From Micromonospora sp. WMMD812 (lineage in GTDB: Bacteria > Actinomycetota > Actinomycetes > Mycobacteriales > Micromonosporaceae): a stretch of 64,000 nt of DNA. Position 1 is the stretch's first letter; every line of letters starts with the position of its first letter. The notes under the pieces were generated by a model. That model did no database searches. It worked only from the letters and a program-made list of their open reading frames with translations, and was not told the DNA's origin. The stretch spans positions 5,475,001-5,539,000 of the forward strand of contig NZ_CP114904.1 in assembly GCF_027497215.1 (NCBI RefSeq), written 5' to 3'. Below are positions 1 to 64,000 of the stretch, piece by piece. The translations under genes and the position numbers were made by a program.

Positions 1-1541
1 AGTTCGCGATCGACCTCTTCGGTCGGCACGACAAGCTCGCCCTCCTGATCGGGACGGCGCTGCTGCTCGCCGGCTTCGCCGCGTTGTTGGGCGCGCTCTC
101 GGTGCGCCGGCTGGCGGTGGGCCTCGCCGGGATCGCCGGCTTCGCCGCGCTCGGCGTGGCCGCCGCCCTGACCCGAGCCGGCGCGGACGCCCTGGACGCG
201 CTGCCCTCGCTGGTCGGCGGCGGGCTCGGCGCGATCGTGCTGTGGGCGTTCGTCGCGGGCCCGCTGGAGCTCGACCCGTGGCCGTGGACCCCGCCCAGCC
301 CGGGCCGCCGGCCCGTCACGCCCTTGTCAGCGGCGAGGCCGGGCGAGCCGATGGTCCCGCCGCTCGCTGGGGACGAGGGTGCCGCCCGACAGGAACCCGG
401 CAACCCACCGGCCGCGCCGGCCCACCCCGGCGCCGGACCGGCGGCCGTGGGGGTGTCGCTGGAGAGCACCGACCCGGAGTCCCGGCGGCGGTTCCTGACC
501 GGGACGGGGGTGCTGCTCGGCGCGGCGGCGGTGGCCGGCTTCGGCGGTCGCTGGCTGGCCGGTCGGCGCGGGGTGTCGGCGGCCCGGGACGCGGTGGTGC
601 TGCCCGCTCCGGCCTCGCCCGCTCCCGCGGTGCCGGCCGGGGCCGACCTCTCCCTCACCCAGCTCGCGCCGTACGTCACCTCGAACTTCGGCTTCTACCG
701 GATCGACACCGCCCTGGTGGTGCCCCAGGTGGACCCCGAGACCTGGCAGTTGCGCATCCACGGCCGGGTGCGCAACCCGATCACGCTCAGCTTCGCGGAC
801 CTGTTGGCCCGGCCGATGGTGGAGCGCTACGTCACGCTCGCCTGCGTCTCCAACGAGGTCGGCGGGGACCTGATCGGCAATGCCCGCTGGCTGGGCGTAC
901 CGATCCGGGACCTGCTGGACGAGGCGGAGCCGGAGGAGGGGGCGGACCAGGTGGTGGGCCGCTCGGTCGACGGCTGGACCTGCGGCACCCCGACCGCCGC
1001 CCTGCGCGACGGGCGGGACGCGCTGCTGGCGGTGGGGATGAACGGCGAGCCACTGCCCGTGGAGCACGGGTTCCCGGTCCGGATGGTGGTGCCCGGCCTC
1101 TACGGCTACGTGTCGGCCTGCAAGTGGGTGACCGAGCTGGAGCTGACCGGCTTCGCCGACTTCGACGCGTACTGGGTGCCGCGGGGGTGGTCGGCCCAGG
1201 GGCCGATCAAGACCCAGTCGCGGATCGACACGCCCCGCGCGCGCAACCGGCTGACCGCCGGCCGGGTGGTGGTGGCGGGGGTGGCCTGGGCGCAGCAGCG
1301 GGGCATCCGGCGTGTGGAGGTACGCGTCGACGACGGTCCGTGGCAGGAGGCCGAGCTGGCCCCGACGGTCTCGGTGGACACCTGGGTGCAGTGGTCGTGG
1401 AGCTGGGACGCCACGCCGGGCGAGCACCGCCTCCAGGTCCGGGCCACCGACGCCACGGGCGAACCACAGACCGAGCGCGAGCAGGACGTGGCACCCGACG
1501 GCGCCACCGGCTGGCACACGGTCAGAGTGCGCGTCACCTAG
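1..1541 (+). CDS. Membrane-anchored molybdopterin-dependent oxidoreductase (sulfite-oxidase type), 5'-truncated by the window edge
   Basis: The reading frame is open from base 3, so the start lies upstream of the window. The visible part begins with hydrophobic segments (roughly codons 1-80 give two to three membrane helices), then a Pro/Ala-rich linker. A twin-arginine-like motif (SRRRFLTG) follows, directly before another hydrophobic helix. The C-terminal ~330 residues resemble the sulfite-oxidase/YedY Mo-cofactor fold, with the likely Mo-ligand cysteine in LACVSNEVGG and a C-terminal Ig-like Mo-co dimerisation region (RRVEVRVDDGPW). Expected role: membrane-bound oxidoreductase with an extracytoplasmic catalytic domain; substrate unknown. 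The internal Tat motif after several helices matches the Sec-then-Tat membrane proteins known from actinobacteria (S. coelicolor SCO3746 type, from memory). A 61-bp hairpin element follows 17 bp after the stop. Confidence 0.85.
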   Translation, partial: FAIDLFGRHDKLALLIGTALLLAGFAALLGALSVRRLAVGLAGIAGFAALGVAAALTRAGADALDALPSLVGGGLGAIVLWAFVAGPLELDPWPWTPPSPGRRPVTPLSAARPGEPMVPPLAGDEGAARQEPGNPPAAPAHPGAGPAAVGVSLESTDPESRRRFLTGTGVLLGAAAVAGFGGRWLAGRRGVSAARDAVVLPAPASPAPAVPAGADLSLTQLAPYVTSNFGFYRIDTALVVPQVDPETWQLRIHGRVRNPITLSFADLLARPMVERYVTLACVSNEVGGDLIGNARWLGVPIRDLLDEAEPEEGADQVVGRSVDGWTCGTPTAALRDGRDALLAVGMNGEPLPVEHGFPVRMVVPGLYGYVSACKWVTELELTGFADFDAYWVPRGWSAQGPIKTQSRIDTPRARNRLTAGRVVVAGVAWAQQRGIRRVEVRVDDGPWQEAELAPTVSVDTWVQWSWSWDATPGEHRLQVRATDATGEPQTEREQDVAPDGATGWHTVRVRVT

Positions 1542-1558
1542 CCCCCATTCTCTCCCCG

Positions 1559-1619
1559 GTTGATCATGAGGTCTGCGGCAGATCCGGAGATCGAAGACGC
1601 CGCAGACCTCATGATCAAC
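1559..1619 (+). repeat. 61-bp dispersed hairpin element, subfamily A (copy A1)
   Basis: Perfect inverted repeat: left arm 1559-1579, right arm 1599-1619 (21 bp each), 19-nt loop 1580-1598. Arms begin GTTGATCATGAGGT. The loop contains CGGAGATCGA, shared with the other A copies at 9729 (loop inverted) and 33642. It lies between the convergent molybdo-oxidoreductase gene and whiD. No T-tract follows the stem on either strand. Confidence 0.95.
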
Positions 1620-1664
1620 GGGATGGGGCAGGTGGGGGCGCGGTTCCGTGGGGTTGGGGTGCGC

Positions 1665-2048
1665 TCAGGCGACGTTGCGCTGGGCCGGCACGGTCGACTT
1701 GTGCGGGCGGCCCAGGCGGGCTTCCAGCCGGGCGACGTCGACCCGCGTCTGCCGCCGGTCGGCCAGGTCCTCCCAGCCGATGGCCAGCAGCCGCAGCCGC
1801 TCGGACTCGCTGAAGCCGCCCCAGACGCCGTACGGCTCGCGGACCGACAGCGCATGGGCGGCGCACTCGGCCCGCACCGGGCAGGCGCGGCAGACGGTCT
1901 TGGCGGCGGACTCGCGGCGCAACCGGGACGAGCCCCGCTCGCCGTCGGGGTGGAAGAACTGGGCGCTGTCGCGGCCCCGGCAGGCGCCGAGTCGCTGCCA
2001 GTCCCAGAGATCGACGATGGGTCCGGGCAGTCTACGTACGTTCGACAT
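1665..2048 (-). CDS. whiD: WhiB-family iron-sulfur transcription factor, WhiD/WhiB3 type
   Basis: 127-residue Wbl protein. Four cysteines typical of the family bind a 4Fe-4S cluster: C23 in LGACRGRD, then C53, C56 and C62 in TVCRACPVRAEC. The G(V/I)WGG turn (YGVWGG, about 73-78) and a basic C-terminal region follow. The opening LPGPIVDLWDWQRLGACRG and the FFHPDGERG stretch are characteristic of WhiD/WhiB3 rather than WhiB1 or WblA. Start ATG at 2048 has a strong GGAGGAGG Shine-Dalgarno 6-8 nt upstream. Family role: sporulation (WhiD in Streptomyces) or redox-linked regulation (WhiB3 in mycobacteria), probably acting with a principal sigma factor. It is divergent from the bldM-like gene, the arrangement seen in Streptomyces. 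Confidence 0.93.
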   Translation of the reverse strand: MSNVRRLPGPIVDLWDWQRLGACRGRDSAQFFHPDGERGSSRLRRESAAKTVCRACPVRAECAAHALSVREPYGVWGGFSESERLRLLAIGWEDLADRRQTRVDVARLEARLGRPHKSTVPAQRNVA

Positions 2049-2300
2049 CAGCACCCCTCCTCCCGCGCGGCACCGCGAGATACTTGTGGCCGGCTTACGG
2101 GCGGCGGGCCGCACAGGCGCACCGTTCCCGGCCTGGGTCTCCCGGTACCCGGGCTTTCCTGCGCTCACACGTCTTTGATCGAAAACGTCGGACAACTTGC
2201 GGCATATGCCCCATCTGTCGGAAAAGTTCGGAGGATTGCCGGGAACCTCCTCCCCAGCCGACCCCGTCATGGTCTGCTCGTTGGCGGAGAGGAGAGCACA

Positions 2301-3128
2301 GTGCGTAACGTTCTCGTGTGCGTCCGGACACCGCTCGCGGCGCAGCACCTGACCTCCGCGGCCGCCCGGTTGGGACTGTCCGCGGTCGTCCGTACCGCGG
2401 TCTCCGATCCCGAGGTGATGCTGCGTCTCGCCGAGCGCCAGCCCGACGTCATCCTGGCCGACACCGCCCTCACCCGGCCGGACAGCGCCGGTTTTGTCCG
2501 CCGGGTGCTGGCTCGCGCGCCACAGGCCGCGGTGCTGCTGTTCGGCGCGGAGGAGTCCGAGGCGGCCGCTGCCACCATCAGCGCCGGCGCCCGGGGTTTG
2601 ATCCAGGGCGCCGACCATGACCTGACCAGCGCGGTCGCCAAGGCGCTGCTGCTGCTCTCCGCCCCCGGCCGGGCGGCCCGGCACCGGGTCACCGACCCGG
2701 CCCGGAACACCGCGGCGGTAGGCGGACCGAACCGCCCCGCGCAGGCCGGCCGGCCCTCCGGAGAACCGGGCGCCGGCTGGACCGCAGGCACCGAGGAGGA
2801 GCCGGGCGGCGGACCGGCGATGGTGCCGGTGCAGCGCGGCGACGACGGACCCGAGACGGGCGGTGGCGAGGCCGAGGGAGCGCCACCGGACGGGCAGCGG
2901 CCGGCGGCGAACGTCCGGGCCGCCCGGGCGGCCATCGGGCTGACCGAGCGCGAGCTCCAGGTGCTGCTCGGCATGGCGGAGGGCAAGAGCAACGCCGAGA
3001 TCGGCCGTGAGCTGTTCGTCTCGGAGGACACCGTGAAGACGCACGCCCGCCGGCTGTTCCGCAAGCTCGGCGCCCGCGACCGGGCGCACGCGGTAGCCGC
3101 CGGCTTCCGCGCCGGCCTGGTGGCCTGA
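2301..3128 (+). CDS. bldM: BldM-like orphan response regulator with degenerate receiver and LuxR-type HTH
   Basis: 275 residues from GTG 2301, preceded by GGAGAGGAGAG. Residues 1-125 are a receiver fold. D54 is kept in VILADTAL, but the acidic pair that normally binds Mg2+ is replaced (VLVCVRTP, V8-R9 where BldM has DD) and the conserved Lys region reads GLIQGADH. Residues ~126-210 form a Pro/Gly/Ala-rich linker not found in Streptomyces BldM. Residues ~213-275 are a LuxR HTH (LTERELQVLLGMAEGKSNAE, SEDTVKTHARRLFRKLGA) very close to BldM. Synteny with whiD and guaB supports the assignment. BldM controls aerial development as a homodimer or as a heterodimer with WhiI, and phosphorylation is not thought to be required. 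WhiI is the main alternative name. Confidence 0.72.
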   Translation: MRNVLVCVRTPLAAQHLTSAAARLGLSAVVRTAVSDPEVMLRLAERQPDVILADTALTRPDSAGFVRRVLARAPQAAVLLFGAEESEAAAATISAGARGLIQGADHDLTSAVAKALLLLSAPGRAARHRVTDPARNTAAVGGPNRPAQAGRPSGEPGAGWTAGTEEEPGGGPAMVPVQRGDDGPETGGGEAEGAPPDGQRPAANVRAARAAIGLTERELQVLLGMAEGKSNAEIGRELFVSEDTVKTHARRLFRKLGARDRAHAVAAGFRAGLVA

Positions 3129-3229
3129 CGACTCCGACCGGCCCGGATACCTCCGGCCGGGCGGGCGGGCGTCGCACAGCGCGGGTGTCGGCGGGACCGC
3201 CCGTCTCGCGGGGTGCGCGCCGGCCGGGG

Positions 3230-3640
3230 TCACGTCCCGGTGCCGGGCTCCTCGTCGTTGCCCTCGGTCAGCGTGTCGTGCACGCCGTCGGCGTAGCCGC
3301 GCGCGTATTCCCAGGTGACGTAGTGGTCCGGGTCGGGGTCGTACGCCGGCTCGTGCACGCGGGGCCGACCCGAGCTGAGCAGGTGGCGCAGGTTGCCCCG
3401 GAGCAGGTCCCAGTCGAAGTAGTGCGGCTCCCGGCAGTCCTCGCACTCGATCACCAACCCGCGGACCCCGATGGGCGCCAGCAGCGCCTGGTAGATCTCC
3501 AGGTCGGCCAGGTCCTCCAGGACGTCCTGCCGCTCGACGTCGGTCAGCGGGTCGAGCGGTGCTTCGTCGCCCGGATCGTGCAGGCCCGCGGCCGGGTCGG
3601 CCGGGTCGCCGTTGAACGGGTCGATGGGCTCCTCGTGCAC
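3230..3640 (-). CDS. DUF5319 family protein
   Basis: 136-residue acidic protein starting at GTG 3640 (VHEEPIDPFNGDPADPAAG). The conserved DPFNGDPADP opening and the core VIECEDCREPHYFDWDLL identify the actinobacterial DUF5319 family, whose gene sits next to guaB in Streptomyces and Mycobacterium (Rv3412, from memory). The CEDC pair could bind a metal, but only one Cys pair is present. No membrane segment or signal peptide is visible. The frame is open further upstream, but that Arg-rich extension does not resemble the family. GGTGAGGGA lies almost adjacent to the GTG, so start spacing is unusually tight. Function is unknown. It is transcribed away from guaB, sharing a 266-bp divergent promoter region. 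Confidence 0.85.
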   Translation of the reverse strand: MHEEPIDPFNGDPADPAAGLHDPGDEAPLDPLTDVERQDVLEDLADLEIYQALLAPIGVRGLVIECEDCREPHYFDWDLLRGNLRHLLSSGRPRVHEPAYDPDPDHYVTWEYARGYADGVHDTLTEGNDEEPGTGT

Positions 3641-3816
3641 TCCCTCACCGTAGACCCAACGGCGCGGCGACGCCCGCCCCCGCGCGCGGGCCGGCCCGCC
3701 CGGCACCCGCGTGCCGGCCCGCCCGCGGCCGCACCCGCGCCGGCCCGTCGTCCCCGGCGCGCCGGGGACGCGGGTCACTCGGCGCGACGCGACGTGGGCT
3801 CGCCCCGCACGCTGGG

Positions 3817-3850
3817 TACGATGGGAGGAGCGCCGCGTGCGGCGCTCCTC
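3817..3850 (+). promoter_or_regulatory. guaB promoter -10 and 5'-UTR palindrome
   Basis: A -10-like TACGAT lies at 3817-3822. A 12-bp palindrome (left arm 3825-3836, GAGGAGCGCCGC; right arm 3839-3850; 2-bp centre) sits where transcription would begin. guaB starts 57 bp further on. It could be an operator at the start site or a 5'-end mRNA hairpin. No convincing -35 is visible. Confidence 0.4.
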
Positions 3851-3876
3851 CGGTGCCCACCGCGCCACCTCGCTGA

Positions 3877-5469
<1,593 letters not shown>

Positions 5470-5506
5470 CTCCCCCCACCACCCCCGAAGACACCTGGAG
5501 TGACCC

Positions 5507-6625
5507 ATGCGTGACGTGGTCGAGATCGGGTTGGGCAAGACCGCGCAGCGCGGTTACCACCTGGACGACATCGCGATCGTGCCGAGCCGCCGGACCCGGG
5601 ACGTCGACGACGTCTCGACCGCCTGGCAGCTCGACGCCTACCAGTTCGGCATCCCGTGCGTCGGGCATCCCTCCGACGCGACCATGAGCCCCGCCTCCGC
5701 CGTCCGGCTCGGCGAGCACGGCGGTCTGGGCGTGCTCAACGTCGAGGGGCTCTGGACCCGCTACGAGAACCCGACCAAGATCCTGGAGGAGCTGGCCGGC
5801 CTGGACGAGGGCGCCCGCGCCACCAAGCGCCTCCAGGAGGTGTACGCCGAGCCGATCCGTCCCGACCTGATCGCGGAGCGGGTCCGCGAGCTGCGAACCG
5901 GCGGCGGCACGGTGGCGGTGCGCGTCTCCCCGCAGCACACCCTGGCGCTCGCCCCGGTGATCCTGGACGCCGGCGTGGACATCCTGGTCATCCAGGGCAC
6001 GATCGTCTCCGCCGAGCACGTCTCGACCACCGACGAGCCGCTGAACCTCAAGGAGTTCATCGCCGACCTCGACCTGCCGGTCATCGTCGGCGGGTGCACC
6101 GACTACAAGACCGCGCTGCACCTGATGCGCACCGGCGCGGCCGGCGTCATCGTCGGCATCGGCGGCGACGAGTGGTCGACCACCGAGTCGGTGCTCGGCA
6201 TCCGGGTGCCGATGGCGACCGCGATCGCCGACGCGGCGGCGGCCCGCCGGGACTACCTGGACGAGACCGGCGGCCGGTACGTGCACCTGATCGCCGACGG
6301 CGACCTGCAGACCTCCGGCGACATCGCCAAGGCGCTCGGCTGCGGGGCGGACGCGGTGATGCTCGGCGAGCCGCTGTCGCTCTGCGCGGAGGCCCCGGCC
6401 GGTGGCGCCTGGTGGCACTCGGCGGCAAGCCACCCGTCGCTGCCCCGTGGCGCCTTCGAGGTCGCCAGCGAGCCGCTCGGCTCGATGGAGCAGCTCCTCT
6501 TCGGCCCGGCCGACGAGCCGGACGGCCAGCTCAACCTCTTCGGCGGGCTGCGCCGGGCGATGGCCAAGTGCGGCTACCGCGACCTCAAGGAGTTCCAGAA
6601 GGTCGGCCTGGTCCTGGACCGCTGA
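5507..6625 (+). CDS. guaB3: GuaB3-family IMP dehydrogenase-related protein
   Basis: 372 residues, ATG 5507 with GGAGTGACCC upstream. It begins MRDVVEIGLGKTAQRGYHLD, the signature of the actinobacterial GuaB3 family, and keeps an IMPDH-like barrel (GLGVLNVEGLWTRYENP, GADAVMLGEPL) but has no CBS domains. The loop that carries the catalytic Cys in IMPDH reads GIGGDEWSTTESVLG, without a cysteine, so it is not expected to act as a conventional IMPDH. M. tuberculosis keeps the same guaB2-guaB3 pair. Actual biochemical role is unsettled. It is probably co-transcribed with guaB. Confidence 0.92.
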   Translation: MRDVVEIGLGKTAQRGYHLDDIAIVPSRRTRDVDDVSTAWQLDAYQFGIPCVGHPSDATMSPASAVRLGEHGGLGVLNVEGLWTRYENPTKILEELAGLDEGARATKRLQEVYAEPIRPDLIAERVRELRTGGGTVAVRVSPQHTLALAPVILDAGVDILVIQGTIVSAEHVSTTDEPLNLKEFIADLDLPVIVGGCTDYKTALHLMRTGAAGVIVGIGGDEWSTTESVLGIRVPMATAIADAAAARRDYLDETGGRYVHLIADGDLQTSGDIAKALGCGADAVMLGEPLSLCAEAPAGGAWWHSAASHPSLPRGAFEVASEPLGSMEQLLFGPADEPDGQLNLFGGLRRAMAKCGYRDLKEFQKVGLVLDR

Positions 6626-6663
6626 CCTGCGCCAACCTGCTCCGATCGCACCGGCCGCGCCGC

Positions 6664-6669
6664 TAGGCT
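6664..6669 (+). promoter_or_regulatory. -10 element of a probable leaderless promoter (M1 peptidase gene)
   Basis: TAGGCT ends 6 bp before the GTG at 6676, so transcription should begin at or next to the start codon. No Shine-Dalgarno precedes that GTG. The same TAGGCT/TAGGGT arrangement recurs upstream of guaA and purN. Confidence 0.5.
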
Positions 6670-6675
6670 CGGCCG

Positions 6676-8085
6676 GTGCGACGTATCTCCCCACTGTTGA
6701 GGCCGGCGCTGGGCGTCGCCCTGGCGATCGCGCTCGCGCTCGGCGGCTGTACCCGGTCCGATGAGGAGGATGGCTTCCGCCCGGGCAGCACCGACCTCGG
6801 CGACCCGTACGTCCCCGGGCGTGGCAACGGCGGGTACGACGTCGGGCACTACGACCTCGACGTGCGGTACGACCCGGCTACCGACCGGTTGACCGGGCGC
6901 GCGGTGCTCACCGCGACGACCACCACCGGGTTGTCCCGGTTCAACCTGGACCTCGCCGGGCTGGAGGTCGACCGGGTGGTGGTCGACGGGGCCTCCGCCA
7001 CGCACCGGCGGACCGGCGACGAACTGGTGGTCACCCCGGCGCGCGGGCTGGCCCGGGGCGCCCGGTTCACGATCGAGGTGGCGTACGCCGGTGTGCCGGC
7101 CCCGGTCGTCGGGGGCGCGTTGGGCAGCGGCGGCTTCCTGCACACCGACGACGGCGCGATCGCGCTCGGCCAGCCCGACTCGGCGGCCACCTGGTTCCCG
7201 GTCAACGACCACCCGTCGGACAAGGCGACCTACGACCTCGCGGTGACCGTCCCCGAGGGGCTCGCCGCGTTGAGCAACGGCGCGCCGGGGCCGAAGCGCA
7301 GCGCCGACGGCTGGACCACCTGGCGGTGGTCCGAGCGGGCCCCGATGGCCAGCTACCTGACCACCCTGGTGATCGGCGACTACCAGGTGACCACCGGTAC
7401 GCACGCCGGCCGACCGATGGTGACCGCGGTGCCGGCGAGCGAGCCGGCGACCGGTGCCGCCGCCGCCTCGCTGGCCCGCACCGGGGCGATCGTGGACTTC
7501 CTGGCCAGCCGCTTCGGGCCGTACCCGTTCGAGTCGTACGGCGGGATCGTGGTCGCCGACCCGCGGATCGGGTACGCGCTGGAGACGCAGTCCCGGCCGG
7601 TGTACGGGCCGGCCTTCTTCTCCGCCGGCCGGCCCAACCCGTCGGTGGTGGCACACGAACTGGCCCACCAGTGGTTCGGTGACAGCGTCTCGCTGACCCG
7701 GTGGCGCGACATCTGGCTCAACGAGGGCTTCGCCACGTACGCCGAATGGCTCTGGGCGGAGCACGACGGCGGCCGCACCGCCCAGCGTGCCTTCGAGGCT
7801 CAGTACGCGACCACCGACTGGTCGGCGCCCGCCGTGGATCCGGGTCGGGAGGCGATGTTCGGCAACGCCGTCTACCGGCGGGGCGCGCTCGCCGTGCACG
7901 CGCTGCGCCGGACCGTCGGCGACGACACCTTCTTCCGCATCCTGCGCGAGTGGACGGTCGGGCGGCGGGACGGCAACGCCACGACCGACGACCTGATCAC
8001 CCACGCCGAACGGGTCGCCGGCCGGCAGCTGCGGTCGCTGTTCGACGCCTGGCTGGTGGGCGGCAGTGCACCCGCCCTGCCGTGA
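6676..8085 (+). CDS. M1 family zinc aminopeptidase-like lipoprotein (first of a tandem pair)
   Basis: 469 residues. Lipoprotein signal peptide with lipobox LALGGC (Cys about residue 25), so it is probably tethered outside the membrane. N-terminal M1 beta-saddle (YDLDVRYDPATDRLTGRAVL), then the gluzincin core: H327ELAH followed by 18 residues and Glu in IWLNEGFATY (HEXXH-X18-E). The exopeptidase GXMEN position reads GYALET, keeping the Glu. The transition-state Tyr is likely in AVYRRGALAVH. It probably trims peptides outside the membrane. It is closely similar to the next gene along its whole length, so the two arose by tandem duplication. The helical C-terminal domain of large M1 enzymes is absent, as usual for this short type. 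Confidence 0.93.
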   Translation: MRRISPLLRPALGVALAIALALGGCTRSDEEDGFRPGSTDLGDPYVPGRGNGGYDVGHYDLDVRYDPATDRLTGRAVLTATTTTGLSRFNLDLAGLEVDRVVVDGASATHRRTGDELVVTPARGLARGARFTIEVAYAGVPAPVVGGALGSGGFLHTDDGAIALGQPDSAATWFPVNDHPSDKATYDLAVTVPEGLAALSNGAPGPKRSADGWTTWRWSERAPMASYLTTLVIGDYQVTTGTHAGRPMVTAVPASEPATGAAAASLARTGAIVDFLASRFGPYPFESYGGIVVADPRIGYALETQSRPVYGPAFFSAGRPNPSVVAHELAHQWFGDSVSLTRWRDIWLNEGFATYAEWLWAEHDGGRTAQRAFEAQYATTDWSAPAVDPGREAMFGNAVYRRGALAVHALRRTVGDDTFFRILREWTVGRRDGNATTDDLITHAERVAGRQLRSLFDAWLVGGSAPALP

Positions 8086-8229
8086 CGGGCCCGTGATGGT
8101 CGCTCGGTAGGCTGCCGCGGACGACTCGGGCGACCCGTCGGTCGCGCCCGGTGGGCTGGGCCAGGTAGGCCCGGTGCGTCGAACGGACGGACGGGCGCGG
8201 ATCCCGTCGGCACAGGGGAGGGCGAAGCG

Positions 8230-9687
<1,458 letters not shown>

Positions 9688-9728
9688 CCGCGCCCGCCCG
9701 CCCGGCCCCGACCCCCGGGCCCAGCCCG

Positions 9729-9789
9729 GTTGATCATGAGGTTTGCGGCGACGTCGATCTCCGATCCCGCCGCAGACCTCATGATCATC
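9729..9789 (-). repeat. 61-bp dispersed hairpin element, subfamily A (copy A2, loop inverted)
   Basis: Left arm 9729-9749 and right arm 9769-9789, 19-nt loop 9750-9768. One mismatch and one G-U-compatible change separate the arms. The loop read on the minus strand contains CGGAGATCGA, so this copy is oriented opposite to A1 and A3. It lies between the convergent M1 peptidase and LCP genes, after a C-rich tract (9690-9728). Confidence 0.93.
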
Positions 9790-9809
9790 GGGGAAGGCCG
9801 GGGATGGGG

Positions 9810-10937
9810 TCAGGTCTTGACGCGGAGGGTGGGGTGGGCGGCCAGGTAGGCGTCGGCGCGGCCGGCGCGTAGCTCGGTGAGGAAGCGGCGGCCGACCGAG
9901 GTGAGCTGCTCGCCGCGGTATCCACCGCCGGAGCCGACCGACGAGCCGGGCAGGCCGACCAGGACGAACCGGTCCGCCGGCAGCCCACCCAGGGCGTACG
10001 CGAAGTCGATCAACCGCCGCCCGCCGCCGGCGAAGATCAGCGTGTCACCGAGCGCGTCGGCGACCTGCTGCACCCGGTCCGGGTCGCGGGCCAGTCCCTG
10101 GTCCAGGATCTTCCGGACCAGCGCCCGGATCAGCTGCTGCTGGTGGCGCTGCCGGCTGTAGTCACCGCCGGAGACGTAGCGCTGCCGGGCGTAGTCCAGC
10201 GCCTGCCACCCGGTCAGGTGCCGGTTGCCCTTCTCGTAGACCATCTGTGGGCCGATGTAGCCGCCCCGCCCGCTCTCCCGGTGCCGGCCGTCGGGCTGCC
10301 GGTGCTGCGACGCGACCCGCTGGTCGACGTAGATGTCCACCCCGCCGAGGCTGTCCACGAGCCGGTCGAAGCCGGCGAACGTGACCACCGCGCCGGCGTC
10401 GATGCGCAGCCCGGTGTAGCCACTCACGGTGCTGCGCAGCAGCTCGTACCCCTGGGCCGTGTTCGGCTGCTTCGGCCGGCTCGGCACCCGGCTGCCGTAG
10501 CTCATCGCGTGGGTCAGCTTGGTCTTCCCGCCCCGGTAGCCCGCCTTGGGGAAGGCCGGGATGTCGACCACCAGGTCGCGGGGCAGCGAGAAGAGGTACG
10601 CGCGGCCGAGCCCCCGCGGCACGTGCAGGACCAGCACGGCGTCGGCGTGCGGCTCCCAGCCAGGGACGCTCACCCGGGTGTCCACCCCGACCAGCAGCAG
10701 GTTGAGCGGACCGGTGATGTCGGCGCCCGGTGGTGGCGTCGGGCTCGGTGCGGCGCTCGGTGTGAGCGTGGGCGCCGGCGTCGGGCTCGCGCCGGTCGTC
10801 GGCGCGGCCGTCGGCGTCGGGCTCCGGTCGCCGACCAGCCGGACGGCCACGATGCCGCCCGCGGCGACCAGCACGACCGCGGCGAGGAGAAGCCCCAGCA
10901 ACCAGCGCCGGCGAGCCGTGCCTGTCCCGAGGTTCAT
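9810..10937 (-). CDS. LytR-CpsA-Psr (LCP) family cell-wall glycopolymer ligase
   Basis: 375 residues. Start ATG 10937 is chosen because GGAAGGTGG lies 8 nt upstream; the frame is open 20 codons further. A short cytoplasmic Arg-rich tail is followed by one membrane helix (about 13-33), a Thr/Pro/Ala/Ser linker (about 38-72), and an extracellular LCP domain. That domain has LLLVGVDTR, the catalytic-Arg motif YLFSLPRDLVVDIP, FAGFDRLVDSLGGVDIYVD, and the late Arg cluster ALDYARQRY plus QRHQQQLI. LCP enzymes transfer lipid-linked polymers (wall teichoic or teichuronic acids, arabinogalactan-type) to peptidoglycan. No polymer genes are adjacent, so the substrate cannot be named. Confidence 0.93.
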   Translation of the reverse strand: MNLGTGTARRRWLLGLLLAAVVLVAAGGIVAVRLVGDRSPTPTAAPTTGASPTPAPTLTPSAAPSPTPPPGADITGPLNLLLVGVDTRVSVPGWEPHADAVLVLHVPRGLGRAYLFSLPRDLVVDIPAFPKAGYRGGKTKLTHAMSYGSRVPSRPKQPNTAQGYELLRSTVSGYTGLRIDAGAVVTFAGFDRLVDSLGGVDIYVDQRVASQHRQPDGRHRESGRGGYIGPQMVYEKGNRHLTGWQALDYARQRYVSGGDYSRQRHQQQLIRALVRKILDQGLARDPDRVQQVADALGDTLIFAGGGRRLIDFAYALGGLPADRFVLVGLPGSSVGSGGGYRGEQLTSVGRRFLTELRAGRADAYLAAHPTLRVKT

Positions 10938-11083
10938 TGTGCGACCACCTTCCACCCGTACTGGGACGACGCTTCGGCGACTGTGTCCGGTTGCCACCGC
11001 GGGCGCCGGGTGATCGGCCGGTGTGCATGATCGCGCGACGACCGCCTCTGGCGCGACAGCTACCGACCGGTAATGATGCGGTG

Positions 11084-12781
11084 ATGCGGTACGACGTGCT
11101 CGTCATCGGGTCCGGGTTCGGGGGCAGCGTCACCGCGCTGCGGCTGGCGGAGAAGGGCTACTCGGTCGGCGTCCTGGAGGCCGGGCGGCGCTTCGCCGAC
11201 GACGAGTTCCCGGAGACCTCGTGGCGGGTCCGGCGCTTCCTCTGGGCGCCCCGGCTCGGCTGCTACGGCATCCAGCGCATCACGCTGCTGCGGGCGGCCG
11301 ACCGCCGGGCCGGCGGCGGGGTGCTGGTGCTCTCCGGCACCGGGGTGGGCGGCGGCTCGCTGGTGTACGCGAACACGCTCTACGAGCCGCTGCCCGCGTT
11401 CTACACCGACCCGCAGTGGCGGGACATCACCGACTGGCGCGACGAACTGGCCCGCCACTACGACCAGGCGAAGCGGATGCTCGGCGTCACCACGTACCCG
11501 CGGGACACCGGCGCGGACCGGGCGATGCGGGGGGTGGCCGGGCGGATGGGGGTCGCGCACACCTTCCACCCCACCCCGGTCGGGGTGCACATCGGCCGGC
11601 CCGGCGAGCGGGTCGCCGACCCGTACTTCGGCGGCGCCGGCCCGGAGCGCACCGGCTGCACGCACTGCGGCTCCTGCATGACCGGCTGCCGGCACGGTGC
11701 CAAGAACACGCTGGTCAAGAACTACCTCTGGCTCGCCGAGCGGCTCGGCGCGCGGGTGCACCCGCTGACCACGGTGACCGCCGTACGCCCCGCCGCGGAC
11801 GGCGGGTACGCGGTGCACACCGAGCGGACCGGCGCCTGGCTGCGCCGGCGGCGCCAGGTGTTCCACGCCGACCAGGTGGTCTTCGCCGCCGGGGCGCTCG
11901 GCACCCAGCGGCTGCTGCACGAGATGCGGGCGACCGGCGCGCTGCCCGCGCTGTCGCCCCGGCTGGGCGAGCTGACCCGGACCAATTCCGAGGCGATCCT
12001 CGGCGCCTCGGTGCCCCGACAGCGGGCCCGCGCCGAGCGGCTCGACCTCACCGAGGGGGTGGCCATCACCAGCTCGTTCCACCCCGACCCGCAGACCCAC
12101 ATCGAGCCCGTCCGGTACGGGCGGGGCTCCAACGCCATGGGGCTGCTCCAGTCGCTGCTGGTCGACGGCGGGCCGCACCGGCTCCGCCGGTGGGTGGCCA
12201 CACTGTTGCGGCAGCCGCGGCTGGCGGCGCAGATGCTCTCCGTCCGCGGCTGGTCGGAGCGGACCGTCATCGCCCTGGTCATGCAGTCGGTGGACAACTC
12301 GCTGACCACCCGGCTCGGACGGGGCCCGCTCGGGCGCCGGTTGGTGTCCGGCCCGGGCCACGGCGTGCCCAACCCCACCTGGATCCCCGCCGGCAACCAG
12401 GCCGCCCGGCTGCTGGCCGAGGAGATCGACGGCGTGCCGGGCGGCGCGCTGACCGAGCCGTTCAACATCCCGATGACCGCGCACATCCTCGGCGGAGCGG
12501 TGATCGGGGCCGGACCCGAGGACGGCGTGATCGACCCGTACCACCGGGTCTTCGGGCACCCCGGGCTGCATGTGGTGGACGGGGCGGCGGTCTCGGCGAA
12601 CCTCGGGGTGAACCCGTCGCTGACCATCACCGCCCAGGCCGAGCGAGCCATGTCCCTCTGGCCCAACAAGGGCGAGACCGACCCACGCCCGCCCCTCGGC
12701 ACCCCCTACCGCCGCCTGTCCCCGGTCCCGCCCAAAACCCCCGCCGTCCCCGCCCACGCCCCCGCAGCGTTGCGCCCGTGA
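11084..12781 (+). CDS. choD: GMC-family FAD oxidoreductase, cholesterol-oxidase-like (ChoD type)
   Basis: 565 residues from ATG 11084 (GTG 11081 is equally possible). N-terminal FAD-binding motif VIGSGFGGSVTALRLAEKGY, then GTGVGGGSLVYANTLY and a C-terminal GMC signature (GLHVVDGAAVSANLGVNPSL). It also carries a Cys-rich motif CTHCGSCMTGCRHGAKNT (C-x2-C-x2-C-x3-C), seen in this ChoD-like subgroup and reminiscent of an iron-sulfur site. The neighbouring guaB-guaB3 order matches Rv3409c (choD) of M. tuberculosis. A true steroid substrate is not demonstrated for this branch, so read the symbol as orthology rather than proven activity. It is divergent from the LCP gene. Confidence 0.8.
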   Translation: MRYDVLVIGSGFGGSVTALRLAEKGYSVGVLEAGRRFADDEFPETSWRVRRFLWAPRLGCYGIQRITLLRAADRRAGGGVLVLSGTGVGGGSLVYANTLYEPLPAFYTDPQWRDITDWRDELARHYDQAKRMLGVTTYPRDTGADRAMRGVAGRMGVAHTFHPTPVGVHIGRPGERVADPYFGGAGPERTGCTHCGSCMTGCRHGAKNTLVKNYLWLAERLGARVHPLTTVTAVRPAADGGYAVHTERTGAWLRRRRQVFHADQVVFAAGALGTQRLLHEMRATGALPALSPRLGELTRTNSEAILGASVPRQRARAERLDLTEGVAITSSFHPDPQTHIEPVRYGRGSNAMGLLQSLLVDGGPHRLRRWVATLLRQPRLAAQMLSVRGWSERTVIALVMQSVDNSLTTRLGRGPLGRRLVSGPGHGVPNPTWIPAGNQAARLLAEEIDGVPGGALTEPFNIPMTAHILGGAVIGAGPEDGVIDPYHRVFGHPGLHVVDGAAVSANLGVNPSLTITAQAERAMSLWPNKGETDPRPPLGTPYRRLSPVPPKTPAVPAHAPAALRP

Positions 12782-12794
12782 TCCGGTCACCCCG

Positions 12795-12866
12795 GCGATC
12801 TTGCACTTCCGGCAGTCGTTCTGCGGCACAGGTCCCGTTCTGTCGGGGCGGAAAGTGCAAGATCGC
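12795..12866. repeat. Long-range inverted repeat of a third type (GCGATCTTGCACTT arms)
   Basis: Left arm 12795-12808 and right arm 12853-12866 (14 bp perfect), 44-nt interior with small self-complementary pieces. Arms and geometry differ from the 61-bp A and B elements. It lies between two co-directional genes (choD-like and guaA) and ends 52 bp before the guaA promoter. Only one copy is present in this window. Confidence 0.8.
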
Positions 12867-12918
12867 GGAAAGTGGGCGTGGTGCGGCGGGGCGGGTCAGG
12901 CCCGGCGGTGACTGTCGG

Positions 12919-12924
12919 TAGGCT
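12919..12924 (+). promoter_or_regulatory. guaA -10 element, probable leaderless transcript
   Basis: TAGGCT ends 8 bp before the guaA ATG, and no Shine-Dalgarno is present between them. Transcription would start within a base or two of the start codon. Confidence 0.5.
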
Positions 12925-12932
12925 TTCTGCAC

Positions 12933-14486
12933 ATGAGCACGCCTCGCCCCGTCCTCGTGGTGGACTTCGGAGCCCAGTACGCCCAGCTCATCGCGCGCCG
13001 GGTGCGCGAGGCGAACGTCTACTCGGAGATCGTGCCGCACAGCATGCCGGTCGCCGAGATGCTGGCGAAGGATCCGGCCGCGATCATCCTCTCCGGCGGC
13101 CCGTCGAGCGTCTACGCACCGGGTGCCCCGCAGATCGACGCCGGCATGTTCACCGCCGGGGTGCCGGTCTTCGGCATCTGCTACGGCTTCCAGGCGATGG
13201 CCCAGGCGCTCGGCGGCACGGTGGCCCGCACCGGCAACCGTGAGTACGGCGGCACCCCGCTGCACGCCCGGCCGGAAGCGGGCGTGCTGCTCCGCGACCT
13301 CCCGGACGACCTGCCGGTCTGGATGAGCCACGGCGACTGTGTCACCGAGGCCCCGGCCGGCTTCACGGTCACCGCCGAGTCGGCGGGCGCGCCGGTGGCG
13401 GCGTTCGAGGACGTGACCGGCCGGCGGGCCGGGGTGCAGTTCCACCCGGAGGTCGGGCACACCGCGCACGGCCAGGAGATGCTCACGCGGTTCCTCTACG
13501 ACATCGCCGGCATCGAGCCCACCTGGACGCCGGAGAACATCATCGACGAGCAGGTGGCCCGGATCCGCGAGCAGGTGGGTGACAAGGAGGTCATCTGCGG
13601 CCTCAGCGGCGGGGTGGACTCCGCGGTCGCCGCCGCGCTCGTGCACAAGGCCGTCGGCGACCAGCTCACCTGCGTCTTCGTCGACCACGGGCTGCTCCGG
13701 GCCGGCGAGGCCGAGCAGGTGGAGAAGGACTACGTCGCCGCCACCGGCATCAAGCTCAAGGTGGTCGACGCTCGGGAGCGGTTCCTCGGTGCCCTGGCCG
13801 GGGTGACCGACCCGGAACAGAAGCGCAAGATCATCGGCCGGGAGTTCATCCGGGTCTTCGAGGCCGCCGCCCGGGAGGTCGCCGCGCACGGCGACGTCGA
13901 GTTCCTGGTGCAGGGCACCCTCTACCCGGACGTGGTGGAGTCCGGCGGCGGCACCGGCACGGCCAACATCAAGAGCCACCACAACGTGGGCGGCCTGCCG
14001 GAGGACCTGAAGTTCGCCCTGGTGGAGCCGCTGCGCACGCTCTTCAAGGACGAGGTCCGCACGCTCGGCCTGCAGCTGGGCCTGCCCGAGGCGATGGTCT
14101 GGCGGCACCCGTTCCCGGGCCCCGGGCTGGCCATCCGCATCATCGGCGCGGTCGACGAGGAGCGGCTGGCCGTGCTCCGCAGGGCCGACCTGATCGCCCG
14201 GCAGGAGCTCAGCGCCGCCGGCCTCGACCGGGGCGTCTGGCAGTTCCCGGTGGTGCTCCTGGCCGACGTCCGCAGCGTCGGCGTGCAGGGCGACGGGCGC
14301 AGCTACGGGCATCCCGTGGTGCTGCGCCCGGTCTCCAGCGAGGACGCGATGACCGCCGACTGGTCCCGGCTGCCCTACGACGTGGTCGCGAAGATCTCCA
14401 CGCGGATCACCAACGAGGTGGCCGAGGTCAACCGGGTGGTGCTGGACGTGACCAGCAAGCCGCCGGGCACCATCGAGTGGGAGTGA
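12933..14486 (+). CDS. guaA: GMP synthase (glutamine-hydrolysing)
   Basis: 517 residues. It converts XMP, ATP and glutamine to GMP. Class I glutamine amidotransferase domain (residues 1-~195) with nucleophile C83 in [10 protein letters not shown] and catalytic His/Glu in QFHPEVGHT. The ATP pyrophosphatase domain has the P-loop [12 protein letters not shown], and the C-terminal dimerisation domain ends in the standard KPPGTIEWE. Full length and intact. It is convergent with the downstream PspC gene, only 7 bp separating the stops. Confidence 0.98.
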
Positions 14487-14493
14487 CCGTGGC

Positions 14494-14889
14494 TCAGGCC
14501 GCGGTCGGCGGCGTCGGCCCGCTCGGCGGCACCGGGCCGGCCGCGCCCGGCGTGGTCGGCGGGTAGGTCGCCGTCGGGGCGTACGTCGGCTGCGCCTGTT
14601 GCGACGAGGGCCGGGAGGCGGGCGGCGGGCCGTGTGGCGCGGCGCCCGGCGGGTGCGGCCAGGCGGGCGCGCCGGCCGGCTCCTCGGGCATCAGGAACCA
14701 CATGATCGGGTACGCGATCAGCGCGAGCCCGCCGGTGAGCAGCCCGGTGACCGCGAAGATCACCCGGACCAGGGTGGGGTCGACGCCGAAGTAGCGACCG
14801 ACACCGCTCGCGACGCCGGCCACCATGCGGTCGGTGGTCGGTCGGCGGAGCTGCTTGTACGGGGCGTGGGGAGGAGTGGTGGCTGTCAT
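14494..14889 (-). CDS. Small PspC-domain membrane protein
   Basis: 131 residues. ATG 14889 with GGAGGGTGGAG upstream. The PspC domain spans about residues 10-70 (KQLRRPTTDRMVAGVASGVG, FGVDPTLVRVIFAVTGLL) with one or two membrane helices and the PIMWFLMPEE ending. A Pro/Thr/Ala-rich cytoplasmic or surface tail of about 55 residues follows. PspC proteins take part in membrane-stress signalling. Two more PspC-domain proteins lie at 20.8-24.4 kb, so this organism devotes at least three genes in this stretch to the family. Confidence 0.88.
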   Translation of the reverse strand: MTATTPPHAPYKQLRRPTTDRMVAGVASGVGRYFGVDPTLVRVIFAVTGLLTGGLALIAYPIMWFLMPEEPAGAPAWPHPPGAAPHGPPPASRPSSQQAQPTYAPTATYPPTTPGAAGPVPPSGPTPPTAA

Positions 14890-14974
14890 GTCTCCACCCT
14901 CCGCGCGGGGCGGTGGAGTGGCCTCGGTGACCGCCCGGATCCCTACCCTGATCGCCCCCTGAGCGGGGAGGCTT

Positions 14975-14992
14975 GAGTCAGGAATCTGACTC
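14975..14992. promoter_or_regulatory. Operator-like palindrome between the PspC and Nudix genes
   Basis: GAGTCAG-N4-CTGACTC, 7-bp arms around GAAT, in the 144-bp divergent region 42 bp before the Nudix GTG. Likely a dimeric-regulator site; the regulator is unknown. Confidence 0.4.
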
Positions 14993-15033
14993 TTCTCGAT
15001 ACCGGTAACCCGCCCCGGGGAGAATTTGGTTCC

Positions 15034-15984
15034 GTGACCACCACGCTGACGCCGCTGCGCAGGATCGCGGCATACGCAGTCTGTGCCGACTCGCACGGCC
15101 GGGTCCTGCTGGTGCGCGCGTCGACGCGCTCCGGCACTCCCGGCACCTGGTCGCTGCCCGGCGGCGCGGTCGACCACGGCGAGGATCCGAACCACACCGT
15201 CGTCCGGGAGACCGCGGCCGAGACCGGCCTCTCGGTGGCCGTCACCGGCCTGCACGACGTGCTGGCCGACATGCGGGCGCTGCCCGAGCGGGGCATCACG
15301 ATCCACACCGACCGCCTCGTCTACCGGGTCTCGGTGCGGGGCGGGACGCTCACCGACCGGGTCGGCCGGCCGACCGACCTGGCCCGGTGGTTCACCCGCG
15401 AGGAGGCGGCCGCGCTGCCGCTGCGGTCCTTCACCGCCCGCGCCCTCGACCTGCCGGCCTCGTCCGGCGATGTGGTCCCGGACGAGCCGCCCGAGTTCCC
15501 CTCGTTCTACGCCGTGCCCGGCCCGGACGGGCTGCACCGGGCGCAGCGCTTCGCCGCGTACGCGGTGTGCACCGACCCGGCCGGCCGGGTGCTGCTGACC
15601 CGGGTCGCCGACGGCTACCCGGGCGCCGGCTGCTGGCACCTGCCCGGCGGCGGCACCGACTACGGCGAGCAGCCGGGCGCGGCGCTGATCCGGGAGTTGG
15701 TCGAGGAGACCGGGCAGACCGGTCGCCTGGTCGAGCTGCTCGGGGTGGCCAGCCACCGCGACGCCGCCTCGCTCGGCCCCGAGGGCTACCCGATCGACTG
15801 GCACGGCGTCCGCGCCTTCTACCGGGTCGTCGTCGACCAGCCCGCCCCGCCCACGGTCGCCGACGTCGGCGGCTCCACCTGCGAGGCCCGCTGGTTCGCG
15901 CCGGCCGAGCTGGGCGCCCTCCCGGCCGAACGCCTCACCGAGGTCACCGCCGAGGCCGTCCAAGCCGCCCGCCTGACCCCCTGA
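15034..15984 (+). CDS. Protein with two Nudix hydrolase domains (first of a tandem gene pair)
   Basis: 316 residues from GTG 15034. Two Nudix domains in tandem. The first (about 8-140) has the box GGAVDHGEDPNHTVVRETAA, where the first Glu of the catalytic EE pair is Ala (RETAAETGL), so metal binding is probably impaired. The second (about 165-310) has an intact box (GGGTDYGEQPGAALIRELVE followed by ETG). Each domain is preceded by the typical GTWSLPGG or GCWHLPGG strand. Substrate is unknown; such proteins clean up nucleotide diphosphate derivatives. A GGGGAG lies about 13 nt upstream, rather far. The next gene has the same two-domain layout. Confidence 0.88.
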   Translation: MTTTLTPLRRIAAYAVCADSHGRVLLVRASTRSGTPGTWSLPGGAVDHGEDPNHTVVRETAAETGLSVAVTGLHDVLADMRALPERGITIHTDRLVYRVSVRGGTLTDRVGRPTDLARWFTREEAAALPLRSFTARALDLPASSGDVVPDEPPEFPSFYAVPGPDGLHRAQRFAAYAVCTDPAGRVLLTRVADGYPGAGCWHLPGGGTDYGEQPGAALIRELVEETGQTGRLVELLGVASHRDAASLGPEGYPIDWHGVRAFYRVVVDQPAPPTVADVGGSTCEARWFAPAELGALPAERLTEVTAEAVQAARLTP

Positions 15985-16017
15985 CCCCGACCCCTCCCCG
16001 GCCAGCGGGTCGCCCGC

Positions 16018-16078
16018 GTTGATCATGAAGTTATTGTCGGGACACGCCGACACGCACGGCGATAACTTCATGATCGAC
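16018..16078 (+). repeat. 61-bp dispersed hairpin element, subfamily B (copy B1)
   Basis: Left arm 16018-16038 and right arm 16058-16078 (all three differences G-U compatible), 19-nt loop 16039-16057 containing GACACGCCGA. Arms begin GTTGATCATGAAGTT. This is the only one of six copies placed between co-directional genes (the two Nudix genes). Confidence 0.93.
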
Positions 16079-16117
16079 GGGGACGATCCGGACGGGACGC
16101 GGGCGGGGGCCACGGGA

Positions 16118-17020
16118 ATGCAGCAACGGCGGCGGGTGGGTGCGTACGGGGTCTGCCGGGACGACGGGCGGCTGCTGCTCGTGCGCGGCTCCGCCAGCGC
16201 CCAGTTCCCCGGGATCTGGCAGCTGCCCGGCGGTGGTGTGGAGCACGCCGAACATCCCGCGCACGCGGTGGTCCGTGAGGTCACCGAGGAGACCGGGCTG
16301 ACCGTCGAGGTGGCGGGGCTGCGCGCCGTGGTCGCCGACGTGATCCCGTTCCCGGCGGCGGACCTGGCCGTGCACACCGATCGGCTCGTCTTCGACCTGA
16401 CCGTGGTCGGGCGATCGCTGCGGAACGAGCGGGCCGGCACGACCGACGAGGCCCGCTGGTTCACCACGGACGAGGCGGCCGGCGTGCCGCTGATCCCGTT
16501 CACCGCCGAGCTGCTCGGCCTGCCGGTCACCCCGCTGCCGGCCAGCGCGGCGGGGCCGGCCGCCTTCCCGCCGCCACCGGCCGACCGCCGGCTTCGCTTC
16601 GGGGTGTACGGGCTGGTCACCGACCCGGCCGGCCGGGTGCTGCTCACGATGATCGCGGAGGGGTACCCGGGCGCGGGGCGGTGGCACCTGCCGGGTGGTG
16701 GCACGGACCACGGCGAGCAGCCGGTGCCGGCGCTGCTGCGGGAGCTGGTCGAGGAGTCCGGTCAGTTGGGCCGGGTGATCGAGCTGATCGGGGTGGACAA
16801 CCTGCACAATCCGGCCGCGCTCGGGCCGGAGGGTCGCCCGCTGGACTGGCACGGCGTACGGGTGGTCTACCGGGTGGCCGTCGACGTGCCGACCGAGCCC
16901 CGGGTCACCGAGCTGGCCGGCGGCTCGACCGCGCAAGCCGCCTGGTTCACCCCGGATCAGCTCGCCGGGCTGCCGCTGACGGAGATAGCGACCTGGTCAA
17001 TGGGAGGCCGGGTCGGATAA
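16118..17020 (+). CDS. Protein with two Nudix hydrolase domains (second of a tandem gene pair)
   Basis: 300 residues from ATG 16118. The frame is open back into the 61-bp element, but that N-terminus would only translate the repeat, so it is rejected. Both Nudix boxes are complete: GGGVEHAEHPAHAVVREVTE plus ETGL, and GGGTDHGEQPVPALLRELVE plus ESGQ. It is paralogous over its length to the preceding gene, so the gene pair gives four Nudix domains, three with intact catalytic glutamates. Unusually for the window, its last codons are less GC-biased. Substrate is unknown. Confidence 0.88.
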   Translation: MQQRRRVGAYGVCRDDGRLLLVRGSASAQFPGIWQLPGGGVEHAEHPAHAVVREVTEETGLTVEVAGLRAVVADVIPFPAADLAVHTDRLVFDLTVVGRSLRNERAGTTDEARWFTTDEAAGVPLIPFTAELLGLPVTPLPASAAGPAAFPPPPADRRLRFGVYGLVTDPAGRVLLTMIAEGYPGAGRWHLPGGGTDHGEQPVPALLRELVEESGQLGRVIELIGVDNLHNPAALGPEGRPLDWHGVRVVYRVAVDVPTEPRVTELAGGSTAQAAWFTPDQLAGLPLTEIATWSMGGRVG

Positions 17021-17288
17021 CACCCACCACCCGAGCCGGCATCGACCTACTCCGGTACAGTCGAGGTGGGGAATGATGGAGTAACGGGCGATGAGGCCCG
17101 GGATGGGAATATGAGAGCGGTTCGCGCGGTTTAAGGGAGATATAACTACCGCCGGCAGCTATCGCCAAGCCCCGTTCCCCTATGCAATGGTGTACTCCGC
17201 ACAACGGCTGCTGGGCCTGCGAGGTCCGGCACGAGACAGCCGGACAACCGCCTTCGCGGCGGTCAGCCGATCCGGTGATGGAGGAAAC
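17021..17288 (+). promoter_or_regulatory. pssA upstream region with two consecutive hairpins
   Basis: This 268-bp region is noticeably less GC-rich (17080-17180). A possible -10 (TATAAC, about 17141) is followed by two adjacent stems close to the start: GTCCGGC/GCCGGAC (about 17223-17244) and ACCGCC/GGCGGT around a TTCGC loop (about 17248-17264). These end 25 bp before the GTG. No known riboswitch class is recognisable. They could be a structured 5' UTR controlling pssA. Confidence 0.35.
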
Positions 17289-18287
17289 GTGCCGAGAGCC
17301 CCTTGGCGCCGGCGTCGTACTACTGACAGTCCGCGCCCCGCAGGGCGACGTTGGGCGGGCCCGCTGCGCCGCAGCAGCACGTTCGCCCGGCAGGTGCTGC
17401 TGGTCCGGGTGGGCCGCCGCGACGGTGACCTGCACGGTGGCGCCGAGACGGCGCTCACCGAGCCCCGCTACACCGAGCGGCGCCGCCGCCGCTACGGCTT
17501 CGACCGGTTCAACCGGGGCGGGATTGAGGCGGTCATGCCGGTCAGCCCGGCCCTGGCGCCGGTGATCGAGCCCGACGAGGAGGCCTCGGCCCGGTCGATC
17601 CCGCTGCTCCCGGGCGAGCGCACCGCCACCCGGCGGATGAAGTTTGCCCTGGTCAACGCGTGCACCCTGAGTAGCCTGCTGCTGGGCATGCTGGCCATCT
17701 TCCTGGCCATGCAGGGCGAGGTGCGGGTCGCCGCGCTCTGCCTGATCGCCTGCGTCGCGTTCGACGGCCTGGACGGCGCGCTCGCGCGCAAGCTGGGCGT
17801 GGCCAGCCCGTTCGGGGCGCAGATGGACTCGCTGGCCGACATGTGCTCGTTCGGCCTCGCCGCGCCGGTTGTCGTCTACGCTTCGCTCGCCGGCTCGGTG
17901 TCGACGGCGGCCGCGGCCGTCGCCTGCGCCCTGGTCGCGGCCTGCGCCGCGATCCGGCTCGCCCGGTTCAACGTCTCGCCGAAGGACGGCCGGTTCTTCT
18001 GCGGTGTGCCCACCACCATGGCCGCCGCCGTGCTCGCCGTGACCGTCGCCATCCGCGTGCCGGTCCCCGGCCCGGTGCTGTTGGCCGGGGTGGCGCTGCT
18101 GGCCTTCGCGATGGTGTCCAGCTTCCCCTACGCGAAGCTCGCCCGGCTGGTGAAGCTTCCGCCGTGGCTCTGGCTCGCCCCGGTCGTCGGCGCGCTGATC
18201 GACATCCGGCTCACGTTCGCCCTGATCGTGGTGGGTTACCTGGTCAGCGGGCCGGTGCTCTGGCTGCGCCAGCGTCGCACCGCCTGA
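17289..18287 (+). CDS. pssA: CDP-diacylglycerol--serine O-phosphatidyltransferase
   Basis: Makes phosphatidylserine from CDP-diacylglycerol and serine. The CDP-alcohol phosphotransferase signature is intact: DGLDGALARKLGVASPFG followed by AQMDSLADMCSFG (DG-x2-AR-x8-G-x3-D-x3-D). Several membrane helices follow. From GTG 17289 (GGAGGA 3 nt upstream) the protein is 332 residues with an ~82-residue Arg-rich N-terminal extension. A shorter start at ATG 17535 (GAGG 5 nt upstream) gives 250 residues, close to the classic family size. Third-position GC bias from about 17380 onward supports translation of the extension. It faces psd across a shared terminator; the two enzymes make phosphatidylethanolamine in sequence. 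Confidence 0.9.
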   Translation: MPRAPWRRRRTTDSPRPAGRRWAGPLRRSSTFARQVLLVRVGRRDGDLHGGAETALTEPRYTERRRRRYGFDRFNRGGIEAVMPVSPALAPVIEPDEEASARSIPLLPGERTATRRMKFALVNACTLSSLLLGMLAIFLAMQGEVRVAALCLIACVAFDGLDGALARKLGVASPFGAQMDSLADMCSFGLAAPVVVYASLAGSVSTAAAAVACALVAACAAIRLARFNVSPKDGRFFCGVPTTMAAAVLAVTVAIRVPVPGPVLLAGVALLAFAMVSSFPYAKLARLVKLPPWLWLAPVVGALIDIRLTFALIVVGYLVSGPVLWLRQRRTA

Positions 18288-18299
18288 CTCCGTACGTGG

Positions 18300-18330
18300 A
18301 AAGGGGCGCCGCGATCCGCGGCGCCCCTTT
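18300..18330. terminator. Bidirectional terminator between pssA and psd
   Basis: Perfect 14-bp stem AAAGGGGCGCCGCG / CGCGGCGCCCCTTT with a 3-nt loop. A and T runs at the ends serve both convergent genes. Confidence 0.85.
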
Positions 18331-18345
18331 CGCGTGCTGTCCGGC

Positions 18346-19599
18346 TCAGCGCCAGCGGGCGATGACGGTCGACCCGCCGACCACCTTGTCGCCCGGGCCG
18401 ACCAGCGGGTCGGCCGCCTCGGCGGGCAGGTAGACGTCGGTCCGCGAGCCGAACCGGATCAACCCGAAGCGCTCGCCCTTGGCCAGCAGCGCCCCGATCG
18501 GTGCCCGCTGTACGATCCGCCGGGCGATGAGCCCCGTCCGCTGCGCCACCACCACCGTGCCCCGCGCGGTGTCCAGCACCGTGTACGCGGCCACGTTGTG
18601 CTCGGCGTCCGGCTTCATGGCGTTGACGAAGCCGCCGTCGGCCACGAAGTAGTCGACCACCTTGCCGGCGACCGGTGCGCGGTTGACGTGCACGTCCAGC
18701 ACCGACAGGAACACCGCGATCCGCAGCCACTCGCCGTCGCCGAAGCGCTCGTCGTGCAGCCGCTGCACCGACAGGACCTGCCCGTCCGCCGCGGCGACCA
18801 CGGCCGACGGGTCCTCGGGCACGTCCCGCTCCGGGTCGCGGAAGAACGCGGCGACCGGGGCCGCCGCGAGCGCGGGCAGCAGCCAGAGCTTCGACTTCGG
18901 CCGGGTCAGCCGGGCCAGCGCGGCCAGGCCGAGGGCGATGCCGGCCGCGGCCACCCCGTTGGAGTCGATGTGCATGCTCCGGGTCAGCGGCACGCTGGAC
19001 GGCCGGTGGGCCGGCGCCAGCCGGTCCGCCGCGGCCGGGCTCGCCGGGGTGAACCGGAGCCGGTACAGCCGCACCGGCGGCGAGTTGCGCACCACCAGGT
19101 CGGTGCCGACCCCGTAGAGGGCCCCCTGCCGCTCCAGCTCGGCCGTCGCCCCGGCGGTCCGGCCGGGGGTGGCCGCCGTCGCCACGCTCAGCACCGCACC
19201 CTCGACGAGGTACTTGGCCAGACCATCGATCGCGGTGCGGGTCTCGTCGGCGGTGCCGAGGAGCGGCTCGGCGGCGATCACCACCTCGGCGGCCTCCGCC
19301 TCGGCGAGCGAGTCGACCACGCGGACCCGGTCGGCGACCCACCGGCCCTGGGCCGTGACGTGTTCGCGCAGCGCGGTGGCCGACGACCCCTCGGCCGGCA
19401 CCACGGTGAGCCGGTCGCCGGGCAGCAGCGCGTCGATCGCCGCAGCCAGCACCGCGGACTGCGGCTCCGCTCCGACCAGCAGCGCGGCCTTCGCGTCGTT
19501 GAGCCGGGCGAGTTCGGTGACGAGGGTACGGGCGGCTCGCTCGCCGATGCGGACCGGACCGGGCCGGCCGGGGGTGCGCACGGCGGGGGACTGGGTCAT
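18346..19599 (-). CDS. psd: Phosphatidylserine decarboxylase with an N-terminal Rossmann/methyltransferase-like domain
   Basis: 417 residues from ATG 19599 (AGGAG 11 nt upstream). The C-terminal ~215 residues are a complete PSD: FFRDPERDVP, VVAAADGQVLSV, IAVFLSVLDVHVNRAPVAGK, MKPDAEHN, and the autocatalytic site RFGSR, where chain cleavage between G384 and S385 makes the pyruvoyl group. The first ~190 residues are extra. They begin RIGERAARTLVTEL and contain ALLVGAEPQSAVLAAAID, a nucleotide-binding-like strand-loop-helix, and VVIAAEPLLG, resembling a degenerate class I methyltransferase fold. M. tuberculosis Psd lacks this part. A hydrophobic stretch (about 216-245) links the domains. Decarboxylase activity is well supported; the extra domain's role is unknown. 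Confidence 0.92.
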   Translation of the reverse strand: MTQSPAVRTPGRPGPVRIGERAARTLVTELARLNDAKAALLVGAEPQSAVLAAAIDALLPGDRLTVVPAEGSSATALREHVTAQGRWVADRVRVVDSLAEAEAAEVVIAAEPLLGTADETRTAIDGLAKYLVEGAVLSVATAATPGRTAGATAELERQGALYGVGTDLVVRNSPPVRLYRLRFTPASPAAADRLAPAHRPSSVPLTRSMHIDSNGVAAAGIALGLAALARLTRPKSKLWLLPALAAAPVAAFFRDPERDVPEDPSAVVAAADGQVLSVQRLHDERFGDGEWLRIAVFLSVLDVHVNRAPVAGKVVDYFVADGGFVNAMKPDAEHNVAAYTVLDTARGTVVVAQRTGLIARRIVQRAPIGALLAKGERFGLIRFGSRTDVYLPAEAADPLVGPGDKVVGGSTVIARWR

Positions 19600-19941
19600 G
19601 TCGGACGGGCTCCTGACGGGGTAGACACGGAAGCGCGAGGGGGCCGCCGCGACGGCGGCGTGGGCCGGCCGGCGAAGGCCGGTCCTCCACCGGCCAGCAT
19701 AGGCGTCCATGCGCGGCAGCCGCACCGGTCGCCCCGCCGCCGGCCGAGCCCGGTTCGCCGCCGGCCCGGGTCGGCCGCCGTCGCCCGCCCCGACCCGCGC
19801 GGCGGCGGTGCGTCGGGGCGGGCGACGGCGTGCCCGGGGAGCCGGTCCGGTCGGGCCGGATGATCGGCCGGCCGGCGGGGCGCGGTGGTCCGGCCGGCGA
19901 GCGGCAAACGGTGCGCGGTTCGCCGCCGAACGGGCCCCCGG
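19600..19941. other. Intergenic region upstream of psd
   Basis: 342 bp between psd and the next minus-strand gene. It contains the terminator at 19778-19828 for the upstream operon and the psd leader. No convincing coding sequence or promoter hexamers were recognised. Confidence 0.6.
19778..19828 (-). terminator. Long GC-rich terminator-like hairpin after the PspC operon
   Basis: Perfect 17-bp arms: 19778-19794 (CCGTCGCCCGCCCCGAC) and 19812-19828, 17-nt loop. No T-tract. It lies 114 bp past the stop of the small membrane protein gene. Confidence 0.65.
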
Positions 19942-20796
19942 TCAGTGCCGGTTCGGGTCCTCGTCGGCCCGCTCGGTGGCGGGCGTGGCGGGCCAGGGGT
20001 CGACCCCGCCGCCCGGGCCGCTGCGCGGCCGGTCCTCGACCGCCTCGACCGGGTTGTCGGTGACCGCCTCGGTCGGTCGCTCGTCCACCCCGTCGGTGGC
20101 CGCCACCCCGTCGGTGGCCGCGGTCCCGTCGGTGGTCGCGTTCCGGTCGATCTTCTCGGCCCCGCCGGTGCGCACGGTCGCGACGGTGTCCGCGGCCCCG
20201 TCGGCGGCCGCAGTCCGGTCGGTGGTCGCAGCCCCGACGTCGGTCGTGGCCTCGCCGGCGGTCGTGGCCTCGCCTGCGGCCGCGGTGTCGCCGGCCGAGG
20301 CCGGGCCCTCAGCCTGCCAGGCGGGGTGGATGCCGCCGGAGGTCGGCTGGTCAGCCTGCCAGGCGGGGTGGATCGCACCGGCCGGCGCGTCCGCGGGCTG
20401 CGGGGCGACGCCGCCCGGCTGGTGTCCTGATTCGGGACTGCGCGTGCCCGGCTCTGTCCAGCCCGAGCCCCAGGCGGGTAGCGCGGCGTCCCAGGACGGC
20501 CGGTCCGCGGCGACCGGCACGCCGGCCCCGGAGATCGGCGCGTTCGGGCCCGCGCCGGCGACCTCCGGGCCGGCGCCGGACGGGGACGCGGCAGCCCCGT
20601 CGTCGGTGGTGGGCCGGCCGGACCGGAGCGCGCCGACCAGGCCGAGGACCCCGATCAGGATCAGCGCGCTGGCCAGGAACCAGCCGACGGGTGGCAGCGC
20701 CAGCCCGAGCAGTTGGGCCGAGAGCCACCAGGCGGCGAGGGCCAGGAAGACCAGCCCGAAGGCGAACGAGACCAGGTCCGTGCGGTGCGCCTTCAC
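19942..20796 (-). CDS. Two-helix membrane protein with long Thr/Ala/Asp-rich tail, coupled to the PspC/LiaF-like gene
   Basis: 284 residues. GTG 20796 overlaps the TGA of the upstream gene (GTGA), which implies translational coupling. Two membrane helices occupy residues ~8-60 (FAFGLVFLALAAWWLSAQLL and WFLASALILIGVLGLVGAL). The remaining ~220 residues are low-complexity, with small internal repeats (IHPAWQA twice; ATDGV twice) and an acidic, Arg-containing end. The N-terminal part resembles the paired-helix segment of LiaF/DUF-type membrane proteins. I do not recognise a named family. Context suggests a partner of the PspC/LiaF-like protein in envelope-stress sensing. Confidence 0.75.
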   Translation of the reverse strand: MKAHRTDLVSFAFGLVFLALAAWWLSAQLLGLALPPVGWFLASALILIGVLGLVGALRSGRPTTDDGAAASPSGAGPEVAGAGPNAPISGAGVPVAADRPSWDAALPAWGSGWTEPGTRSPESGHQPGGVAPQPADAPAGAIHPAWQADQPTSGGIHPAWQAEGPASAGDTAAAGEATTAGEATTDVGAATTDRTAAADGAADTVATVRTGGAEKIDRNATTDGTAATDGVAATDGVDERPTEAVTDNPVEAVEDRPRSGPGGGVDPWPATPATERADEDPNRH

Positions 20797-22952
20797 CGGG
20801 TCACCTCCAGGTTGCCGGCGTTCACGTGGATGAAGAGGCGGAGCGTTCCGCCCCCGGCCCCGTCCGGGCCTAGGTCGGTGATCTCTCGGGACCGTCCGGC
20901 CGGGCCGGCGTAGTGCCGGCCGAAGATCGTCGCGTCGCCGGCGTTGACGTCGGCCACCGTGGTCACGTCGACGTTCGGCGGCACCACGACGGTGCCCTGT
21001 CCGAAGTTGATCGACACGGTGACCTCCGTGTTCTTCTTGTCGAAGTCCACCGCCCGCAGGTCGAGCACCGCGTCGCCGAAGCTGTTCTCGTAGCGGAGGG
21101 CGAGGTCCTGGTAGCTGGCCGGGGCCCAGGTCACCGCCCCGTCGACGCCCCGGACCCGGTCGTACGACTCGGCCACCGTCCCGACGGCGAGCGCGGCGGC
21201 GGTCACCAGGCCGAGCGCGATCAGCCAGCGAGCCCGGCCGAACCAGGTGCCCACCACCAGTCCGAGGCCGATGGTGGCCAGCGCCGCCGCGAAGTACGCC
21301 GACGCGCCGACGTCGAACACGTTCAGCAGGTCGAGGACGGCCACCACGCCCAGAGCGAGGAAGATCAGCGAGAAGGTCACCGCCCCGAGCGGGGAGCGTT
21401 CCTTCGGCCGCTTGGGTGGTTTGGCGGGCTTCGGCGGCCGCGCCGGCGGGTAGCCGGCGGACTGCGACGCGTACGGGCCGTGCGGGGCGAACGGCGGGCG
21501 GTAGCCGGCCGGCGGCAGCGGCGCGGTCGGCGGGTAGCTGGCGCCGGCCGGTGCGCCGCTCGCCACCGCCTCGCCGGGCGCCAGCGGCCAGCTCGAGGTC
21601 GTCGCGTGGGTGCTCGGCCGCTCCGCCGTCGCGCCGGCCGGTGACCAGGTGGGCATTTCGGCGGTGGGCTCGGCCGGCTGCCCGGAGACCGGCGCGGGGC
21701 CGGGGACCGGAGCCCCGCCGGAGACCGGGGTGCCACCGTACGCCGCGCTCCCCCCGTGCGGAGCGCTGACCGGGTGGCCGCCGACGGGCGGCAGGGCAGA
21801 CGTCGGGCCTACCCCGGGCGCCGGTGCGCCGGCCGCCGCGGACAGGTCGGCGGTGGGCGGCGCGGCGTAGCGGTCCGGCGCCGGGTAGCTGACCGGGGGC
21901 ACCGGGCCGGGTGGCGCGGCGGCCGGGGTCGGGCCGGGCGGAGGGGCGGGCTGGTCCGCCCGGCTGTTCCGGTTGAGCAGCAGCGCACCGCCGATCAGGA
22001 TCGCCGCGCCGAGCAGGACCGCCCGGAAGGCGTCGGTGACGATGTAGCCGAAGCTGACCGCGACCAGGATGCTGAGCACGATCACGGTGACCGGGGACAT
22101 GCTGGACCGGCCGCGCCCGAGCATCGACTCGACCGGCGACGCGGTGTCGCCCTCGCCGGGGATGATCAGCCAGGCGGTGACGTACACCAGGATGCCGATC
22201 CCGCCGAAGAAGCCGAGCACCGCGAGCAGCACCCGCCACAGCACCGGGTCCGTGTTGGTGGCGCGGCCGATGGCCGCGCAGACGCCGGCCAGGTAACGCC
22301 CCTCGCGCGGGCGGACCAGCCCGTACCGCGAGGTGAATCCGGCGGCGCCGGGCGGCGGGCCGGCGGTCGCGCCGGGCGGCACGCCGAACGGCGGGGGCGT
22401 GCCACCCGCGCCGCCCGGAGCGCCGGCGCCGAAGCCGGCACCGCCCGGACCGCCGAAGCCGACGCCGGCACCGCCCGGACCGCCGACGCCGGCACCGCCC
22501 GGAGCGCCGACGCCGGCACCGCCCGGAGCGCCGACGCCGGCACCGCCCGGAGCGCCGACGCCGGCACCGCCCGGAGCGCCGACGCCGGCACCGCCCGGAC
22601 CGCCGAAGCCGGCACCGCCCGGAGCGCCGAAGCCGGCACCGCTCGCGCCGGTCGGGCCGCTGACGCCCGCGGACCCGCCGCGGGCGGTCGCGTCCGGCCC
22701 CGGCCCGTAGGCGGCCGGGCCGGCGCCGAGACCGCCGCCGGTCTCCCAGCCGGTGTGGGCCACCGGCTCGGACGCGGCCGCCAACCCGGCGCGGGTCGGC
22801 TCCTCCGCGCCGGCCGGGTGCGGGCCGCTCGGGGCCGGCGGGCCGAACGTGGCGGGACCGGTCCGGTCGGTGGACGCGGCCGGTGGGGGCGGCGATGGTT
22901 CACCCGGCTGTCCCGCCTGTGGGCGGGGCGGCGGGGCAGCTTCCTCGGTCAT
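20793..22952 (-). CDS. Large PspC-domain membrane protein with LiaF-like C-terminal domain
   Basis: 719 residues, ATG 22952. Order: a Pro/Ala/Gly-rich N-terminus with an octapeptide repeat (APGGAGVG, about residues 103-180); PspC domain (about 210-275: GLVRPREGRYLAGVCAAIGR, NTDPVLWRVLLAVLGFFGG); two helices; a long Pro-rich linker; further helices; and a C-terminal ~105-residue beta-rich domain (YENSFGDAVLDLRAVDF, GQGTVVVPPNVDVTTVADV) like the LiaF cell-wall-stress domain. LiaF proteins restrain their cognate kinase until envelope stress occurs. It is divergent from the PspC kinase gene with 211 bp between, so it is a likely target and sensor partner. The next gene overlaps by 4 bp. Confidence 0.87.
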   Translation of the reverse strand: MTEEAAPPPRPQAGQPGEPSPPPPAASTDRTGPATFGPPAPSGPHPAGAEEPTRAGLAAASEPVAHTGWETGGGLGAGPAAYGPGPDATARGGSAGVSGPTGASGAGFGAPGGAGFGGPGGAGVGAPGGAGVGAPGGAGVGAPGGAGVGAPGGAGVGGPGGAGVGFGGPGGAGFGAGAPGGAGGTPPPFGVPPGATAGPPPGAAGFTSRYGLVRPREGRYLAGVCAAIGRATNTDPVLWRVLLAVLGFFGGIGILVYVTAWLIIPGEGDTASPVESMLGRGRSSMSPVTVIVLSILVAVSFGYIVTDAFRAVLLGAAILIGGALLLNRNSRADQPAPPPGPTPAAAPPGPVPPVSYPAPDRYAAPPTADLSAAAGAPAPGVGPTSALPPVGGHPVSAPHGGSAAYGGTPVSGGAPVPGPAPVSGQPAEPTAEMPTWSPAGATAERPSTHATTSSWPLAPGEAVASGAPAGASYPPTAPLPPAGYRPPFAPHGPYASQSAGYPPARPPKPAKPPKRPKERSPLGAVTFSLIFLALGVVAVLDLLNVFDVGASAYFAAALATIGLGLVVGTWFGRARWLIALGLVTAAALAVGTVAESYDRVRGVDGAVTWAPASYQDLALRYENSFGDAVLDLRAVDFDKKNTEVTVSINFGQGTVVVPPNVDVTTVADVNAGDATIFGRHYAGPAGRSREITDLGPDGAGGGTLRLFIHVNAGNLEVTR
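22411..22646. repeat. 24-bp tandem repeat within the PspC/LiaF-like gene
   Basis: About nine to ten imperfect 24-bp units (core CCGGCACCGCCCGGAGCGCC) encoding an APGGAGVG-type octapeptide on the minus strand. The unit count could vary between strains by slippage. Confidence 0.9.
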
Positions 22953-23163
22953 GCCTCGATCCTGCTGCCCGACCCGCCCGACCGGCCTCAGGAACCGACC
23001 CTGACCCCACCCTGAGATCCCGGGCGCCGGAATGTCGGGGGCGTCCCCGTGGTCGGCGGGTGGCGCACCGTGTGACGATCGAACCAGGTCCGGCGCCGCG
23101 CGCCGGCCGCCGCGACCGCTGCCGCCGGGCACCACCGGCACCGCCACCCTGACCAGGGAGTTT

Positions 23164-24414
23164 CTGATCACCACCACGAGCCCGCCACCGCGCCTGTACC
23201 GCGCCCCCGAACACCGGATGGCCGCCGGGGTGGCCGCCGGCATCGCCGACCATCTCGGCATCTCGGTGCTGCGGGTACGGGTCGCCTTCATGGTCCTGCT
23301 CGGGCTGAGCGGGCTCGGTCTCCTGCTCTACGCGGCCTTCTGGGCCGTGGTGCCGCTGCGGCCGGGCGACCCCGGAGTGCCGCCACGGCGGGACGTGGCG
23401 CAGTTGCTGCCGTTCGTGGCGATCGGCCTCGGCGTCCTGCTGGTCCAGGTGATGGTCTTCGACTCGGTGGGCGCGGCGGGCACCGCCGGCTGGTTGGTGG
23501 CGATCATCGCGGTCGGCGCCGGGGTGATCTGGCACCAGTCGGCTCCGGAGCGGCGCCGCCAGTGGGGTGAGGCACTGCCGGTGCCCTGGCTCGGCGCGGT
23601 GGTCGAGGAGAGCGACCGGCGCGCCTTCGTGCTGCGCTTCATCGGCGGTGGGGTGCTGGTCGCGGTCGGCATCATCGGTGTGGCGGCGGTCTACTCCCCG
23701 GCCCAGAACTTCGACGCGGTGATCAACGGCGTGATCTTCGCGCTGGTCGGCCTCGCCGGGGTGTTCGTGGTCGCGGCGCCGGTGCTCTGGCGGACGTACA
23801 ACCAGCTCCGCTCCGAGCGCGAGGGGCGAATCCGCGAGCAGGAGCGGGCCGAGCTGGCCGCCATGGTGCACGACCAGGTGCTGCACACCCTCGCCCTGAT
23901 CCAGCGCAACGCCGGCGACGTCAAGACGGTCCAGCGGTTGGCCCGGGGCCAGGAGCGGTCGCTGCGCAACTGGCTCTACAAGCCCACCGCCTCGCCCACG
24001 GAGCGGTTCGCGGCGGCCTTGGAACAGGCCGCGGCCGAGGTCGAGGACACGTTCGCGATCACCGTCGAGGCGGTGGTGGTCGGCGACCGGGAGACCGACG
24101 AGCGGGTCGGCGCGCTGGTCGCCGCGGCCCGGGAGGCGCTGGTGAACGCCGCCCGGCACGCCGGGGTGCAGACCGTCTCGCTCTACGCCGAGGTGGAGCC
24201 CGATCAGGTCAGCGTCTTCGTCCGAGACCGGGGTAAGGGCTTCGACCCCGATACGGTGGAGGACCACCGGCACGGCGTCCGCGGTTCGATCATCGGGCGG
24301 ATGAAGCGGCACGGCGGCCGGGCCGAGATCCGGTCCGGGCCGGGGGAGGGGACCGAGGTCCGGTTGATCCTGCCGATCTCCCGGGACTCGGCCACGGCGG
24401 AAAGGGACAGATGA
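23164..24414 (+). CDS. PspC-domain sensor histidine kinase (NarL/LiaS type)
   Basis: About 416 residues. N-terminal PspC domain (RLYRAPEHRMAAGVAAGIAD, SVLRVRVAFMVLLGLSG), further membrane helices, then a HisKA_3 dimerisation helix with phosphoacceptor H236 (AAMVHDQVLHTLALIQ). The HATPase_c domain has N-box EALVNAARHAG, RDRGKGFDP, and a GxGxG-like GPGEGTEVRL. The start is unusual: AGGGAG (about 23155-23160) is followed by TTT CTG ATC ACC ACC, with no ATG/GTG/TTG at the family start, so CTG 23164 or ATC 23167 may initiate. ATG 23032 (45 codons upstream) has no SD, and ATG 23218 would cut into PspC. It overlaps the regulator gene by ATGA. It resembles the MacS/LiaS group. Confidence 0.85.
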   Translation: MITTTSPPPRLYRAPEHRMAAGVAAGIADHLGISVLRVRVAFMVLLGLSGLGLLLYAAFWAVVPLRPGDPGVPPRRDVAQLLPFVAIGLGVLLVQVMVFDSVGAAGTAGWLVAIIAVGAGVIWHQSAPERRRQWGEALPVPWLGAVVEESDRRAFVLRFIGGGVLVAVGIIGVAAVYSPAQNFDAVINGVIFALVGLAGVFVVAAPVLWRTYNQLRSEREGRIREQERAELAAMVHDQVLHTLALIQRNAGDVKTVQRLARGQERSLRNWLYKPTASPTERFAAALEQAAAEVEDTFAITVEAVVVGDRETDERVGALVAAAREALVNAARHAGVQTVSLYAEVEPDQVSVFVRDRGKGFDPDTVEDHRHGVRGSIIGRMKRHGGRAEIRSGPGEGTEVRLILPISRDSATAERDR

Positions 24415-25103
24415 CGATGGCCGAGCAGTCGATGGAACCGGTCGAGGAAGCGGGTGTCCGCGCCGAGCGGCTGCGGGTGTTCCTCGTGGACGACCACGCG
24501 ATGTTCCGGGCCGGCGTACGCGCCGAACTCGGCGCGCACGTCGAGGTGGTGGGCGAGGCGAGCACGGTGGCCGAGGCGGTGAGCCGGATCGCGGCCACCC
24601 TGCCGGACGTGGTCCTGCTCGACGTGCACATGCCCGACGGCGGTGGACGGGCGGTGCTGGAGGCCATGCGGCGTACCCACCCGCAGGTCAAGTTCCTCGC
24701 CCTGAGCGTCTCGGACGCGGCGGAGGACGTGATCGGGCTGATCCGGGCGGGCGCCCGGGGCTACGTCACCAAGACCATCTCCCCGGACGAGCTGACCGCC
24801 GCGATCCGCCGGGTGGCGGACGGCGACGCCGTGTTCAGTCCTCGGCTGGCCGGCTTCGTGCTGGACGCCTTCGCGGCCCGGCCGGACGCGCCGGTCGCCG
24901 ACCCCGAGCTGGACCAGCTCACCAACCGCGAGCGCGAGGTGCTCCGGCTGCTGGCCCGGGGGTACGCGTACAAGGAGATCGCCAAGGAGCTGTTCATCTC
25001 GATCAAGACGGTCGAGACGCATGTGTCCAATGTGCTGCGCAAGCTCCAAATGTCCAACCGCTACGAGCTCTCCCGGTGGGCCGCCGACCGACGGCTGGTG
25101 TGA
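24411..25103 (+). CDS. NarL/LuxR-family response regulator, partner of the PspC kinase
   Basis: 230 residues, ATG 24411 overlapping the kinase stop (ATGA). Receiver domain (about 21-140) with acidic pair D27-D28 (VFLVDDHAMF), phosphoacceptor D71 (VVLLDVHMPDGGG) and Lys in GYVTKTISP. LuxR HTH (about 165-225): LTNREREVLRLLARGYAYKE and SIKTVETHVSNVLRKL. All phosphorylation residues are intact, unlike the BldM-like protein at 2.3 kb. It probably activates envelope-stress genes, plausibly including the divergent PspC/LiaF-like operon; MacR/LiaR are the nearest named relatives I recall. Confidence 0.92.
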   Translation: MTMAEQSMEPVEEAGVRAERLRVFLVDDHAMFRAGVRAELGAHVEVVGEASTVAEAVSRIAATLPDVVLLDVHMPDGGGRAVLEAMRRTHPQVKFLALSVSDAAEDVIGLIRAGARGYVTKTISPDELTAAIRRVADGDAVFSPRLAGFVLDAFAARPDAPVADPELDQLTNREREVLRLLARGYAYKEIAKELFISIKTVETHVSNVLRKLQMSNRYELSRWAADRRLV

Positions 25104-25158
25104 TCAATTCCTCTCCCCCGGCAAATAGGGCACATGCGACGGATGCCGCCCCCAGGGG

Positions 25159-25188
25159 CTGACGGGCGATCAACGCGCGTCCCATAAT
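25159..25188 (+). promoter_or_regulatory. Promoter upstream of the thioester-domain protein
   Basis: -35 CTGACG (25159-25164), 18-bp spacer, -10 CATAAT (25183-25188). This gives a 5' UTR of about 100 nt before ATG 25293. Confidence 0.5.
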
Positions 25189-25292
25189 GCGTCGTCACGT
25201 TCTCGCGTGCGGGTGGTGCGACAACCCCGCGGAACGGCGACGCACGCATGCCCGCCACGGGCGGGTCACCCCTGCGGAGAGGCACGAATCTG

Positions 25293-26450
25293 ATGTTCGG
25301 ACAACGAGGACGCCGCTGGGCGCGGGCCGCCCTGGCGGCCGTCGCGGGCGGCGCGCTGGCGCTGGGCGTCGCCGGCCCGGCCGCCGCGGACGAGCCGGCC
25401 ACCGGCGTCGCGAAGACGGTCAAGGGCAGCAACGTCACGCTGCTGCTGGACGGCAAGGCGCGGGGCGTCGGCGCGCTGGCCCTGCAGGTCGAGAAGAAGT
25501 CGCTCGTCGTCTTCTGCATCGACTTCCACACCCCGGTCGCCCTGGACGGGAAGTACAAGGAGGGAACCTGGGACGAGTCCCAGGTGAAGAACCTCGGCAA
25601 GGTGCAGTGGGTGCTGACCCACGGCTACCCGAACGCCGACTCGGCGAAGCTGCTCGCCGCCGCCGGCGTCACCGTGCCGGCCGGCGCGGACGAGAAGAAG
25701 CTGCTCTACTTCGGCACCCAGACCGCCGTCTGGCACTTCAGCGACAACATCACTCTGGGTGACTGGGTCAACGGCAAGAACCTGCTCGGCAAGCAGCAGT
25801 ACGCCGTGGTCAAGGGGATCCACGACTACCTGGTGAAGAACGCGACCGACCAGCCCGAGCCGCGCGCGGAGCTGACGGTCGACCCGACCAACGCCACCGC
25901 GACGGTCGGCGACAAGGCCGGCCCGTTCACCGTCACCGGCCCGGCCGGCGAGATCGCCCTCGCGGTCACCGGCGGCACCGCCGTCGACGCCGACGGCAAG
26001 CCGGTCACCACGACCACCAACGGCGGGAAGTTCTGGCTGACCGCCACCGACGCCGGCAAGGTCGAGGTGTCCCTGTCCGCCAAGGGTTCAGTCTCCTTCG
26101 GCCGGGTGTTCCTCTTCGCCAAGGGCAAGGACAAGCACCAGAAGCTCATCCTTGGTGGCAGCACCGACGAGACGGTGACGGCCAAGGCCGGCGCCAGCTT
26201 CACCGCCGTGCCGACGACCCCCACGCCGACGGCCACCCCGACGCCGTCGACCACCGCCACGCCGTCCGCGACGCCGTCGACCCCGGGTGACAGCCCGGCG
26301 CCGTCCACCTCGCCGGCGAGCAACGGCGGGGCGCTGCCGCTGACCGGCTCGCCGACCGCGACCGCCATCACGATCGGCGTGCTGCTGCTCGCCGCCGGCG
26401 CGGTCACCGTGCTGATGGTGCGCCGCCGCAGGGTCCGCTTCACCGCCTGA
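25293..26450 (+). CDS. Thioester-domain (TQXA) surface protein with LPXTG-type anchor
   Basis: 385 residues. ATG 25293 with GGAGAGG about 10 nt upstream. Sec signal peptide (about 1-32, ending AAADEP). The thioester domain has C75 in VVFCIDFHTP and Q143 in GTQTAVWHF, the Cys-Gln pair that forms an internal thioester in TQXA/TED adhesins. One or two Ig-like domains follow (about 190-305: TNATATVGDKAGPFTVTGPA), then a Thr/Pro/Ser stalk, LPLTG at residue 348, a membrane helix and a basic tail (RRRRVRFTA). It is therefore exported and likely attached to the wall by sortase. TED proteins can bind amine-bearing surfaces covalently. Similar proteins occur in soil actinomycetes, where the target is unknown. 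Confidence 0.9.
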   Translation: MFGQRGRRWARAALAAVAGGALALGVAGPAAADEPATGVAKTVKGSNVTLLLDGKARGVGALALQVEKKSLVVFCIDFHTPVALDGKYKEGTWDESQVKNLGKVQWVLTHGYPNADSAKLLAAAGVTVPAGADEKKLLYFGTQTAVWHFSDNITLGDWVNGKNLLGKQQYAVVKGIHDYLVKNATDQPEPRAELTVDPTNATATVGDKAGPFTVTGPAGEIALAVTGGTAVDADGKPVTTTTNGGKFWLTATDAGKVEVSLSAKGSVSFGRVFLFAKGKDKHQKLILGGSTDETVTAKAGASFTAVPTTPTPTATPTPSTTATPSATPSTPGDSPAPSTSPASNGGALPLTGSPTATAITIGVLLLAAGAVTVLMVRRRRVRFTA

Positions 26451-26463
26451 CCGACCCGGCCCC

Positions 26464-26498
26464 GGCCCCGGCATCCGCGCTCCGCGGGTGCCGGGGCC
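26464..26498. terminator. Bidirectional terminator between the surface-protein and PIG-L genes
   Basis: 15-bp stem (26464-26478 GGCCCCGGCATCCGC with 26484-26498), one G-U pair, 5-nt loop, between convergent stops. Confidence 0.75.
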
Positions 26499-26519
26499 GC
26501 GCCGTTTCCGCCTCCGGCG

Positions 26520-27254
26520 TCACTCGGTGCGCAGCACGGTGAACGCCTCGGCCAGCCGGCCCGGTGGCAGCCCCGCGTTGTCGGCCACCGTCGTGAGCCG
26601 GTCGCGGATCCAGGTCTCGACGTCGAAGTGCCCGGTCTGCGAGCGGTGCGCCCGCATCGCCGCGACCTTGCGATCGAACCGGTCGGTCATGTCGACGATG
26701 TGGTCCGGGCCGGGCCCGCCGGCGTACCAGACCTCCCGGACCACCCAGGGCTCCAGCCCTTCGGCGAGGAGGTCCGGGTGGGCGAACCGGTTGCGCGCGT
26801 CGGGGTAGATGGCGCAGGTGGTGGCCTCGCCGATGGCCAGGTGGTCGGGGTGGCTCGGCCCGGTGAGCTGCTCCCAGCGGCGCAGCGGCGAGCTGGTCAG
26901 CACGCGGTCGGGGCGGAACCGGCGGATCATCGCGGTGATGTCGCGGCGTAGCCCCAGGGTGGGGGCCAGCGTGCCGTCGGCGTACCCGTCGAGGAACTCG
27001 ACCTGCCGGACACCGACCGCCGCGGCGGCGGCCCGCTGCTCCGCCTCCCGGAGCCGGGGCATCTCCGCCCGCTCGGTCTCGTCGAAGCCGCCGGCATCAC
27101 CCCGGGTGGCGATGAGGTACGCGACCTCGATACCCTCATCCACCCAGCCGGCGATCGTGCCCGCACAGCCGAACTCGACATCGTCCGGATGGGCAAAAAC
27201 GGCCAGTGCGCGGTGGACGTCGGATAGCAGCGGAGCGGAGGCGGGAAAGCTCAC
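26520..27254 (-). CDS. PIG-L (LmbE) family deacetylase
   Basis: 244 residues from GTG 27254 (AGGTCCT just upstream). Zinc-dependent N-acetylglucosaminyl deacetylase fold: AHPDDVEFGCAGTIAGW near the N-terminus gives the His-Asp-Asp catalytic group, and SHPDHLAIGEA gives the further His ligands. The family includes MshB and Mca (mycothiol metabolism) and many sugar or antibiotic-conjugate deacetylases. The length is shorter than MshB (~300) and the substrate cannot be assigned. No mycothiol genes are adjacent. Confidence 0.9.
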   Translation of the reverse strand: MSFPASAPLLSDVHRALAVFAHPDDVEFGCAGTIAGWVDEGIEVAYLIATRGDAGGFDETERAEMPRLREAEQRAAAAAVGVRQVEFLDGYADGTLAPTLGLRRDITAMIRRFRPDRVLTSSPLRRWEQLTGPSHPDHLAIGEATTCAIYPDARNRFAHPDLLAEGLEPWVVREVWYAGGPGPDHIVDMTDRFDRKVAAMRAHRSQTGHFDVETWIRDRLTTVADNAGLPPGRLAEAFTVLRTE

Positions 27255-27685
27255 AGGACCTGAGCGTACGCGGCGAGCGGGACACCGGCTCGAGCATGTC
27301 TTTCCTGCTCAGAGCGGCACGAGACGCGCGGTTCATGATCTTTTCTCAAGTATCGGCAACGTGGCGGCCAACTAACGTCTTGATAACGGCACCTTCACGG
27401 AAGCGGCCGGTAGGTGTCACAGTGGCAGCACCTCGCCCCCCGGTGTGAGGCACTCCGCACGACCTGACGACCACGAAACCGCCGCCACCGGCTGCGGCTC
27501 GTGGGGCTGACGCATGCGCGGTGCCGAGCCCGATCGGGCGGGGTGGCCCGGCGGATCGGTACATCAGGGGTGTCCCGATTTCTCCAGTGGTGTTCGGCGT
27601 CCCGCGTGCGGGTCGCCTTGGCGTCACCCCCAGACGTGCGTGAAACCCACGACGGAACCAGGTTAGAAAGAGGAGGCCCCTCGGA
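27255..27685. other. Divergent intergenic region ahead of the first oligopeptide ABC operon
   Basis: 431 bp. An AT-richer patch (about 27330-27390) probably holds promoters. TAACGT (27373-27378) is a possible -10 for the operon but no good -35 was found. It includes ATCGGCAACG (about 27352-27361), a sequence also present upstream of the paralogous operon at 53.6 kb. No coding sequence was recognised. Confidence 0.5.
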
Positions 27686-29326
27686 ATGAGAGTCTCGAAG
27701 CGGGCGAGTAGCGCGGTCGCGCTGGGCGCGGCAGTCGCGCTCATCGCCTCCGGCTGCTCGGGCAGCGACAGTGACGGCGGCGACGCCGGCAACAGCGCGG
27801 ACGGCGCCATCGTCATCGACGGCACCCAGCCGGAGGTTCCCCTGGTTCCGGCGAACACCACCGAGACCGGTGGTGGCGCGATCATCGACTACCTGTGGAC
27901 CGGTCTGGTCGAGTACCCGAACAACGGCGGCGCGCCGCAGAACGCCGTCGCGGAGTCGATCGAGACCAAGGACTCCAAGGTCTACACGATCAAGATCAAG
28001 AAGGGCCTGAAGTTCCACGACGGCTCCGAGGTCAAGGCCGCGAACTTCACCAAGGCCTGGAACTGGGCGGCCTACTCGCCGAACGGCGCGCAGAACTCCA
28101 GCTTCTTCGCCGACATCGCGGGCTTCGACGACGTCCAGTCGCAGGACCCGGACGAGGACGGCCCGCAGAAGGCTCCGGAGCCGAAGGCCAAGGAGATGTC
28201 CGGCCTGAAGGTCGTCGACGACTACACCTTCGAGGTCACCCTGGGCGCGCCGACCGCGGTGTTCCCGACCAAGCTCGGCTACAGCGCCTTCGTGCCGCTG
28301 CCGGACGTGTTCTTCACCCAGAAGCCGGAAGACTTCGGCAAGAAGCCGATCGGTAACGGCCCGGTGAAGTTCGTGTCGTGGGAAGACGACGTCATGATCA
28401 AGCTGACGCGCTTCGACGACTACACCCTGCGCGACAAGATGAAGATCAAGGACGTCGACGTCAAGCTGTACCAGCAGGACACGGCGGCCTACAACGACCT
28501 GCTCGCGGGCAACCTCGACTTCCAGCAGCAGGTTCCGCAGTCGGCGCTCGCCGGCGACAAGTGGAAGAGCGACCTGGGTGACAAGGCCATCCAGTCCGTG
28601 ACCCCGTCCACGGGCATCATCGCCTTCCCGGACTACGACCCGCGCTTCAAGAACCCGAAGCTGCGCAAGGCGGTCTCGCTGTCCGTCAACCGGCAGGAGA
28701 TCACCGACAAGATCTTCTTCGGCAACCGCGTCCCGGCCGACAGCTGGGCCAACCCGCTGACCCCGGGCGCCAAGGAGAAGAACTGCACCGCCTGCGCCTA
28801 CAACCCGGACGAGGCCAAGAAGCTCCTGGCCGAGGCCGGTGGCTTCCAGGGTGAGATGGTCTTCTACTACAACGCGGACGCCAGCCACAAGGAGTGGATG
28901 GAGGCCGTCGCGCAGAGCGTGAAGAACGTGCTCAACATCAACGCTCGCGCCGAGGGCATCCCGACCTTCGCGGTCTTCCGTGAGCAGATCAACGCCCACA
29001 AGATGAAGGGCCCGTACCGCGCCGGTTGGCAGCAGGACTACCCGGACGTGGAGAACTGGGTCAACCCGCTCTACGTGACCGGCGGTTCCTCGAACGACGG
29101 CCTGTACAGCAACAAGCAGGTCGACGCGCTGGCCAAGGAGGCCAGCGGCGCGCCGAGCCTGGAGGCTTCGCACGCCAAGTTCGCCGAGGCCGTCGCGCTC
29201 ATCGACCAGGACGTCCCGTCCATGCCGATCTACTTCCAGGGCCAGCAGTCGGGCCACTCGGACAAGATCAAGAAGGTGGAGCTGACCAACGTCGGCGAGA
29301 TCGACATCACCTCCGTCGAGCTCTGA
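27686..29326 (+). CDS. Oligopeptide/dipeptide ABC transporter substrate-binding lipoprotein (SBP_bac_5), operon 1
   Basis: 546 residues, ATG 27686 after AGAGGAGGCCCCTCGG. Lipobox LIASGC tethers it outside the membrane. Family 5 solute-binding fold: EPQ-like opening (DGTQPEVPLVPANTTETGGG), YTIKIKKGLKFHDGSEVKAA, and VSLSVNRQEITDKIF. It captures peptides (or similar polar ligands) and delivers them to the permeases encoded next. A Cys pair (NCTACAYN) in the second lobe may form a disulfide. A strong hairpin follows the stop, expected to make this message more abundant than the permease genes. The gene is paralogous to 51913-53517. Confidence 0.93.
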   Translation: MRVSKRASSAVALGAAVALIASGCSGSDSDGGDAGNSADGAIVIDGTQPEVPLVPANTTETGGGAIIDYLWTGLVEYPNNGGAPQNAVAESIETKDSKVYTIKIKKGLKFHDGSEVKAANFTKAWNWAAYSPNGAQNSSFFADIAGFDDVQSQDPDEDGPQKAPEPKAKEMSGLKVVDDYTFEVTLGAPTAVFPTKLGYSAFVPLPDVFFTQKPEDFGKKPIGNGPVKFVSWEDDVMIKLTRFDDYTLRDKMKIKDVDVKLYQQDTAAYNDLLAGNLDFQQQVPQSALAGDKWKSDLGDKAIQSVTPSTGIIAFPDYDPRFKNPKLRKAVSLSVNRQEITDKIFFGNRVPADSWANPLTPGAKEKNCTACAYNPDEAKKLLAEAGGFQGEMVFYYNADASHKEWMEAVAQSVKNVLNINARAEGIPTFAVFREQINAHKMKGPYRAGWQQDYPDVENWVNPLYVTGGSSNDGLYSNKQVDALAKEASGAPSLEASHAKFAEAVALIDQDVPSMPIYFQGQQSGHSDKIKKVELTNVGEIDITSVEL

Positions 29327-29340
29327 TCCGTACGGTCTGA

Positions 29341-29379
29341 CCCAGGTCGGGCTCACCTACAAGGTGAGCCCGACCTGGG
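29341..29379 (+). terminator. Intra-operon terminator-like hairpin between binding protein and permease genes
   Basis: Perfect 18-bp stem (29341-29358 and 29362-29379), 3-nt loop. No T-tract follows. It probably causes partial termination or stabilises the 3' end of the binding-protein mRNA. The paralogous operon has an equivalent at 51867-51900. Confidence 0.75.
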
Positions 29380-29466
29380 GCCGTTCCGCGAGGGGTGCAA
29401 AATACCCCTCGACACGTCGTCACGCGTGCCGGTCGCCGACACGCTCCCTGTCTGGAGGACCACCCC

Positions 29467-30393
29467 ATGGGCCGTTATCTGTTGAGACGGCTGCTCCAAC
29501 TCGTCCCGGTCTTCATCGGAACGACATTCCTGATCTACTGGCTGGTCTGGTCGGTGCCCGGTGACCCCTTCGCCGGCAAGTGCGGCGAGCGGCCGTGCCC
29601 GCCCGGATTCGTCGCGATGATGACCGAGAAGTTCCAGCTGGACCAGCCCCTCTACGTGCAGTACGCCAGCTACATGAAGAACCTCTTCCAGGGTGACTTC
29701 GGTACCACTTTCGGCGGCCGCTCGATCAACGACATCATCGCCACGGCGTACCCGAACACGCTGAAGCTGGCCGTGATGGCCCTGGCGATCGAGGCGCTCA
29801 TCGGCCTCACCGCCGGTGTCGTGACCGGCCTGCGGCGTAACGGCTTCCTGGACAACCTGGTCCTGGTCTCCACGCTCTTCCTCATCGCGCTGCCGATCTT
29901 CGTCATCGGCTTCGTGCTCCAGTGGGTGCTCGGTGTGCAGTGGGGCATCGTCGAGCCCACCGTCTCGAACGAGATGCGGATCTCCGAGTTGATCGTCCCC
30001 GGCTTCGTGCTGGGCAGCGCCTCGATGGCGTACATCGCCCGGGTGGCCCGGACGAGCATCGCCGAGAACCGCCGCTCCGACTACGTGCGCACGGCGATCG
30101 CCAAGGGCCTGCCGATGCGCCGGGTGGTCGGCGTGCACCTGCTCCGCAACTCGCTGATCCCGGTGGTCACGCTGCTCGGCACCGACCTCGGTGCCCTGAT
30201 GGGCGGCGCCATCGTCACCGAGGGCATCTTCCAGATCAACGGCATCGGTCGCATCGTGTTCCGGTCGATCGTCACCAAGGAGAGCGCCACCGTGGTCTCC
30301 GTCGTGGTGATCCTGGTTCTCGTCTATCTCCTGATGAACCTGCTGGTGGACCTGCTGTACGCCGCCCTCGACCCGAGGATCCGCTATGAGTGA
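29467..30393 (+). CDS. Oligopeptide ABC transporter permease, DppB/OppB type, operon 1
   Basis: 308 residues. ATG 29467 with GGAGG 7 nt upstream; the frame is open 24 codons further but without a better start. Six membrane helices, the N-terminal MGRYLLRRLLQLVPVFIGTT typical of OppB, and the EAA coupling loop (RTAIAKGLPMRRVVGVHLLR) that contacts the ATPases. It ends LDPRIRYE. The stop overlaps the start of a 27-codon micro-ORF. Confidence 0.95.
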   Translation: MGRYLLRRLLQLVPVFIGTTFLIYWLVWSVPGDPFAGKCGERPCPPGFVAMMTEKFQLDQPLYVQYASYMKNLFQGDFGTTFGGRSINDIIATAYPNTLKLAVMALAIEALIGLTAGVVTGLRRNGFLDNLVLVSTLFLIALPIFVIGFVLQWVLGVQWGIVEPTVSNEMRISELIVPGFVLGSASMAYIARVARTSIAENRRSDYVRTAIAKGLPMRRVVGVHLLRNSLIPVVTLLGTDLGALMGGAIVTEGIFQINGIGRIVFRSIVTKESATVVSVVVILVLVYLLMNLLVDLLYAALDPRIRYE

Positions 30394-30469
30394 GCGCAGC
30401 GAACGAATCATCACCGCGGCGTGCCCGGCCACCCATGCCGGCACCGAGCGTAACGAGGTGGCGGCATGA
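30386..30469 (+). CDS. 27-codon micro-ORF bridging the two permease genes, operon 1
   Basis: ATG 30386 overlaps the last codons of the upstream permease (8 bp), and the TGA overlaps the ATG of the next permease (ATGA). The peptide begins MSERSERII and ends GTERNEVAA. The paralogous operon carries the same layout with the same length and matching ends (50702-50785). It may couple translation between the permeases; the SD for the second permease (GAGGTG) lies inside it. Alternatively it is a dispersed repeat that happens to be open. Confidence 0.5.
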   Translation: MSERSERIITAACPATHAGTERNEVAA

Positions 30470-31443
30470 GTGACCCGAGTACCGCGTCCATCGTCTCGAC
30501 ACCGCCGGCGCACCAGCCGACCGAGATCGGGGGCCCGACCAACGCCGGTCTGCCGGACGGCGCCCGCCGGGAGAAGCCCCGCGGCCTGCTCGGCGACGCG
30601 TGGCACGACCTGCGGCGCAAGCCGCTCTTCTGGATCTCCGCGATCTTCATCGTGGTCTTCATCGTGATGGCGGCCTTCCCGTCGCTCTTCACCTCGGCCA
30701 GCCCCGACTACGGAGAGCTGGGCCGGAGCCTGGGCAAGCCGTCGGGCGACGCCTGGTTCGGCTACGACATCCAGGGACGCGACGTCTTCGCCCGGACCAT
30801 CTACGGCGCGAACGCCTCGATCGTGGTGGCGCTGCTCTCGGTGTTCGGCACGCTGCTGATCGGCGGCACGATGGGCATCATCGCCGGCTACCGCGGCGGC
30901 TGGGTGGACGCCCTGCTGTCCCGGATCGCCGACGTCTTCTTCGGCCTGCCGTTCGTGCTCGGCGCGATCGTCATCCTGACGACGTTCAACGGATCGGGCA
31001 CCAGCAACAGCGAGTGGGAGATCAAGTTCCTAGTCATCGCGTCGCTCGTCGTGCTGAGCTGGCCGGTGGTCATGCGGCTGATGCGCTCCTCGGTGCTGGC
31101 CACCAAGGAAGCCGACTACATCGTCGCGGCCCGGGCGCTGGGTGCCGGCACCGGCCGGATCATCCTCAAGCATCTGCTGCCGAACTGCCTGGCCCCGATC
31201 CTGGTGTACGGCACGATCATGGTGGGTTCGTTCATCGGCGCCGAGGCGACGCTGTCCTTCCTGGGCGTCGGCCTGAAGTCGCCGGTGGTCTCGTGGGGCA
31301 TCATCATCAACGAGGCGCAGAACCTGATCCGGGTGGCCCCGTACCTGCTCTTCTTCCCCGCCGCGTTCCTCGTCGCCGCCGTGCTGAGCTTCGTCATGCT
31401 CGGTGAGGCCGTCCGCGAGGCCCTCGATCCGAAACTCCGCTAG
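30466..31443 (+). CDS. Oligopeptide ABC transporter permease, DppC/OppC type, operon 1
   Basis: 325 residues, ATG 30466. A ~45-residue cytoplasmic N-terminus precedes a typical OppC segment (LGDAWHDLRRKPLFWISAIF), six helices, GRDVFARTIYGANASI, and the EAA loop (ARALGAGTGRIILKHLLPNC). It pairs with the OppB-type permease to form the channel. It ends ALDPKLR, as does its paralogue. It is followed 11 bp later by the first ATPase gene. Confidence 0.95.
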   Translation: MSDPSTASIVSTPPAHQPTEIGGPTNAGLPDGARREKPRGLLGDAWHDLRRKPLFWISAIFIVVFIVMAAFPSLFTSASPDYGELGRSLGKPSGDAWFGYDIQGRDVFARTIYGANASIVVALLSVFGTLLIGGTMGIIAGYRGGWVDALLSRIADVFFGLPFVLGAIVILTTFNGSGTSNSEWEIKFLVIASLVVLSWPVVMRLMRSSVLATKEADYIVAARALGAGTGRIILKHLLPNCLAPILVYGTIMVGSFIGAEATLSFLGVGLKSPVVSWGIIINEAQNLIRVAPYLLFFPAAFLVAAVLSFVMLGEAVREALDPKLR

Positions 31444-31454
31444 GGGCGATCCAG

Positions 31455-32492
31455 TTGTCCGACATTCTCGTGTCCGAGCAGTCCGCTGCGGGCGCCTCCG
31501 GGCGCCCCACCGGCCGCCTGCTCGAGGTCGACGATCTCCGGGTGGAGTTCCGTACCCGCGACGGCGTCGCCAAGGTCATCAACGGTGTCACGTACCACGT
31601 CGACGCGGGGGAGACCCTCGCCGTGCTCGGCGAGTCCGGCTCCGGTAAGAGCGTCACCGCGCAGACCATCATGGGCATCCTCGACACGCCGCCCGGTCAC
31701 GTGTCCGGCGGTCAGGTGCGCTTCCACGGCAAGGACATGCTCCGGATGTCCTTCGAGGAGCGCCGCCGCATCCGCGGCGAGGGCATCGCGATGATCTTCC
31801 AGGACGCGCTCTCCGCCCTGAACCCGGTCTTCACGGTCGGGTTCCAGATCGCCGAGCAGTTCCGGGTCCGGCGCGGCATGAGCCGCTCGGACGCCAAGAA
31901 GCGCGCGATCGAGATGCTCGACCAGGTCAAGATCCCGAACGCCAAGGGCCGCTTCAGCAACTACCCGCACCAGTTCTCCGGCGGTATGCGGCAGCGGGCG
32001 ATGATCGCCATGTCGCTGGCGCTCGACCCCGAGGTGCTGATCGCGGACGAGCCCACCACGGCGCTCGACGTGACAGTGCAGGCCCAGATCATGGACCTGC
32101 TCGCCGAGCTCCAGCGCGAGCGGCAGATGGGCATGATCCTGATCACCCACGACCTCGGCGTGGTCGCCGACGTCGCGGACCGGATCGCGGTCATGTACGC
32201 CGGCCGGATCGTCGAGGAAGCCGACGTGTACGACCTGTACGCGAAGCCGGCGCACCCGTACACTCTCGGCCTGCTCAACTCGATCCCGCGGCTGGACGAG
32301 AAGGGGCAGCAGCTCCGGACGATCAAGGGCCTCCCGCCGAACCTGATGAACATTCCACCGGGCTGCCCGTTCAACCCGCGCTGCCCCATGGCGCAGCCGG
32401 TCTGCCGGGAGAAGGTGCCGCCGCTGCTGCAGATCGGCGCGGGCCGGGCCAGCGCCTGCCACTTCGCCGAGGAGCTGGTGAACCGTGACTGA
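31455..32492 (+). CDS. Oligopeptide ABC transporter ATP-binding protein, DppD/OppD type, operon 1
   Basis: 345 residues from TTG 31455 (AGGGGCG upstream). Walker [10 protein letters not shown]-loop [11 protein letters not shown], signature FSGGMRQR, Walker [10 protein letters not shown]-loop THDLG. The C-terminal oligopeptide-transporter extension has the Cys cluster [15 protein letters not shown] typical of OppD/DppD (iron-sulfur or structural). It energises uptake together with the next gene, which overlaps it by 8 bp. Confidence 0.95.
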
Positions 32493-33498
32493 GAACATCC
32501 TCGAGGTCCGCGACCTGGTCAAGCACTACCCCGTCACCCGTGGCGTGGTGTTCAAGAAGACCATCGGTCAGGTCAAGGCCGTCGACGGGGTCTCCTTCGA
32601 GCTGCGTCAGGGCGAGACACTCGGCGTGGTGGGTGAGTCCGGCTGCGGCAAGTCGACGCTGGCCCGGGTGCTGATGAACCTGGAGAAGCCGACCGGCGGC
32701 AAGGTGCACTACAAGGGCCAGGACATCTCCAAGCTGTCCGGTGGCGGTCTGCGCCGGCTGCGCCGGCAGATCCAGCTGGTCATGCAGGACCCGTACACCT
32801 CGCTGAACCCGCGGATGACGGTCGGCGACCTGGTCGGTGAGCCGTTCGAGATCCACCCCGAGGTGGCGCCGAAGGGTAGCCGCCGGAAGAAGGTCAAGGA
32901 ACTGCTCGACCTGGTGGGCCTGAACCCGGAGCACATCAACCGGTACCCGCACCAGTTCTCCGGTGGTCAGCGGCAGCGTATCGGCATCGCCCGGGCGCTC
33001 GCCCTGCGTCCGGAGATCATCGTCTGTGATGAGCCGGTGTCGGCCCTGGACGTGTCGATCCAGGCGCAGGTGATGAACCTGCTGGAGCAGCTCCAGAACG
33101 AGTTCGGCCTGTCGTACGTCTTCATCGCCCACGACCTGTCGGTGGTCCGGCACCTCTCCGACCGGGTCGCGGTGATGTACCTCGGCAAGATCGTCGAGGT
33201 CGGCACCGAGGACGAGATCTACGAGCGGCCGACCCACCCGTACACCCAGGCGCTGCTCTCCGCGGTGCCGGTGCCGGACCCGACCGTCCGGCAGAACAAG
33301 GCGATCATCCGCCTGACTGGTGACGTGCCGTCGCCGGTCAGCCCGCCCTCCGGCTGCCGGTTCCGCACCCGCTGCTGGAAGGCGCAGGACATCTGCGCCC
33401 AGCAGGTGCCGCTGCTGCAGATCCGGCAGGGCTCGGACCACCCGAGCGCCTGCCACTTCGCCGAGAAGCGGGAGATCGTGGCCACCCACGAGGTCTGA
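32485..33498 (+). CDS. Oligopeptide ABC transporter ATP-binding protein, DppF/OppF type, operon 1
   Basis: 337 residues from GTG 32485. Walker [11 protein letters not shown]-loop [11 protein letters not shown], signature [15 protein letters not shown], Walker [14 protein letters not shown]-loop AHDLS, and the OppF-type C-terminal Cys cluster ([15 protein letters not shown]). It is very similar to 47687-48721, more so than the other members of the two operons appear to be. It ends the operon; an intrinsic terminator follows 10 bp after the stop. Confidence 0.95.
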
Positions 33499-33508
33499 TC
33501 CACTCCGG

Positions 33509-33554
33509 AACCGCCTGCCGACGTCACCGCGACGCCGGCAGGCGGTTCTGTCTT
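33509..33554 (+). terminator. Intrinsic terminator of oligopeptide operon 1
   Basis: 12-bp stem AACCGCCTGCCG (33509-33520) with 33536-33547, followed by CTGTCTT. Confidence 0.75.
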
Positions 33555-33555
33555 C

Positions 33556-33640
33556 CCACCCCACCTCACCCCATCCCGCCCGCGCCCGCCCGCCGCCCCG
33601 CGCCCCCCGCCCCCGCCCGCCCCGCCCCGCGCCCTCAGCC
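33556..33640. other. Strand-asymmetric C-rich tract (G-rich on the minus strand)
   Basis: About 85 bp almost free of A and G runs on the plus strand, made of CCC to CCCCCC blocks. On the minus strand it offers many GGG runs with 1-3-nt spacers, a G-quadruplex pattern. On the plus strand it resembles a Rho-loading (rut) C-rich region. It abuts the 61-bp element at 33642. Confidence 0.6.
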
Positions 33641-33641
33641 C

Positions 33642-33702
33642 GTTGATCATGAGGTTGACGGCGGATTCGGAGATCGAAAGTGCCGTCAACCTCATGATCA
33701 AC
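33642..33702 (+). repeat. 61-bp dispersed hairpin element, subfamily A (copy A3)
   Basis: Left arm 33642-33662 and right arm 33682-33702, perfect 21-bp pairing, 19-nt loop 33663-33681 containing CGGAGATCGA. It lies between convergent oligopeptide operon 1 and aroQ, downstream of an independent intrinsic terminator. Confidence 0.95.
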
Positions 33703-33735
33703 CGTTCCGGAGGGCCGGACGGGTGGGGGTGGGGG

Positions 33736-34290
33736 TCAGAGGGGGCCGCGGCCGGCGCGGAGCAGCAGCAGCGCCAGCTGGGTGCCGTCGGAGCCGAGCG
33801 CGCGGCGGAACCGCTCGAGGATCTCCCGCTCGCGGGAGAGCACCAGCCGGGTGCCGCCGGACGCCATGCGGGTCACGCCGACCTGCTGGGACAGGTTCGC
33901 CCGCTCCTGCCACAGGTCGATCAGCGCCTGGTCGATCTGGTCGATCCGTTCGCGGATGGCGACGATCTGGGCGGCCGCGACCGGCTCCTGCGTGCCGGCG
34001 TCCACCGGCCGCGCCGCTGGCCGGCCGTCCACGGCGCCGGCGGGCGCCGCCCCGTCCGTCTCCCCGGCGAGGGGGGCGGCCGCGTCGCCGGCCGGGGAGA
34101 GCGCGTCCGCCGCACCACCGGCCGGCGTGCCGGCGGCCCCGTTCGGAGCGCCGGTGGCCCCGCTCGACGTGCCGGTGGCCCCGTCCGGCGCCGGGTCGCC
34201 GGGCGTCGCCTCGGCGGACGATCCCGCCCCGGCCCCGCCGGACGCACCGGACCGCGCCGGACCGCCGTTCTTCACCACGTCTGTCATCAT
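33736..34290 (-). CDS. aroQ: Chorismate mutase, AroQ-delta type, with long low-complexity N-terminus
   Basis: 184 residues. The C-terminal ~85 residues (IVAIRERIDQIDQALIDLWQ, ARMASGGTRLV-like VTRMASGGTRLVLSRE) match the all-helical AroQ mutase of M. tuberculosis Rv0948c, which turns chorismate to prephenate for Phe/Tyr synthesis and is activated by DAHP synthase. The family's short C-terminal tail is present (RAGRGPL). The first ~95 residues are Ala/Gly/Thr/Pro-rich with no recognisable fold. Start ATG 34290 has GAGGGG upstream; the adjacent ATG at 34287 is equivalent. An attenuator with a Tyr/Phe leader peptide lies directly upstream. Next to pcrA, as in mycobacteria. Confidence 0.92.
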   Translation of the reverse strand: MMTDVVKNGGPARSGASGGAGAGSSAEATPGDPAPDGATGTSSGATGAPNGAAGTPAGGAADALSPAGDAAAPLAGETDGAAPAGAVDGRPAARPVDAGTQEPVAAAQIVAIRERIDQIDQALIDLWQERANLSQQVGVTRMASGGTRLVLSREREILERFRRALGSDGTQLALLLLRAGRGPL

Positions 34291-34337
34291 CGCCGTACCC
34301 CTCGGACATCGGGCCCGGTGCCCGGATCCCGAGACGA

Positions 34338-34370
34338 AAAAGCCCCGGGCTCCAGGAGCCCGGGGCTTTT
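34338..34370 (-). terminator. Attenuator terminator of aroQ
   Basis: Perfect 16-bp stem on the minus strand (34370-34355, AAAAGCCCCGGGCTCC, with 34353-34338) around a 1-nt loop, followed by a T run. It lies 15 nt after the leader-peptide stop and 48 nt before aroQ. The stem ends in A and T runs, so it can also work on the plus strand. Confidence 0.9.
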
Positions 34371-34384
34371 CGCAGGTCTGTTGA

Positions 34385-34450
34385 TCAGGCGCGACCTACG
34401 GCTGCCGGACTCCCGGTGCCGTAGTAAAAGTAGTAGCGCTGACCGAACAC
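34385..34450 (-). CDS. Tyr/Phe leader peptide of the aroQ attenuator
   Basis: 21-residue peptide from GTG 34450 to TGA 34385. It carries five consecutive aromatic control codons, TAC TAC TTT TAC TAC (34435-34421), within QRYYFYYG. There is no Shine-Dalgarno; the -10 element ends 7 nt before the GTG, so the message is probably leaderless. Ribosome stalling on these codons when charged Tyr- or Phe-tRNA is scarce would expose the antiterminator segment and allow aroQ transcription. Confidence 0.85.
   Translation of the reverse strand: MFGQRYYFYYGTGSPAAVGRA
34396..34424 (-). promoter_or_regulatory. Pause hairpin (1:2) and antiterminator segment of the aroQ attenuator
   Basis: Within the leader, CTACGGC...CCGG (from 34424) pairs with CCGG...GCCGTAG (to 34396), starting at the last control codon. 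Its inner segment GGAGTCCGG (34413-34405) can instead pair over 9 bp (one G-U) with CCGGGCTCC (34363-34355), the ascending arm of the terminator. The two folds are mutually exclusive. Confidence 0.8.
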
Positions 34451-34457
34451 GCCGTCG

Positions 34458-34487
34458 AGTATGCCCAGGGCGGGCGCCGGAGCGCAA
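34458..34487 (-). promoter_or_regulatory. Promoter of the aroQ leader
   Basis: -35 TTGCGC (34487-34482), 18-bp spacer, -10 CATACT (34463-34458). The predicted start site coincides with the leader-peptide GTG at 34450. Confidence 0.65.
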
Positions 34488-34562
34488 GGAAATCGGTGTG
34501 AACACCGAGCCGCGCGGCACCACGGCGGGCGTGCGCGGTCGGGAAGTGTCCGGCCGGCGGCA

Positions 34563-34568
34563 TAGACT
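34563..34568 (+). promoter_or_regulatory. pcrA -10 element
   Basis: TAGACT ends 9 bp before the pcrA ATG, giving a leaderless or 1-3-nt leader transcript. No Shine-Dalgarno is present. Confidence 0.45.
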
Positions 34569-34577
34569 CGCCGTGCG

Positions 34578-36983
34578 ATGCATCCTCTCTTCGACATCCC
34601 CGCGTCCCCGCCTGCGCCCGAGCGTGCGCCGGCCCGTCCGCACCGGCCCGGGTCGGCGTCCAGCCGCCTTGACCCGCAGGCCCTGCTCACCGGCTTGAAC
34701 GGGCCCCAGCGCGACGCGGTGACGCACGCCGGCTCGCCGTTGCTGATCGTGGCCGGCGCGGGCTCCGGCAAGACCCGGGTGCTCACCCACCGGATCGCCT
34801 ACCTGCTCGCCGCGCGGGACGTGCACCCCGGAGAGATCATCGCGATCACCTTCACCAACAAGGCTGCGGGCGAGATGAAGGAGCGGGTCGCCGCGCTGGT
34901 CGGGCCGCGGGCCCGGCTGATGTGGGTGTCGACCTTCCACTCCGCCTGTGTCCGGATCCTGCGGGCCGAGCACGAGCACGCCGGGCTCAAGTCGACCTTC
35001 TCCATCTACGACGCCGACGACTCGCGCCGGCTGATGCAGCTGGTCACCCGCGAGCTGGATCTCGACCCGAAGCGCTACCCGGCGCGCGGGCTGGCCGCCC
35101 AGGTCTCCAACCTGAAGAACGAGCTGGTCGATCCCGAGCAGTTCGCCGCCCGGGCCAAGGGCCCCAACGAGCGGGCCCTGGCCGAGGCCTACACGCTCTA
35201 CCAGCGCCGGCTGCGCGAGGCGCACGCGCTGGACTTCGACGATCTGATCATGACCACGGTGCACCTGCTCCAGTCGCACCCGCACGTCGCCGAGACCTAC
35301 CGCCGGCGGTTCCGGCACGTGCTGGTGGACGAGTACCAGGACACCAATCACGCCCAGTACGTCCTGATCAAGGAGCTGGTCTCCGGCACCGAGGGGCTGG
35401 CGCCGGCCGAGCTCTGCGTGGTCGGCGACGCGGACCAGTCGATCTACGCGTTCCGCGGCGCGACCATCCGCAACATCCTGGAGTTCGAGCGCGACTTCAC
35501 CGACGCCCGGACGATCCTGCTGGAGCAGAACTACCGCTCCACGCAGACGATCCTCAACGCCGCCAACGCGGTGATCGACCGCAACACGTCCCGCAAGCCG
35601 AAGCGGCTGTGGAGTGACGCCGGGGCCGGCGAGCAGATCGTCGGCTACGTGGCCGACACCGAGCACGCCGAGGCGGACTGGGTGGCCCGGGAGATCGACC
35701 GGCTGGTCGACGAGGGCGACACCCGACCGGGCGACGTCGCGGTCTTCTACCGCACCAACGCCATGTCCCGCGTCTTCGAGGAGGTGTTCATCCGGGTCGG
35801 CCTGCCCTACAAGGTGGTCGGCGGGGTGCGCTTCTACGAGCGCAAGGAGGTCCGCGACGCGCTGGCCTACCTGCGCGCGGTGGTCAACGACGACGACACG
35901 GTGAGCCTGCGCCGGATCCTGAACACGCCGCGCCGGGGCATCGGCGAGCGGGCCGAGGCGTGCGTGGAGGCGCTCGCCAGCCGAGACCGGATCTCGTTCG
36001 GCGCCGCGCTGCGCCGGGCGAAGGACGCGCCGGGCATCTCGACCCGGGCGGCCAACGGCATCGCCGAGTTCGTGGCCCTGCTCGACGGCGCCCGCGAGCT
36101 GGCCGAGACCGGCACCCCGGAGGAGGTGCTGGAGGCGCTGCTCACCCGCTCCGGTTACCTGACCGAGCTGGAGGAGAGCCTCGACCCGCAGGATGCCGGC
36201 CGGGTCGACAACCTCCAGGAACTGGTCAGCGTCGCCCGGGAGTACACCGAGCGGATCGAGGCGACGGGCGCCGAGGAGGAGCGGGCCACACTGGCCGGTT
36301 TTCTGGAGCAGGTCGCCCTGGTCGCCGATGCCGACCAGGTGCCCAGCGACGACCCGGACCACCAGGGCGTGGTCACCCTGATGACGCTGCACACCGCGAA
36401 GGGCCTGGAATTCCCGGTGGTGTTCCTGAGCGGCCTGGAGGACGGGGTCTTCCCGCACCTGCGCTCGCTCGGCGACACCCGCGAGCTGGAGGAGGAGCGG
36501 CGGCTCGCGTACGTGGGGATCACCCGGGCGCGGCAGCGGCTCTACCTCTCCCGGGCGGTCACCCGCTCGGCGTGGGGGCAGCCCGCCTACAACCCGCCCT
36601 CCCGGTTCCTGGAGGAGCTGCCGCCGGAGCTGGTGCGCTGGGAGCGCACCGAGGGGTCGTACACCTCGTGGGCCGGCGGGGGCGGTGGCGTCGGAGGCCG
36701 CGCGGACCGCGCGCCCGGCGGGCGTGGTGGCTTCAGCGGGGGTACGCCGAAGGCGGCGCAGCTGGCGAAACGGCTCGGGGTCGACGGCAGCCGGTTGACC
36801 ACCGCCAGCGAACTGCCGCAGGCGCCGAAGGTGGCGGCCGGCGACCGGGTCAACCACCAGCGCTACGGGCTGGGCCGGGTGCTCGCCGTCGAGGGGCACG
36901 GCCCGGGCGCCCGCGCGCAGATCGACTTCGGCGATCAGACCATGTGGCTGGTGCTGCGGCACGCCCCGATCGACAAGCTCTGA
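34578..36983 (+). CDS. pcrA: ATP-dependent DNA helicase PcrA/UvrD
   Basis: 801 residues, superfamily 1A 3'-5' helicase for nucleotide excision repair and fork maintenance. ATG 34578. Motifs in order: Q motif LNGPQRDAV, Walker A GAGSGKT (about 59-65), TFHSACVRILR, Walker B VDEYQDTNHAQY, GDADQSIYAFRGA, QNYRSTQTILNAAN, TLHTAKGLEFPVVFLSGLED, and VGITRARQRLYLS. The C-terminal ~120 residues form a Gly-rich linker and a Tudor-like end (GDRVNHQRYGLGRVLAVEGH) that in PcrA contacts RNA polymerase. Matches Rv0949 (uvrD1) by position and length. Confidence 0.97.
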   Translation: MHPLFDIPASPPAPERAPARPHRPGSASSRLDPQALLTGLNGPQRDAVTHAGSPLLIVAGAGSGKTRVLTHRIAYLLAARDVHPGEIIAITFTNKAAGEMKERVAALVGPRARLMWVSTFHSACVRILRAEHEHAGLKSTFSIYDADDSRRLMQLVTRELDLDPKRYPARGLAAQVSNLKNELVDPEQFAARAKGPNERALAEAYTLYQRRLREAHALDFDDLIMTTVHLLQSHPHVAETYRRRFRHVLVDEYQDTNHAQYVLIKELVSGTEGLAPAELCVVGDADQSIYAFRGATIRNILEFERDFTDARTILLEQNYRSTQTILNAANAVIDRNTSRKPKRLWSDAGAGEQIVGYVADTEHAEADWVAREIDRLVDEGDTRPGDVAVFYRTNAMSRVFEEVFIRVGLPYKVVGGVRFYERKEVRDALAYLRAVVNDDDTVSLRRILNTPRRGIGERAEACVEALASRDRISFGAALRRAKDAPGISTRAANGIAEFVALLDGARELAETGTPEEVLEALLTRSGYLTELEESLDPQDAGRVDNLQELVSVAREYTERIEATGAEEERATLAGFLEQVALVADADQVPSDDPDHQGVVTLMTLHTAKGLEFPVVFLSGLEDGVFPHLRSLGDTRELEEERRLAYVGITRARQRLYLSRAVTRSAWGQPAYNPPSRFLEELPPELVRWERTEGSYTSWAGGGGGVGGRADRAPGGRGGFSGGTPKAAQLAKRLGVDGSRLTTASELPQAPKVAAGDRVNHQRYGLGRVLAVEGHGPGARAQIDFGDQTMWLVLRHAPIDKL

Positions 36984-36989
36984 ACGGCG

Positions 36990-37022
36990 GGGCCCGGCCC
37001 GGCGTTCCGCCGGGCCGGGCCC
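36990..37022. terminator. Bidirectional terminator between pcrA and the M23 peptidase gene
   Basis: Perfect 15-bp stem GGGCCCGGCCCGGCG / CGCCGGGCCGGGCCC with a TTC loop, between convergent genes. Confidence 0.8.
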
Positions 37023-37039
37023 TCCTCGTGCCGTGGCCG

Positions 37040-37813
37040 TCAGCAGGCCACGTTGATGCCCCGGGCGCGCAGGAACGGCGCCGGGTCGATCTGGTTCCAC
37101 ATCTGGCCCTTGTGCACCTCGAAGTGCAGGTGCGGGCCGGTGGAGTCGCCGGTGGAGCCCTCGTAGCCGATCACCTGGCCGACGCCGACCTTGTCGCCCA
37201 CGCTCACGACCAGGCGGCTCTGGTGGGCGTAGTGGGTCAGGTAGCCGTTGCCGTGGTCGATGAAGACCGAGTTGCCGTACCCGTCGCCGGCGTCACCGGC
37301 CTTGACGACGGTGCCCGCGGCGGCGGCGTGGATCGGGGTGCCGGCGGGCAGGGCGAAGTCGATACCCGCGTGCAGGGTGCCCCACCGCTGGCCGTAGCAG
37401 GAGGTGACCTCGGCGCCCGTCATGGGGATGACCCAGGTCGGCTTGGGCTTGACGGTCTTCTTGGGCTTCGGCTTTGCGGTGGTCGCCGACGCGGACGGGC
37501 TGGCCGTCGACGGGCTCGGCGTGGGGCTGGCCGGCGAGGCCGTGGCCGAGGGGGTGACCGGCGTGGCCGTCTCCCGGGCCGAGCGGTCGGCGCGGGCGGC
37601 GGCCTCGGCCCGGGCCTGCGCGTCGAGCGAGACCGGTGCCGGGGTCTGGTCACCGCCGGTCGCGGCAACCGCCACGCCGGTGACGGCGAGACCGACGACG
37701 GCGACCGCCCCGACCACGAGGAGCCGCGTCCTCCGGCCGGCCCGCATCCGGTGCCGGATCACCCCGGCGTCGTCGCGCCGCTCGTACTGACTGGTGCTGT
37801 CTTCTTCCTGCAC
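37040..37813 (-). CDS. M23 family (LytM) peptidoglycan endopeptidase, membrane-anchored
   Basis: 257 residues from GTG 37813. A short cytoplasmic N-terminus, one membrane helix (about 30-52), and an Ala-rich helical segment (AQARAEAAARADRSARE) precede a Pro/Ser/Thr and Lys/Pro linker. The C-terminal M23 domain has ligands in HAGIDFALP and HLHFEVHKG, with GYEGSTGDSTGPHLHFEV intact, so it should be catalytically active outside the cell. It probably cleaves peptide cross-links in the wall. A second M23 gene follows upstream on the same strand. Confidence 0.93.
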   Translation of the reverse strand: MQEEDSTSQYERRDDAGVIRHRMRAGRRTRLLVVGAVAVVGLAVTGVAVAATGGDQTPAPVSLDAQARAEAAARADRSARETATPVTPSATASPASPTPSPSTASPSASATTAKPKPKKTVKPKPTWVIPMTGAEVTSCYGQRWGTLHAGIDFALPAGTPIHAAAAGTVVKAGDAGDGYGNSVFIDHGNGYLTHYAHQSRLVVSVGDKVGVGQVIGYEGSTGDSTGPHLHFEVHKGQMWNQIDPAPFLRARGINVAC

Positions 37814-38032
37814 GGGAGACCTTCACGTGTCGAGGGGATCGGACTGACCGATCCTGGTTCGCGCCACGTACCGGCGGGTAAGGGGGACGGGCCGGCGGCC
37901 CGACGCAGTGTCGACGACTGTCCCGTGCTGAGCGGGATCAGCCGGTCTGACCCGGTAAGTGATCATGGCCTGCCGTGACGCCGGTCACATCTCTCGGTGT
38001 GGCGCAGGTGACTTCCGCGGTGCCCGAGTAAT

Positions 38033-38065
38033 GAAAAACCGCCCGGATCGGTCGATCCGGGCGGT
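38033..38065 (-). terminator. Intrinsic terminator of the second M23 peptidase gene
   Basis: 12-bp stem ACCGCCCGGATC / GATCCGGGCGGT with a 4-nt loop; on the minus strand it is followed by TTTTTC. Classical rho-independent form. Confidence 0.88.
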
Positions 38066-38084
38066 CAACGGGCGGTACGCAGCG

Positions 38085-38795
38085 TCAGGACGCGGCTACC
38101 TCGTTGTAGATTGCCTCGACTTGCAGCTTGATGTCCACCCCGCGCTCCTGGAGCCACGGCACCGGGTCGACCGGCTCGCCCTTGACATGCACCTCCAGGT
38201 GGAGGTGGGAGCCGTAGGAGTGGCCGGTGTTGCCGACCAGGCCGAGCTGGTCGCCCGCCTTGACCTGCTGCCCCTGCTGCACGCTCACGGCGGAGGAGTG
38301 GCCGTAGATCGCCTCGCTGCCGTCCGCGTGCTGCACGATCACCGCGTAGCCGTAGCCACCGAACCAGCCGGCCTTGGTGACGGTGCCGGAATGGATCGCG
38401 ACGTACGGGGTGCCCTCGGGCGCGACCAGGTCGACGCCGGTGTGCAGCTTGCCCCAGCGCATGCCGTAGGGCGAGCTGAAGTCGTAGCCCTGGAGCGGCA
38501 GCAGCCAGGGGTCCTGCTCGCTGGCCTGTTCGTCCCGGCCGCTGTCGCGGGAGGCGCGGTCGGCGGCGTCGGCGCGGGCCTGGGCGTCCTGGCTGGTGAT
38601 CGAGGCCTGGCGGAGCTCGTCGAGGACCGACGGGCTGACGCTCTTGGCGTCCGGCAGCGCGCCCGCGCCGAGCGCGACGACGCCGGCTCCGACGAAGGCG
38701 GTGGTGACGACGGCGGCGTAGCGGCTACGCGGTGGGGTGGGTACGCGGCGGCGGCCGCGATATCTATCGGGCTCAGACGACAGGCGCTGGCGCAC
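38085..38795 (-). CDS. M23 family (LytM) peptidoglycan endopeptidase, exported
   Basis: 236 residues from GTG 38795, chosen because GGAGG lies 6 nt upstream; an in-frame GTG at 38801 is too close to it. A single hydrophobic segment (about 28-50: YAAVVTTAFVGAGVVALGAG) acts as anchor or signal, followed by an Ala/Asp/Arg helical stretch similar to that in the neighbouring M23 protein. The catalytic domain has HTGVDLVAPEGTP and SHLHLEVHVKG, the complete zinc-ligand set. The two M23 genes are probably old paralogues. Each has its own terminator and this one its own promoter. Confidence 0.93.
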   Translation of the reverse strand: MRQRLSSEPDRYRGRRRVPTPPRSRYAAVVTTAFVGAGVVALGAGALPDAKSVSPSVLDELRQASITSQDAQARADAADRASRDSGRDEQASEQDPWLLPLQGYDFSSPYGMRWGKLHTGVDLVAPEGTPYVAIHSGTVTKAGWFGGYGYAVIVQHADGSEAIYGHSSAVSVQQGQQVKAGDQLGLVGNTGHSYGSHLHLEVHVKGEPVDPVPWLQERGVDIKLQVEAIYNEVAAS

Positions 38796-39347
38796 GCACA
38801 CCCTCCGTTGTCGGGGATCCGATGCGGCCCGCGGACACCGGGTGAAGCCGCGGTGAACGTCTGCGAGTCGCGTCGTCACCCGTCGGTGGACCTGATGACA
38901 ACCGTGGACACGTTAGCCAACCACCAGGCGAGTCACAAGCCGGAGCGCCGAATTGGCGTGTCGATCTGTCCGTTTGCGTCCGTGATTGTCATGCCCTGCG
39001 CCGTCGGCCGGTGCCCCCGTAACTGTCCGTTCGTCGCGGAGCGTGACCGATACGGCGGAGTCGTCCGGCTTGACGACGGACCTCGGCGCGCCGCCGGCCC
39101 GCCGCGTCCGAGAGCCGCCGCGTCGAGGGTCGAGCCGCCGCGTCCGCGAGCCGTCGCGTCGAGAGCCGACCCTCTTGTCCGATAGCCGACGCGCTGCCAG
39201 CGAGGGCCGCAGCCGCCGCCCCCGCGGCCGGCCCTCCGTGCCCGGTCCGTCGGCGGCCGAGTTTCCGGCCCGGATTTCCCGACCTCGGCCCGCCGGGTTA
39301 CCGTTCGTTCAGGTGAAGGCCGCGGAGCCGGTGAAAGGTGTGCGCTG
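38796..39347. other. Divergent intergenic region between the M23 gene and icmB-like gene
   Basis: 552 bp. It holds the minus-strand promoter at 38910-38938, a possible plus-strand promoter (TTTCCC 39275-39280, 18-bp spacer, TACCGT 39299-39304), and four imperfect GC-rich direct repeats of 15-20 bp (about 39098-39165, core CCGCCGCGTC). No c-di-AMP (ydaO) riboswitch, often found ahead of wall-hydrolase genes, could be recognised. Confidence 0.5.
38910..38938 (-). promoter_or_regulatory. Promoter of the second M23 peptidase gene
   Basis: -35 TTGTGA (38938-38933), 17-bp spacer, -10 TAACGT (38915-38910), giving a 5' UTR of about 105 nt. Confidence 0.6.
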
Positions 39348-39752
<405 letters not shown>

Positions 39753-39807
39753 GGCCGGCGGTCCAGCGACCGCGCCGGGCCGATGGTCCGGTGGCCGGGC
39801 ACGGGGG

Positions 39808-39844
39808 GAGGGGCCGGACGCACCCCTCACACGTCCGGCCCCTC
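39808..39844 (+). terminator. Terminator after the icmB-like gene
   Basis: Perfect 13-bp stem GAGGGGCCGGACG (39808-39820) with 39832-39844, 11-nt loop, followed by TATG rather than a T run. Confidence 0.65.
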
Positions 39845-40115
39845 TATGCACGATGCCCCGCCGCCACCCCTCGACCGACAGGGCATCGGCCGTTTCCCGT
39901 CTTCGCGCTTACCAGCGCTCCGACATCTGACTCAACGACGCCCCCGCGGAGGGGTTACGCACCTTCGGCAACATCGCTCGGACGGCTGACGTGGCCGGCC
40001 CTCACCGGTCCACCGACCCGAGCCGGTGCCCGGCATCCCGGGGGTGTGCCGCCCGGACGCGGTCTGGCTCGCACCGGAGGCGCTGTGCATTACCGCACAC
40101 CGCGCACCCGCTCGG

Positions 40116-40176
40116 TTGCCCCCGGTGCCCACCTCGCTAGGCTGCGGCCAATGGCCTGTTTCAACTGATGACAGGC
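40116..40176 (+). promoter_or_regulatory. sucCD promoter and leader with 5-codon ORF and hairpin
   Basis: -35 TTGCCC (40116-40121), 16-bp spacer, -10 TAGGCT (40138-40143). Transcription would start near 40150, where ATG 40151 opens a leaderless 5-codon ORF (MACFN, stop 40168). A stem GCCTGT (40154-40159) / ACAGGC (40171-40176) spans its end. sucC begins 70 nt later. Confidence 0.5.
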
Positions 40177-40245
40177 GTCAAACTGTTTTCGAACGCTGGT
40201 GGCGGCGCGACGGCGCGCCGCGGAGACGGGACGGGACGCGCAATC

Positions 40246-41424
40246 GTGGACCTGTACGAGTACCAGGGGCGGGACCTGTTCGAACGGCACGGGCTGCCCG
40301 TGCTCGCCGGCGGCGTCGCCACTACCCCGGAGGAGGCCCGCGCGATCGCCGAACGCCTCGGCGGCCGGGTGGTCGTCAAGGCGCAGGTGAAGGTCGGCGG
40401 TCGCGGCAAGGCCGGCGGCGTCAAGCTGGCCGAGGGCGCGGAGGAGACGGTGGCCCGCGCCACCGACATCCTCGGCATGGACATCAAGGGTCACACCGTC
40501 CACAAGGTCATGATCACCGTGACCGCGGACGTGGCCGAGGAGTACTACTTCTCCTACCTGCTCGACCGGGCGAACCGCACCTTCCTCTGCATCGCCAGCG
40601 TGGCCGGCGGTATGGACATCGAGCAGGTCGCCGCGGACACCCCGGACAAGGTCGTCAAGGCGCCGATCGACGCGGTCACGGGTGTGGACGAGGCCAAGGC
40701 GCGCGAGATCGTCACCGCCGCCGGCTTCCCCGCCGAGGTCGCCGACCAGGTCGTCGAGGTCGCTGTCGGGCTCTGGAAGGCCTTCGTCGCCGAGGACGCG
40801 ACCCTGGTCGAGGTGAACCCGCTGGCGACGACCCGCGAGGGTAAGCTGCTGCTGCTCGACGCCAAGGTCAGCCTGGACGAGAACGCCGGCTTCCGGCACC
40901 CGGACCACGAGGCGCTGGTCGACCAGGCCGCGGTGGACCCGCTGGAGCAGGCCGCCAAGGAGAAGGACCTCAACTACGTCAAGCTCGACGGCGAGGTCGG
41001 CATCATCGGCAACGGCGCGGGTCTGGTCATGTCGACCCTCGACGTGGTCGCGTACGCCGGTGAACGGCACGGCGGCGTCAAGCCGGCCAACTTCCTCGAC
41101 ATCGGCGGCGGCGCCAGCGCCGCGGTGATGGCGAACGGGCTGGAGATCGTCCTGTCCGACCCGTCGGTGAAGAGCGTCTTCGTCAACGTCTTCGGCGGTA
41201 TCACCGCCTGTGACGCGGTCGCCAACGGCATCGTGCAGGCGCTCGCCCTGCTCGAGCAGCGCGGTGAGAAGGTCACCAAGCCGCTCGTCGTTCGGCTCGA
41301 CGGCAACAACGCGGAGGCCGGTCGGGCGATCCTCGACGGCGCCAACAACCCGCTGATCGAGCGGGTCGACACCATGGACGGCGCGGCCGAGCGGGCCGCC
41401 GAGCTGGCGGCTGCGGGGGTCTGA
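40246..41424 (+). CDS. sucC: Succinate--CoA ligase (ADP-forming) subunit beta
   Basis: 392 residues from GTG 40246, which gives the standard MDLYEYQ-type beginning ([20 protein letters not shown]). An in-frame ATG at 40168 would add an atypical 26-residue extension and is rejected. ATP-grasp domain with [20 protein letters not shown], nucleotide and Mg2+ residues ([15 protein letters not shown]), and the C-terminal CoA-ligase domain ([22 protein letters not shown]). With SucD it makes succinate, CoA and ATP from succinyl-CoA in the TCA cycle. sucD follows after 2 bp. Confidence 0.97.
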
Positions 41425-41426
41425 TC

Positions 41427-42314
41427 ATGGCTATCTGGCTGACCAAGGACTCGAAGGTCATCGTTCAGGGGATGACCGGTTCCGAGGGTTCGAAGCACAC
41501 CCGGCGGATGTTGGCCGCCGGCACCAACGTGGTCGGCGGCGTCAACCCGCGCAAGGCGGGCCAGACGGTCGACTTCGACGGCACCGAGCTGCCGGTCTTC
41601 GCCTCCGTGGCCGACGCGATGAAGGAGACCGGGGCGGACGTCACGGTCATCTTCGTGCCGCCGCAGTTCACCAAGGCCGCGGCGATCGAGGCGATCGACG
41701 CCGGCATCGAGCTGGCCGTAGTGATCACCGAGGGCGTGCCGGTGCACGACACCGCCGCGTTCTGGGCGTACAACGTGGCCAAGGGCGAGCGCACCCGGAT
41801 CATCGGGCCGAACTGCCCCGGCATCGCCTCGCCGGGCGCCTCGAACGCCGGCATCATCCCGGCCGACATCACCGGCTCCGGCCGCATCGGCCTGGTCAGC
41901 AAGAGCGGCACGCTGACCTACCAGATGATGTACGAGCTGCGCGACATCGGCTTCTCGACCTGCGTCGGCATCGGCGGTGACCCGATCATCGGGACCACCC
42001 ACATCGACGCGCTCGCCGCGTTCGAGGCCGACCCGGACACCGACGCCATCGTGATGATCGGTGAGATCGGCGGCGACGCCGAGGAGCGGGCCGCCGAGTT
42101 CATCAAGGCCAACGTCACCAAGCCGGTGGTCGGCTACATCGCCGGCTTCACCGCCCCGCCCGGCAAGACCATGGGGCACGCCGGCGCGATCATCTCCGGC
42201 TCGGCCGGCACCGCCGACGCGAAGAAGGCGGCGCTGGAGGCGGTCGGCGTCAAGGTCGGCAAGACGCCGACCGAGACCGCCCGCCTGATGCGGGAGATCA
42301 TGTCCGCCGGCTGA
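41427..42314 (+). CDS. sucD: Succinate--CoA ligase (ADP-forming) subunit alpha
   Basis: 295 residues, ATG 41427, immediately after sucC. CoA-binding Rossmann domain ([20 protein letters not shown]), [20 protein letters not shown], and the phosphorylated active-site His in [10 protein letters not shown]. All expected motifs are present at normal length. It forms the catalytic phosphohistidine and binds CoA. Confidence 0.97.
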
Positions 42315-42330
42315 GCGATCGCGTCTCGCG

Positions 42331-42364
42331 CTGAGGGGGTCGACCGGTCGGTCGGCCCCCTCAG
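42331..42364. terminator. Bidirectional terminator between sucD and a small membrane protein gene
   Basis: 15-bp stem (42331-42345 CTGAGGGGGTCGACC with 42350-42364, one G-U), 4-nt loop. It overlaps the last codon and stop of the minus-strand gene. Confidence 0.75.
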
Positions 42365-42627
42365 CCGTTCCGGAAGAACGGATAGTTGCCCGTCGCGCGG
42401 AGGAAGGTGCCGGCGACGATGTTGACCACGCCGAGCGCGACGGCGACGTAGCCGAGCACCGGCGACTGGCCGTACCGCCGCGCGTCCCGGATGGACAGGT
42501 AGCCGAAGACGATGCCGAGGATGCCGCAGCAGATCAGCCCGAGCACGACGCCGAGCACGCCCCAGAGCGTCGTGCGATTCCGCCCGCGGGCCGGCGGCGG
42601 AGGGGGCGGCGGGTACGGAGTGGTCAC
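42361..42627 (-). CDS. Small DUF4190-like two-helix membrane protein
   Basis: 88 residues from GTG 42627, with GAGGAGG 6 nt upstream. A Pro-rich start (VTTPYPPPPPPPARGRNRTT) is followed by two membrane helices (VLGVVLGLICCGILGIVFGY and VLGYVAVALGVVNIVAGTF) separated by a short basic loop (IRDARRYGQ), the DUF4190 pattern. Function unknown; such proteins are common near divisome and envelope genes in actinobacteria. It is divergent from the perM-like gene. Confidence 0.8.
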   Translation of the reverse strand: MTTPYPPPPPPPARGRNRTTLWGVLGVVLGLICCGILGIVFGYLSIRDARRYGQSPVLGYVAVALGVVNIVAGTFLRATGNYPFFRNG

Positions 42628-42784
42628 GGCGTCCTCCTCGACGTTCGGAGCCGCGATGACGTCGGGTCCTGTGCCGAGGCTAGACGGGGCGGGGAGCGGG
42701 ACGACCGTGGATCGCGGGACTCGCCGCCGTGCCGGGGCGGTATCGGACTGCCTCCGTGCCTTCGACGTGCCAGAGTAGATCCCG

Positions 42785-44074
42785 ATGTCCGACGTCACCC
42801 CCGATCACCCCCGCCGGTCCGGTGCGGTCACCGCCGACGACCGTCCGGCCGGCCGTGGCACGCCCGGCGGGCGGGTGCCGCGCCCGCGGCCCGGCGGATC
42901 GCCGCGCGGTCGCGCGCCGCTGGCCGTGGCCGCGGCGGTCGCCGCGTTCGGGGCCGCGCTCACGTCCTACCTGCCGGTCGCGATCGTGCTCGGCCTGGCC
43001 CAGCTCAGCGAGGACGCCGGGTCCTTCGCCGGCGCCCTGCGGGCCGGGCTGGCCGGCTGGCTGCTCGGCCACGGCGTCCCGCTGGGCACCGAGGCGGGTC
43101 CGCTCGGGCTCACCCCGCTCGCGCTGAGCGCGCTGGTGATCTTGCGGCTGGCCCGGGCCGGGGTGCATGTCAGCCGGGCGATCGGCGCCCGCGGTGGCCG
43201 GTCGCCGCGCCAGGCACTCACCGCTGCCGGCGCGGTCGGCATCGCGTACGCGCTGCTCGGCGTCCTCGGCGCGGTGCTGGCCGGCGTGGGCGGCCCGACG
43301 GTGTCGCCGGTCCGTGCCGGGATGACGTTCGCGCTGCTCGGCGCGCTGGCCGCCCTGATCGGCGCGGTGCGCACCACCGGCGTGGGCGGCCTGCTCGCCG
43401 AGCGCGCCCCGGTGGCGCTGCGGGACGGGATCCGGACCGGCCTCGTCGCCGGTCTGCTGCTGCTCGGCGCGGGGGCCGGTGCGGCCGGGCTGGCCGTGGC
43501 CACCGGCGGCGGGGACGCGGCCGACATGATCGGGGCGTACCGGACCGGGGTGGCCGGGCAGGCCGGCATCACCCTGATCAGCCTCGCCTACGCGCCGAAC
43601 GCCGCGATCTGGTCGACCAGCTACCTGCTCGGCCCGGGCTTCGCCGTCGGGACGGACACGGCCGTGCGGACCAGTGAGGTGTCGGTGGGCGCCCTGCCGG
43701 CCGTACCCCTGCTGGCCGGGCTGCCCCGTGGCCCGGTCGACGGGCTGGGCGCCGCGCTGCTCGCGGTGCCGGTCCTGGCCGGCATGGCGGCCGGCTGGCT
43801 GCTCGCCCGCCGGCTGGTCCGGCTCGCGGTCGACGAGCGGGCGCCGCTCAACTGGGCGCCGCTGCTCGCGCCGGCGGCGATCGCCGGGCCGGTGGCCGGA
43901 GCGCTGCTGGGCGCCGTGGCGGCCGCCTCGGCCGGGCCGCTGGGCGGCGGCAGACTGGCCCAGATGGGGCCGGTCGCGTGGCAGGTGGCGCTGGTGACCA
44001 CCGCCGTTGTCGCGGCGGGCGCGCTGCTGGGCGCGGCCGCCACCCGGGCCTTCACCCGCACCGCCGCACGCTGA
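42785..44074 (+). CDS. perM: Polytopic membrane protein of the DUF6350/PerM family
   Basis: 429 residues, ATG 42785; TAGATC ends about 5 bp before it, so the message may be leaderless. A disordered basic N-terminus (about 45 residues) precedes roughly eight to ten membrane helices. Position between sucCD and purN matches Rv0955, named PerM in M. tuberculosis, where it is linked to cell division and persistence. Sequence alone shows only a conserved multi-helix protein with Gly/Ala-rich helices and no catalytic motif. Assignment rests mostly on synteny and helix pattern. Confidence 0.78.
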   Translation: MSDVTPDHPRRSGAVTADDRPAGRGTPGGRVPRPRPGGSPRGRAPLAVAAAVAAFGAALTSYLPVAIVLGLAQLSEDAGSFAGALRAGLAGWLLGHGVPLGTEAGPLGLTPLALSALVILRLARAGVHVSRAIGARGGRSPRQALTAAGAVGIAYALLGVLGAVLAGVGGPTVSPVRAGMTFALLGALAALIGAVRTTGVGGLLAERAPVALRDGIRTGLVAGLLLLGAGAGAAGLAVATGGGDAADMIGAYRTGVAGQAGITLISLAYAPNAAIWSTSYLLGPGFAVGTDTAVRTSEVSVGALPAVPLLAGLPRGPVDGLGAALLAVPVLAGMAAGWLLARRLVRLAVDERAPLNWAPLLAPAAIAGPVAGALLGAVAAASAGPLGGGRLAQMGPVAWQVALVTTAVVAAGALLGAAATRAFTRTAAR

Positions 44075-44160
44075 GGCCCGGCGCCCGCCCGACGGCATCG
44101 GCCGCGCCGGCCGGCGGGGCGCAGGAGCCGGGGCGAGAGAAGCAACGGGCCGCAGGCACC

Positions 44161-44195
44161 GAAGGGGCGCCCCGCGGCTCGCGGGGCGCCCCTTC
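44161..44195. terminator. Bidirectional terminator between the perM-like and DUF4190 genes
   Basis: Perfect 16-bp stem GAAGGGGCGCCCCGCG / CGCGGGGCGCCCCTTC, 3-nt loop, between convergent genes. Confidence 0.88.
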
Positions 44196-44209
44196 CGATC
44201 ACCGGCCGA

Positions 44210-44821
44210 TCAGGGCTCGGTCGGCAGGTTCACGTTCGCCACGATGCCGAGGATGAGCACGAGGATGCCCAGCCCGGCGCCGACGGCACCGCAGATCAGA
44301 CCCGCCTTGGCCTGGCCGGCGTTGCTCGCCTGCCCCTGGTCCGCCTTCTGCTTGGCGAGGTAGCCGGTGATGATGCCCGCGATACCGACCGGGATGCCCA
44401 GGTAGAGGCAGCAGACCAGCGGAATCGACGCGATGCCGAGGATCATCGACACGAGGCCGAGGGTGTTGTTCTGCCCCTGCGCCTGGGGGTAGCCGGCGTT
44501 GGGGTACGTGGGCGCGCCGTACGGCTGCTGCTGCGCGTACGGGTCCTGCTGGTACGGCTGGCCGTAGGGCTGACCCGAGGTCGGCTGCTGACCGTAGGGC
44601 TGACCCGAGGTCGGCTGCTGACCGTAGGGCTGACCCGAGGTCGGCTGCTGGCCGTACGGAGGCTGCTGACCATACGGGTTCTGCGGCGCGGCGTAGGGGT
44701 CCTGCGGCTGGCCGTAGGGCTGCCCGGAGGTGGGCTGCTGACCGTAGGGGTTCTGCGGCGCGGTCGGATCCTGGTTGGGCTGCTGGCCGTAGGGGTCCTG
44801 ACCTGGGTTACCGGGCTGCAT
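44210..44821 (-). CDS. DUF4190 membrane protein with Gln/Pro/Gly/Tyr-rich repeat domain
   Basis: 203 residues, ATG 44821 with AAGGAG 9 nt upstream. Residues 1-~115 are low-complexity with repeats of YGQQPTSGQP and related units and no charged clusters, a composition often prone to phase separation. The C-terminal part has two helices (LGLVSMILGIASIPLVCCLY and AGLICGAVGAGLGILVLILG) with a Lys/Gln-containing loop, the DUF4190 layout. It lies 26 bp downstream of the CD225 gene, likely one operon. Function unknown. Confidence 0.82.
   Translation of the reverse strand: MQPGNPGQDPYGQQPNQDPTAPQNPYGQQPTSGQPYGQPQDPYAAPQNPYGQQPPYGQQPTSGQPYGQQPTSGQPYGQQPTSGQPYGQPYQQDPYAQQQPYGAPTYPNAGYPQAQGQNNTLGLVSMILGIASIPLVCCLYLGIPVGIAGIITGYLAKQKADQGQASNAGQAKAGLICGAVGAGLGILVLILGIVANVNLPTEP
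44562..44651. repeat. Three 30-bp tandem repeats inside the DUF4190 gene
   Basis: Three nearly identical 30-bp units (core CCGTAGGGCTGACCCGAGG) encode a PTSGQPYGQQ-type decapeptide. Length polymorphism between strains is likely. Confidence 0.9.
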
Positions 44822-44847
44822 TCGACGAGGCTCCTTGGCTGTGTCCG

Positions 44848-45141
44848 TCAGTACGTGCTGGTGTCGCCACTCATGATCGCGCCGATACCGCCCAGCGCGC
44901 AGCACACCAGCACGATCACATACCACGCGATGCCGACGATCAGGGCCCACTTGGACCACTTCCTCGACTCCGTCGCGGCCGCCTGCGCGCCCGCGTAGTC
45001 ACCCTGCTGGAGCAGCGGGTTCACCTTGGACGCGTTGAGGATGGCCGGGATGGCCAGCGGCCAGAAGAGGAAGATGGCGACGATCGACATCGTCATGTTG
45101 TTGTTGATCGGCGGCTGCTGGGGCGGGTAGCCGGGCTGCAT
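44848..45141 (-). CDS. CD225/dispanin family membrane protein
   Basis: 97 residues, ATG 45141. The N-terminus MQPGYPPQQPPINNNMTMSI is followed by two helices (IVAIFLFWPLAIPAILNASK and WALIVGIAWYVIVLVCCALG) with a loop containing GDYAGAQAAATESRKWSK, the conserved CD225 pattern. The same fold occurs in animal interferon-induced membrane proteins. In actinobacteria the role is unknown, possibly in membrane curvature or fusion control. It starts the two-gene operon with the DUF4190 gene. Confidence 0.88.
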   Translation of the reverse strand: MQPGYPPQQPPINNNMTMSIVAIFLFWPLAIPAILNASKVNPLLQQGDYAGAQAAATESRKWSKWALIVGIAWYVIVLVCCALGGIGAIMSGDTSTY

Positions 45142-45334
45142 GGGGGCTCCTCACTCGCCGACACGACTCGCGTGTCGGATCATCGACTCTCGGGGGTGTG
45201 GGCCGGGCGCGCGCGCCGGGCCCGAGCGACCGGCAGCGTACCGGTTCGGCGCCAGCCTGGCTGTCAGCCGCGCGCGTCGATCCGACGTCGTCCGTCCCGA
45301 CCTGCCCGGACGCGGCCCTTCCCCGCCTGCCCGA

Positions 45335-45340
45335 TAGGGT
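45335..45340 (+). promoter_or_regulatory. purN -10 element, probable leaderless transcript
   Basis: TAGGGT ends 6 bp before the purN GTG, with no Shine-Dalgarno between. Confidence 0.5.
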
Positions 45341-45346
45341 GAGCCG

Positions 45347-45967
45347 GTGACCGAGCCCGCGTCCGCCGCCCGCATCGTCGTCCTCGTCTCCGGGTCCGGG
45401 AGCAACCTGCAGGCGCTGCTCGACGCCGGCGCCGACCCGGCGTACGGCGCCCGCGTGGTGGCGGTCGGCGCCGACCGGGACGGCATCGCCGGGCTGGACC
45501 GGGCCGCCGCGGCCGGGGTGCCGAGCTTCGTGACGCCGCTGAAGGCGTACGACACCCGCGACGACTGGGACCGGGCGCTCAGCGCGCAGGTCGCCGAGCA
45601 CCGGCCCGACCTGGTCATCTCCGCCGGGTTCCTCAAGCTGGTCGGGCCGCGGTTCCTGGCCGCCTTCGGCGACCGCTACCTGAACACGCACAACACTCTT
45701 CTGCCGGCGTTCCCCGGCATCCACGGCCCGCGTGACGCCCTCGCCTACGGGGTGAAGGTCACCGGTGCCACGCTCTTCTTCGTCGACGCCGGTATGGACA
45801 CCGGCCCCATCGTCGCGCAGGTCGCCGTGCCGGTGCGCGACGACGACGATGTCGATTCCCTCACCGAGCGCATCAAGTCGGCCGAGCGACGCCAGCTCGT
45901 CGAGCAGGTCGGCCGCCTGGTCCGTGACGGTTGGACGATCACCGGAAGAAAGGTCACGATCCCGTGA
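45347..45967 (+). CDS. purN: Phosphoribosylglycinamide formyltransferase
   Basis: 206 residues from GTG 45347. It transfers the formyl group of 10-formyl-THF to GAR in purine synthesis. Motifs: [59 protein letters not shown] with the catalytic Asn/His, and [15 protein letters not shown] with the catalytic Asp. Its TGA overlaps the purH GTG (GTGA), so translation is coupled. FolD, which makes the 10-formyl-THF donor, is encoded 8 kb downstream. Confidence 0.97.
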
Positions 45968-47532
45968 GCTCCACTCAGGACGAGCGCCGTCCGATCCGCC
46001 GGGCGCTGGTCAGCGTCTACGACAAGACCGGCCTGGTCGAGCTGGCCCGGGCGCTGCAGGCCGCCGGGGTGGAGATCGTCTCGACCGGGAGCACGGCTGC
46101 GACGATCGCCGACGCCGGCGTGCCGGTCACCGCCGTGGAGACGGTCACCGGGTTTCCCGAGGTCCTGGACGGCCGGGTCAAGACCCTGCACCCGAAGGTG
46201 CACGCCGGGCTCCTCGCGGACCTGCGCAAGGACTCGCACGTCGCCCAGCTCGACGAGCTGGGGGTGGCTCCGTTCGACCTGCTGGTGAGCAATCTCTACC
46301 CGTTCCAGGCCACCGTCGCGTCGGGCGCGAGCCTCGACGAGTGCGTGGAGCAGATCGACATCGGCGGTCCGGCGATGGTCCGGGCCGCGGCCAAGAACCA
46401 CGCCTCGGTCGCCGTGGTGACCGACCCGTCGGCGTACCCGGCGCTGCGGGCCGCCCTCGACGCGGGGGGCTTCACCCTGACGCAGCGTCGCGCCCTGGCC
46501 GCGCGGGCGTTCGCCGACATCGCCGAGTACGACGTGGCGGTGGCGAACTGGTGCGCGGTGCAGCTCGGCGAGGAGCCGGAGTGGCCGGGCTTCGCCGGTC
46601 TGGCGCTGCGGGCGGACCGGGCCCTGCGGTACGGCGAGAACCCCCACCAGGCGGCGGCGCTCTACACCGACCCGGACGCGCCGGCCGGGCTGGCCCAGGC
46701 CGAGCAGCTGCACGGCAAGGAGATGTCCTACAACAACTACGTCGACGCGGACGCCGCGTGGCGGGCCGCCAACGACTTCGCCGACCAGCCGGCGGTGGCG
46801 ATCATCAAGCACGCCAACCCGTGCGGCATCGCGGTCGGCGCGGACGTGGCCGAGGCGCACCGGAAGGCGCACGCCTGCGATCCCGTCTCCGCGTACGGGG
46901 GCGTGATCGCGGTGAACCGCCCGGTCTCGGTCGAGATGGCCCGTCAGGTGGCCGACATCTTCACTGAGGTGGTGGTGGCGCCGGAGTTCGAGGCCGGCGC
47001 GGTCGAGATCCTTCAGGGCAAGAAGAACGTCCGGCTGCTGCGTGCCCCGGGCTGGAGCCCCCCGCCCGCGGAGTGGCGGCAGGTCAGCGGCGGGGTGCTG
47101 GTGCAGATGGCGGACCGGGTCGACGCGCCGGGCGACGACCCGGCGACCTGGACCCTCGCCACCGGCGACCCGGCCGACGAGGAGACCCTGGGCGACCTGA
47201 CCTTCGCCTGGCGGGCGATCCGCGCGGTGAAGAGCAACGCGATCCTGCTGGCCCGGGACGGCGCGACCGTCGGCGTCGGCATGGGCCAGGTCAACCGGGT
47301 CGACTCCGCGCGGCTGGCGGTCAGCCGCGCCGGCGCCGACCGGGCCCGGGGTGCGGTCTGCGCCTCGGACGCGTTCTTCCCGTTCGCCGACGGCCCGCGG
47401 ATCCTCATCGAGGCGGGAGTCCGCGCGATCGTGCAGCCCGGCGGCTCGATCCGCGACGAGGAGGTCATCGCGGCCGCCAAGGAGGCCGGCGTGACGATGT
47501 ACCTCACCGGCACCCGTCACTTCTTCCACTGA
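45964..47532 (+). CDS. purH: Bifunctional AICAR formyltransferase / IMP cyclohydrolase
   Basis: 522 residues from GTG 45964. It carries out the last two steps to IMP. N-terminal IMP cyclohydrolase domain ([44 protein letters not shown]) and C-terminal AICAR transformylase with [37 protein letters not shown] and [10 protein letters not shown]. Full length. With guaB and guaA at the other end of the window it supports heavy purine-nucleotide gene density here. A 61-bp element follows the stop. Confidence 0.98.
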
Positions 47533-47584
47533 CCAACCGCGCCCCGGCCGTCCCCCGCGCCCCGGGCCGTCCCGCGCCTCACGG

Positions 47585-47645
47585 GCTGATCATGAAGTTG
47601 TTGCCGCGACACGCCGATACGCGCGGCAACAACTTCATGATCGAC
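47585..47645 (+). repeat. 61-bp dispersed hairpin element, subfamily B (copy B2)
   Basis: Left arm 47585-47605 and right arm 47625-47645, 19-nt loop 47606-47624 containing GACACGCCGA. It lies between convergent purH and oligopeptide operon 2, after a C-rich stretch (47536-47580) and with no other hairpin between it and purH. Confidence 0.93.
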
Positions 47646-47686
47646 GGGCCCGGGAGCGCCGGGTCGCGACGGGGTCGGCCTCCGCG

Positions 47687-48721
47687 TCAGGCCGTCGCGG
47701 TGGGGCGGAGCTCGGCGAAGTGGCACGCCGAGGGGTGCGGGTCGGCGGCCCGCGGGACCGTCTGCGGGTCCTCGACGGCGCAGATCTCCTGGGCCTTCCA
47801 GCAGCGGGTGCGGAAGCGGCACCCGCTGGGCGGGTCGGCCGGCGACGGCACGTCGCCGACGAGCCGGATGATGTTCCGGTCGTTGCGGGCCTCCGGGTCC
47901 GGCACCGGCACCGCGGAGAGCAGCGCCTGGGTGTACGGGTGGGTGGCCCGCTCGTAGATCTCGTCCTCGGTGCCGACCTCCACGATCCGGCCGAGGTACA
48001 TGACCGCGACCCGGTCCGAGATGTGCCGGACCACCGACAGGTCGTGGGCGATGAAGATGTAGGAGAGCCCGAACTCGTCCTGGAGCTGCTCCAGCAGGTT
48101 GATCACCTGCGCCTGGATCGACACATCCAGCGCGGAGACCGGCTCGTCGCAGACGATGATCTCCGGACGCAGGGCGAGCGCCCGGGCGATGCCGATGCGC
48201 TGCCGCTGGCCGCCGGAGAACTGGTGCGGGTACCGGTTGATGTGCTCCGGGTTCAGCCCGACCACGTCCAGCAGTTCCTGTACCCGCTTGCGCTTGCTGC
48301 CCTTGGGGGCCGCGTCCGGGTGGATCTCGAACGGCTCGCCGATGATGTCGCCGACCGTCATCCGCGGGTTCAGCGAGGTGTACGGGTCCTGCATGACCAT
48401 CTGCATGTTCCGCCGCAGCCGGCGCAGCTCGCCGCCGGAGGACTTGAACAGGTCCTTGCCCTCCAGGGTGGCCCGGCCCGAGGTCGGTGTCTCCAACCGC
48501 ATCAGCAGCCGGGCCAGCGTCGACTTGCCGCAGCCGGACTCGCCGACGATGCCGAGCGTCTCGCCGCGGCGCAGCTCGAAGCTGACCCCGTCGACGGCCT
48601 TGACCGCGCCGACCTGCTTCTTGAACAGCACGCCCTGCGAGATCGGGAAGTGCTTGACCAGGTTGTCGACGGAGAGGATGGTCTCGCCGCGGACCTTGGT
48701 GCTGCTAGCGGGCGCTGTCAT
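47687..48721 (-). CDS. Oligopeptide ABC transporter ATP-binding protein, DppF/OppF type, operon 2
   Basis: 344 residues from ATG 48721 (AGGAGG 6 nt upstream; an adjacent GTG at 48724 is possible). Walker [11 protein letters not shown]-loop [11 protein letters not shown], signature FSGGQRQR, Walker [12 protein letters not shown]-loop AHDLS, and the Cys cluster [15 protein letters not shown]. It is the last gene of the operon and overlaps the preceding ATPase gene by 17 bp. It is very close to 32485-33498. Confidence 0.95.
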
Positions 48722-49742
48722 CACGGACCTCCTGCGCGAAGTGGCATGCGCTGGTCCGGCCGTCGCCGAGGACCAGGTCGTGCGGCACCACGTCGATGCA
48801 GACCTGCTGCACGTACGGGCACCGGGGGTGGAACGGGCAGCCGGAGGGGATTTTCATCAGGTTCGGCGGCAGTCCCTTGATCGTGGAGAGCTCCTGGCCG
48901 CGGACGTCCAGGCGCGGGATCGACTCCAGCAGGCCCTTGGTGTACGGGTGCGCGGGCGCCCGGTAGAGCGAGCGGACGTCGGCGTGCTCGACGATCCGGC
49001 CGGCGTACATGACCGCGATCCGGTCCGCCACGCCGGCCACCACGCCCAGGTCATGGGTGATCAGGATCATCGCCATGCCGAGGTCCCGGCGCAGGTCGGC
49101 GAGGAGGTCCATGATCTGGGCCTGCACGGTGACGTCCAGTGCGGTGGTCGGCTCGTCGGCGATCAGCACCTTCGGGTTGAGCGCGAGCGCCATCGCGATC
49201 ATGACGCGCTGCCGCATGCCGCCGGAGAACTGGTGCGGGTAGTCGCCGATCCGCCGGGCGGCGGCCGGGATCTTCACCAGGTCCATCAGCTCGATGGCGC
49301 GGCGCCGGGCGTCGGCGCGGGACATCCCCTCCCGCTGGCGCAGGGTCTCGCCGATCTGCCAGCCCACCGGGAAGACCGGGTTCAGCGCGGAGAGCGCGTC
49401 CTGGAAGATCATCGCGATCTCCTTGCCGCGCACCTGCCGGCGCTGCTCCTCCGACAGGGCGAGCAGGTCGCGCCCCTGGTAGAGGATCTGCCCGGAGCGG
49501 ATGTGCGCCGGCGGGGTGTCCAGGATGCCCATGATCGCCTGGGCGGTCACCGACTTGCCGGAGCCGGACTCGCCGAGGACGGCGAGCGTCTCGCCGGCGT
49601 CCAGGTGGTACGACACCCCGTTGATCACCTTGGCCACACCCTCGCCGGTGCGGAACTCGACGTAGAGGTCCCGGAGCTCGAGCAGGTGGCCGCCCTCCGG
49701 GGTGGCGGAGGCGGGCGTGGGCTGAACGACGGAGTCAGTCAT
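48705..49742 (-). CDS. Oligopeptide ABC transporter ATP-binding protein, DppD/OppD type, operon 2
   Basis: 345 residues, ATG 49742. Walker [10 protein letters not shown]-loop [16 protein letters not shown], signature FSGGMRQR, Walker [14 protein letters not shown]-loop THDLG, and the C-terminal Cys cluster [15 protein letters not shown]. It partners the OppF-type ATPase to drive import. It starts 6 bp after the permease stop and is paralogous to 31455-32492. Confidence 0.95.
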
Positions 49743-49748
49743 GAGGGA

Positions 49749-50705
49749 TCACCGCAGCTTCGGGTCGAAGGCGTCACGGATCGCGTCGCCGAGCATGATG
49801 AACGCCAGCACGGTCAGCGCGAGGAAGGCCGACGGGACGATCAGCGGGGTCGCGGCCTCCCGCATGTGGACCCGGCCGGTGTCGATGTCCTGGCCCCACG
49901 AGATGGTCTCCTGGCTCAGGCCGATGCCGAGGAACGAGAGGGTCGCCTCGGCGGCGATGAACGAACCGAGCGCGATGGTCAGCACCACGATGGCGGGGGC
50001 GAGCGCGTTCGGCAGGATGTGCCGCAGCATGATCCGGCCGTTGCCGGCGCCGAGCATCCGGGCCGCCGCGACGTAGTCCTGCTCCTTGGCGGTGATCACC
50101 GAGGAGCGGACCACCCGGGCGGCCGTGGTCCAGCCGAGGAGGGCCAGGACCAGCACGACCGCGCCGAGCCGGAAGTTCGGGCTCTCCGTGCCGACCCGCT
50201 TGAGCAGGACGATCGCGGCGAGCAGCAGCGGGATGCCGAGCACGATGTCGATCACCCGGGAGAGCACGGCGTCGACCCATCCGCCGAAGTAACCGGCGAG
50301 CATGCCGACGATCAGCGCGAGCACGCCGGTGAACAGCGCGGAGAGCGCGCCGACGAGCAGCGAGGCCTGCGTGCCGTAGACCGCCCGGGAGAAGGTGTCG
50401 CAGCCCTGGAAGCCGTACCCGAAGATGGCCCCACCGGACGGCCCGGCGTGCTGCCGGGAGAGCAGGCAGTCCTTCGGGTCGTTCGCGGTGAACAGGCCGG
50501 GGGCGACCGCCATCAGGGTGACGATCAGCACCAGCGTGAGCGAGACCCAGAAGATCGGGTTGCGGCGCAGGTCGCGCCAGGCGTCACCGGCCAGGCTGCG
50601 CGGCTTGCCGGGGGTGCCGGGCTGGTTCGGGTTGCCGGGCTCACCCGAGGGGCCACGGCGCGCGGCCTGGTTCTCGGTGGCCGCCACCGTCTCAAAATCA
50701 CTCAT
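49749..50705 (-). CDS. Oligopeptide ABC transporter permease, DppC/OppC type, operon 2
   Basis: 318 residues from ATG 50705, whose ATGA overlaps the micro-ORF stop. Cytoplasmic Pro/Gly-rich N-terminus, then LAGDAWRDLRRNPIFWVSLT, six helices, and the EAA loop (ARMLGAGNGRIMLRHILPNA); it ends FDPKLR. A Cys pair (DPKDCLL, FQGCDTF) lies in the large periplasmic loop between helices 1 and 2. This Cys pair is absent from the operon 1 paralogue and could form an extracellular disulfide. Confidence 0.95.
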   Translation of the reverse strand: MSDFETVAATENQAARRGPSGEPGNPNQPGTPGKPRSLAGDAWRDLRRNPIFWVSLTLVLIVTLMAVAPGLFTANDPKDCLLSRQHAGPSGGAIFGYGFQGCDTFSRAVYGTQASLLVGALSALFTGVLALIVGMLAGYFGGWVDAVLSRVIDIVLGIPLLLAAIVLLKRVGTESPNFRLGAVVLVLALLGWTTAARVVRSSVITAKEQDYVAAARMLGAGNGRIMLRHILPNALAPAIVVLTIALGSFIAAEATLSFLGIGLSQETISWGQDIDTGRVHMREAATPLIVPSAFLALTVLAFIMLGDAIRDAFDPKLR

Positions 50706-50785
50706 GCCCGCACCTCGCTCCGCTCGGTGCCGGCCTGAGCGTCCAAGCACGCTGCGTTGATGATTCGTTCGCTGCGCTCACTCAT
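50702..50785 (-). CDS. 27-codon micro-ORF bridging the two permease genes, operon 2
   Basis: ATG 50785 overlaps the end of the OppB-type gene by 8 bp, and its TGA (50702-50704) overlaps the ATG of the OppC-type gene. The peptide begins MSERSERII and ends GTERSEVRA; length and both overlaps are identical to 30386-30469. The two differ mainly in the middle third. No function is known. Confidence 0.5.
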   Translation of the reverse strand: MSERSERIINAACLDAQAGTERSEVRA

Positions 50786-51716
50786 AGCGGATCCTCGGGT
50801 CGAGTACGGCGTACAGGACATCCACCACCAGGTTCGAGACCAGGTAGACGACGACGAGGACGCTGACGATTCCCACCACCAGGGGGCCGTCCTCGGTGCG
50901 GATGCCGCGGAAGAGGTTGAAGCCCACGCCGGGGATGTTGAAGACGCCCTCGGTGATGATCGCGCCGCTCATCAGGTTGCCCAGCTCGACGCCGAGGAAG
51001 GTCACCACCGGGATGAGCGAGTTGCGCAGCACGTGGACGCTGACGATGCGCCGTTTGACCAGGCCCTTGGACCGGGCGGTGCGGACGTAGTCGGCGCGTA
51101 GGTTCTCCGCCACCGAGGTGCGGGTGAGTCGCAGCGCCGTCGCCAGCGAGAGCGAGCCGAGCACGATGCCGGGCAGCAGCAGCGCGTAGAAGCTGGGCTC
51201 CGCGCCCGCGGTGGGTGGGAAGAGCTGCCACTTGACGCCGAAGAAGAACTGCGCGAGCGGCGCCAGCACGATGGTCGGAATGCCCAGCACCAGCAGGGTC
51301 AGCACCAGGGTCGCGTTGTCGAAGATGCCGGCCCGGCGGATGCCGGCGATCACGCCGGCGGTGACGCCGAAGATGATGGCCACGGCGAGCGCGATGAGGG
51401 CCAGCTTGACCGTGGTCGGCCAGGCCTGCTCGAGGATGTCGCCGATCTGCCGGCCGGTGAGCGACTGGCCCAGGTCACCCTGGACGAGGTTCTTCACGTA
51501 GTCGAAGTAGCGGTAGAAGAAGCCACCGACGCCGGTCTGGTCGAGGTGGAACTTCTCCGTCAGGTATGCCCGCTGGGCCGGTGTCACCGGCCGCTCGCCG
51601 GCGAGGGCCTGGATCGGGTCGCCCTGCCCGGCGAACATCAGCGCGTAGACGATCAGCGTGGTCCCGAAGAACGCCAGGACCATCTGCAGGAGGCGCCGCA
51701 GGATGTAGCGGAACAT
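50778..51716 (-). CDS. Oligopeptide ABC transporter permease, DppB/OppB type, operon 2
   Basis: 312 residues from ATG 51716 (GGAAAGT immediately upstream; the frame is open 13 codons further). Starts MFRYILRRLLQMVLAFFGTT, six helices, and EAA loop RTARSKGLVKRRIVSVHVLR; ends LDPRIRYE as in operon 1. The segment AERPVTPAQRAYLTEKFHLD after helix 1 is typical of the family. Confidence 0.95.
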   Translation of the reverse strand: MFRYILRRLLQMVLAFFGTTLIVYALMFAGQGDPIQALAGERPVTPAQRAYLTEKFHLDQTGVGGFFYRYFDYVKNLVQGDLGQSLTGRQIGDILEQAWPTTVKLALIALAVAIIFGVTAGVIAGIRRAGIFDNATLVLTLLVLGIPTIVLAPLAQFFFGVKWQLFPPTAGAEPSFYALLLPGIVLGSLSLATALRLTRTSVAENLRADYVRTARSKGLVKRRIVSVHVLRNSLIPVVTFLGVELGNLMSGAIITEGVFNIPGVGFNLFRGIRTEDGPLVVGIVSVLVVVYLVSNLVVDVLYAVLDPRIRYE

Positions 51717-51866
51717 ACTTTCCAGTCTCTCCGGAAAAATGCGAATGGGTCGCAAGACGACGTCTCTGGTCGTACCGGAAAAATCCGTGACCTGGTCGTC
51801 GGTCCCCCGGCGGGGCCGCGCGGAGACCGGCCCGGACGATCAGCGACCGGGTCGGTCCGCGTGCGC

Positions 51867-51900
51867 CCGGGCCACCCGGGAAAGTCCCCGGGTGGCCCGG
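51867..51900 (-). terminator. Intra-operon terminator-like hairpin between binding protein and permease genes, operon 2
   Basis: Perfect 14-bp stem CCGGGCCACCCGGG / CCCGGGTGGCCCGG, 6-nt loop, 12 bp past the binding-protein stop. It is positional counterpart of 29341-29379, although the sequences are unrelated. Confidence 0.75.
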
Positions 51901-51912
51901 ACCGCGGTCAGC

Positions 51913-53517
51913 TCAGCTGGCCGCCTCGATCTTGACCAGGTTGACGCGCTGGAACAGGTCCATCTCGACGTTCTTGACCTTGGTCGAGTGGCCGAACACG
52001 TTCTCGCCGAAGCGGAGCGGGATCACCGGCATGTCCTTGGCCAGGATGTCCTCGGCCTGCTGGTACTTCTTGATCGCCTCTTCCTGGGTGGGAGCGGCGG
52101 AGCCCTCCTTCACCAGCTTGTCGAACTCCGGGTTGCTGTACCCGTAGTAGTTCGACGAGCCGTTGGTGCTGTACAGCGGGCCCAGGTAGTCCTCCATGGA
52201 CGGGTAGTCCATGACCCAACCCATCCGGAACAGGCCGACCGGCTGCTTCTTCTCGACCTTGGTGAGCAGGTCGGCGAACTTCGGCTCGGCCGAGCCGACG
52301 ACCTCGACGCCCAGGTTGGCCTTCAGCTGGTTGGCGGTCGCGTCGACCCAGTCCTTGTGACCGCCGTCGCCGTTGTAGGAGATGACGATCTTCGACGGGC
52401 CGCCCGCGGCCTGGTACAGCTTCTTGGCCTCGGTCGGGTTGAACTCACCCGCCGCGCCCGCGGTGTTCTCCCGGTAACCCGGCAGCACCGGCGAGACGAA
52501 CGAGCGGGCCGACTGCTGCGAGCCCTTGAAGATCGACTTGGTGATCTCGTCCCGGTCGATCGCCATCGAGATCGCCTTGCGCACGTCCGGGTTGCTGAAG
52601 TTCTTGTCGAACGTCGGGAACGCCAGGAACTGGAACGACGACATCGGGCTGGTCTGGTACCGGTCGCCCAGGTCGGTCGGCGCCGTGCTCAGGCTCTCGG
52701 TCGGGATCGTCGGCAGCACGTCCAGGTTGTCACCCAGCACGTCCGCGTACGCGGCGGTGAGCTGCTGGTAGACCCGGAACTCGATGTTCTTCACCTTGGG
52801 CTTCTCGCCCGGGTAGGCGTCGTACCGCTCGACGTCGATCTTGCTGTCGTGCTGCCAGGTGCCCTTCATCTTGAACGGGCCCTGGCCGATCGGCGCCTGC
52901 TCGTAGGAGTCCTTGAGCACGCCCGGGGCCGAGAACGCGGCCTCCGGCAGCGGGTAGAAGGCGTTGTAGCCGAGCATCGTCTCGAAGTCGATGTACGGCG
53001 CGGAGAGCGTCACCTGGAAGGTCAGGTCGTCGACCTTCTCCAGGCCGGACATCTCCTTGGCCTTCGGCTTGTCGCCCTGGAGGTCCTGGTAGCCGGCGAT
53101 CTTCTCGAAGAAGTAGCTGGCGCCCTGACCGTTGGGCGCGTACGCGCCGTAGTTCCAGGCGTTGATGTAGTCGTCGGACGTGACCTTCTCGCCGTTGTGG
53201 AAGGTGAAGCCGTCCTTGAGCTTGATCGTCCAGACCTTGTGGTCGGTCGACGTCACCGAGTCGGCCGCGACCTCGTACGGCTTGTTCTGCGCGTCGTAGT
53301 CGACGAGCGGGGCGAACAGGCCGGCGAGCACCTGCGAGCCGGACGTCTCGGTGGTGTTCGTCGGAACCAGGTGCTGCGGCTCGGCGATCTGGATACTGAC
53401 CGCCGCATTGGGGTCGCTGCTGCCGGATCCGCCGTCGCCGCCGCTGCCGCAGGCCGCGAGGCCCAGGGTCACCGCGAGCGGGAGGGCGGTCCAGGCGGCG
53501 AGCCTACGAACTCGCAT
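51913..53517 (-). CDS. Oligopeptide/dipeptide ABC transporter substrate-binding lipoprotein (SBP_bac_5), operon 2
   Basis: 534 residues, ATG 53517 with GAGGAGG 5 nt upstream. Lipobox LGLAAC. Family 5 binding fold: IQIAEPQHLVPTNTTETSGS, VWTIKLKDGFTFHNGEKVTS, and AISMAIDRDEITKSIFKGSQ; the mature N-terminus is Gly/Ser-rich. It is a clear paralogue of 27686-29326 but divergent in the ligand-contact lobes and lacks its NCTACAYN Cys pair, so the two transporters may take different peptides. First gene of operon 2. Confidence 0.93.
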   Translation of the reverse strand: MRVRRLAAWTALPLAVTLGLAACGSGGDGGSGSSDPNAAVSIQIAEPQHLVPTNTTETSGSQVLAGLFAPLVDYDAQNKPYEVAADSVTSTDHKVWTIKLKDGFTFHNGEKVTSDDYINAWNYGAYAPNGQGASYFFEKIAGYQDLQGDKPKAKEMSGLEKVDDLTFQVTLSAPYIDFETMLGYNAFYPLPEAAFSAPGVLKDSYEQAPIGQGPFKMKGTWQHDSKIDVERYDAYPGEKPKVKNIEFRVYQQLTAAYADVLGDNLDVLPTIPTESLSTAPTDLGDRYQTSPMSSFQFLAFPTFDKNFSNPDVRKAISMAIDRDEITKSIFKGSQQSARSFVSPVLPGYRENTAGAAGEFNPTEAKKLYQAAGGPSKIVISYNGDGGHKDWVDATANQLKANLGVEVVGSAEPKFADLLTKVEKKQPVGLFRMGWVMDYPSMEDYLGPLYSTNGSSNYYGYSNPEFDKLVKEGSAAPTQEEAIKKYQQAEDILAKDMPVIPLRFGENVFGHSTKVKNVEMDLFQRVNLVKIEAAS

Positions 53518-53967
53518 GGAGCCTCCTCATCTCCTCACGCTGCGCAGTCAGGCCCGGCGTTGGGTAACGCTGCGCAACGATCGGCAACGGTAGGTCGGAT
53601 GGTTCGCTTCGGCAACGAGCCGATTGCGACTCCGTAACGTTGCCCGCCGTCCCCCCTTGCCGGGAGGCGTTCGCCCTGCTAGCGAGGAGCCGCCTAATGG
53701 GCCCTGAAGTGCCATTTTGCTTCGGCCGGCCGGTGCGGTCCGTGCCCGTTCGGGCCGGCCCGGTGCTACTCGGACCGGTCGTCCGGGTAATGGGGGCGGC
53801 TGTCGCCCTGTCCGTTCCCGCCGTGATGGAATCCACTTTCCAACACGCAGAGTGACTTACGACACGTAACAGATCGTTATCAAATCGCGGTACCGGAGGC
53901 CCTCCTCCGGACTCCCGGGAACCGGGTCGTCCGAACGGCGGAGGCCCGGCGTGAGACGATTCAGTTC
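53518..53967. other. Divergent intergenic region between oligopeptide operon 2 and folD
   Basis: 450 bp. It holds the operon 2 promoter (53587-53615) and repeated CGTTGCCGA/TCGGCAACG sites. An AT-richer patch (53825-53890) probably contains the folD promoter, but no hexamer pair could be fixed. A short open frame at 53640-53855 lacks coding character. Confidence 0.5.
53587..53615 (-). promoter_or_regulatory. Promoter of oligopeptide operon 2
   Basis: -35 TTGCCG (53615-53610), 17-bp spacer, -10 TACCGT (53592-53587). A CGTTGCCGA copy overlaps the -35 and another lies just downstream (about 53589-53581), as expected of operator sites. Confidence 0.5.
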
Positions 53968-54828
53968 GTGACGGCGACGCTTCTGGACGGCAAGGCGACC
54001 GCGGCCGATATCAAGGACGAGCTGCGGGCGCGGGTCAAGGCACTGGCCGAACGCGGTATCACTCCCGGTCTCGGCACCGTCCTGGTCGGTTCCGACCCGG
54101 GGTCGCAGGCGTACGTCAACGGCAAGCACCGCGACTGCGCGGAGGTGGGCATCGCCTCGATCCGCCGCGAGCTGCCGGCCGACGCGACCCAGCAGCAGGT
54201 CGACGACGTGCTCGCCGAGCTGAACGCGGACCCGGCCTGCCACGGCTACATCGTCCAGCTGCCGCTCCCGGCCCACCTGGACACCCAGCGCGTGCTGGAG
54301 CTGATCGACCCGACGAAGGACGCCGACGGCCTGCACCCGGTCAACCTGGGCCGGCTGGTGCTCGGCTACCCCGGCCCGCTGCCGTGCACTCCGCGGGGCA
54401 TCGTCGAGCTGCTCCGCCGGCACGACGTGGCCCTGCGCGGCGCCACGGTGGCGGTGGTCGGCCGGGGCAACACGGTCGGCCGTCCGCTCGGCCTGCTGCT
54501 GACCCGGCGCAGCGAGAACGCGACCGTGACGCTCTGCCACACCGGGACCCTCGACCTCGCCTCGCACACCCGGGCTGCCGACATCGTGATCGTGGCGGCC
54601 GGCGTACCGGGCCTGCTCACCGCCGACATGATCACCCCGGGCGCGGTGGTGGTTGACGTCGGCATCACCCGCGTCGTCGGGTCGGACGGCAAGGGTCGCT
54701 ACACCGGTGACGTCGACGCGGGCGTGGCCGAGGTGGCCGGCGCCCTGGTGCCGATGCCCGGCGGCGTCGGGCCGATGACCCGCGCCATGCTGCTGACCAA
54801 CGTCGTGGAACGCGCGGAGGAGGGCTGA
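53968..54828 (+). CDS. folD: Methylenetetrahydrofolate dehydrogenase / methenyltetrahydrofolate cyclohydrolase
   Basis: 286 residues from GTG 53968; no Shine-Dalgarno, so possibly leaderless. It interconverts 5,10-methylene-THF and 10-formyl-THF with NADP+, supplying PurN and PurH. Motifs: [20 protein letters not shown] with the catalytic Lys, [12 protein letters not shown], the Rossmann loop [16 protein letters not shown], and [13 protein letters not shown]. Complete and of normal size. The same gene lies between purH and mdh in S. coelicolor. Confidence 0.97.
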
Positions 54829-54921
54829 GCCGCCCGGTCACCGCATCCGGCAGCCGCCGGCTCCCGCCCTGAGCGGTCGCGTCATAACCGTCCGCCCCTG
54901 GCCGGATCGGTGCCAGGATGA

Positions 54922-54953
54922 CTGATACGGTCCGGAAAACCGACTGGTATCAG
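54922..54953. promoter_or_regulatory. Operator-like inverted repeat at the mdh promoter
   Basis: CTGATAC (54922-54928) and GTATCAG (54947-54953), 25 bp centre to centre. The left half overlaps a -10-like TACGGT (54926-54931), and the right half abuts the mdh Shine-Dalgarno (AGGGAG). Likely a repressor site with half-sites on one DNA face. Confidence 0.4.
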
Positions 54954-54967
54954 GGAGTGGGACGACC

Positions 54968-55918
54968 ATGGGTAAGAAGGTCACTGTCGTCGGGGCCGGC
55001 TTCTACGGCTCCACCACCGCACAGCGCCTGGCCGAGTACGACGTCTTCGACACCGTTGTGATCACCGACATCGTGGAGGGCAAGCCGGCGGGCCTCGCGC
55101 TGGACCTCAACCAGTCGCGCCCGATCGAGGGCTTCGAGACGAAGGTCGTCGGCGTCACCACCGGCCCGAACGGCGAGGGCTACGAGGCGATCGAGGGCTC
55201 CGACGTCGTGGTCATCACCGCCGGTCTGCCTCGCAAGCCGGGCATGAGCCGGATGGACCTGCTGGAGACGAACGCCAAGATCGTCCGTCAGGTCTCCGAG
55301 AACGTCGCCAAGTACGCCCCCAACGCGGTCGTCATCGTGGTCTCCAACCCGCTGGACGAGATGACCGCGCTGGCCCAGCTCGCCACGCAGTTCCCGAAGA
55401 ACCGGGTGCTCGGCCAGGCCGGCATGCTCGACACCGCCCGGTTCACCAACTTCGTGGCCGAGGCGCTGAACGTGCCGGTGAAGTCGGTCAAGACCCTCAC
55501 CCTCGGCTCGCACGGCGACACGATGGTGCCGGTGCCGTCGAAGAGCACCGTCAACGGCAAGCCGCTGCGCGAGGTCATGCCCGACGCGCAGATCGAGGAG
55601 CTGGTGGTCAAGACCCGTAACGGTGGCGCCGAGGTGGTCGCGTTGCTGAAGACCGGTTCGGCGTACTACGCCCCGTCCGCCGCCGCCGCCAAGATGGCGA
55701 AGGCCGTCGCCGAGGACTCGGGCGAGGTCATGCCGGTCTGCGCCTGGGTCGACGGCCAGTACGGCATCTCCGGCGTCTACCTCGGCGTCGAGGCCCAGAT
55801 CGGCGCCGAGGGCGTCAAGCGGGTCGTCGAGACCGACCTGGACGCCGACGAGCTGGCCAGCCTCAAGGAGGCCGCCGAGGCCGTCCGGGCCAAGCAGGCC
55901 GACGTCGCCAACATGTGA
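54968..55918 (+). CDS. mdh: Malate dehydrogenase (LDH-like type)
   Basis: 316 residues, ATG 54968. NAD-dependent oxidation of malate to oxaloacetate in the TCA cycle. Rossmann motif VTVVGAGFYGSTTAQRLAEY, TAGLPRKPGMSRMDLLETNA with the mobile-loop arginines, VVSNPLDEMT, catalytic His in TLGSHGDTMVP. It belongs to the lactate-dehydrogenase-like MDH group by length and motif spacing, not to the longer cytosolic-type MDH of Streptomyces. icd lies 1.2 kb downstream and sucCD 13 kb upstream. Confidence 0.94.
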   Translation: MGKKVTVVGAGFYGSTTAQRLAEYDVFDTVVITDIVEGKPAGLALDLNQSRPIEGFETKVVGVTTGPNGEGYEAIEGSDVVVITAGLPRKPGMSRMDLLETNAKIVRQVSENVAKYAPNAVVIVVSNPLDEMTALAQLATQFPKNRVLGQAGMLDTARFTNFVAEALNVPVKSVKTLTLGSHGDTMVPVPSKSTVNGKPLREVMPDAQIEELVVKTRNGGAEVVALLKTGSAYYAPSAAAAKMAKAVAEDSGEVMPVCAWVDGQYGISGVYLGVEAQIGAEGVKRVVETDLDADELASLKEAAEAVRAKQADVANM

Positions 55919-55935
55919 GCTGAGCACCACCTCGC

Positions 55936-55970
55936 GGAGGGGTACGCCGGCACCACCGGCGTACCCCTCC
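55936..55970 (+). terminator. Terminator of mdh
   Basis: Perfect 15-bp stem GGAGGGGTACGCCGG (55936-55950) with 55956-55970, 5-nt loop, then CGCGTCTCCT. It precedes the separate 61-bp element at 56002. Confidence 0.78.
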
Positions 55971-56001
55971 CGCGTCTCCTCCCCATCCGGGCGTCCACCT
56001 C

Positions 56002-56062
56002 GTCGATCATGAAGTTATTGCCGTCCGCGCCGGCGTGTCGCAGCAGTAACTTCATGATCGAC
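56002..56062 (-). repeat. 61-bp dispersed hairpin element, subfamily B (copy B3, loop inverted)
   Basis: Left arm 56002-56022 and right arm 56042-56062 with two mismatched positions, 19-nt loop 56023-56041. Read on the minus strand, the loop contains GACACGCCGG, so this copy is inverted relative to B1 and B2. It lies between convergent mdh and the metallo-hydrolase gene, after an independent mdh terminator. Confidence 0.92.
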
Positions 56063-56096
56063 GCGGTGGTCGGGAGGGGTGGGGAGGGGGCCGGGG

Positions 56097-56906
56097 CTAG
56101 AGGGGGGTGAAGGGGGCGCCCAGGTGGGGGGTGGCCAGGAGGGTGGGGCCGGGTCGGGTGGCCAGGGCGCGGAGGAGGGTCGTGCGGGAGGCGCGGGCCT
56201 GATCCGGGTCCACCTCGTGGGCGTACGCCAGCTCCGGGTCGACCAGCTGGACGGCGTGCACCAGCAGGTCGCCGGTGAGCAGCAGTCGCTCGTCGTGGCC
56301 GTCGAGCAGCACGCACTGGTGCCCCGGCGTGTGCCCCGGCGTCGGCAGCAGGCGTATCCCCGGCCCGATCGTGGCCTCGCCGTCGACCTCGCGGAGCTGG
56401 CCGGCGGCGCGCAACGGGGCGACCAGCCGGGCGCGCAGCTCCGGGTTCACGGCGTCGAGGGCGGCCAGCTCCGCCCGCTGCACCAGGTACTCCGCCTCCC
56501 GGAAGTACGGCGTGCCCGGCGACCCGGTGACCGCCCAGCCGACGTGGTCGGTGTGCAGGTGGGTCAGCACCACCGTCCGGACGTCGTCCGGGTCGATGCC
56601 GGCGGCGGCCAGCTCCTCCGGTAGCCGGCCCGGCACCGGGGCCCAGCTCGCCGCGGGGGAGCCGGCCGGTCCGATCCCCGCGTCGACCAGGGTGACCGGC
56701 CCGTCCCCGGCGCGTACGGCGAAGCTCCGGAAGCGAAGCCACCACCGCCCGTCGGCGGTGACCGACGCCGGGTCGCGGCGGTCCGCCGCACGCCACTGCT
56801 CCTCGGTGGCCTCGGGGAACGCGGCCGTGCGGGGCTGGAAGAAGGGCCCCTCGCCGTCGGTGATCGGCGTGACCGTGATAGACCCGAGGGTGCGACTTGG
56901 CGGCAT
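56097..56906 (-). CDS. Metallo-beta-lactamase-fold hydrolase
   Basis: 269 residues from ATG 56906; no clear Shine-Dalgarno. Dinuclear-zinc fold: THLHTDHVGW supplies the HxHxDH motif, followed by PTPGHTPGHQCV and TGDLLVHAVQL for the remaining ligands. The layout (DAGIGPAGSPAASW, FREAEYLVQRAE) resembles lactonase/quorum-quenching-like or MBL-fold hydrolases of ~270 residues rather than true beta-lactamases. No signal peptide, so cytoplasmic. Substrate unknown. Confidence 0.9.
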   Translation of the reverse strand: MPPSRTLGSITVTPITDGEGPFFQPRTAAFPEATEEQWRAADRRDPASVTADGRWWLRFRSFAVRAGDGPVTLVDAGIGPAGSPAASWAPVPGRLPEELAAAGIDPDDVRTVVLTHLHTDHVGWAVTGSPGTPYFREAEYLVQRAELAALDAVNPELRARLVAPLRAAGQLREVDGEATIGPGIRLLPTPGHTPGHQCVLLDGHDERLLLTGDLLVHAVQLVDPELAYAHEVDPDQARASRTTLLRALATRPGPTLLATPHLGAPFTPL

Positions 56907-57018
56907 CGGGTGATGGTGCCACTGATCCAGACGGCCGGGCATCCCGGTTCCGCCCAAGCCCTCGTCCGGGCAGCTCAACCGCAGGACGGAGGCCGAGTGG
57001 GGAACGCCAGCCGGTTCC

Positions 57019-57032
57019 AGTACGCTCGTACT
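57019..57032. promoter_or_regulatory. icd promoter -10 embedded in a palindrome
   Basis: AGTACG-CT-CGTACT (6-bp arms) overlaps the -10-like TACGCT (57021-57026), about 43 bp before the icd ATG. Binding here would block RNA polymerase. Confidence 0.4.
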
Positions 57033-57068
57033 GCTTGAGCACGTGTCCCCCGAGAGGAGCGCCGGCCG

Positions 57069-58283
57069 ATGGCGAAGATCAAGGTAAACAACCCGGTCGT
57101 GGAGCTCGACGGCGACGAGATGACCCGGATCATCTGGAAGCAGATCCGGGAGCAGCTGATCCTGCCCTACCTCGACGTCGACCTGCACTACTACGACCTG
57201 TCGATCCAGCACCGCGACGAGACCGATGACCAGGTCACCGTCGACGCGGCCAACGCCATCAAGGAGCACGGCGTCGGCGTGAAGTGCGCCACGATCACCC
57301 CGGACGAGGCCCGGGTCGAGGAGTTCGGCCTCAAGAAGATGTGGCGGTCGCCGAACGGCACCATCCGCAACATCCTCGGCGGCGTCGTCTTCCGTGAGCC
57401 GATCATCATGTCGAACGTGCCGCGGCTGGTCCCCGGCTGGACCAAGCCGATCATCATCGGTCGGCACGCCCACGGCGACCAGTACAAGGCCACCGACTTC
57501 GTCGTCCCCGGCCCCGGCAAGGTGACCGTCACCTACACCCCGGCCGACGGCTCCGCGCCGATGGAGATGGAGGTCGCCAACTTCTCCGGCGGCGGCATCG
57601 CCATGGGCATGTACAACTTCGACGAGTCGATCCGGGACTTCGCCCGGGCGTCGTTCCGGTACGGCCTGGACCGCAACTACCCGGTCTACCTGTCGACGAA
57701 GAACACCATCCTCAAGGCGTACGACGGCCGGTTCAAGGACATCTTCGCCGAGGTGTTCGAGAACGAGTTCAAGGCCGAGTTCGACGCCGCCGGCATCACC
57801 TACGAGCACCGGCTGATCGACGACATGGTCGCCGCCGCCCTCAAGTGGGAGGGTGGCTACGTCTGGGCCTGCAAGAACTACGACGGTGACGTGCAGTCCG
57901 ACACCGTCGCGCAGGGCTTCGGCTCGCTCGGCCTGATGACCTCGGTGCTGCTCTCCCCGGACGGCCGCACGGTCGAGGCCGAGGCCGCGCACGGCACGGT
58001 CACCCGGCACTACCGGCAGTGGCAGAAGGGCGAGAAGACCTCGACCAACCCGATCGCGTCGATCTACGCCTGGACCCGGGGCCTGGCCCACCGGGGCAAG
58101 CTGGACGGCACCCCGGCGGTGACCGAGTTCGCCAACACCCTGGAGCAGGTCATCGTCGACACCGTCGAGGGCGGCCAGATGACCAAGGACCTGGCGCTGC
58201 TCATCTCGCGCGACGCCCCGTGGCTGACCACCGACGAGTTCATGAACACGCTCGACGAGAACCTGGCGCGCAAGCTCGCCTGA
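57069..58283 (+). CDS. icd: NADP-dependent isocitrate dehydrogenase
   Basis: 404 residues, ATG 57069 with CGAGAGGAGCG upstream. Oxidative decarboxylation of isocitrate to 2-oxoglutarate. It is the homodimeric eukaryote-like type: [40 protein letters not shown] for substrate binding, [20 protein letters not shown] with the metal Asp, and [12 protein letters not shown] for NADP. All catalytic residues appear intact. With sucCD and mdh this is the fourth TCA gene in the window. Confidence 0.97.
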
Positions 58284-58302
58284 CCCTCGTCACGCACCCC
58301 AC

Positions 58303-58331
58303 GGGCCCGCCGGCATCATGCCGGCGGGCCC
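58303..58331 (+). terminator. Terminator of icd
   Basis: Stem GGGCCCGCCGGCAT / ATGCCGGCGGGCCC, 14 bp around a single base (effective loop larger), 19 bp after the icd stop. Confidence 0.75.
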
Positions 58332-58494
58332 CGTCGTGTCGGCGCGCTCCGTCACCATGTCCGGCGCGCCTCGTTGACCAGGATGGACGAGATGCCAGTC
58401 GCGTCCAGGAAGGTTGACCGCGGTCGCCTCGCGGCACGAGTGCCGATCAGCCAGCCTTCCCGGCTGTCGTAGCGCAGCCAGCCGTCCCTTCCCT

Positions 58495-58522
58495 GCGGGG
58501 GGCCCTGTCCCGGGCCCCCCGC
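58495..58522 (-). terminator. Terminator-like hairpin downstream of galT
   Basis: Perfect 11-bp stem GCGGGGGGCCC / GGGCCCCCCGC, 6-nt loop, 92 bp past the galT stop. Confidence 0.55.
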
Positions 58523-58614
58523 GCCCTGTTCCCAGGTCCCTCCGGCGTCGGCCACCCCGGGCCGCCGTGCCGGTCGGGCGGCCTGCCCGTCAGGCGGGAG
58601 CGAGCCGGCCGCGG

Positions 58615-59687
<1,073 letters not shown>

Positions 59688-59691
<4 letters not shown>

Positions 59692-60506
59692 TCCGCAGCC
59701 CCTCCACTCGTCGGCGTGCCCGTCGCCCGGCCCGCCCTCGTCACCATCACCAGTTCGCCCACCCGCTCGCCGAGTACCCGCCGCGCCTCCGGCGGCAACC
59801 GGTCGTCGGTGACCAGCACGTGCGCCGCGGAGAGCTCGACGATCGAGGAGATGCCCACCGTGTTCCACTTGCTGTGGTCGGCGAGCACCACCAGCCGGTC
59901 CGCCGCGGCCACCAGGGCCCGGTCGGTCTCCGCCTCCATCAGGTTCGGGGTGGTGAAGCCGGCCCGTTCGCTTATGCCGTGCACGCCAAGGAAGAGCAGG
60001 TCCAGGTGGAGCGACCGGATCGCCCCGACGGCCAGCGGCCCGACCAGCGCGTCGGACGGCGTCCGCACCCCACCGGTGAGCACCACCGTCTGGTCCGGCC
60101 GGCCACCGGCGTGCAGGATCTCGGCGACCGGAAGCGAGTTGGTCACCACGGTCAGCCCGGGCACGTCCACCAGCCGGCGGGCCAACTCGGCGGTGGTGGT
60201 GCCGGCCGAGAGCGCGATCGCCGCGCCCGGCCGGACCAGTCGCGCGGCGTGGTCGGCGATGGCGGCCTTCTCGGACGGCTGCTGGACCGACTTCGCCCGG
60301 AAGCCGGGCTCGTCGGTCGAGCCGGGCCCCGCGACGGTGGCCCCGCCGTGCACCTTGGCGAGCAGGCCGCGCTCGTGGAGCGACTCGAGGTCGCGCCGGA
60401 TGGTCATGTCCGAGACGCCGAACTCGACGGCCAGTTCGGTGACCCGGACCCCGCCGGCCGCCCGGACCCGCTCCAGGATGGCCGCCTGCCGCTGCTGCGC
60501 CAGCAT
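59688..60506 (-). CDS. DeoR/GlpR-family sugar-responsive transcriptional regulator
   Basis: 272 residues from ATG 60506, chosen because GGAGG lies 8 nt upstream; GTG 60530 would add eight residues. N-terminal winged HTH (QRQAAILERVRAAGGVRVTE, FGVSDMTIRRDLESLHERGL) is the DeoR signature. The C-terminal DeoRC sugar-phosphate sensor domain has SAGTTTAELARRL and FLGVHGISERAGFTTPNLME. Upstream of galT in a 4-bp overlap, so it probably represses this operon until a phosphosugar is present. A palindrome GTGTTC-N10-GAACAC lies 45 bp before the start. Confidence 0.92.
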
Positions 60507-60550
60507 CCGCCGCACCTCCGGGCCGTCCACGCACTCTCACGCGGTCAAAC

Positions 60551-60572
60551 GTGTTCCAACAAGAATGAACAC
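60551..60572. promoter_or_regulatory. Putative operator of the DeoR-type regulator
   Basis: Inverted repeat GTGTTC (60551-60556), 10-bp spacer, GAACAC (60567-60572), in the AT-richer leader just upstream of the deoR-type gene. Consistent with autoregulation. Confidence 0.5.
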
Positions 60573-60618
60573 TAGCGCGTAGCCGGAAGCGGCGGAAGGA
60601 ACGGGGGTGTCCCGAGGG

Positions 60619-62148
60619 TCAGGCGGACTGGAGCCGGGGCTCGACCCAGCCCGTCTCGGTCAGGTGGCGCAGCACCACCTGCACCGCCTCGTCCACGGCC
60701 AGGTCGCTGGTGTCCACCACCAGGTCGGCGTCGGTCGGCTCCTCGTACGGGTCGTCGACGCCGGTCATCCCGGTGAGCTGGCCGGCCCGGGCCCGGGCGT
60801 ACAGGCCCTTGCGGTCGCGCCGCTCGCAGACCTCCAGCGGGGTGGCGACGTGAACGAGCACGAAACCCGCCCCGGCCGCGAACGCCATCTCCCGGGCGGT
60901 GGCCCGGGCCGCCGCGTACGGGGCGATGGGGCAGCAGATGGACAGGCCACGGTGCCGGGCGATCTCGGCCGCCACCCACCCGATGCGGCGGACGTTGAGG
61001 TCCCGGTCGGTCTTGGTGAACCCGAGCCCGGCGGAGAGTTCCCGGCGGACCACGTCGCCGTCGAGCAGGGTGACCGTCCGGTCGCCGGTCTCGCGCAGGG
61101 CGTCCGACAGCCCTCGGGCGATGGTCGACTTGCCCGACCCCGAGAGCCCGGTCAGGAAGACCACCAGACCCCGGTGCCGCCGCGGCGGCCGGACCTTGGC
61201 CAGTTCCTTGGCCACCGCCGGTGGGGTGTGCCACTCGGGCAGCGGGAAGCCCCGGTCCAGCAGGTCGTCGATCTCCTCCTGGGTCAGCGCCAGTCGCCGG
61301 TTGCGCGGCGGGATGTCCTCCCGCCAGCGCCACTGGCCGTCCCGGTTGTCGTACGCCAGCTCGCGCGGCACCAGCACGCGCAGCCCGGCGCCGGAGAGCA
61401 TCTCGCCGGTCGACAGCAAATGGGTGACGCCGTACGCGGCCGACACCCGGGCCCGCAGCAGCGCGTCGCTGATCTCGTCGGGGCGGCTGGAGAGGGGCAC
61501 GGCGACCAGGGTGGCCGGCGGCATCCGGTCCCGGGCCGCGAAGATCGCCCGGACCAGCGCCTCGGGCGGCAGCCCGCGCGAGCCCCCCTCGCCGACCGGG
61601 ATCAGGACCAGCAGGTGCGCCCCGAGGGTGCGGGCGGCGTGCGCGATCTGGGCGAGCTGCGGGCGGTGCAGCGGACGGTCGGCGATCACCCCGAGCACCC
61701 GGCCCGGAGGCAGCAGCGACCGTACCTCCTCGGGGGTGCGGCGCAGTCGCTGGAACGGGCCGTGCCCTCCGTCGCCCAGCCGGCGTACGGCGCCACCGAC
61801 GCCGGTCACCCCGTCGCGGACCGGCCACGCGTCGACCACGTCCAGCCCGGCCACCGGAGCGCCCTCGCCGTCGGTGAGCACCAGTGCGCGGCGCGCGGGG
61901 TCGCGCGGGTCGAGCCCCTGCGCGAGCGCGGTCGGCACCTGGAGGGTCACCGGGACCTGCCACGGGGCGCCGTCGGCGAGCCGGCCGCGCCGGCTGACCG
62001 AGACCAGGTCCGCCCGCGTCATGAAGCCGGTGAGCGGCGCGTACGCCCCGGTCAGCAGGAGTTCCAGGTCAGCCAGCTCCCCCGGGCGCGGCGTGTACGC
62101 CGGCGCATCCCGCAGCACCTCGTCGGGCAGCACCCACCCGTTGCTCAT
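60619..62148 (-). CDS. cysC: Adenylylsulfate (APS) kinase with degenerate N-terminal ATP-sulfurylase domain
   Basis: 509 residues, ATG 62148. Residues 1-~310 have the ATP-sulfurylase fold (LLTGAYAPLTGFMTRADLVS), but catalytic motifs are lost: the QxRNPxHxxH site reads IADRPLHRPQ (about 155-164) and no GRD motif follows, only AYGVTHLLSTG. Residues 327-509 are a complete APS kinase: P-loop GLSGSGKST (about 334-342), DGDVVRRELSAGLGFTKTDR, and KGLYARARAGQLTGMTGVDD. The protein should make PAPS from APS; the first domain may be structural or regulatory. No cysD/cysN or cysH genes lie nearby, so the APS source is elsewhere. Confidence 0.9.
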   Translation of the reverse strand: MSNGWVLPDEVLRDAPAYTPRPGELADLELLLTGAYAPLTGFMTRADLVSVSRRGRLADGAPWQVPVTLQVPTALAQGLDPRDPARRALVLTDGEGAPVAGLDVVDAWPVRDGVTGVGGAVRRLGDGGHGPFQRLRRTPEEVRSLLPPGRVLGVIADRPLHRPQLAQIAHAARTLGAHLLVLIPVGEGGSRGLPPEALVRAIFAARDRMPPATLVAVPLSSRPDEISDALLRARVSAAYGVTHLLSTGEMLSGAGLRVLVPRELAYDNRDGQWRWREDIPPRNRRLALTQEEIDDLLDRGFPLPEWHTPPAVAKELAKVRPPRRHRGLVVFLTGLSGSGKSTIARGLSDALRETGDRTVTLLDGDVVRRELSAGLGFTKTDRDLNVRRIGWVAAEIARHRGLSICCPIAPYAAARATAREMAFAAGAGFVLVHVATPLEVCERRDRKGLYARARAGQLTGMTGVDDPYEEPTDADLVVDTSDLAVDEAVQVVLRHLTETGWVEPRLQSA

Positions 62149-62258
62149 CACTTCCCCCACTCGCTGGCCGGCACACAGTTTCGCAGCCGACCGCCGATCG
62201 GTCGAGAGTGCCACTCCACGACCGAAACGTGACCGGTGGGGTGCGGGGTGCGGCGGGA

Positions 62259-62831
62259 TCAGCCGACGGGGTCCAGGGGCGCCGCGCCGAACGACACGGC
62301 GAATCGCTTGCACCAGATCGAGACGCTGGTCAAGCCGGCCAGATCCACGGCGCTCGGTATCTCGTAGCCCTGGTCCCCCCGGTTGCCCTTGAGCCGGCCC
62401 AGCTCCACCCAGCGACCGTCGTCGAAGACGCGCCAGCCCGCCGTGCCGTCGCGTACCGGCTGGTCGGTGAGCCAGACGCGGAGGTCCGGCCCGTTCGACG
62501 TGGCCAGGCCGACGAGCTCCAACCGGTGCCGCCCGGCCGCGTCCCGGACGATCCGGGCAGTGCCCTCGGTGTCGTGCTCGTGGGTGACGAACGTTCCGCT
62601 GCGGACCACCGTCGGCCCGGCCGGGGCCGCGGTCGCCGACGTGCCGGCCACCGGCCCGACCGACGTCGGCCCGACCGCCGGAACGCTGGCCACCACCGAC
62701 AACTCCTCGTCCACCTCGGCATCGGTGACCAGCTTCCACGGCTGGAACCACCAGAGCCCGAGGGCGGACGCCGCGACGATCGCGGCGACCGCGAGCCAGG
62801 TCAGCGGGGTGTGCGGCAGGCGACGGAGCAT
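62259..62831 (-). CDS. DM13-domain membrane-anchored protein
   Basis: 190 residues from ATG 62831. A basic N-terminus and one membrane helix (about 10-28: WLAVAAIVAASALGLWWFQP) are followed by an Ala/Pro/Thr linker. The DM13 domain (about 85-190) has SGTFVTHEHDTEGTARIVRD, DLRVWLTDQP, and the near C-terminal Cys in SVSIWCKRFAVSFG. DM13 domains are proposed to take part in electron transfer through that Cys. Start is uncertain: a GTG lies 6 bp further upstream, and no Shine-Dalgarno is evident. Confidence 0.88.
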   Translation of the reverse strand: MLRRLPHTPLTWLAVAAIVAASALGLWWFQPWKLVTDAEVDEELSVVASVPAVGPTSVGPVAGTSATAAPAGPTVVRSGTFVTHEHDTEGTARIVRDAAGRHRLELVGLATSNGPDLRVWLTDQPVRDGTAGWRVFDDGRWVELGRLKGNRGDQGYEIPSAVDLAGLTSVSIWCKRFAVSFGAAPLDPVG

Positions 62832-62977
62832 GGGCACAGTCTGCCGTCGCAGCGGCCTCCGGGGCGTTACCAAAGCCTTACCGGCAGCGCGCCGACGGCA
62901 CGCCCTAGGGGTCGACGCCGGCAAGGATCGGGGGAGTACCAGGGGCGTGCCGGGCACCGCGACGGGCGCCGGCTGCC

Positions 62978-62983
62978 TACGCT
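62978..62983 (+). promoter_or_regulatory. -10 element of a probable leaderless ABC transporter transcript
   Basis: TACGCT ends 7 bp before GTG 62991, with no Shine-Dalgarno, giving a leaderless start. Confidence 0.45.
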
Positions 62984-62990
62984 GGGCGTC

Positions 62991-63905
62991 GTGACACTGA
63001 TCGCGACCGAGTCGCTGACCAAGACGTACGGGGGTGGGGTCACCGCGCTGGCCGACCTCACCGTCGCGGTCGAGCCCGGGATCATCGGCCTGGTGGGCGC
63101 GAACGGCGCCGGCAAGTCGACCCTGATCAAAATCCTGCTCGGCCTGCTCCCGCCGACGAGCGGCCGGGTCCAGGTCCTGGGCCTCGACCCGACCACCGAC
63201 TCCGCCGCGGTGCGCGCGCGCGTCGGTTACATGCCCGAGCACGACGCCCTGCCGCCCGACCTGAGCGCCGCCGAGCTGGTCACCCACCTCGGGCGGATGA
63301 GCGGTCTGCCGCGCACGGTCGCCCGCGAGCGGGCGTCGGAGGCGCTGCGGCACGTCGGGCTCTACGAGGAGCGCTACCGCCCGGTGGGCGGCTACTCCAC
63401 CGGTATGAAGCAGCGGGTGAAGCTGGCCCAGGCGCTGGTGCACGACCCGGACCTGCTGCTGCTCGACGAGCCGACCAACGGCCTCGACCCGGCCGGCCGG
63501 GACGCCATGCTCGCGCTGGTGCACCGGATCGGCACCGAGTTCGGCATCTCGGTGCTGGTCTGTTCGCACCTGCTCGGCGAGGTGGAGCGGATCTGCGACA
63601 CCCTGGTCGCCATCGACGGCGGCCGGTTGCTGCGCGCCGACCACATCTCGGCGATGACCTCCGCCACCGACGTGCTCGCCGTCGAGGTGAGTGAGGGCAC
63701 CGAGGACCTGGCCGCCCGGCTCGCCGCGCTGCGCCTGCCGGTGCGCAGGGACGGGCGGCTGCTGCTCGTCGAACTCGCCGACGACGCCACCTACGACCTC
63801 ATCCTTGGCGCGGTCGCCGAGCTGGACCTGCCGCTGCACCGGCTCGACCAGCGCCGGCACCGGGTGGCCGAACTCTTCGCCACGAGGGAGCCCAGCCATG
63901 CCTGA
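62991..63905 (+). CDS. ABC-2 type transporter ATP-binding protein
   Basis: 304 residues from GTG 62991. Walker A GANGAGKST, a YMPEHDALPPDLSAAE segment in place of the standard Q-loop, signature YSTGMKQRVKLAQAL, Walker B LLLLDEPTNGLDP, H-loop CSHLL. The C-terminal ~80 residues form the regulatory tail common in exporters of the CcmA/NatA group. The next gene, which overlaps by 8 bp, starts a membrane subunit. Cargo unknown (drug, lipid or polysaccharide are all possible). Confidence 0.94.
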   Translation: MTLIATESLTKTYGGGVTALADLTVAVEPGIIGLVGANGAGKSTLIKILLGLLPPTSGRVQVLGLDPTTDSAAVRARVGYMPEHDALPPDLSAAELVTHLGRMSGLPRTVARERASEALRHVGLYEERYRPVGGYSTGMKQRVKLAQALVHDPDLLLLDEPTNGLDPAGRDAMLALVHRIGTEFGISVLVCSHLLGEVERICDTLVAIDGGRLLRADHISAMTSATDVLAVEVSEGTEDLAARLAALRLPVRRDGRLLLVELADDATYDLILGAVAELDLPLHRLDQRRHRVAELFATREPSHA

Positions 63906-64000
63906 GCCCACCGGTGTCATCCACGACATCGGCTACCAGCGCTACACCGGCCCGCGACTGGGCCGCCGACACGTCTTCGGCGCGCTCTACCTGCACGGGC
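63898..64000 (+). CDS. ABC transporter permease, 3'-truncated by the window edge
   Basis: ATG 63898 overlaps the end of the ATPase gene. Only the first 34 codons are visible (MPEPTGVIHDIGYQRYTGPR then RRHVFGALYLHG). This resembles the cytoplasmic start of the ABC-2 permease paired with such ATPases. No membrane helix is reached before the window ends. Confidence 0.75.
   Translation, partial: MPEPTGVIHDIGYQRYTGPRLGRRHVFGALYLHG

Follow-up and report, generated by a model that had tools for sequence, protein, structure and literature searches.

We find that the hairpins scattered through the window, the whole 64,000-nucleotide stretch of Micromonospora DNA analysed here, are members of a genome-wide superfamily of palindromes of near-fixed length (60, 61 or 73-76 bp according to family). 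Comparison of loci makes it well supported that they spread as a discrete unit, with gain, loss and exchange at single junctions and with inversion in place. On balance, we favour reading them as non-autonomous dispersed hairpins of the REPIN/MITE type, retained at gene ends to serve as transcript-end elements in both directions, for which we infer both a mobilising enzyme and a role in termination.

All six 61-nt hairpins of the preliminary description are present, with folding energies of -31.5 to -44.2 kcal/mol, and with at most two mismatches the sequence TGATCATGARGT has 20 matches in the window, a count that 100 shuffles (mean 1.87) never attained. Subfamily A is represented by three copies, all between convergent genes. 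The copy at 1559..1619 (+) lies 17 nt behind the stop of a molybdopterin-oxidoreductase gene (+), with the stop of a WhiB-like gene (-) 45 nt away. The copy at 9729..9789, with its core on the minus strand, separates Peptidase_M1 (+) from LytR_cpsA_psr (-), a pair whose stops are at most 10 bp apart in 31 Micromonospora loci compared. The copy at 33642..33702 (+) follows an ABC-transporter gene (+) that already has a hairpin, at 33508-33548; on the other side, a chorismate mutase-like gene (-) ends 33 nt away. The subfamily B copies are found at 16018..16078 (+), in tandem context between two co-directional NUDIX genes; at 47585..47645 (+), between convergent AICARFT/IMPCHase (+) and ABC-transporter (-) genes, a junction at which both element orientations occur among other species; and at 56002..56062 (core on the minus strand), where a malate dehydrogenase gene (+), itself followed by a hairpin, converges with a metallo-beta-lactamase-fold gene (-). 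On rechecking, the assignment to A and B and the inverted loops of the copies at 9.7 and 56.0 kb are both right. The same holds for the convergent setting of five of the six copies, with 16018-16078 as the exception, and for an ordinary GC-rich hairpin upstream of two copies, namely 33508-33548 and the one behind the malate dehydrogenase gene. The set of six was, however, incomplete, as a 74-bp relative of family E at 12794..12867 (+; arms GGCGATCTTGCACTT and AAGTGCAAGATCGCG) had been overlooked. This element is in tandem context, with the stop of gene 11081-12781 (+) about 12 nt upstream and GMP synthase (+) following. Rfam gave 0 matches at gathering score within the window.

The family proposed from the window extends through the genome, where a scan returned 52 exact copies and its reversed-pattern control 0. 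Fixed 55-nt spacing with at most three mismatches gives 57 copies, the wider pattern 98 exact matches, and a model search at least 79 copies in the 7.13-Mb genome, the last being a lower bound from 150 scored candidates, with two weak matches (E 0.04 and 0.06) dropped. The earlier split into A and B stands, yet a third main subfamily, C, with an exact length of 60 bp as opposed to the 61 bp of A and B, had not been recognised; families D and E (73-75 bp) are rarer. In each case, highly conserved outer arms of 15-21 nt enclose a family-specific core. The ends read GTTGATC...GATCAAC, with no fixed flanking tetranucleotide, hence no GTAG/CGTC tag, in the 79 copies inspected by eye. The unit is an inverted doublet that forms a hairpin, dispersed and intergenic, as in REP/REPIN systems.

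Copying of this unit is borne out by the genome-wide family and by identical cores in unrelated flanks; in G187, for example, 55-nt cores are identical, yet just 83 bp of 4 kb can be aligned. Empty sites, suggested earlier as a check, do occur, with copies present or absent between close relatives. Of 30 loci examined at the malate dehydrogenase junction, 15 have an A, B or C element and the others none (subfamilies counted by eye); at the NUDIX junction, 31 of 80 loci have an element in the orthologous position. Among five loci compared, with L242 left out, the whole 61 bp is exactly inverted in place between L246 and L251, in a flank that is 85% identical and in the same orientation. The idea that loops are conserved irrespective of direction holds for the inverted loops, but not over the long term, as NUDIX orthologs differ in loop sequence and length.

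Element length is fixed and common to several genera, and the wider pattern was detected in 16 of the 44 Micromonosporaceae genera sampled, patchily, at 0-175 copies per genome. Numbers are uneven within genera too, with 175, 99 and 16 versus 0, 0, 1 and 1 in g66, and 35, 43 and 49 versus 0, 0, 0 and 1 in g56. G020, the nearest of the genomes compared judging by malate dehydrogenase, has mostly family C, and the present genome is richer in A and B. In this comparison, lineages are shown to differ strongly in the families they carry and in their numbers. A simpler pattern matched the phylum sample at chance level only and the A/B pattern gave 0 matches in viral_contigs; within the samples searched, the superfamily appears essentially confined to Micromonosporaceae. 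Many species have few or no copies, and any function is therefore dispensable.

Placement follows gene 3' ends. Convergent junctions hold 42 of the 73 placeable copies versus 44 of 347 background junctions (p about 4e-15), the latter drawn from the neighbourhood of elements, as the own-genome stretches were picked around them; genes were called with a purpose-built codon-usage caller, and the six of 79 copies overlapping called genes were excluded. Tandem copies are nearer the stop codon than the next start in 29 of 31 cases, also in long spacers, and the element lies within 100 nt of the stop at 78 of 84 convergent and 22 of 23 tandem gene ends, as is typical of intrinsic terminators. A U-tract is lacking, with four or more T in 0 of 117 downstream 9-nt stretches. 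The element of the malate dehydrogenase site, like the one at 33642 in the window, is preceded by an ordinary hairpin, and terminating the gene in question therefore does not require it.

The copies are also located where strand composition switches from C-rich to G-rich, in the same direction at 7/7 window elements. The 40 nt before the element at 9729..9789 (9689..9728, + strand) contain 26 C and 12 G, and the 40 nt behind it 6 C and 23 G. Between stop and element, C reaches 0.588 and G 0.230 versus about 0.41 and 0.37-0.40 in controls, i.e. the C-rich, G-poor upstream RNA characteristic of Rho-dependent ends, and the C bias extends into the last 60-90 coding nt. The flip is absent at 65 other 3'-end hairpins in the own-genome stretches; one of these 65 hairpins, L066, belongs to family D. 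At tandem copies, downstream G-richness equals upstream C-richness and the bias is independent of gene direction. This G-rich downstream side is superfluous for a one-way end signal and counts against the transcript-end reading.

Expressed as C minus G over the last 60 coding nt, orthologs with and without an element give 0.206 (n=3) and 0.121 (n=48) for M1, 0.194 (n=3) and 0.115 (n=47) for LytR, 0.263 (n=5) and 0.144 (n=27) for g09, 0.054 (n=4) and -0.010 (n=44) for g05, and 0.083 (n=1) and -0.011 (n=41) for g02. The trend is reversed at NUD1 (0.228, n=23, and 0.261, n=6), and malate dehydrogenase gives 0.024 (n=15) and 0.05 (n=15); at these two, the bias is no higher with the element. At M1 and LytR, mild C-richness is present even in orthologs that lack one. 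These observations count against the transcript-end reading; the composition of the gene ends could reflect target preference or later adaptation, the with/without comparison being compatible with either. Palindromic extension into the flanks was rejected, as complementarity of a copy's own flanks barely exceeds that of swapped pairs (own genome 9.83 versus 9.35, sd 0.195, and 80 loci 9.61 versus 8.96, sd 0.197, both above all 20 swaps; other genera 9.84 versus 8.65, sd 0.516, not above all swaps), and the flip is mainly one of composition. G-quadruplex motifs were set aside too; they occur in 38 of 83 downstream flanks versus 27.2 expected from same-base shuffles and are mostly explained by composition.

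At the NUDIX site, the outer arms are near-invariant across the genus, with variable loops and flanks, 93.3% of stem cells are paired, and stem changes are compensated. Compensation is also seen in the GGGG/CCCC arms of L243 and L245. For the other half of the earlier idea, a structured RNA, the signs are mixed: stems keep their pairing, but the loops of 23 tandem copies point either way with respect to transcription. A strand preference among mismatches was dropped as proof of an RNA role, with just 14 G-U versus 12 A-C in own-genome tandem copies; the 68 G-U versus 26 A-C in tandem copies within the 80 loci are not independent counts, because most come from NUDIX-site orthologs. The near-equal counts in the own tandem stems count against the transcript-end reading.

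Taken as REPIN/MITE-type hairpins kept at gene ends, the elements may be copied and flipped via a single-stranded hairpin or a template switch in replication, by an enzyme that would not be a recognisable Y1/RAYT transposase. The U-less hairpin would then end or cap transcripts arriving from either side, and copies would be retained just behind stops because of this. With C-rich, G-poor RNA preceding the hairpin on both strands, the most plausible route would be Rho-dependent termination, the hairpin protecting the 3' end. A fuller version, put forward tentatively, is a portable two-way transcript-end module, i.e. a RAYT-independent mobile hairpin with a probable single-strand mechanism that flips, around which C-rich, Rho-friendly gene ends evolve, and whose families the genus exchanges at the same junctions; such a hairpin may land or survive just behind stop codons.

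The elements could instead be purely selfish, accumulating behind genes since insertion elsewhere is harmful or since C-to-G flips are targeted, with no benefit to the host. We consider this rather doubtful: patchy copy numbers falling to 0, random loop orientation, additions past existing hairpins and a bias indifferent to gene direction suit it, but not the near-invariance of outer arms across the NUDIX-site orthologs of the genus, which otherwise vary, the compensation in stems, or the closeness of tandem copies to the stop rather than anywhere between genes. Duplex binding sites for a protein with a chromosome-organising or regulatory role, with the arms as recognition sequence and the fixed length as spacing, are unlikely. 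Compensated changes, the differences among families in arm sequence and in size (60 to 76 bp), and positions that track gene 3' ends all oppose such sites, against near-invariant arms, fixed spacing and the 64 of 79 copies found in the origin-proximal half.

A classical MITE or REP mobilised by an established transposase, whether Y1/RAYT or that of a DDE insertion sequence sharing its ends, is very unlikely, despite the inverted arms, short core and dispersed intergenic copies. The REP-associated tyrosine transposase suspected as partner did not appear, PF01797 having 0 matches in this genome (G000) and in the five highest-copy genomes of the same sample (G018, G019, G021, G027 and G031). The RAYT/REP route was rejected more generally, as PF01797 occurs in 15 of 61 genomes, unrelated to copy number. 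Direct repeats of 4-9 nt are not in excess at boundary offsets of -3 to +3 around 83 copies; old insertions could have lost target duplications. A single unpaired arm, at a degenerate copy, was seen in the 66 own-genome stretches read. Of the earlier REP/MITE-like idea, copying of a discrete unit is thus retained, but not the RAYT partner or the classical MITE with target duplications. The hairpins are probably not integron attC sites, an identity that was weighed and set aside. Ordinary intrinsic terminators of independent origin at many gene ends are scarcely tenable. They would account for position and stable stems, but are contradicted already by the shared cores, as well as by shared arms and exact lengths, the lack of T-rich stretches and the unflipped composition of the other hairpins.

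If the favoured reading is right, some of the bacteria in one actinomycete family use a mobile hairpin to furnish the ends of their genes, and the agent that copies and inverts 61-bp hairpins in these bacteria is still to be found. The flip centred on each copy and extending into coding sequence makes it possible to test cleanly which comes first: Rho-type end signals that attract a mobile hairpin, or the hairpin, with such signals evolving around it. Genome annotation would gain a defined repeat class, for which the exact pattern counts 98 copies here and as many as 175 in a related genome.

Among known systems, REP/REPIN sequences with RAYT (PMC3116915, PMC3733652, PMC8266576), as described in the available portions of these sources, share two conserved arms that face each other across a short spacer as an inverted pair and form a hairpin, the dispersed intergenic copies and a doublet as the spreading unit. 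In contrast, the Micromonospora genome is without a RAYT/Y1 match, its arms of 15-21 nt have another sequence and no fixed GTAG/CGTC end tag, and its elements keep a fixed length across genera with a C-to-G flip around each copy; a term search of the accessible text of PMC3733652 found no actinobacterial names. The Ype, Efa and Bor stem-loop families are likewise repeated hairpins favouring gene 3' ends, with a proposed effect on mRNA stability or termination, whereas in-place inversion and composition flip are not reported for them in the accessible parts of the surveys, which cover about 40 genomes and there list, among high-GC Gram-positives, Corynebacterium and Mycobacterium but not Micromonospora (PMC1590033, PMC2267715). 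BIMEs and 'mobile attenuators', in the available part of PMC2965389, are enterobacterial or bacillar and tied to REPs or insertion sequences, a tie not found here, and resemble our elements as repeats that terminate in both directions and can be used by the host. The U-lacking transcript ends of Streptomyces clavuligerus are, in the accessible text of PMC8269248, described as a mechanism class, with no repeated sequence family; they share the stable hairpin without a U-tract in a GC-rich actinomycete, and are read there as I-shaped terminators or as Rho-dependent ends with hairpin protection.

The six hairpins of the window are members of a larger family. All six 61-nt structures placed by the preliminary description (starting at 1559, 9729, 16018, 33642, 47585 and 56002) were recovered, with folding energies of -31.5 to -44.2 kcal/mol, and its expectation of further copies was borne out in the genome (G000), a single contig of 7,134,996 bp on which the window spans C1:5475001-5539000: the exact palindrome pattern has 52 matches and its reversed-pattern control 0, and a wider arm pattern has 98 exact copies. 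A covariance model made from 20 copies and run on the genome gave 149 strand matches with E no higher than 1, condensing to at least 79 places with E below 1e-3 (150 candidates scored). An Rfam search of the window returned no match. The window holds 7 elements versus approximately one per 64 kb expected from the 98 exact matches, and 64 of the 79 copies lie in the chromosome half closest to dnaA. Copies also cluster around 5.46-5.75 Mb.

Three main groups are distinguished among the genomic copies. Subfamily A has arms GTTGATCATGAGGTTTGCGGC and core CGGAGATCGA, subfamily B arms GTTGATCATGAAGTTGTTGCC and core CGACACGCCG, both at 61 bp, and subfamily C, missed previously, has arms GTTGATCAAGAGGTTTGCGTC and is mostly 60 bp long. 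Families D and E are rarer and longer (73-75 bp), with one E copy in the window at 12794-12867. When D and E were admitted, re-detection across the window plus 65 loci of its genome gave 83 copies, of which 56 measure 61 bp, 19 measure 60 bp and 8 have other lengths. Pairing holds in 96.2% of stem cells of the alignment of 20 sequences, and its covariation score is reached by 0 of 500 shuffles; part of both signals reflects the subfamily difference, as A and B are pooled. A 62-bp hairpin of Phytohabitans flavus (L145:19109-19170) has different arms (GTTGATCAGGGACTTTG) and the same core as subfamily B, GCGACACGCCG.

The element was very probably copied as a discrete unit. Two copies in the sampled genome G187 have identical 55-nt cores, with no more than 83 bp alignable in the 4 kb around them; in a G020 pair the 54-nt cores are identical, with flanks 84% similar but in the orientation opposite to the cores. 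Loop inversion, noted earlier between copies, was found also at one single site, the AICARFT-ABC junction, where 9 of 30 loci carry the element by script and two more, with GGGG/CCCC arms, by eye. Here the element of locus L246 is the reverse complement of that of L251 over all 61 bp, including the outer asymmetric bases, while the 60 nt downstream are 85% identical in unchanged orientation; the inverted core matches better in 6 pairs crossing orientations and worse in 4 not crossing. Such an in-place flip could occur if replication switched template across the palindrome, a step that complementary flank composition may help, or alternatively via a recombinase or re-insertion. Two family C pairs in long spacers (G000:C1:1946298/6089382 and 1019137/1257889; L023, L070, L019 and L020) have immediate flanks common to each pair, and are therefore parts of larger duplications.

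Orthologous loci were compared among the best 80 of 567 relatives by M1 peptidase, of which M. costi is closest (85%). At the NUDIX-NUDIX site (window 16018) 31 of these 80 loci carry an element, assigned from neighbour genes and flanks; its length ranges from 46 to 61 nt, the flanks are unalignable by eye, and in 30 aligned sequences including the window 93.3% of stem cells are paired, with almost invariant outer arms. At the M1-LytR site (window 9729) the stops lie at most 10 bp apart in 31 Micromonospora loci; the window carries A, M. avicenniae has an A/C hybrid where its sister strain leaves 5 bp between the genes, family E occurs in M. costi and strain MH99, and several further loci have unrelated hairpins. 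Eight loci carry E or D between gene 11081-12781 and GMP synthase (window 12794); spacers with the element measure 166-178 bp (L096, L097, L110, L112) versus 89-90 bp without it in the related L100, L101, L107, L113, L115 and L117, and because the deep-branching L167 also has E, loss is as possible as gain. At the malate dehydrogenase-MBL site (window 56002) the script found 15 of 30 loci occupied, which inspection by eye divides into 7 A-like, 3 B and 5 C copies, most past the gene's own hairpin; among script-negative loci, L203 is a missed C copy, L190 resembles half an element left behind, the sequence of L195 is truncated, L217 has a loopless hairpin, and the others are empty or at a contig end. 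A different recurrent hairpin, GGAAGGGCCCCTTCTTAAC-like, occupies junctions of several species (L116, L124, L126, L136, L144, L261), and a 71-bp gene-end hairpin outside the family (L074:5126-5196) contains a 16-nt palindrome, TTGAGCGATCGCTCAA, in each of its arms.

The A/B-type pattern occurs in 31 of 36 sampled congeners, with 1 to 83 matches each, and congeners without it can have many wider-pattern copies (G012: 0 versus 82). Within Micromonosporaceae the wider pattern has matches in 75 of the 200 genomes sampled, spread over 16 of 44 genera, unevenly even inside single genera, with reversed-pattern controls at 0. In genus g38 the element has the 61-bp length and core CGACACGCCG; in g66 it has a 70-nt core of its own (76 bp including outer bases). 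G020 is closest by malate dehydrogenase (98%) among the genomes compared, yet mostly carries family C, hence different families were amplified per lineage. In a phylum sample the simple pattern matches 37 of 396 genomes, once or twice each except in the Micromonospora sp. WMMD812 genome, and the matches listed have, by eye, no arm complementarity past the fixed bases. G055, from another family of the same order (f5), gives five matches, 40-50 bp long, that share the GATCATGAG ends and differ in the inner arms (e.g. C62:9801-9849 and C100:22789-22837). Most are clear hairpins, and perhaps they represent a related family beyond Micromonosporaceae.

With home-made gene calls, 73 of 79 copies were placeable, the 6 overlapping a call being excluded: 42 lie between convergent genes, 23 are tandem and 8 divergent, versus 44 convergent among 347 other junctions of the same stretches (Fisher p ~4e-15). 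Convergent copies lie a median of 34.5 nt from the stop codon, and at 78 of the 84 gene ends the distance does not exceed 100 nt. Among re-detected tandem copies, 29 of 31 are closer to the upstream stop than to the next start (medians 27 versus 94 nt), and in L051 an element follows the stop of each of three consecutive genes.

The stretch from stop to element is C-rich and G-poor (C 0.588, G 0.230; 112 UTRs) relative to control junctions (convergent C 0.406, G 0.401; tandem C 0.408, G 0.366). Over approximately 60 nt on either side, one strand is on average C-rich before the element and G-rich after it, a flip common to convergent, divergent and both tandem kinds of site, to families A, B and C and to 19 copies of other genera, and absent at 65 other 3'-end hairpins of the same stretches. 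The last 30 coding nt are likewise biased in 89 element-bearing genes (C 0.515, G 0.230) compared with 233 other genes (C 0.394, G 0.359), the coding bias tapering off by 90-120 nt. At the malate dehydrogenase-MBL loci L204 and L209 the flanks are long simple repeats of inverted sense, C-rich before the element, e.g. (CCCA)n, and (GGGT)n or (GGGCGA)n after.

C-rich, G-poor RNA leading into a hairpin that lacks a U-tract is the expected look of a Rho-dependent end protected by that hairpin, and a U-tract follows the element in 0 of 117 downstream stretches. Rho is a possible partner, though somewhat less likely than not. The bias on the far side of tandem copies is equally strong, which disfavours a one-way end signal in simple form. 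Some role at transcript ends is, on balance, slightly favoured. No excess of target duplications was detected at copies, a viral_contigs search gave 0 matches, and for the REP-associated transposase proposed previously no Y1 match was obtained, either in this genome or in the five sampled genomes richest in copies. Membership in REPIN or MITE is not assigned, as the element fails both the target-duplication and the RAYT test. A description of the family was not found in those parts of the open-access literature reached by arm letters and topic. As a whole, the data are explained best, by a narrow preference, by a dispersed REPIN/MITE-type hairpin kept as a two-way transcript-end element; the main rival is that the element is purely selfish. 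For U-less, hairpin-protected Rho-dependent ends, parts of PMC8269248 provide the comparison; the element itself works like a REPIN or MITE.
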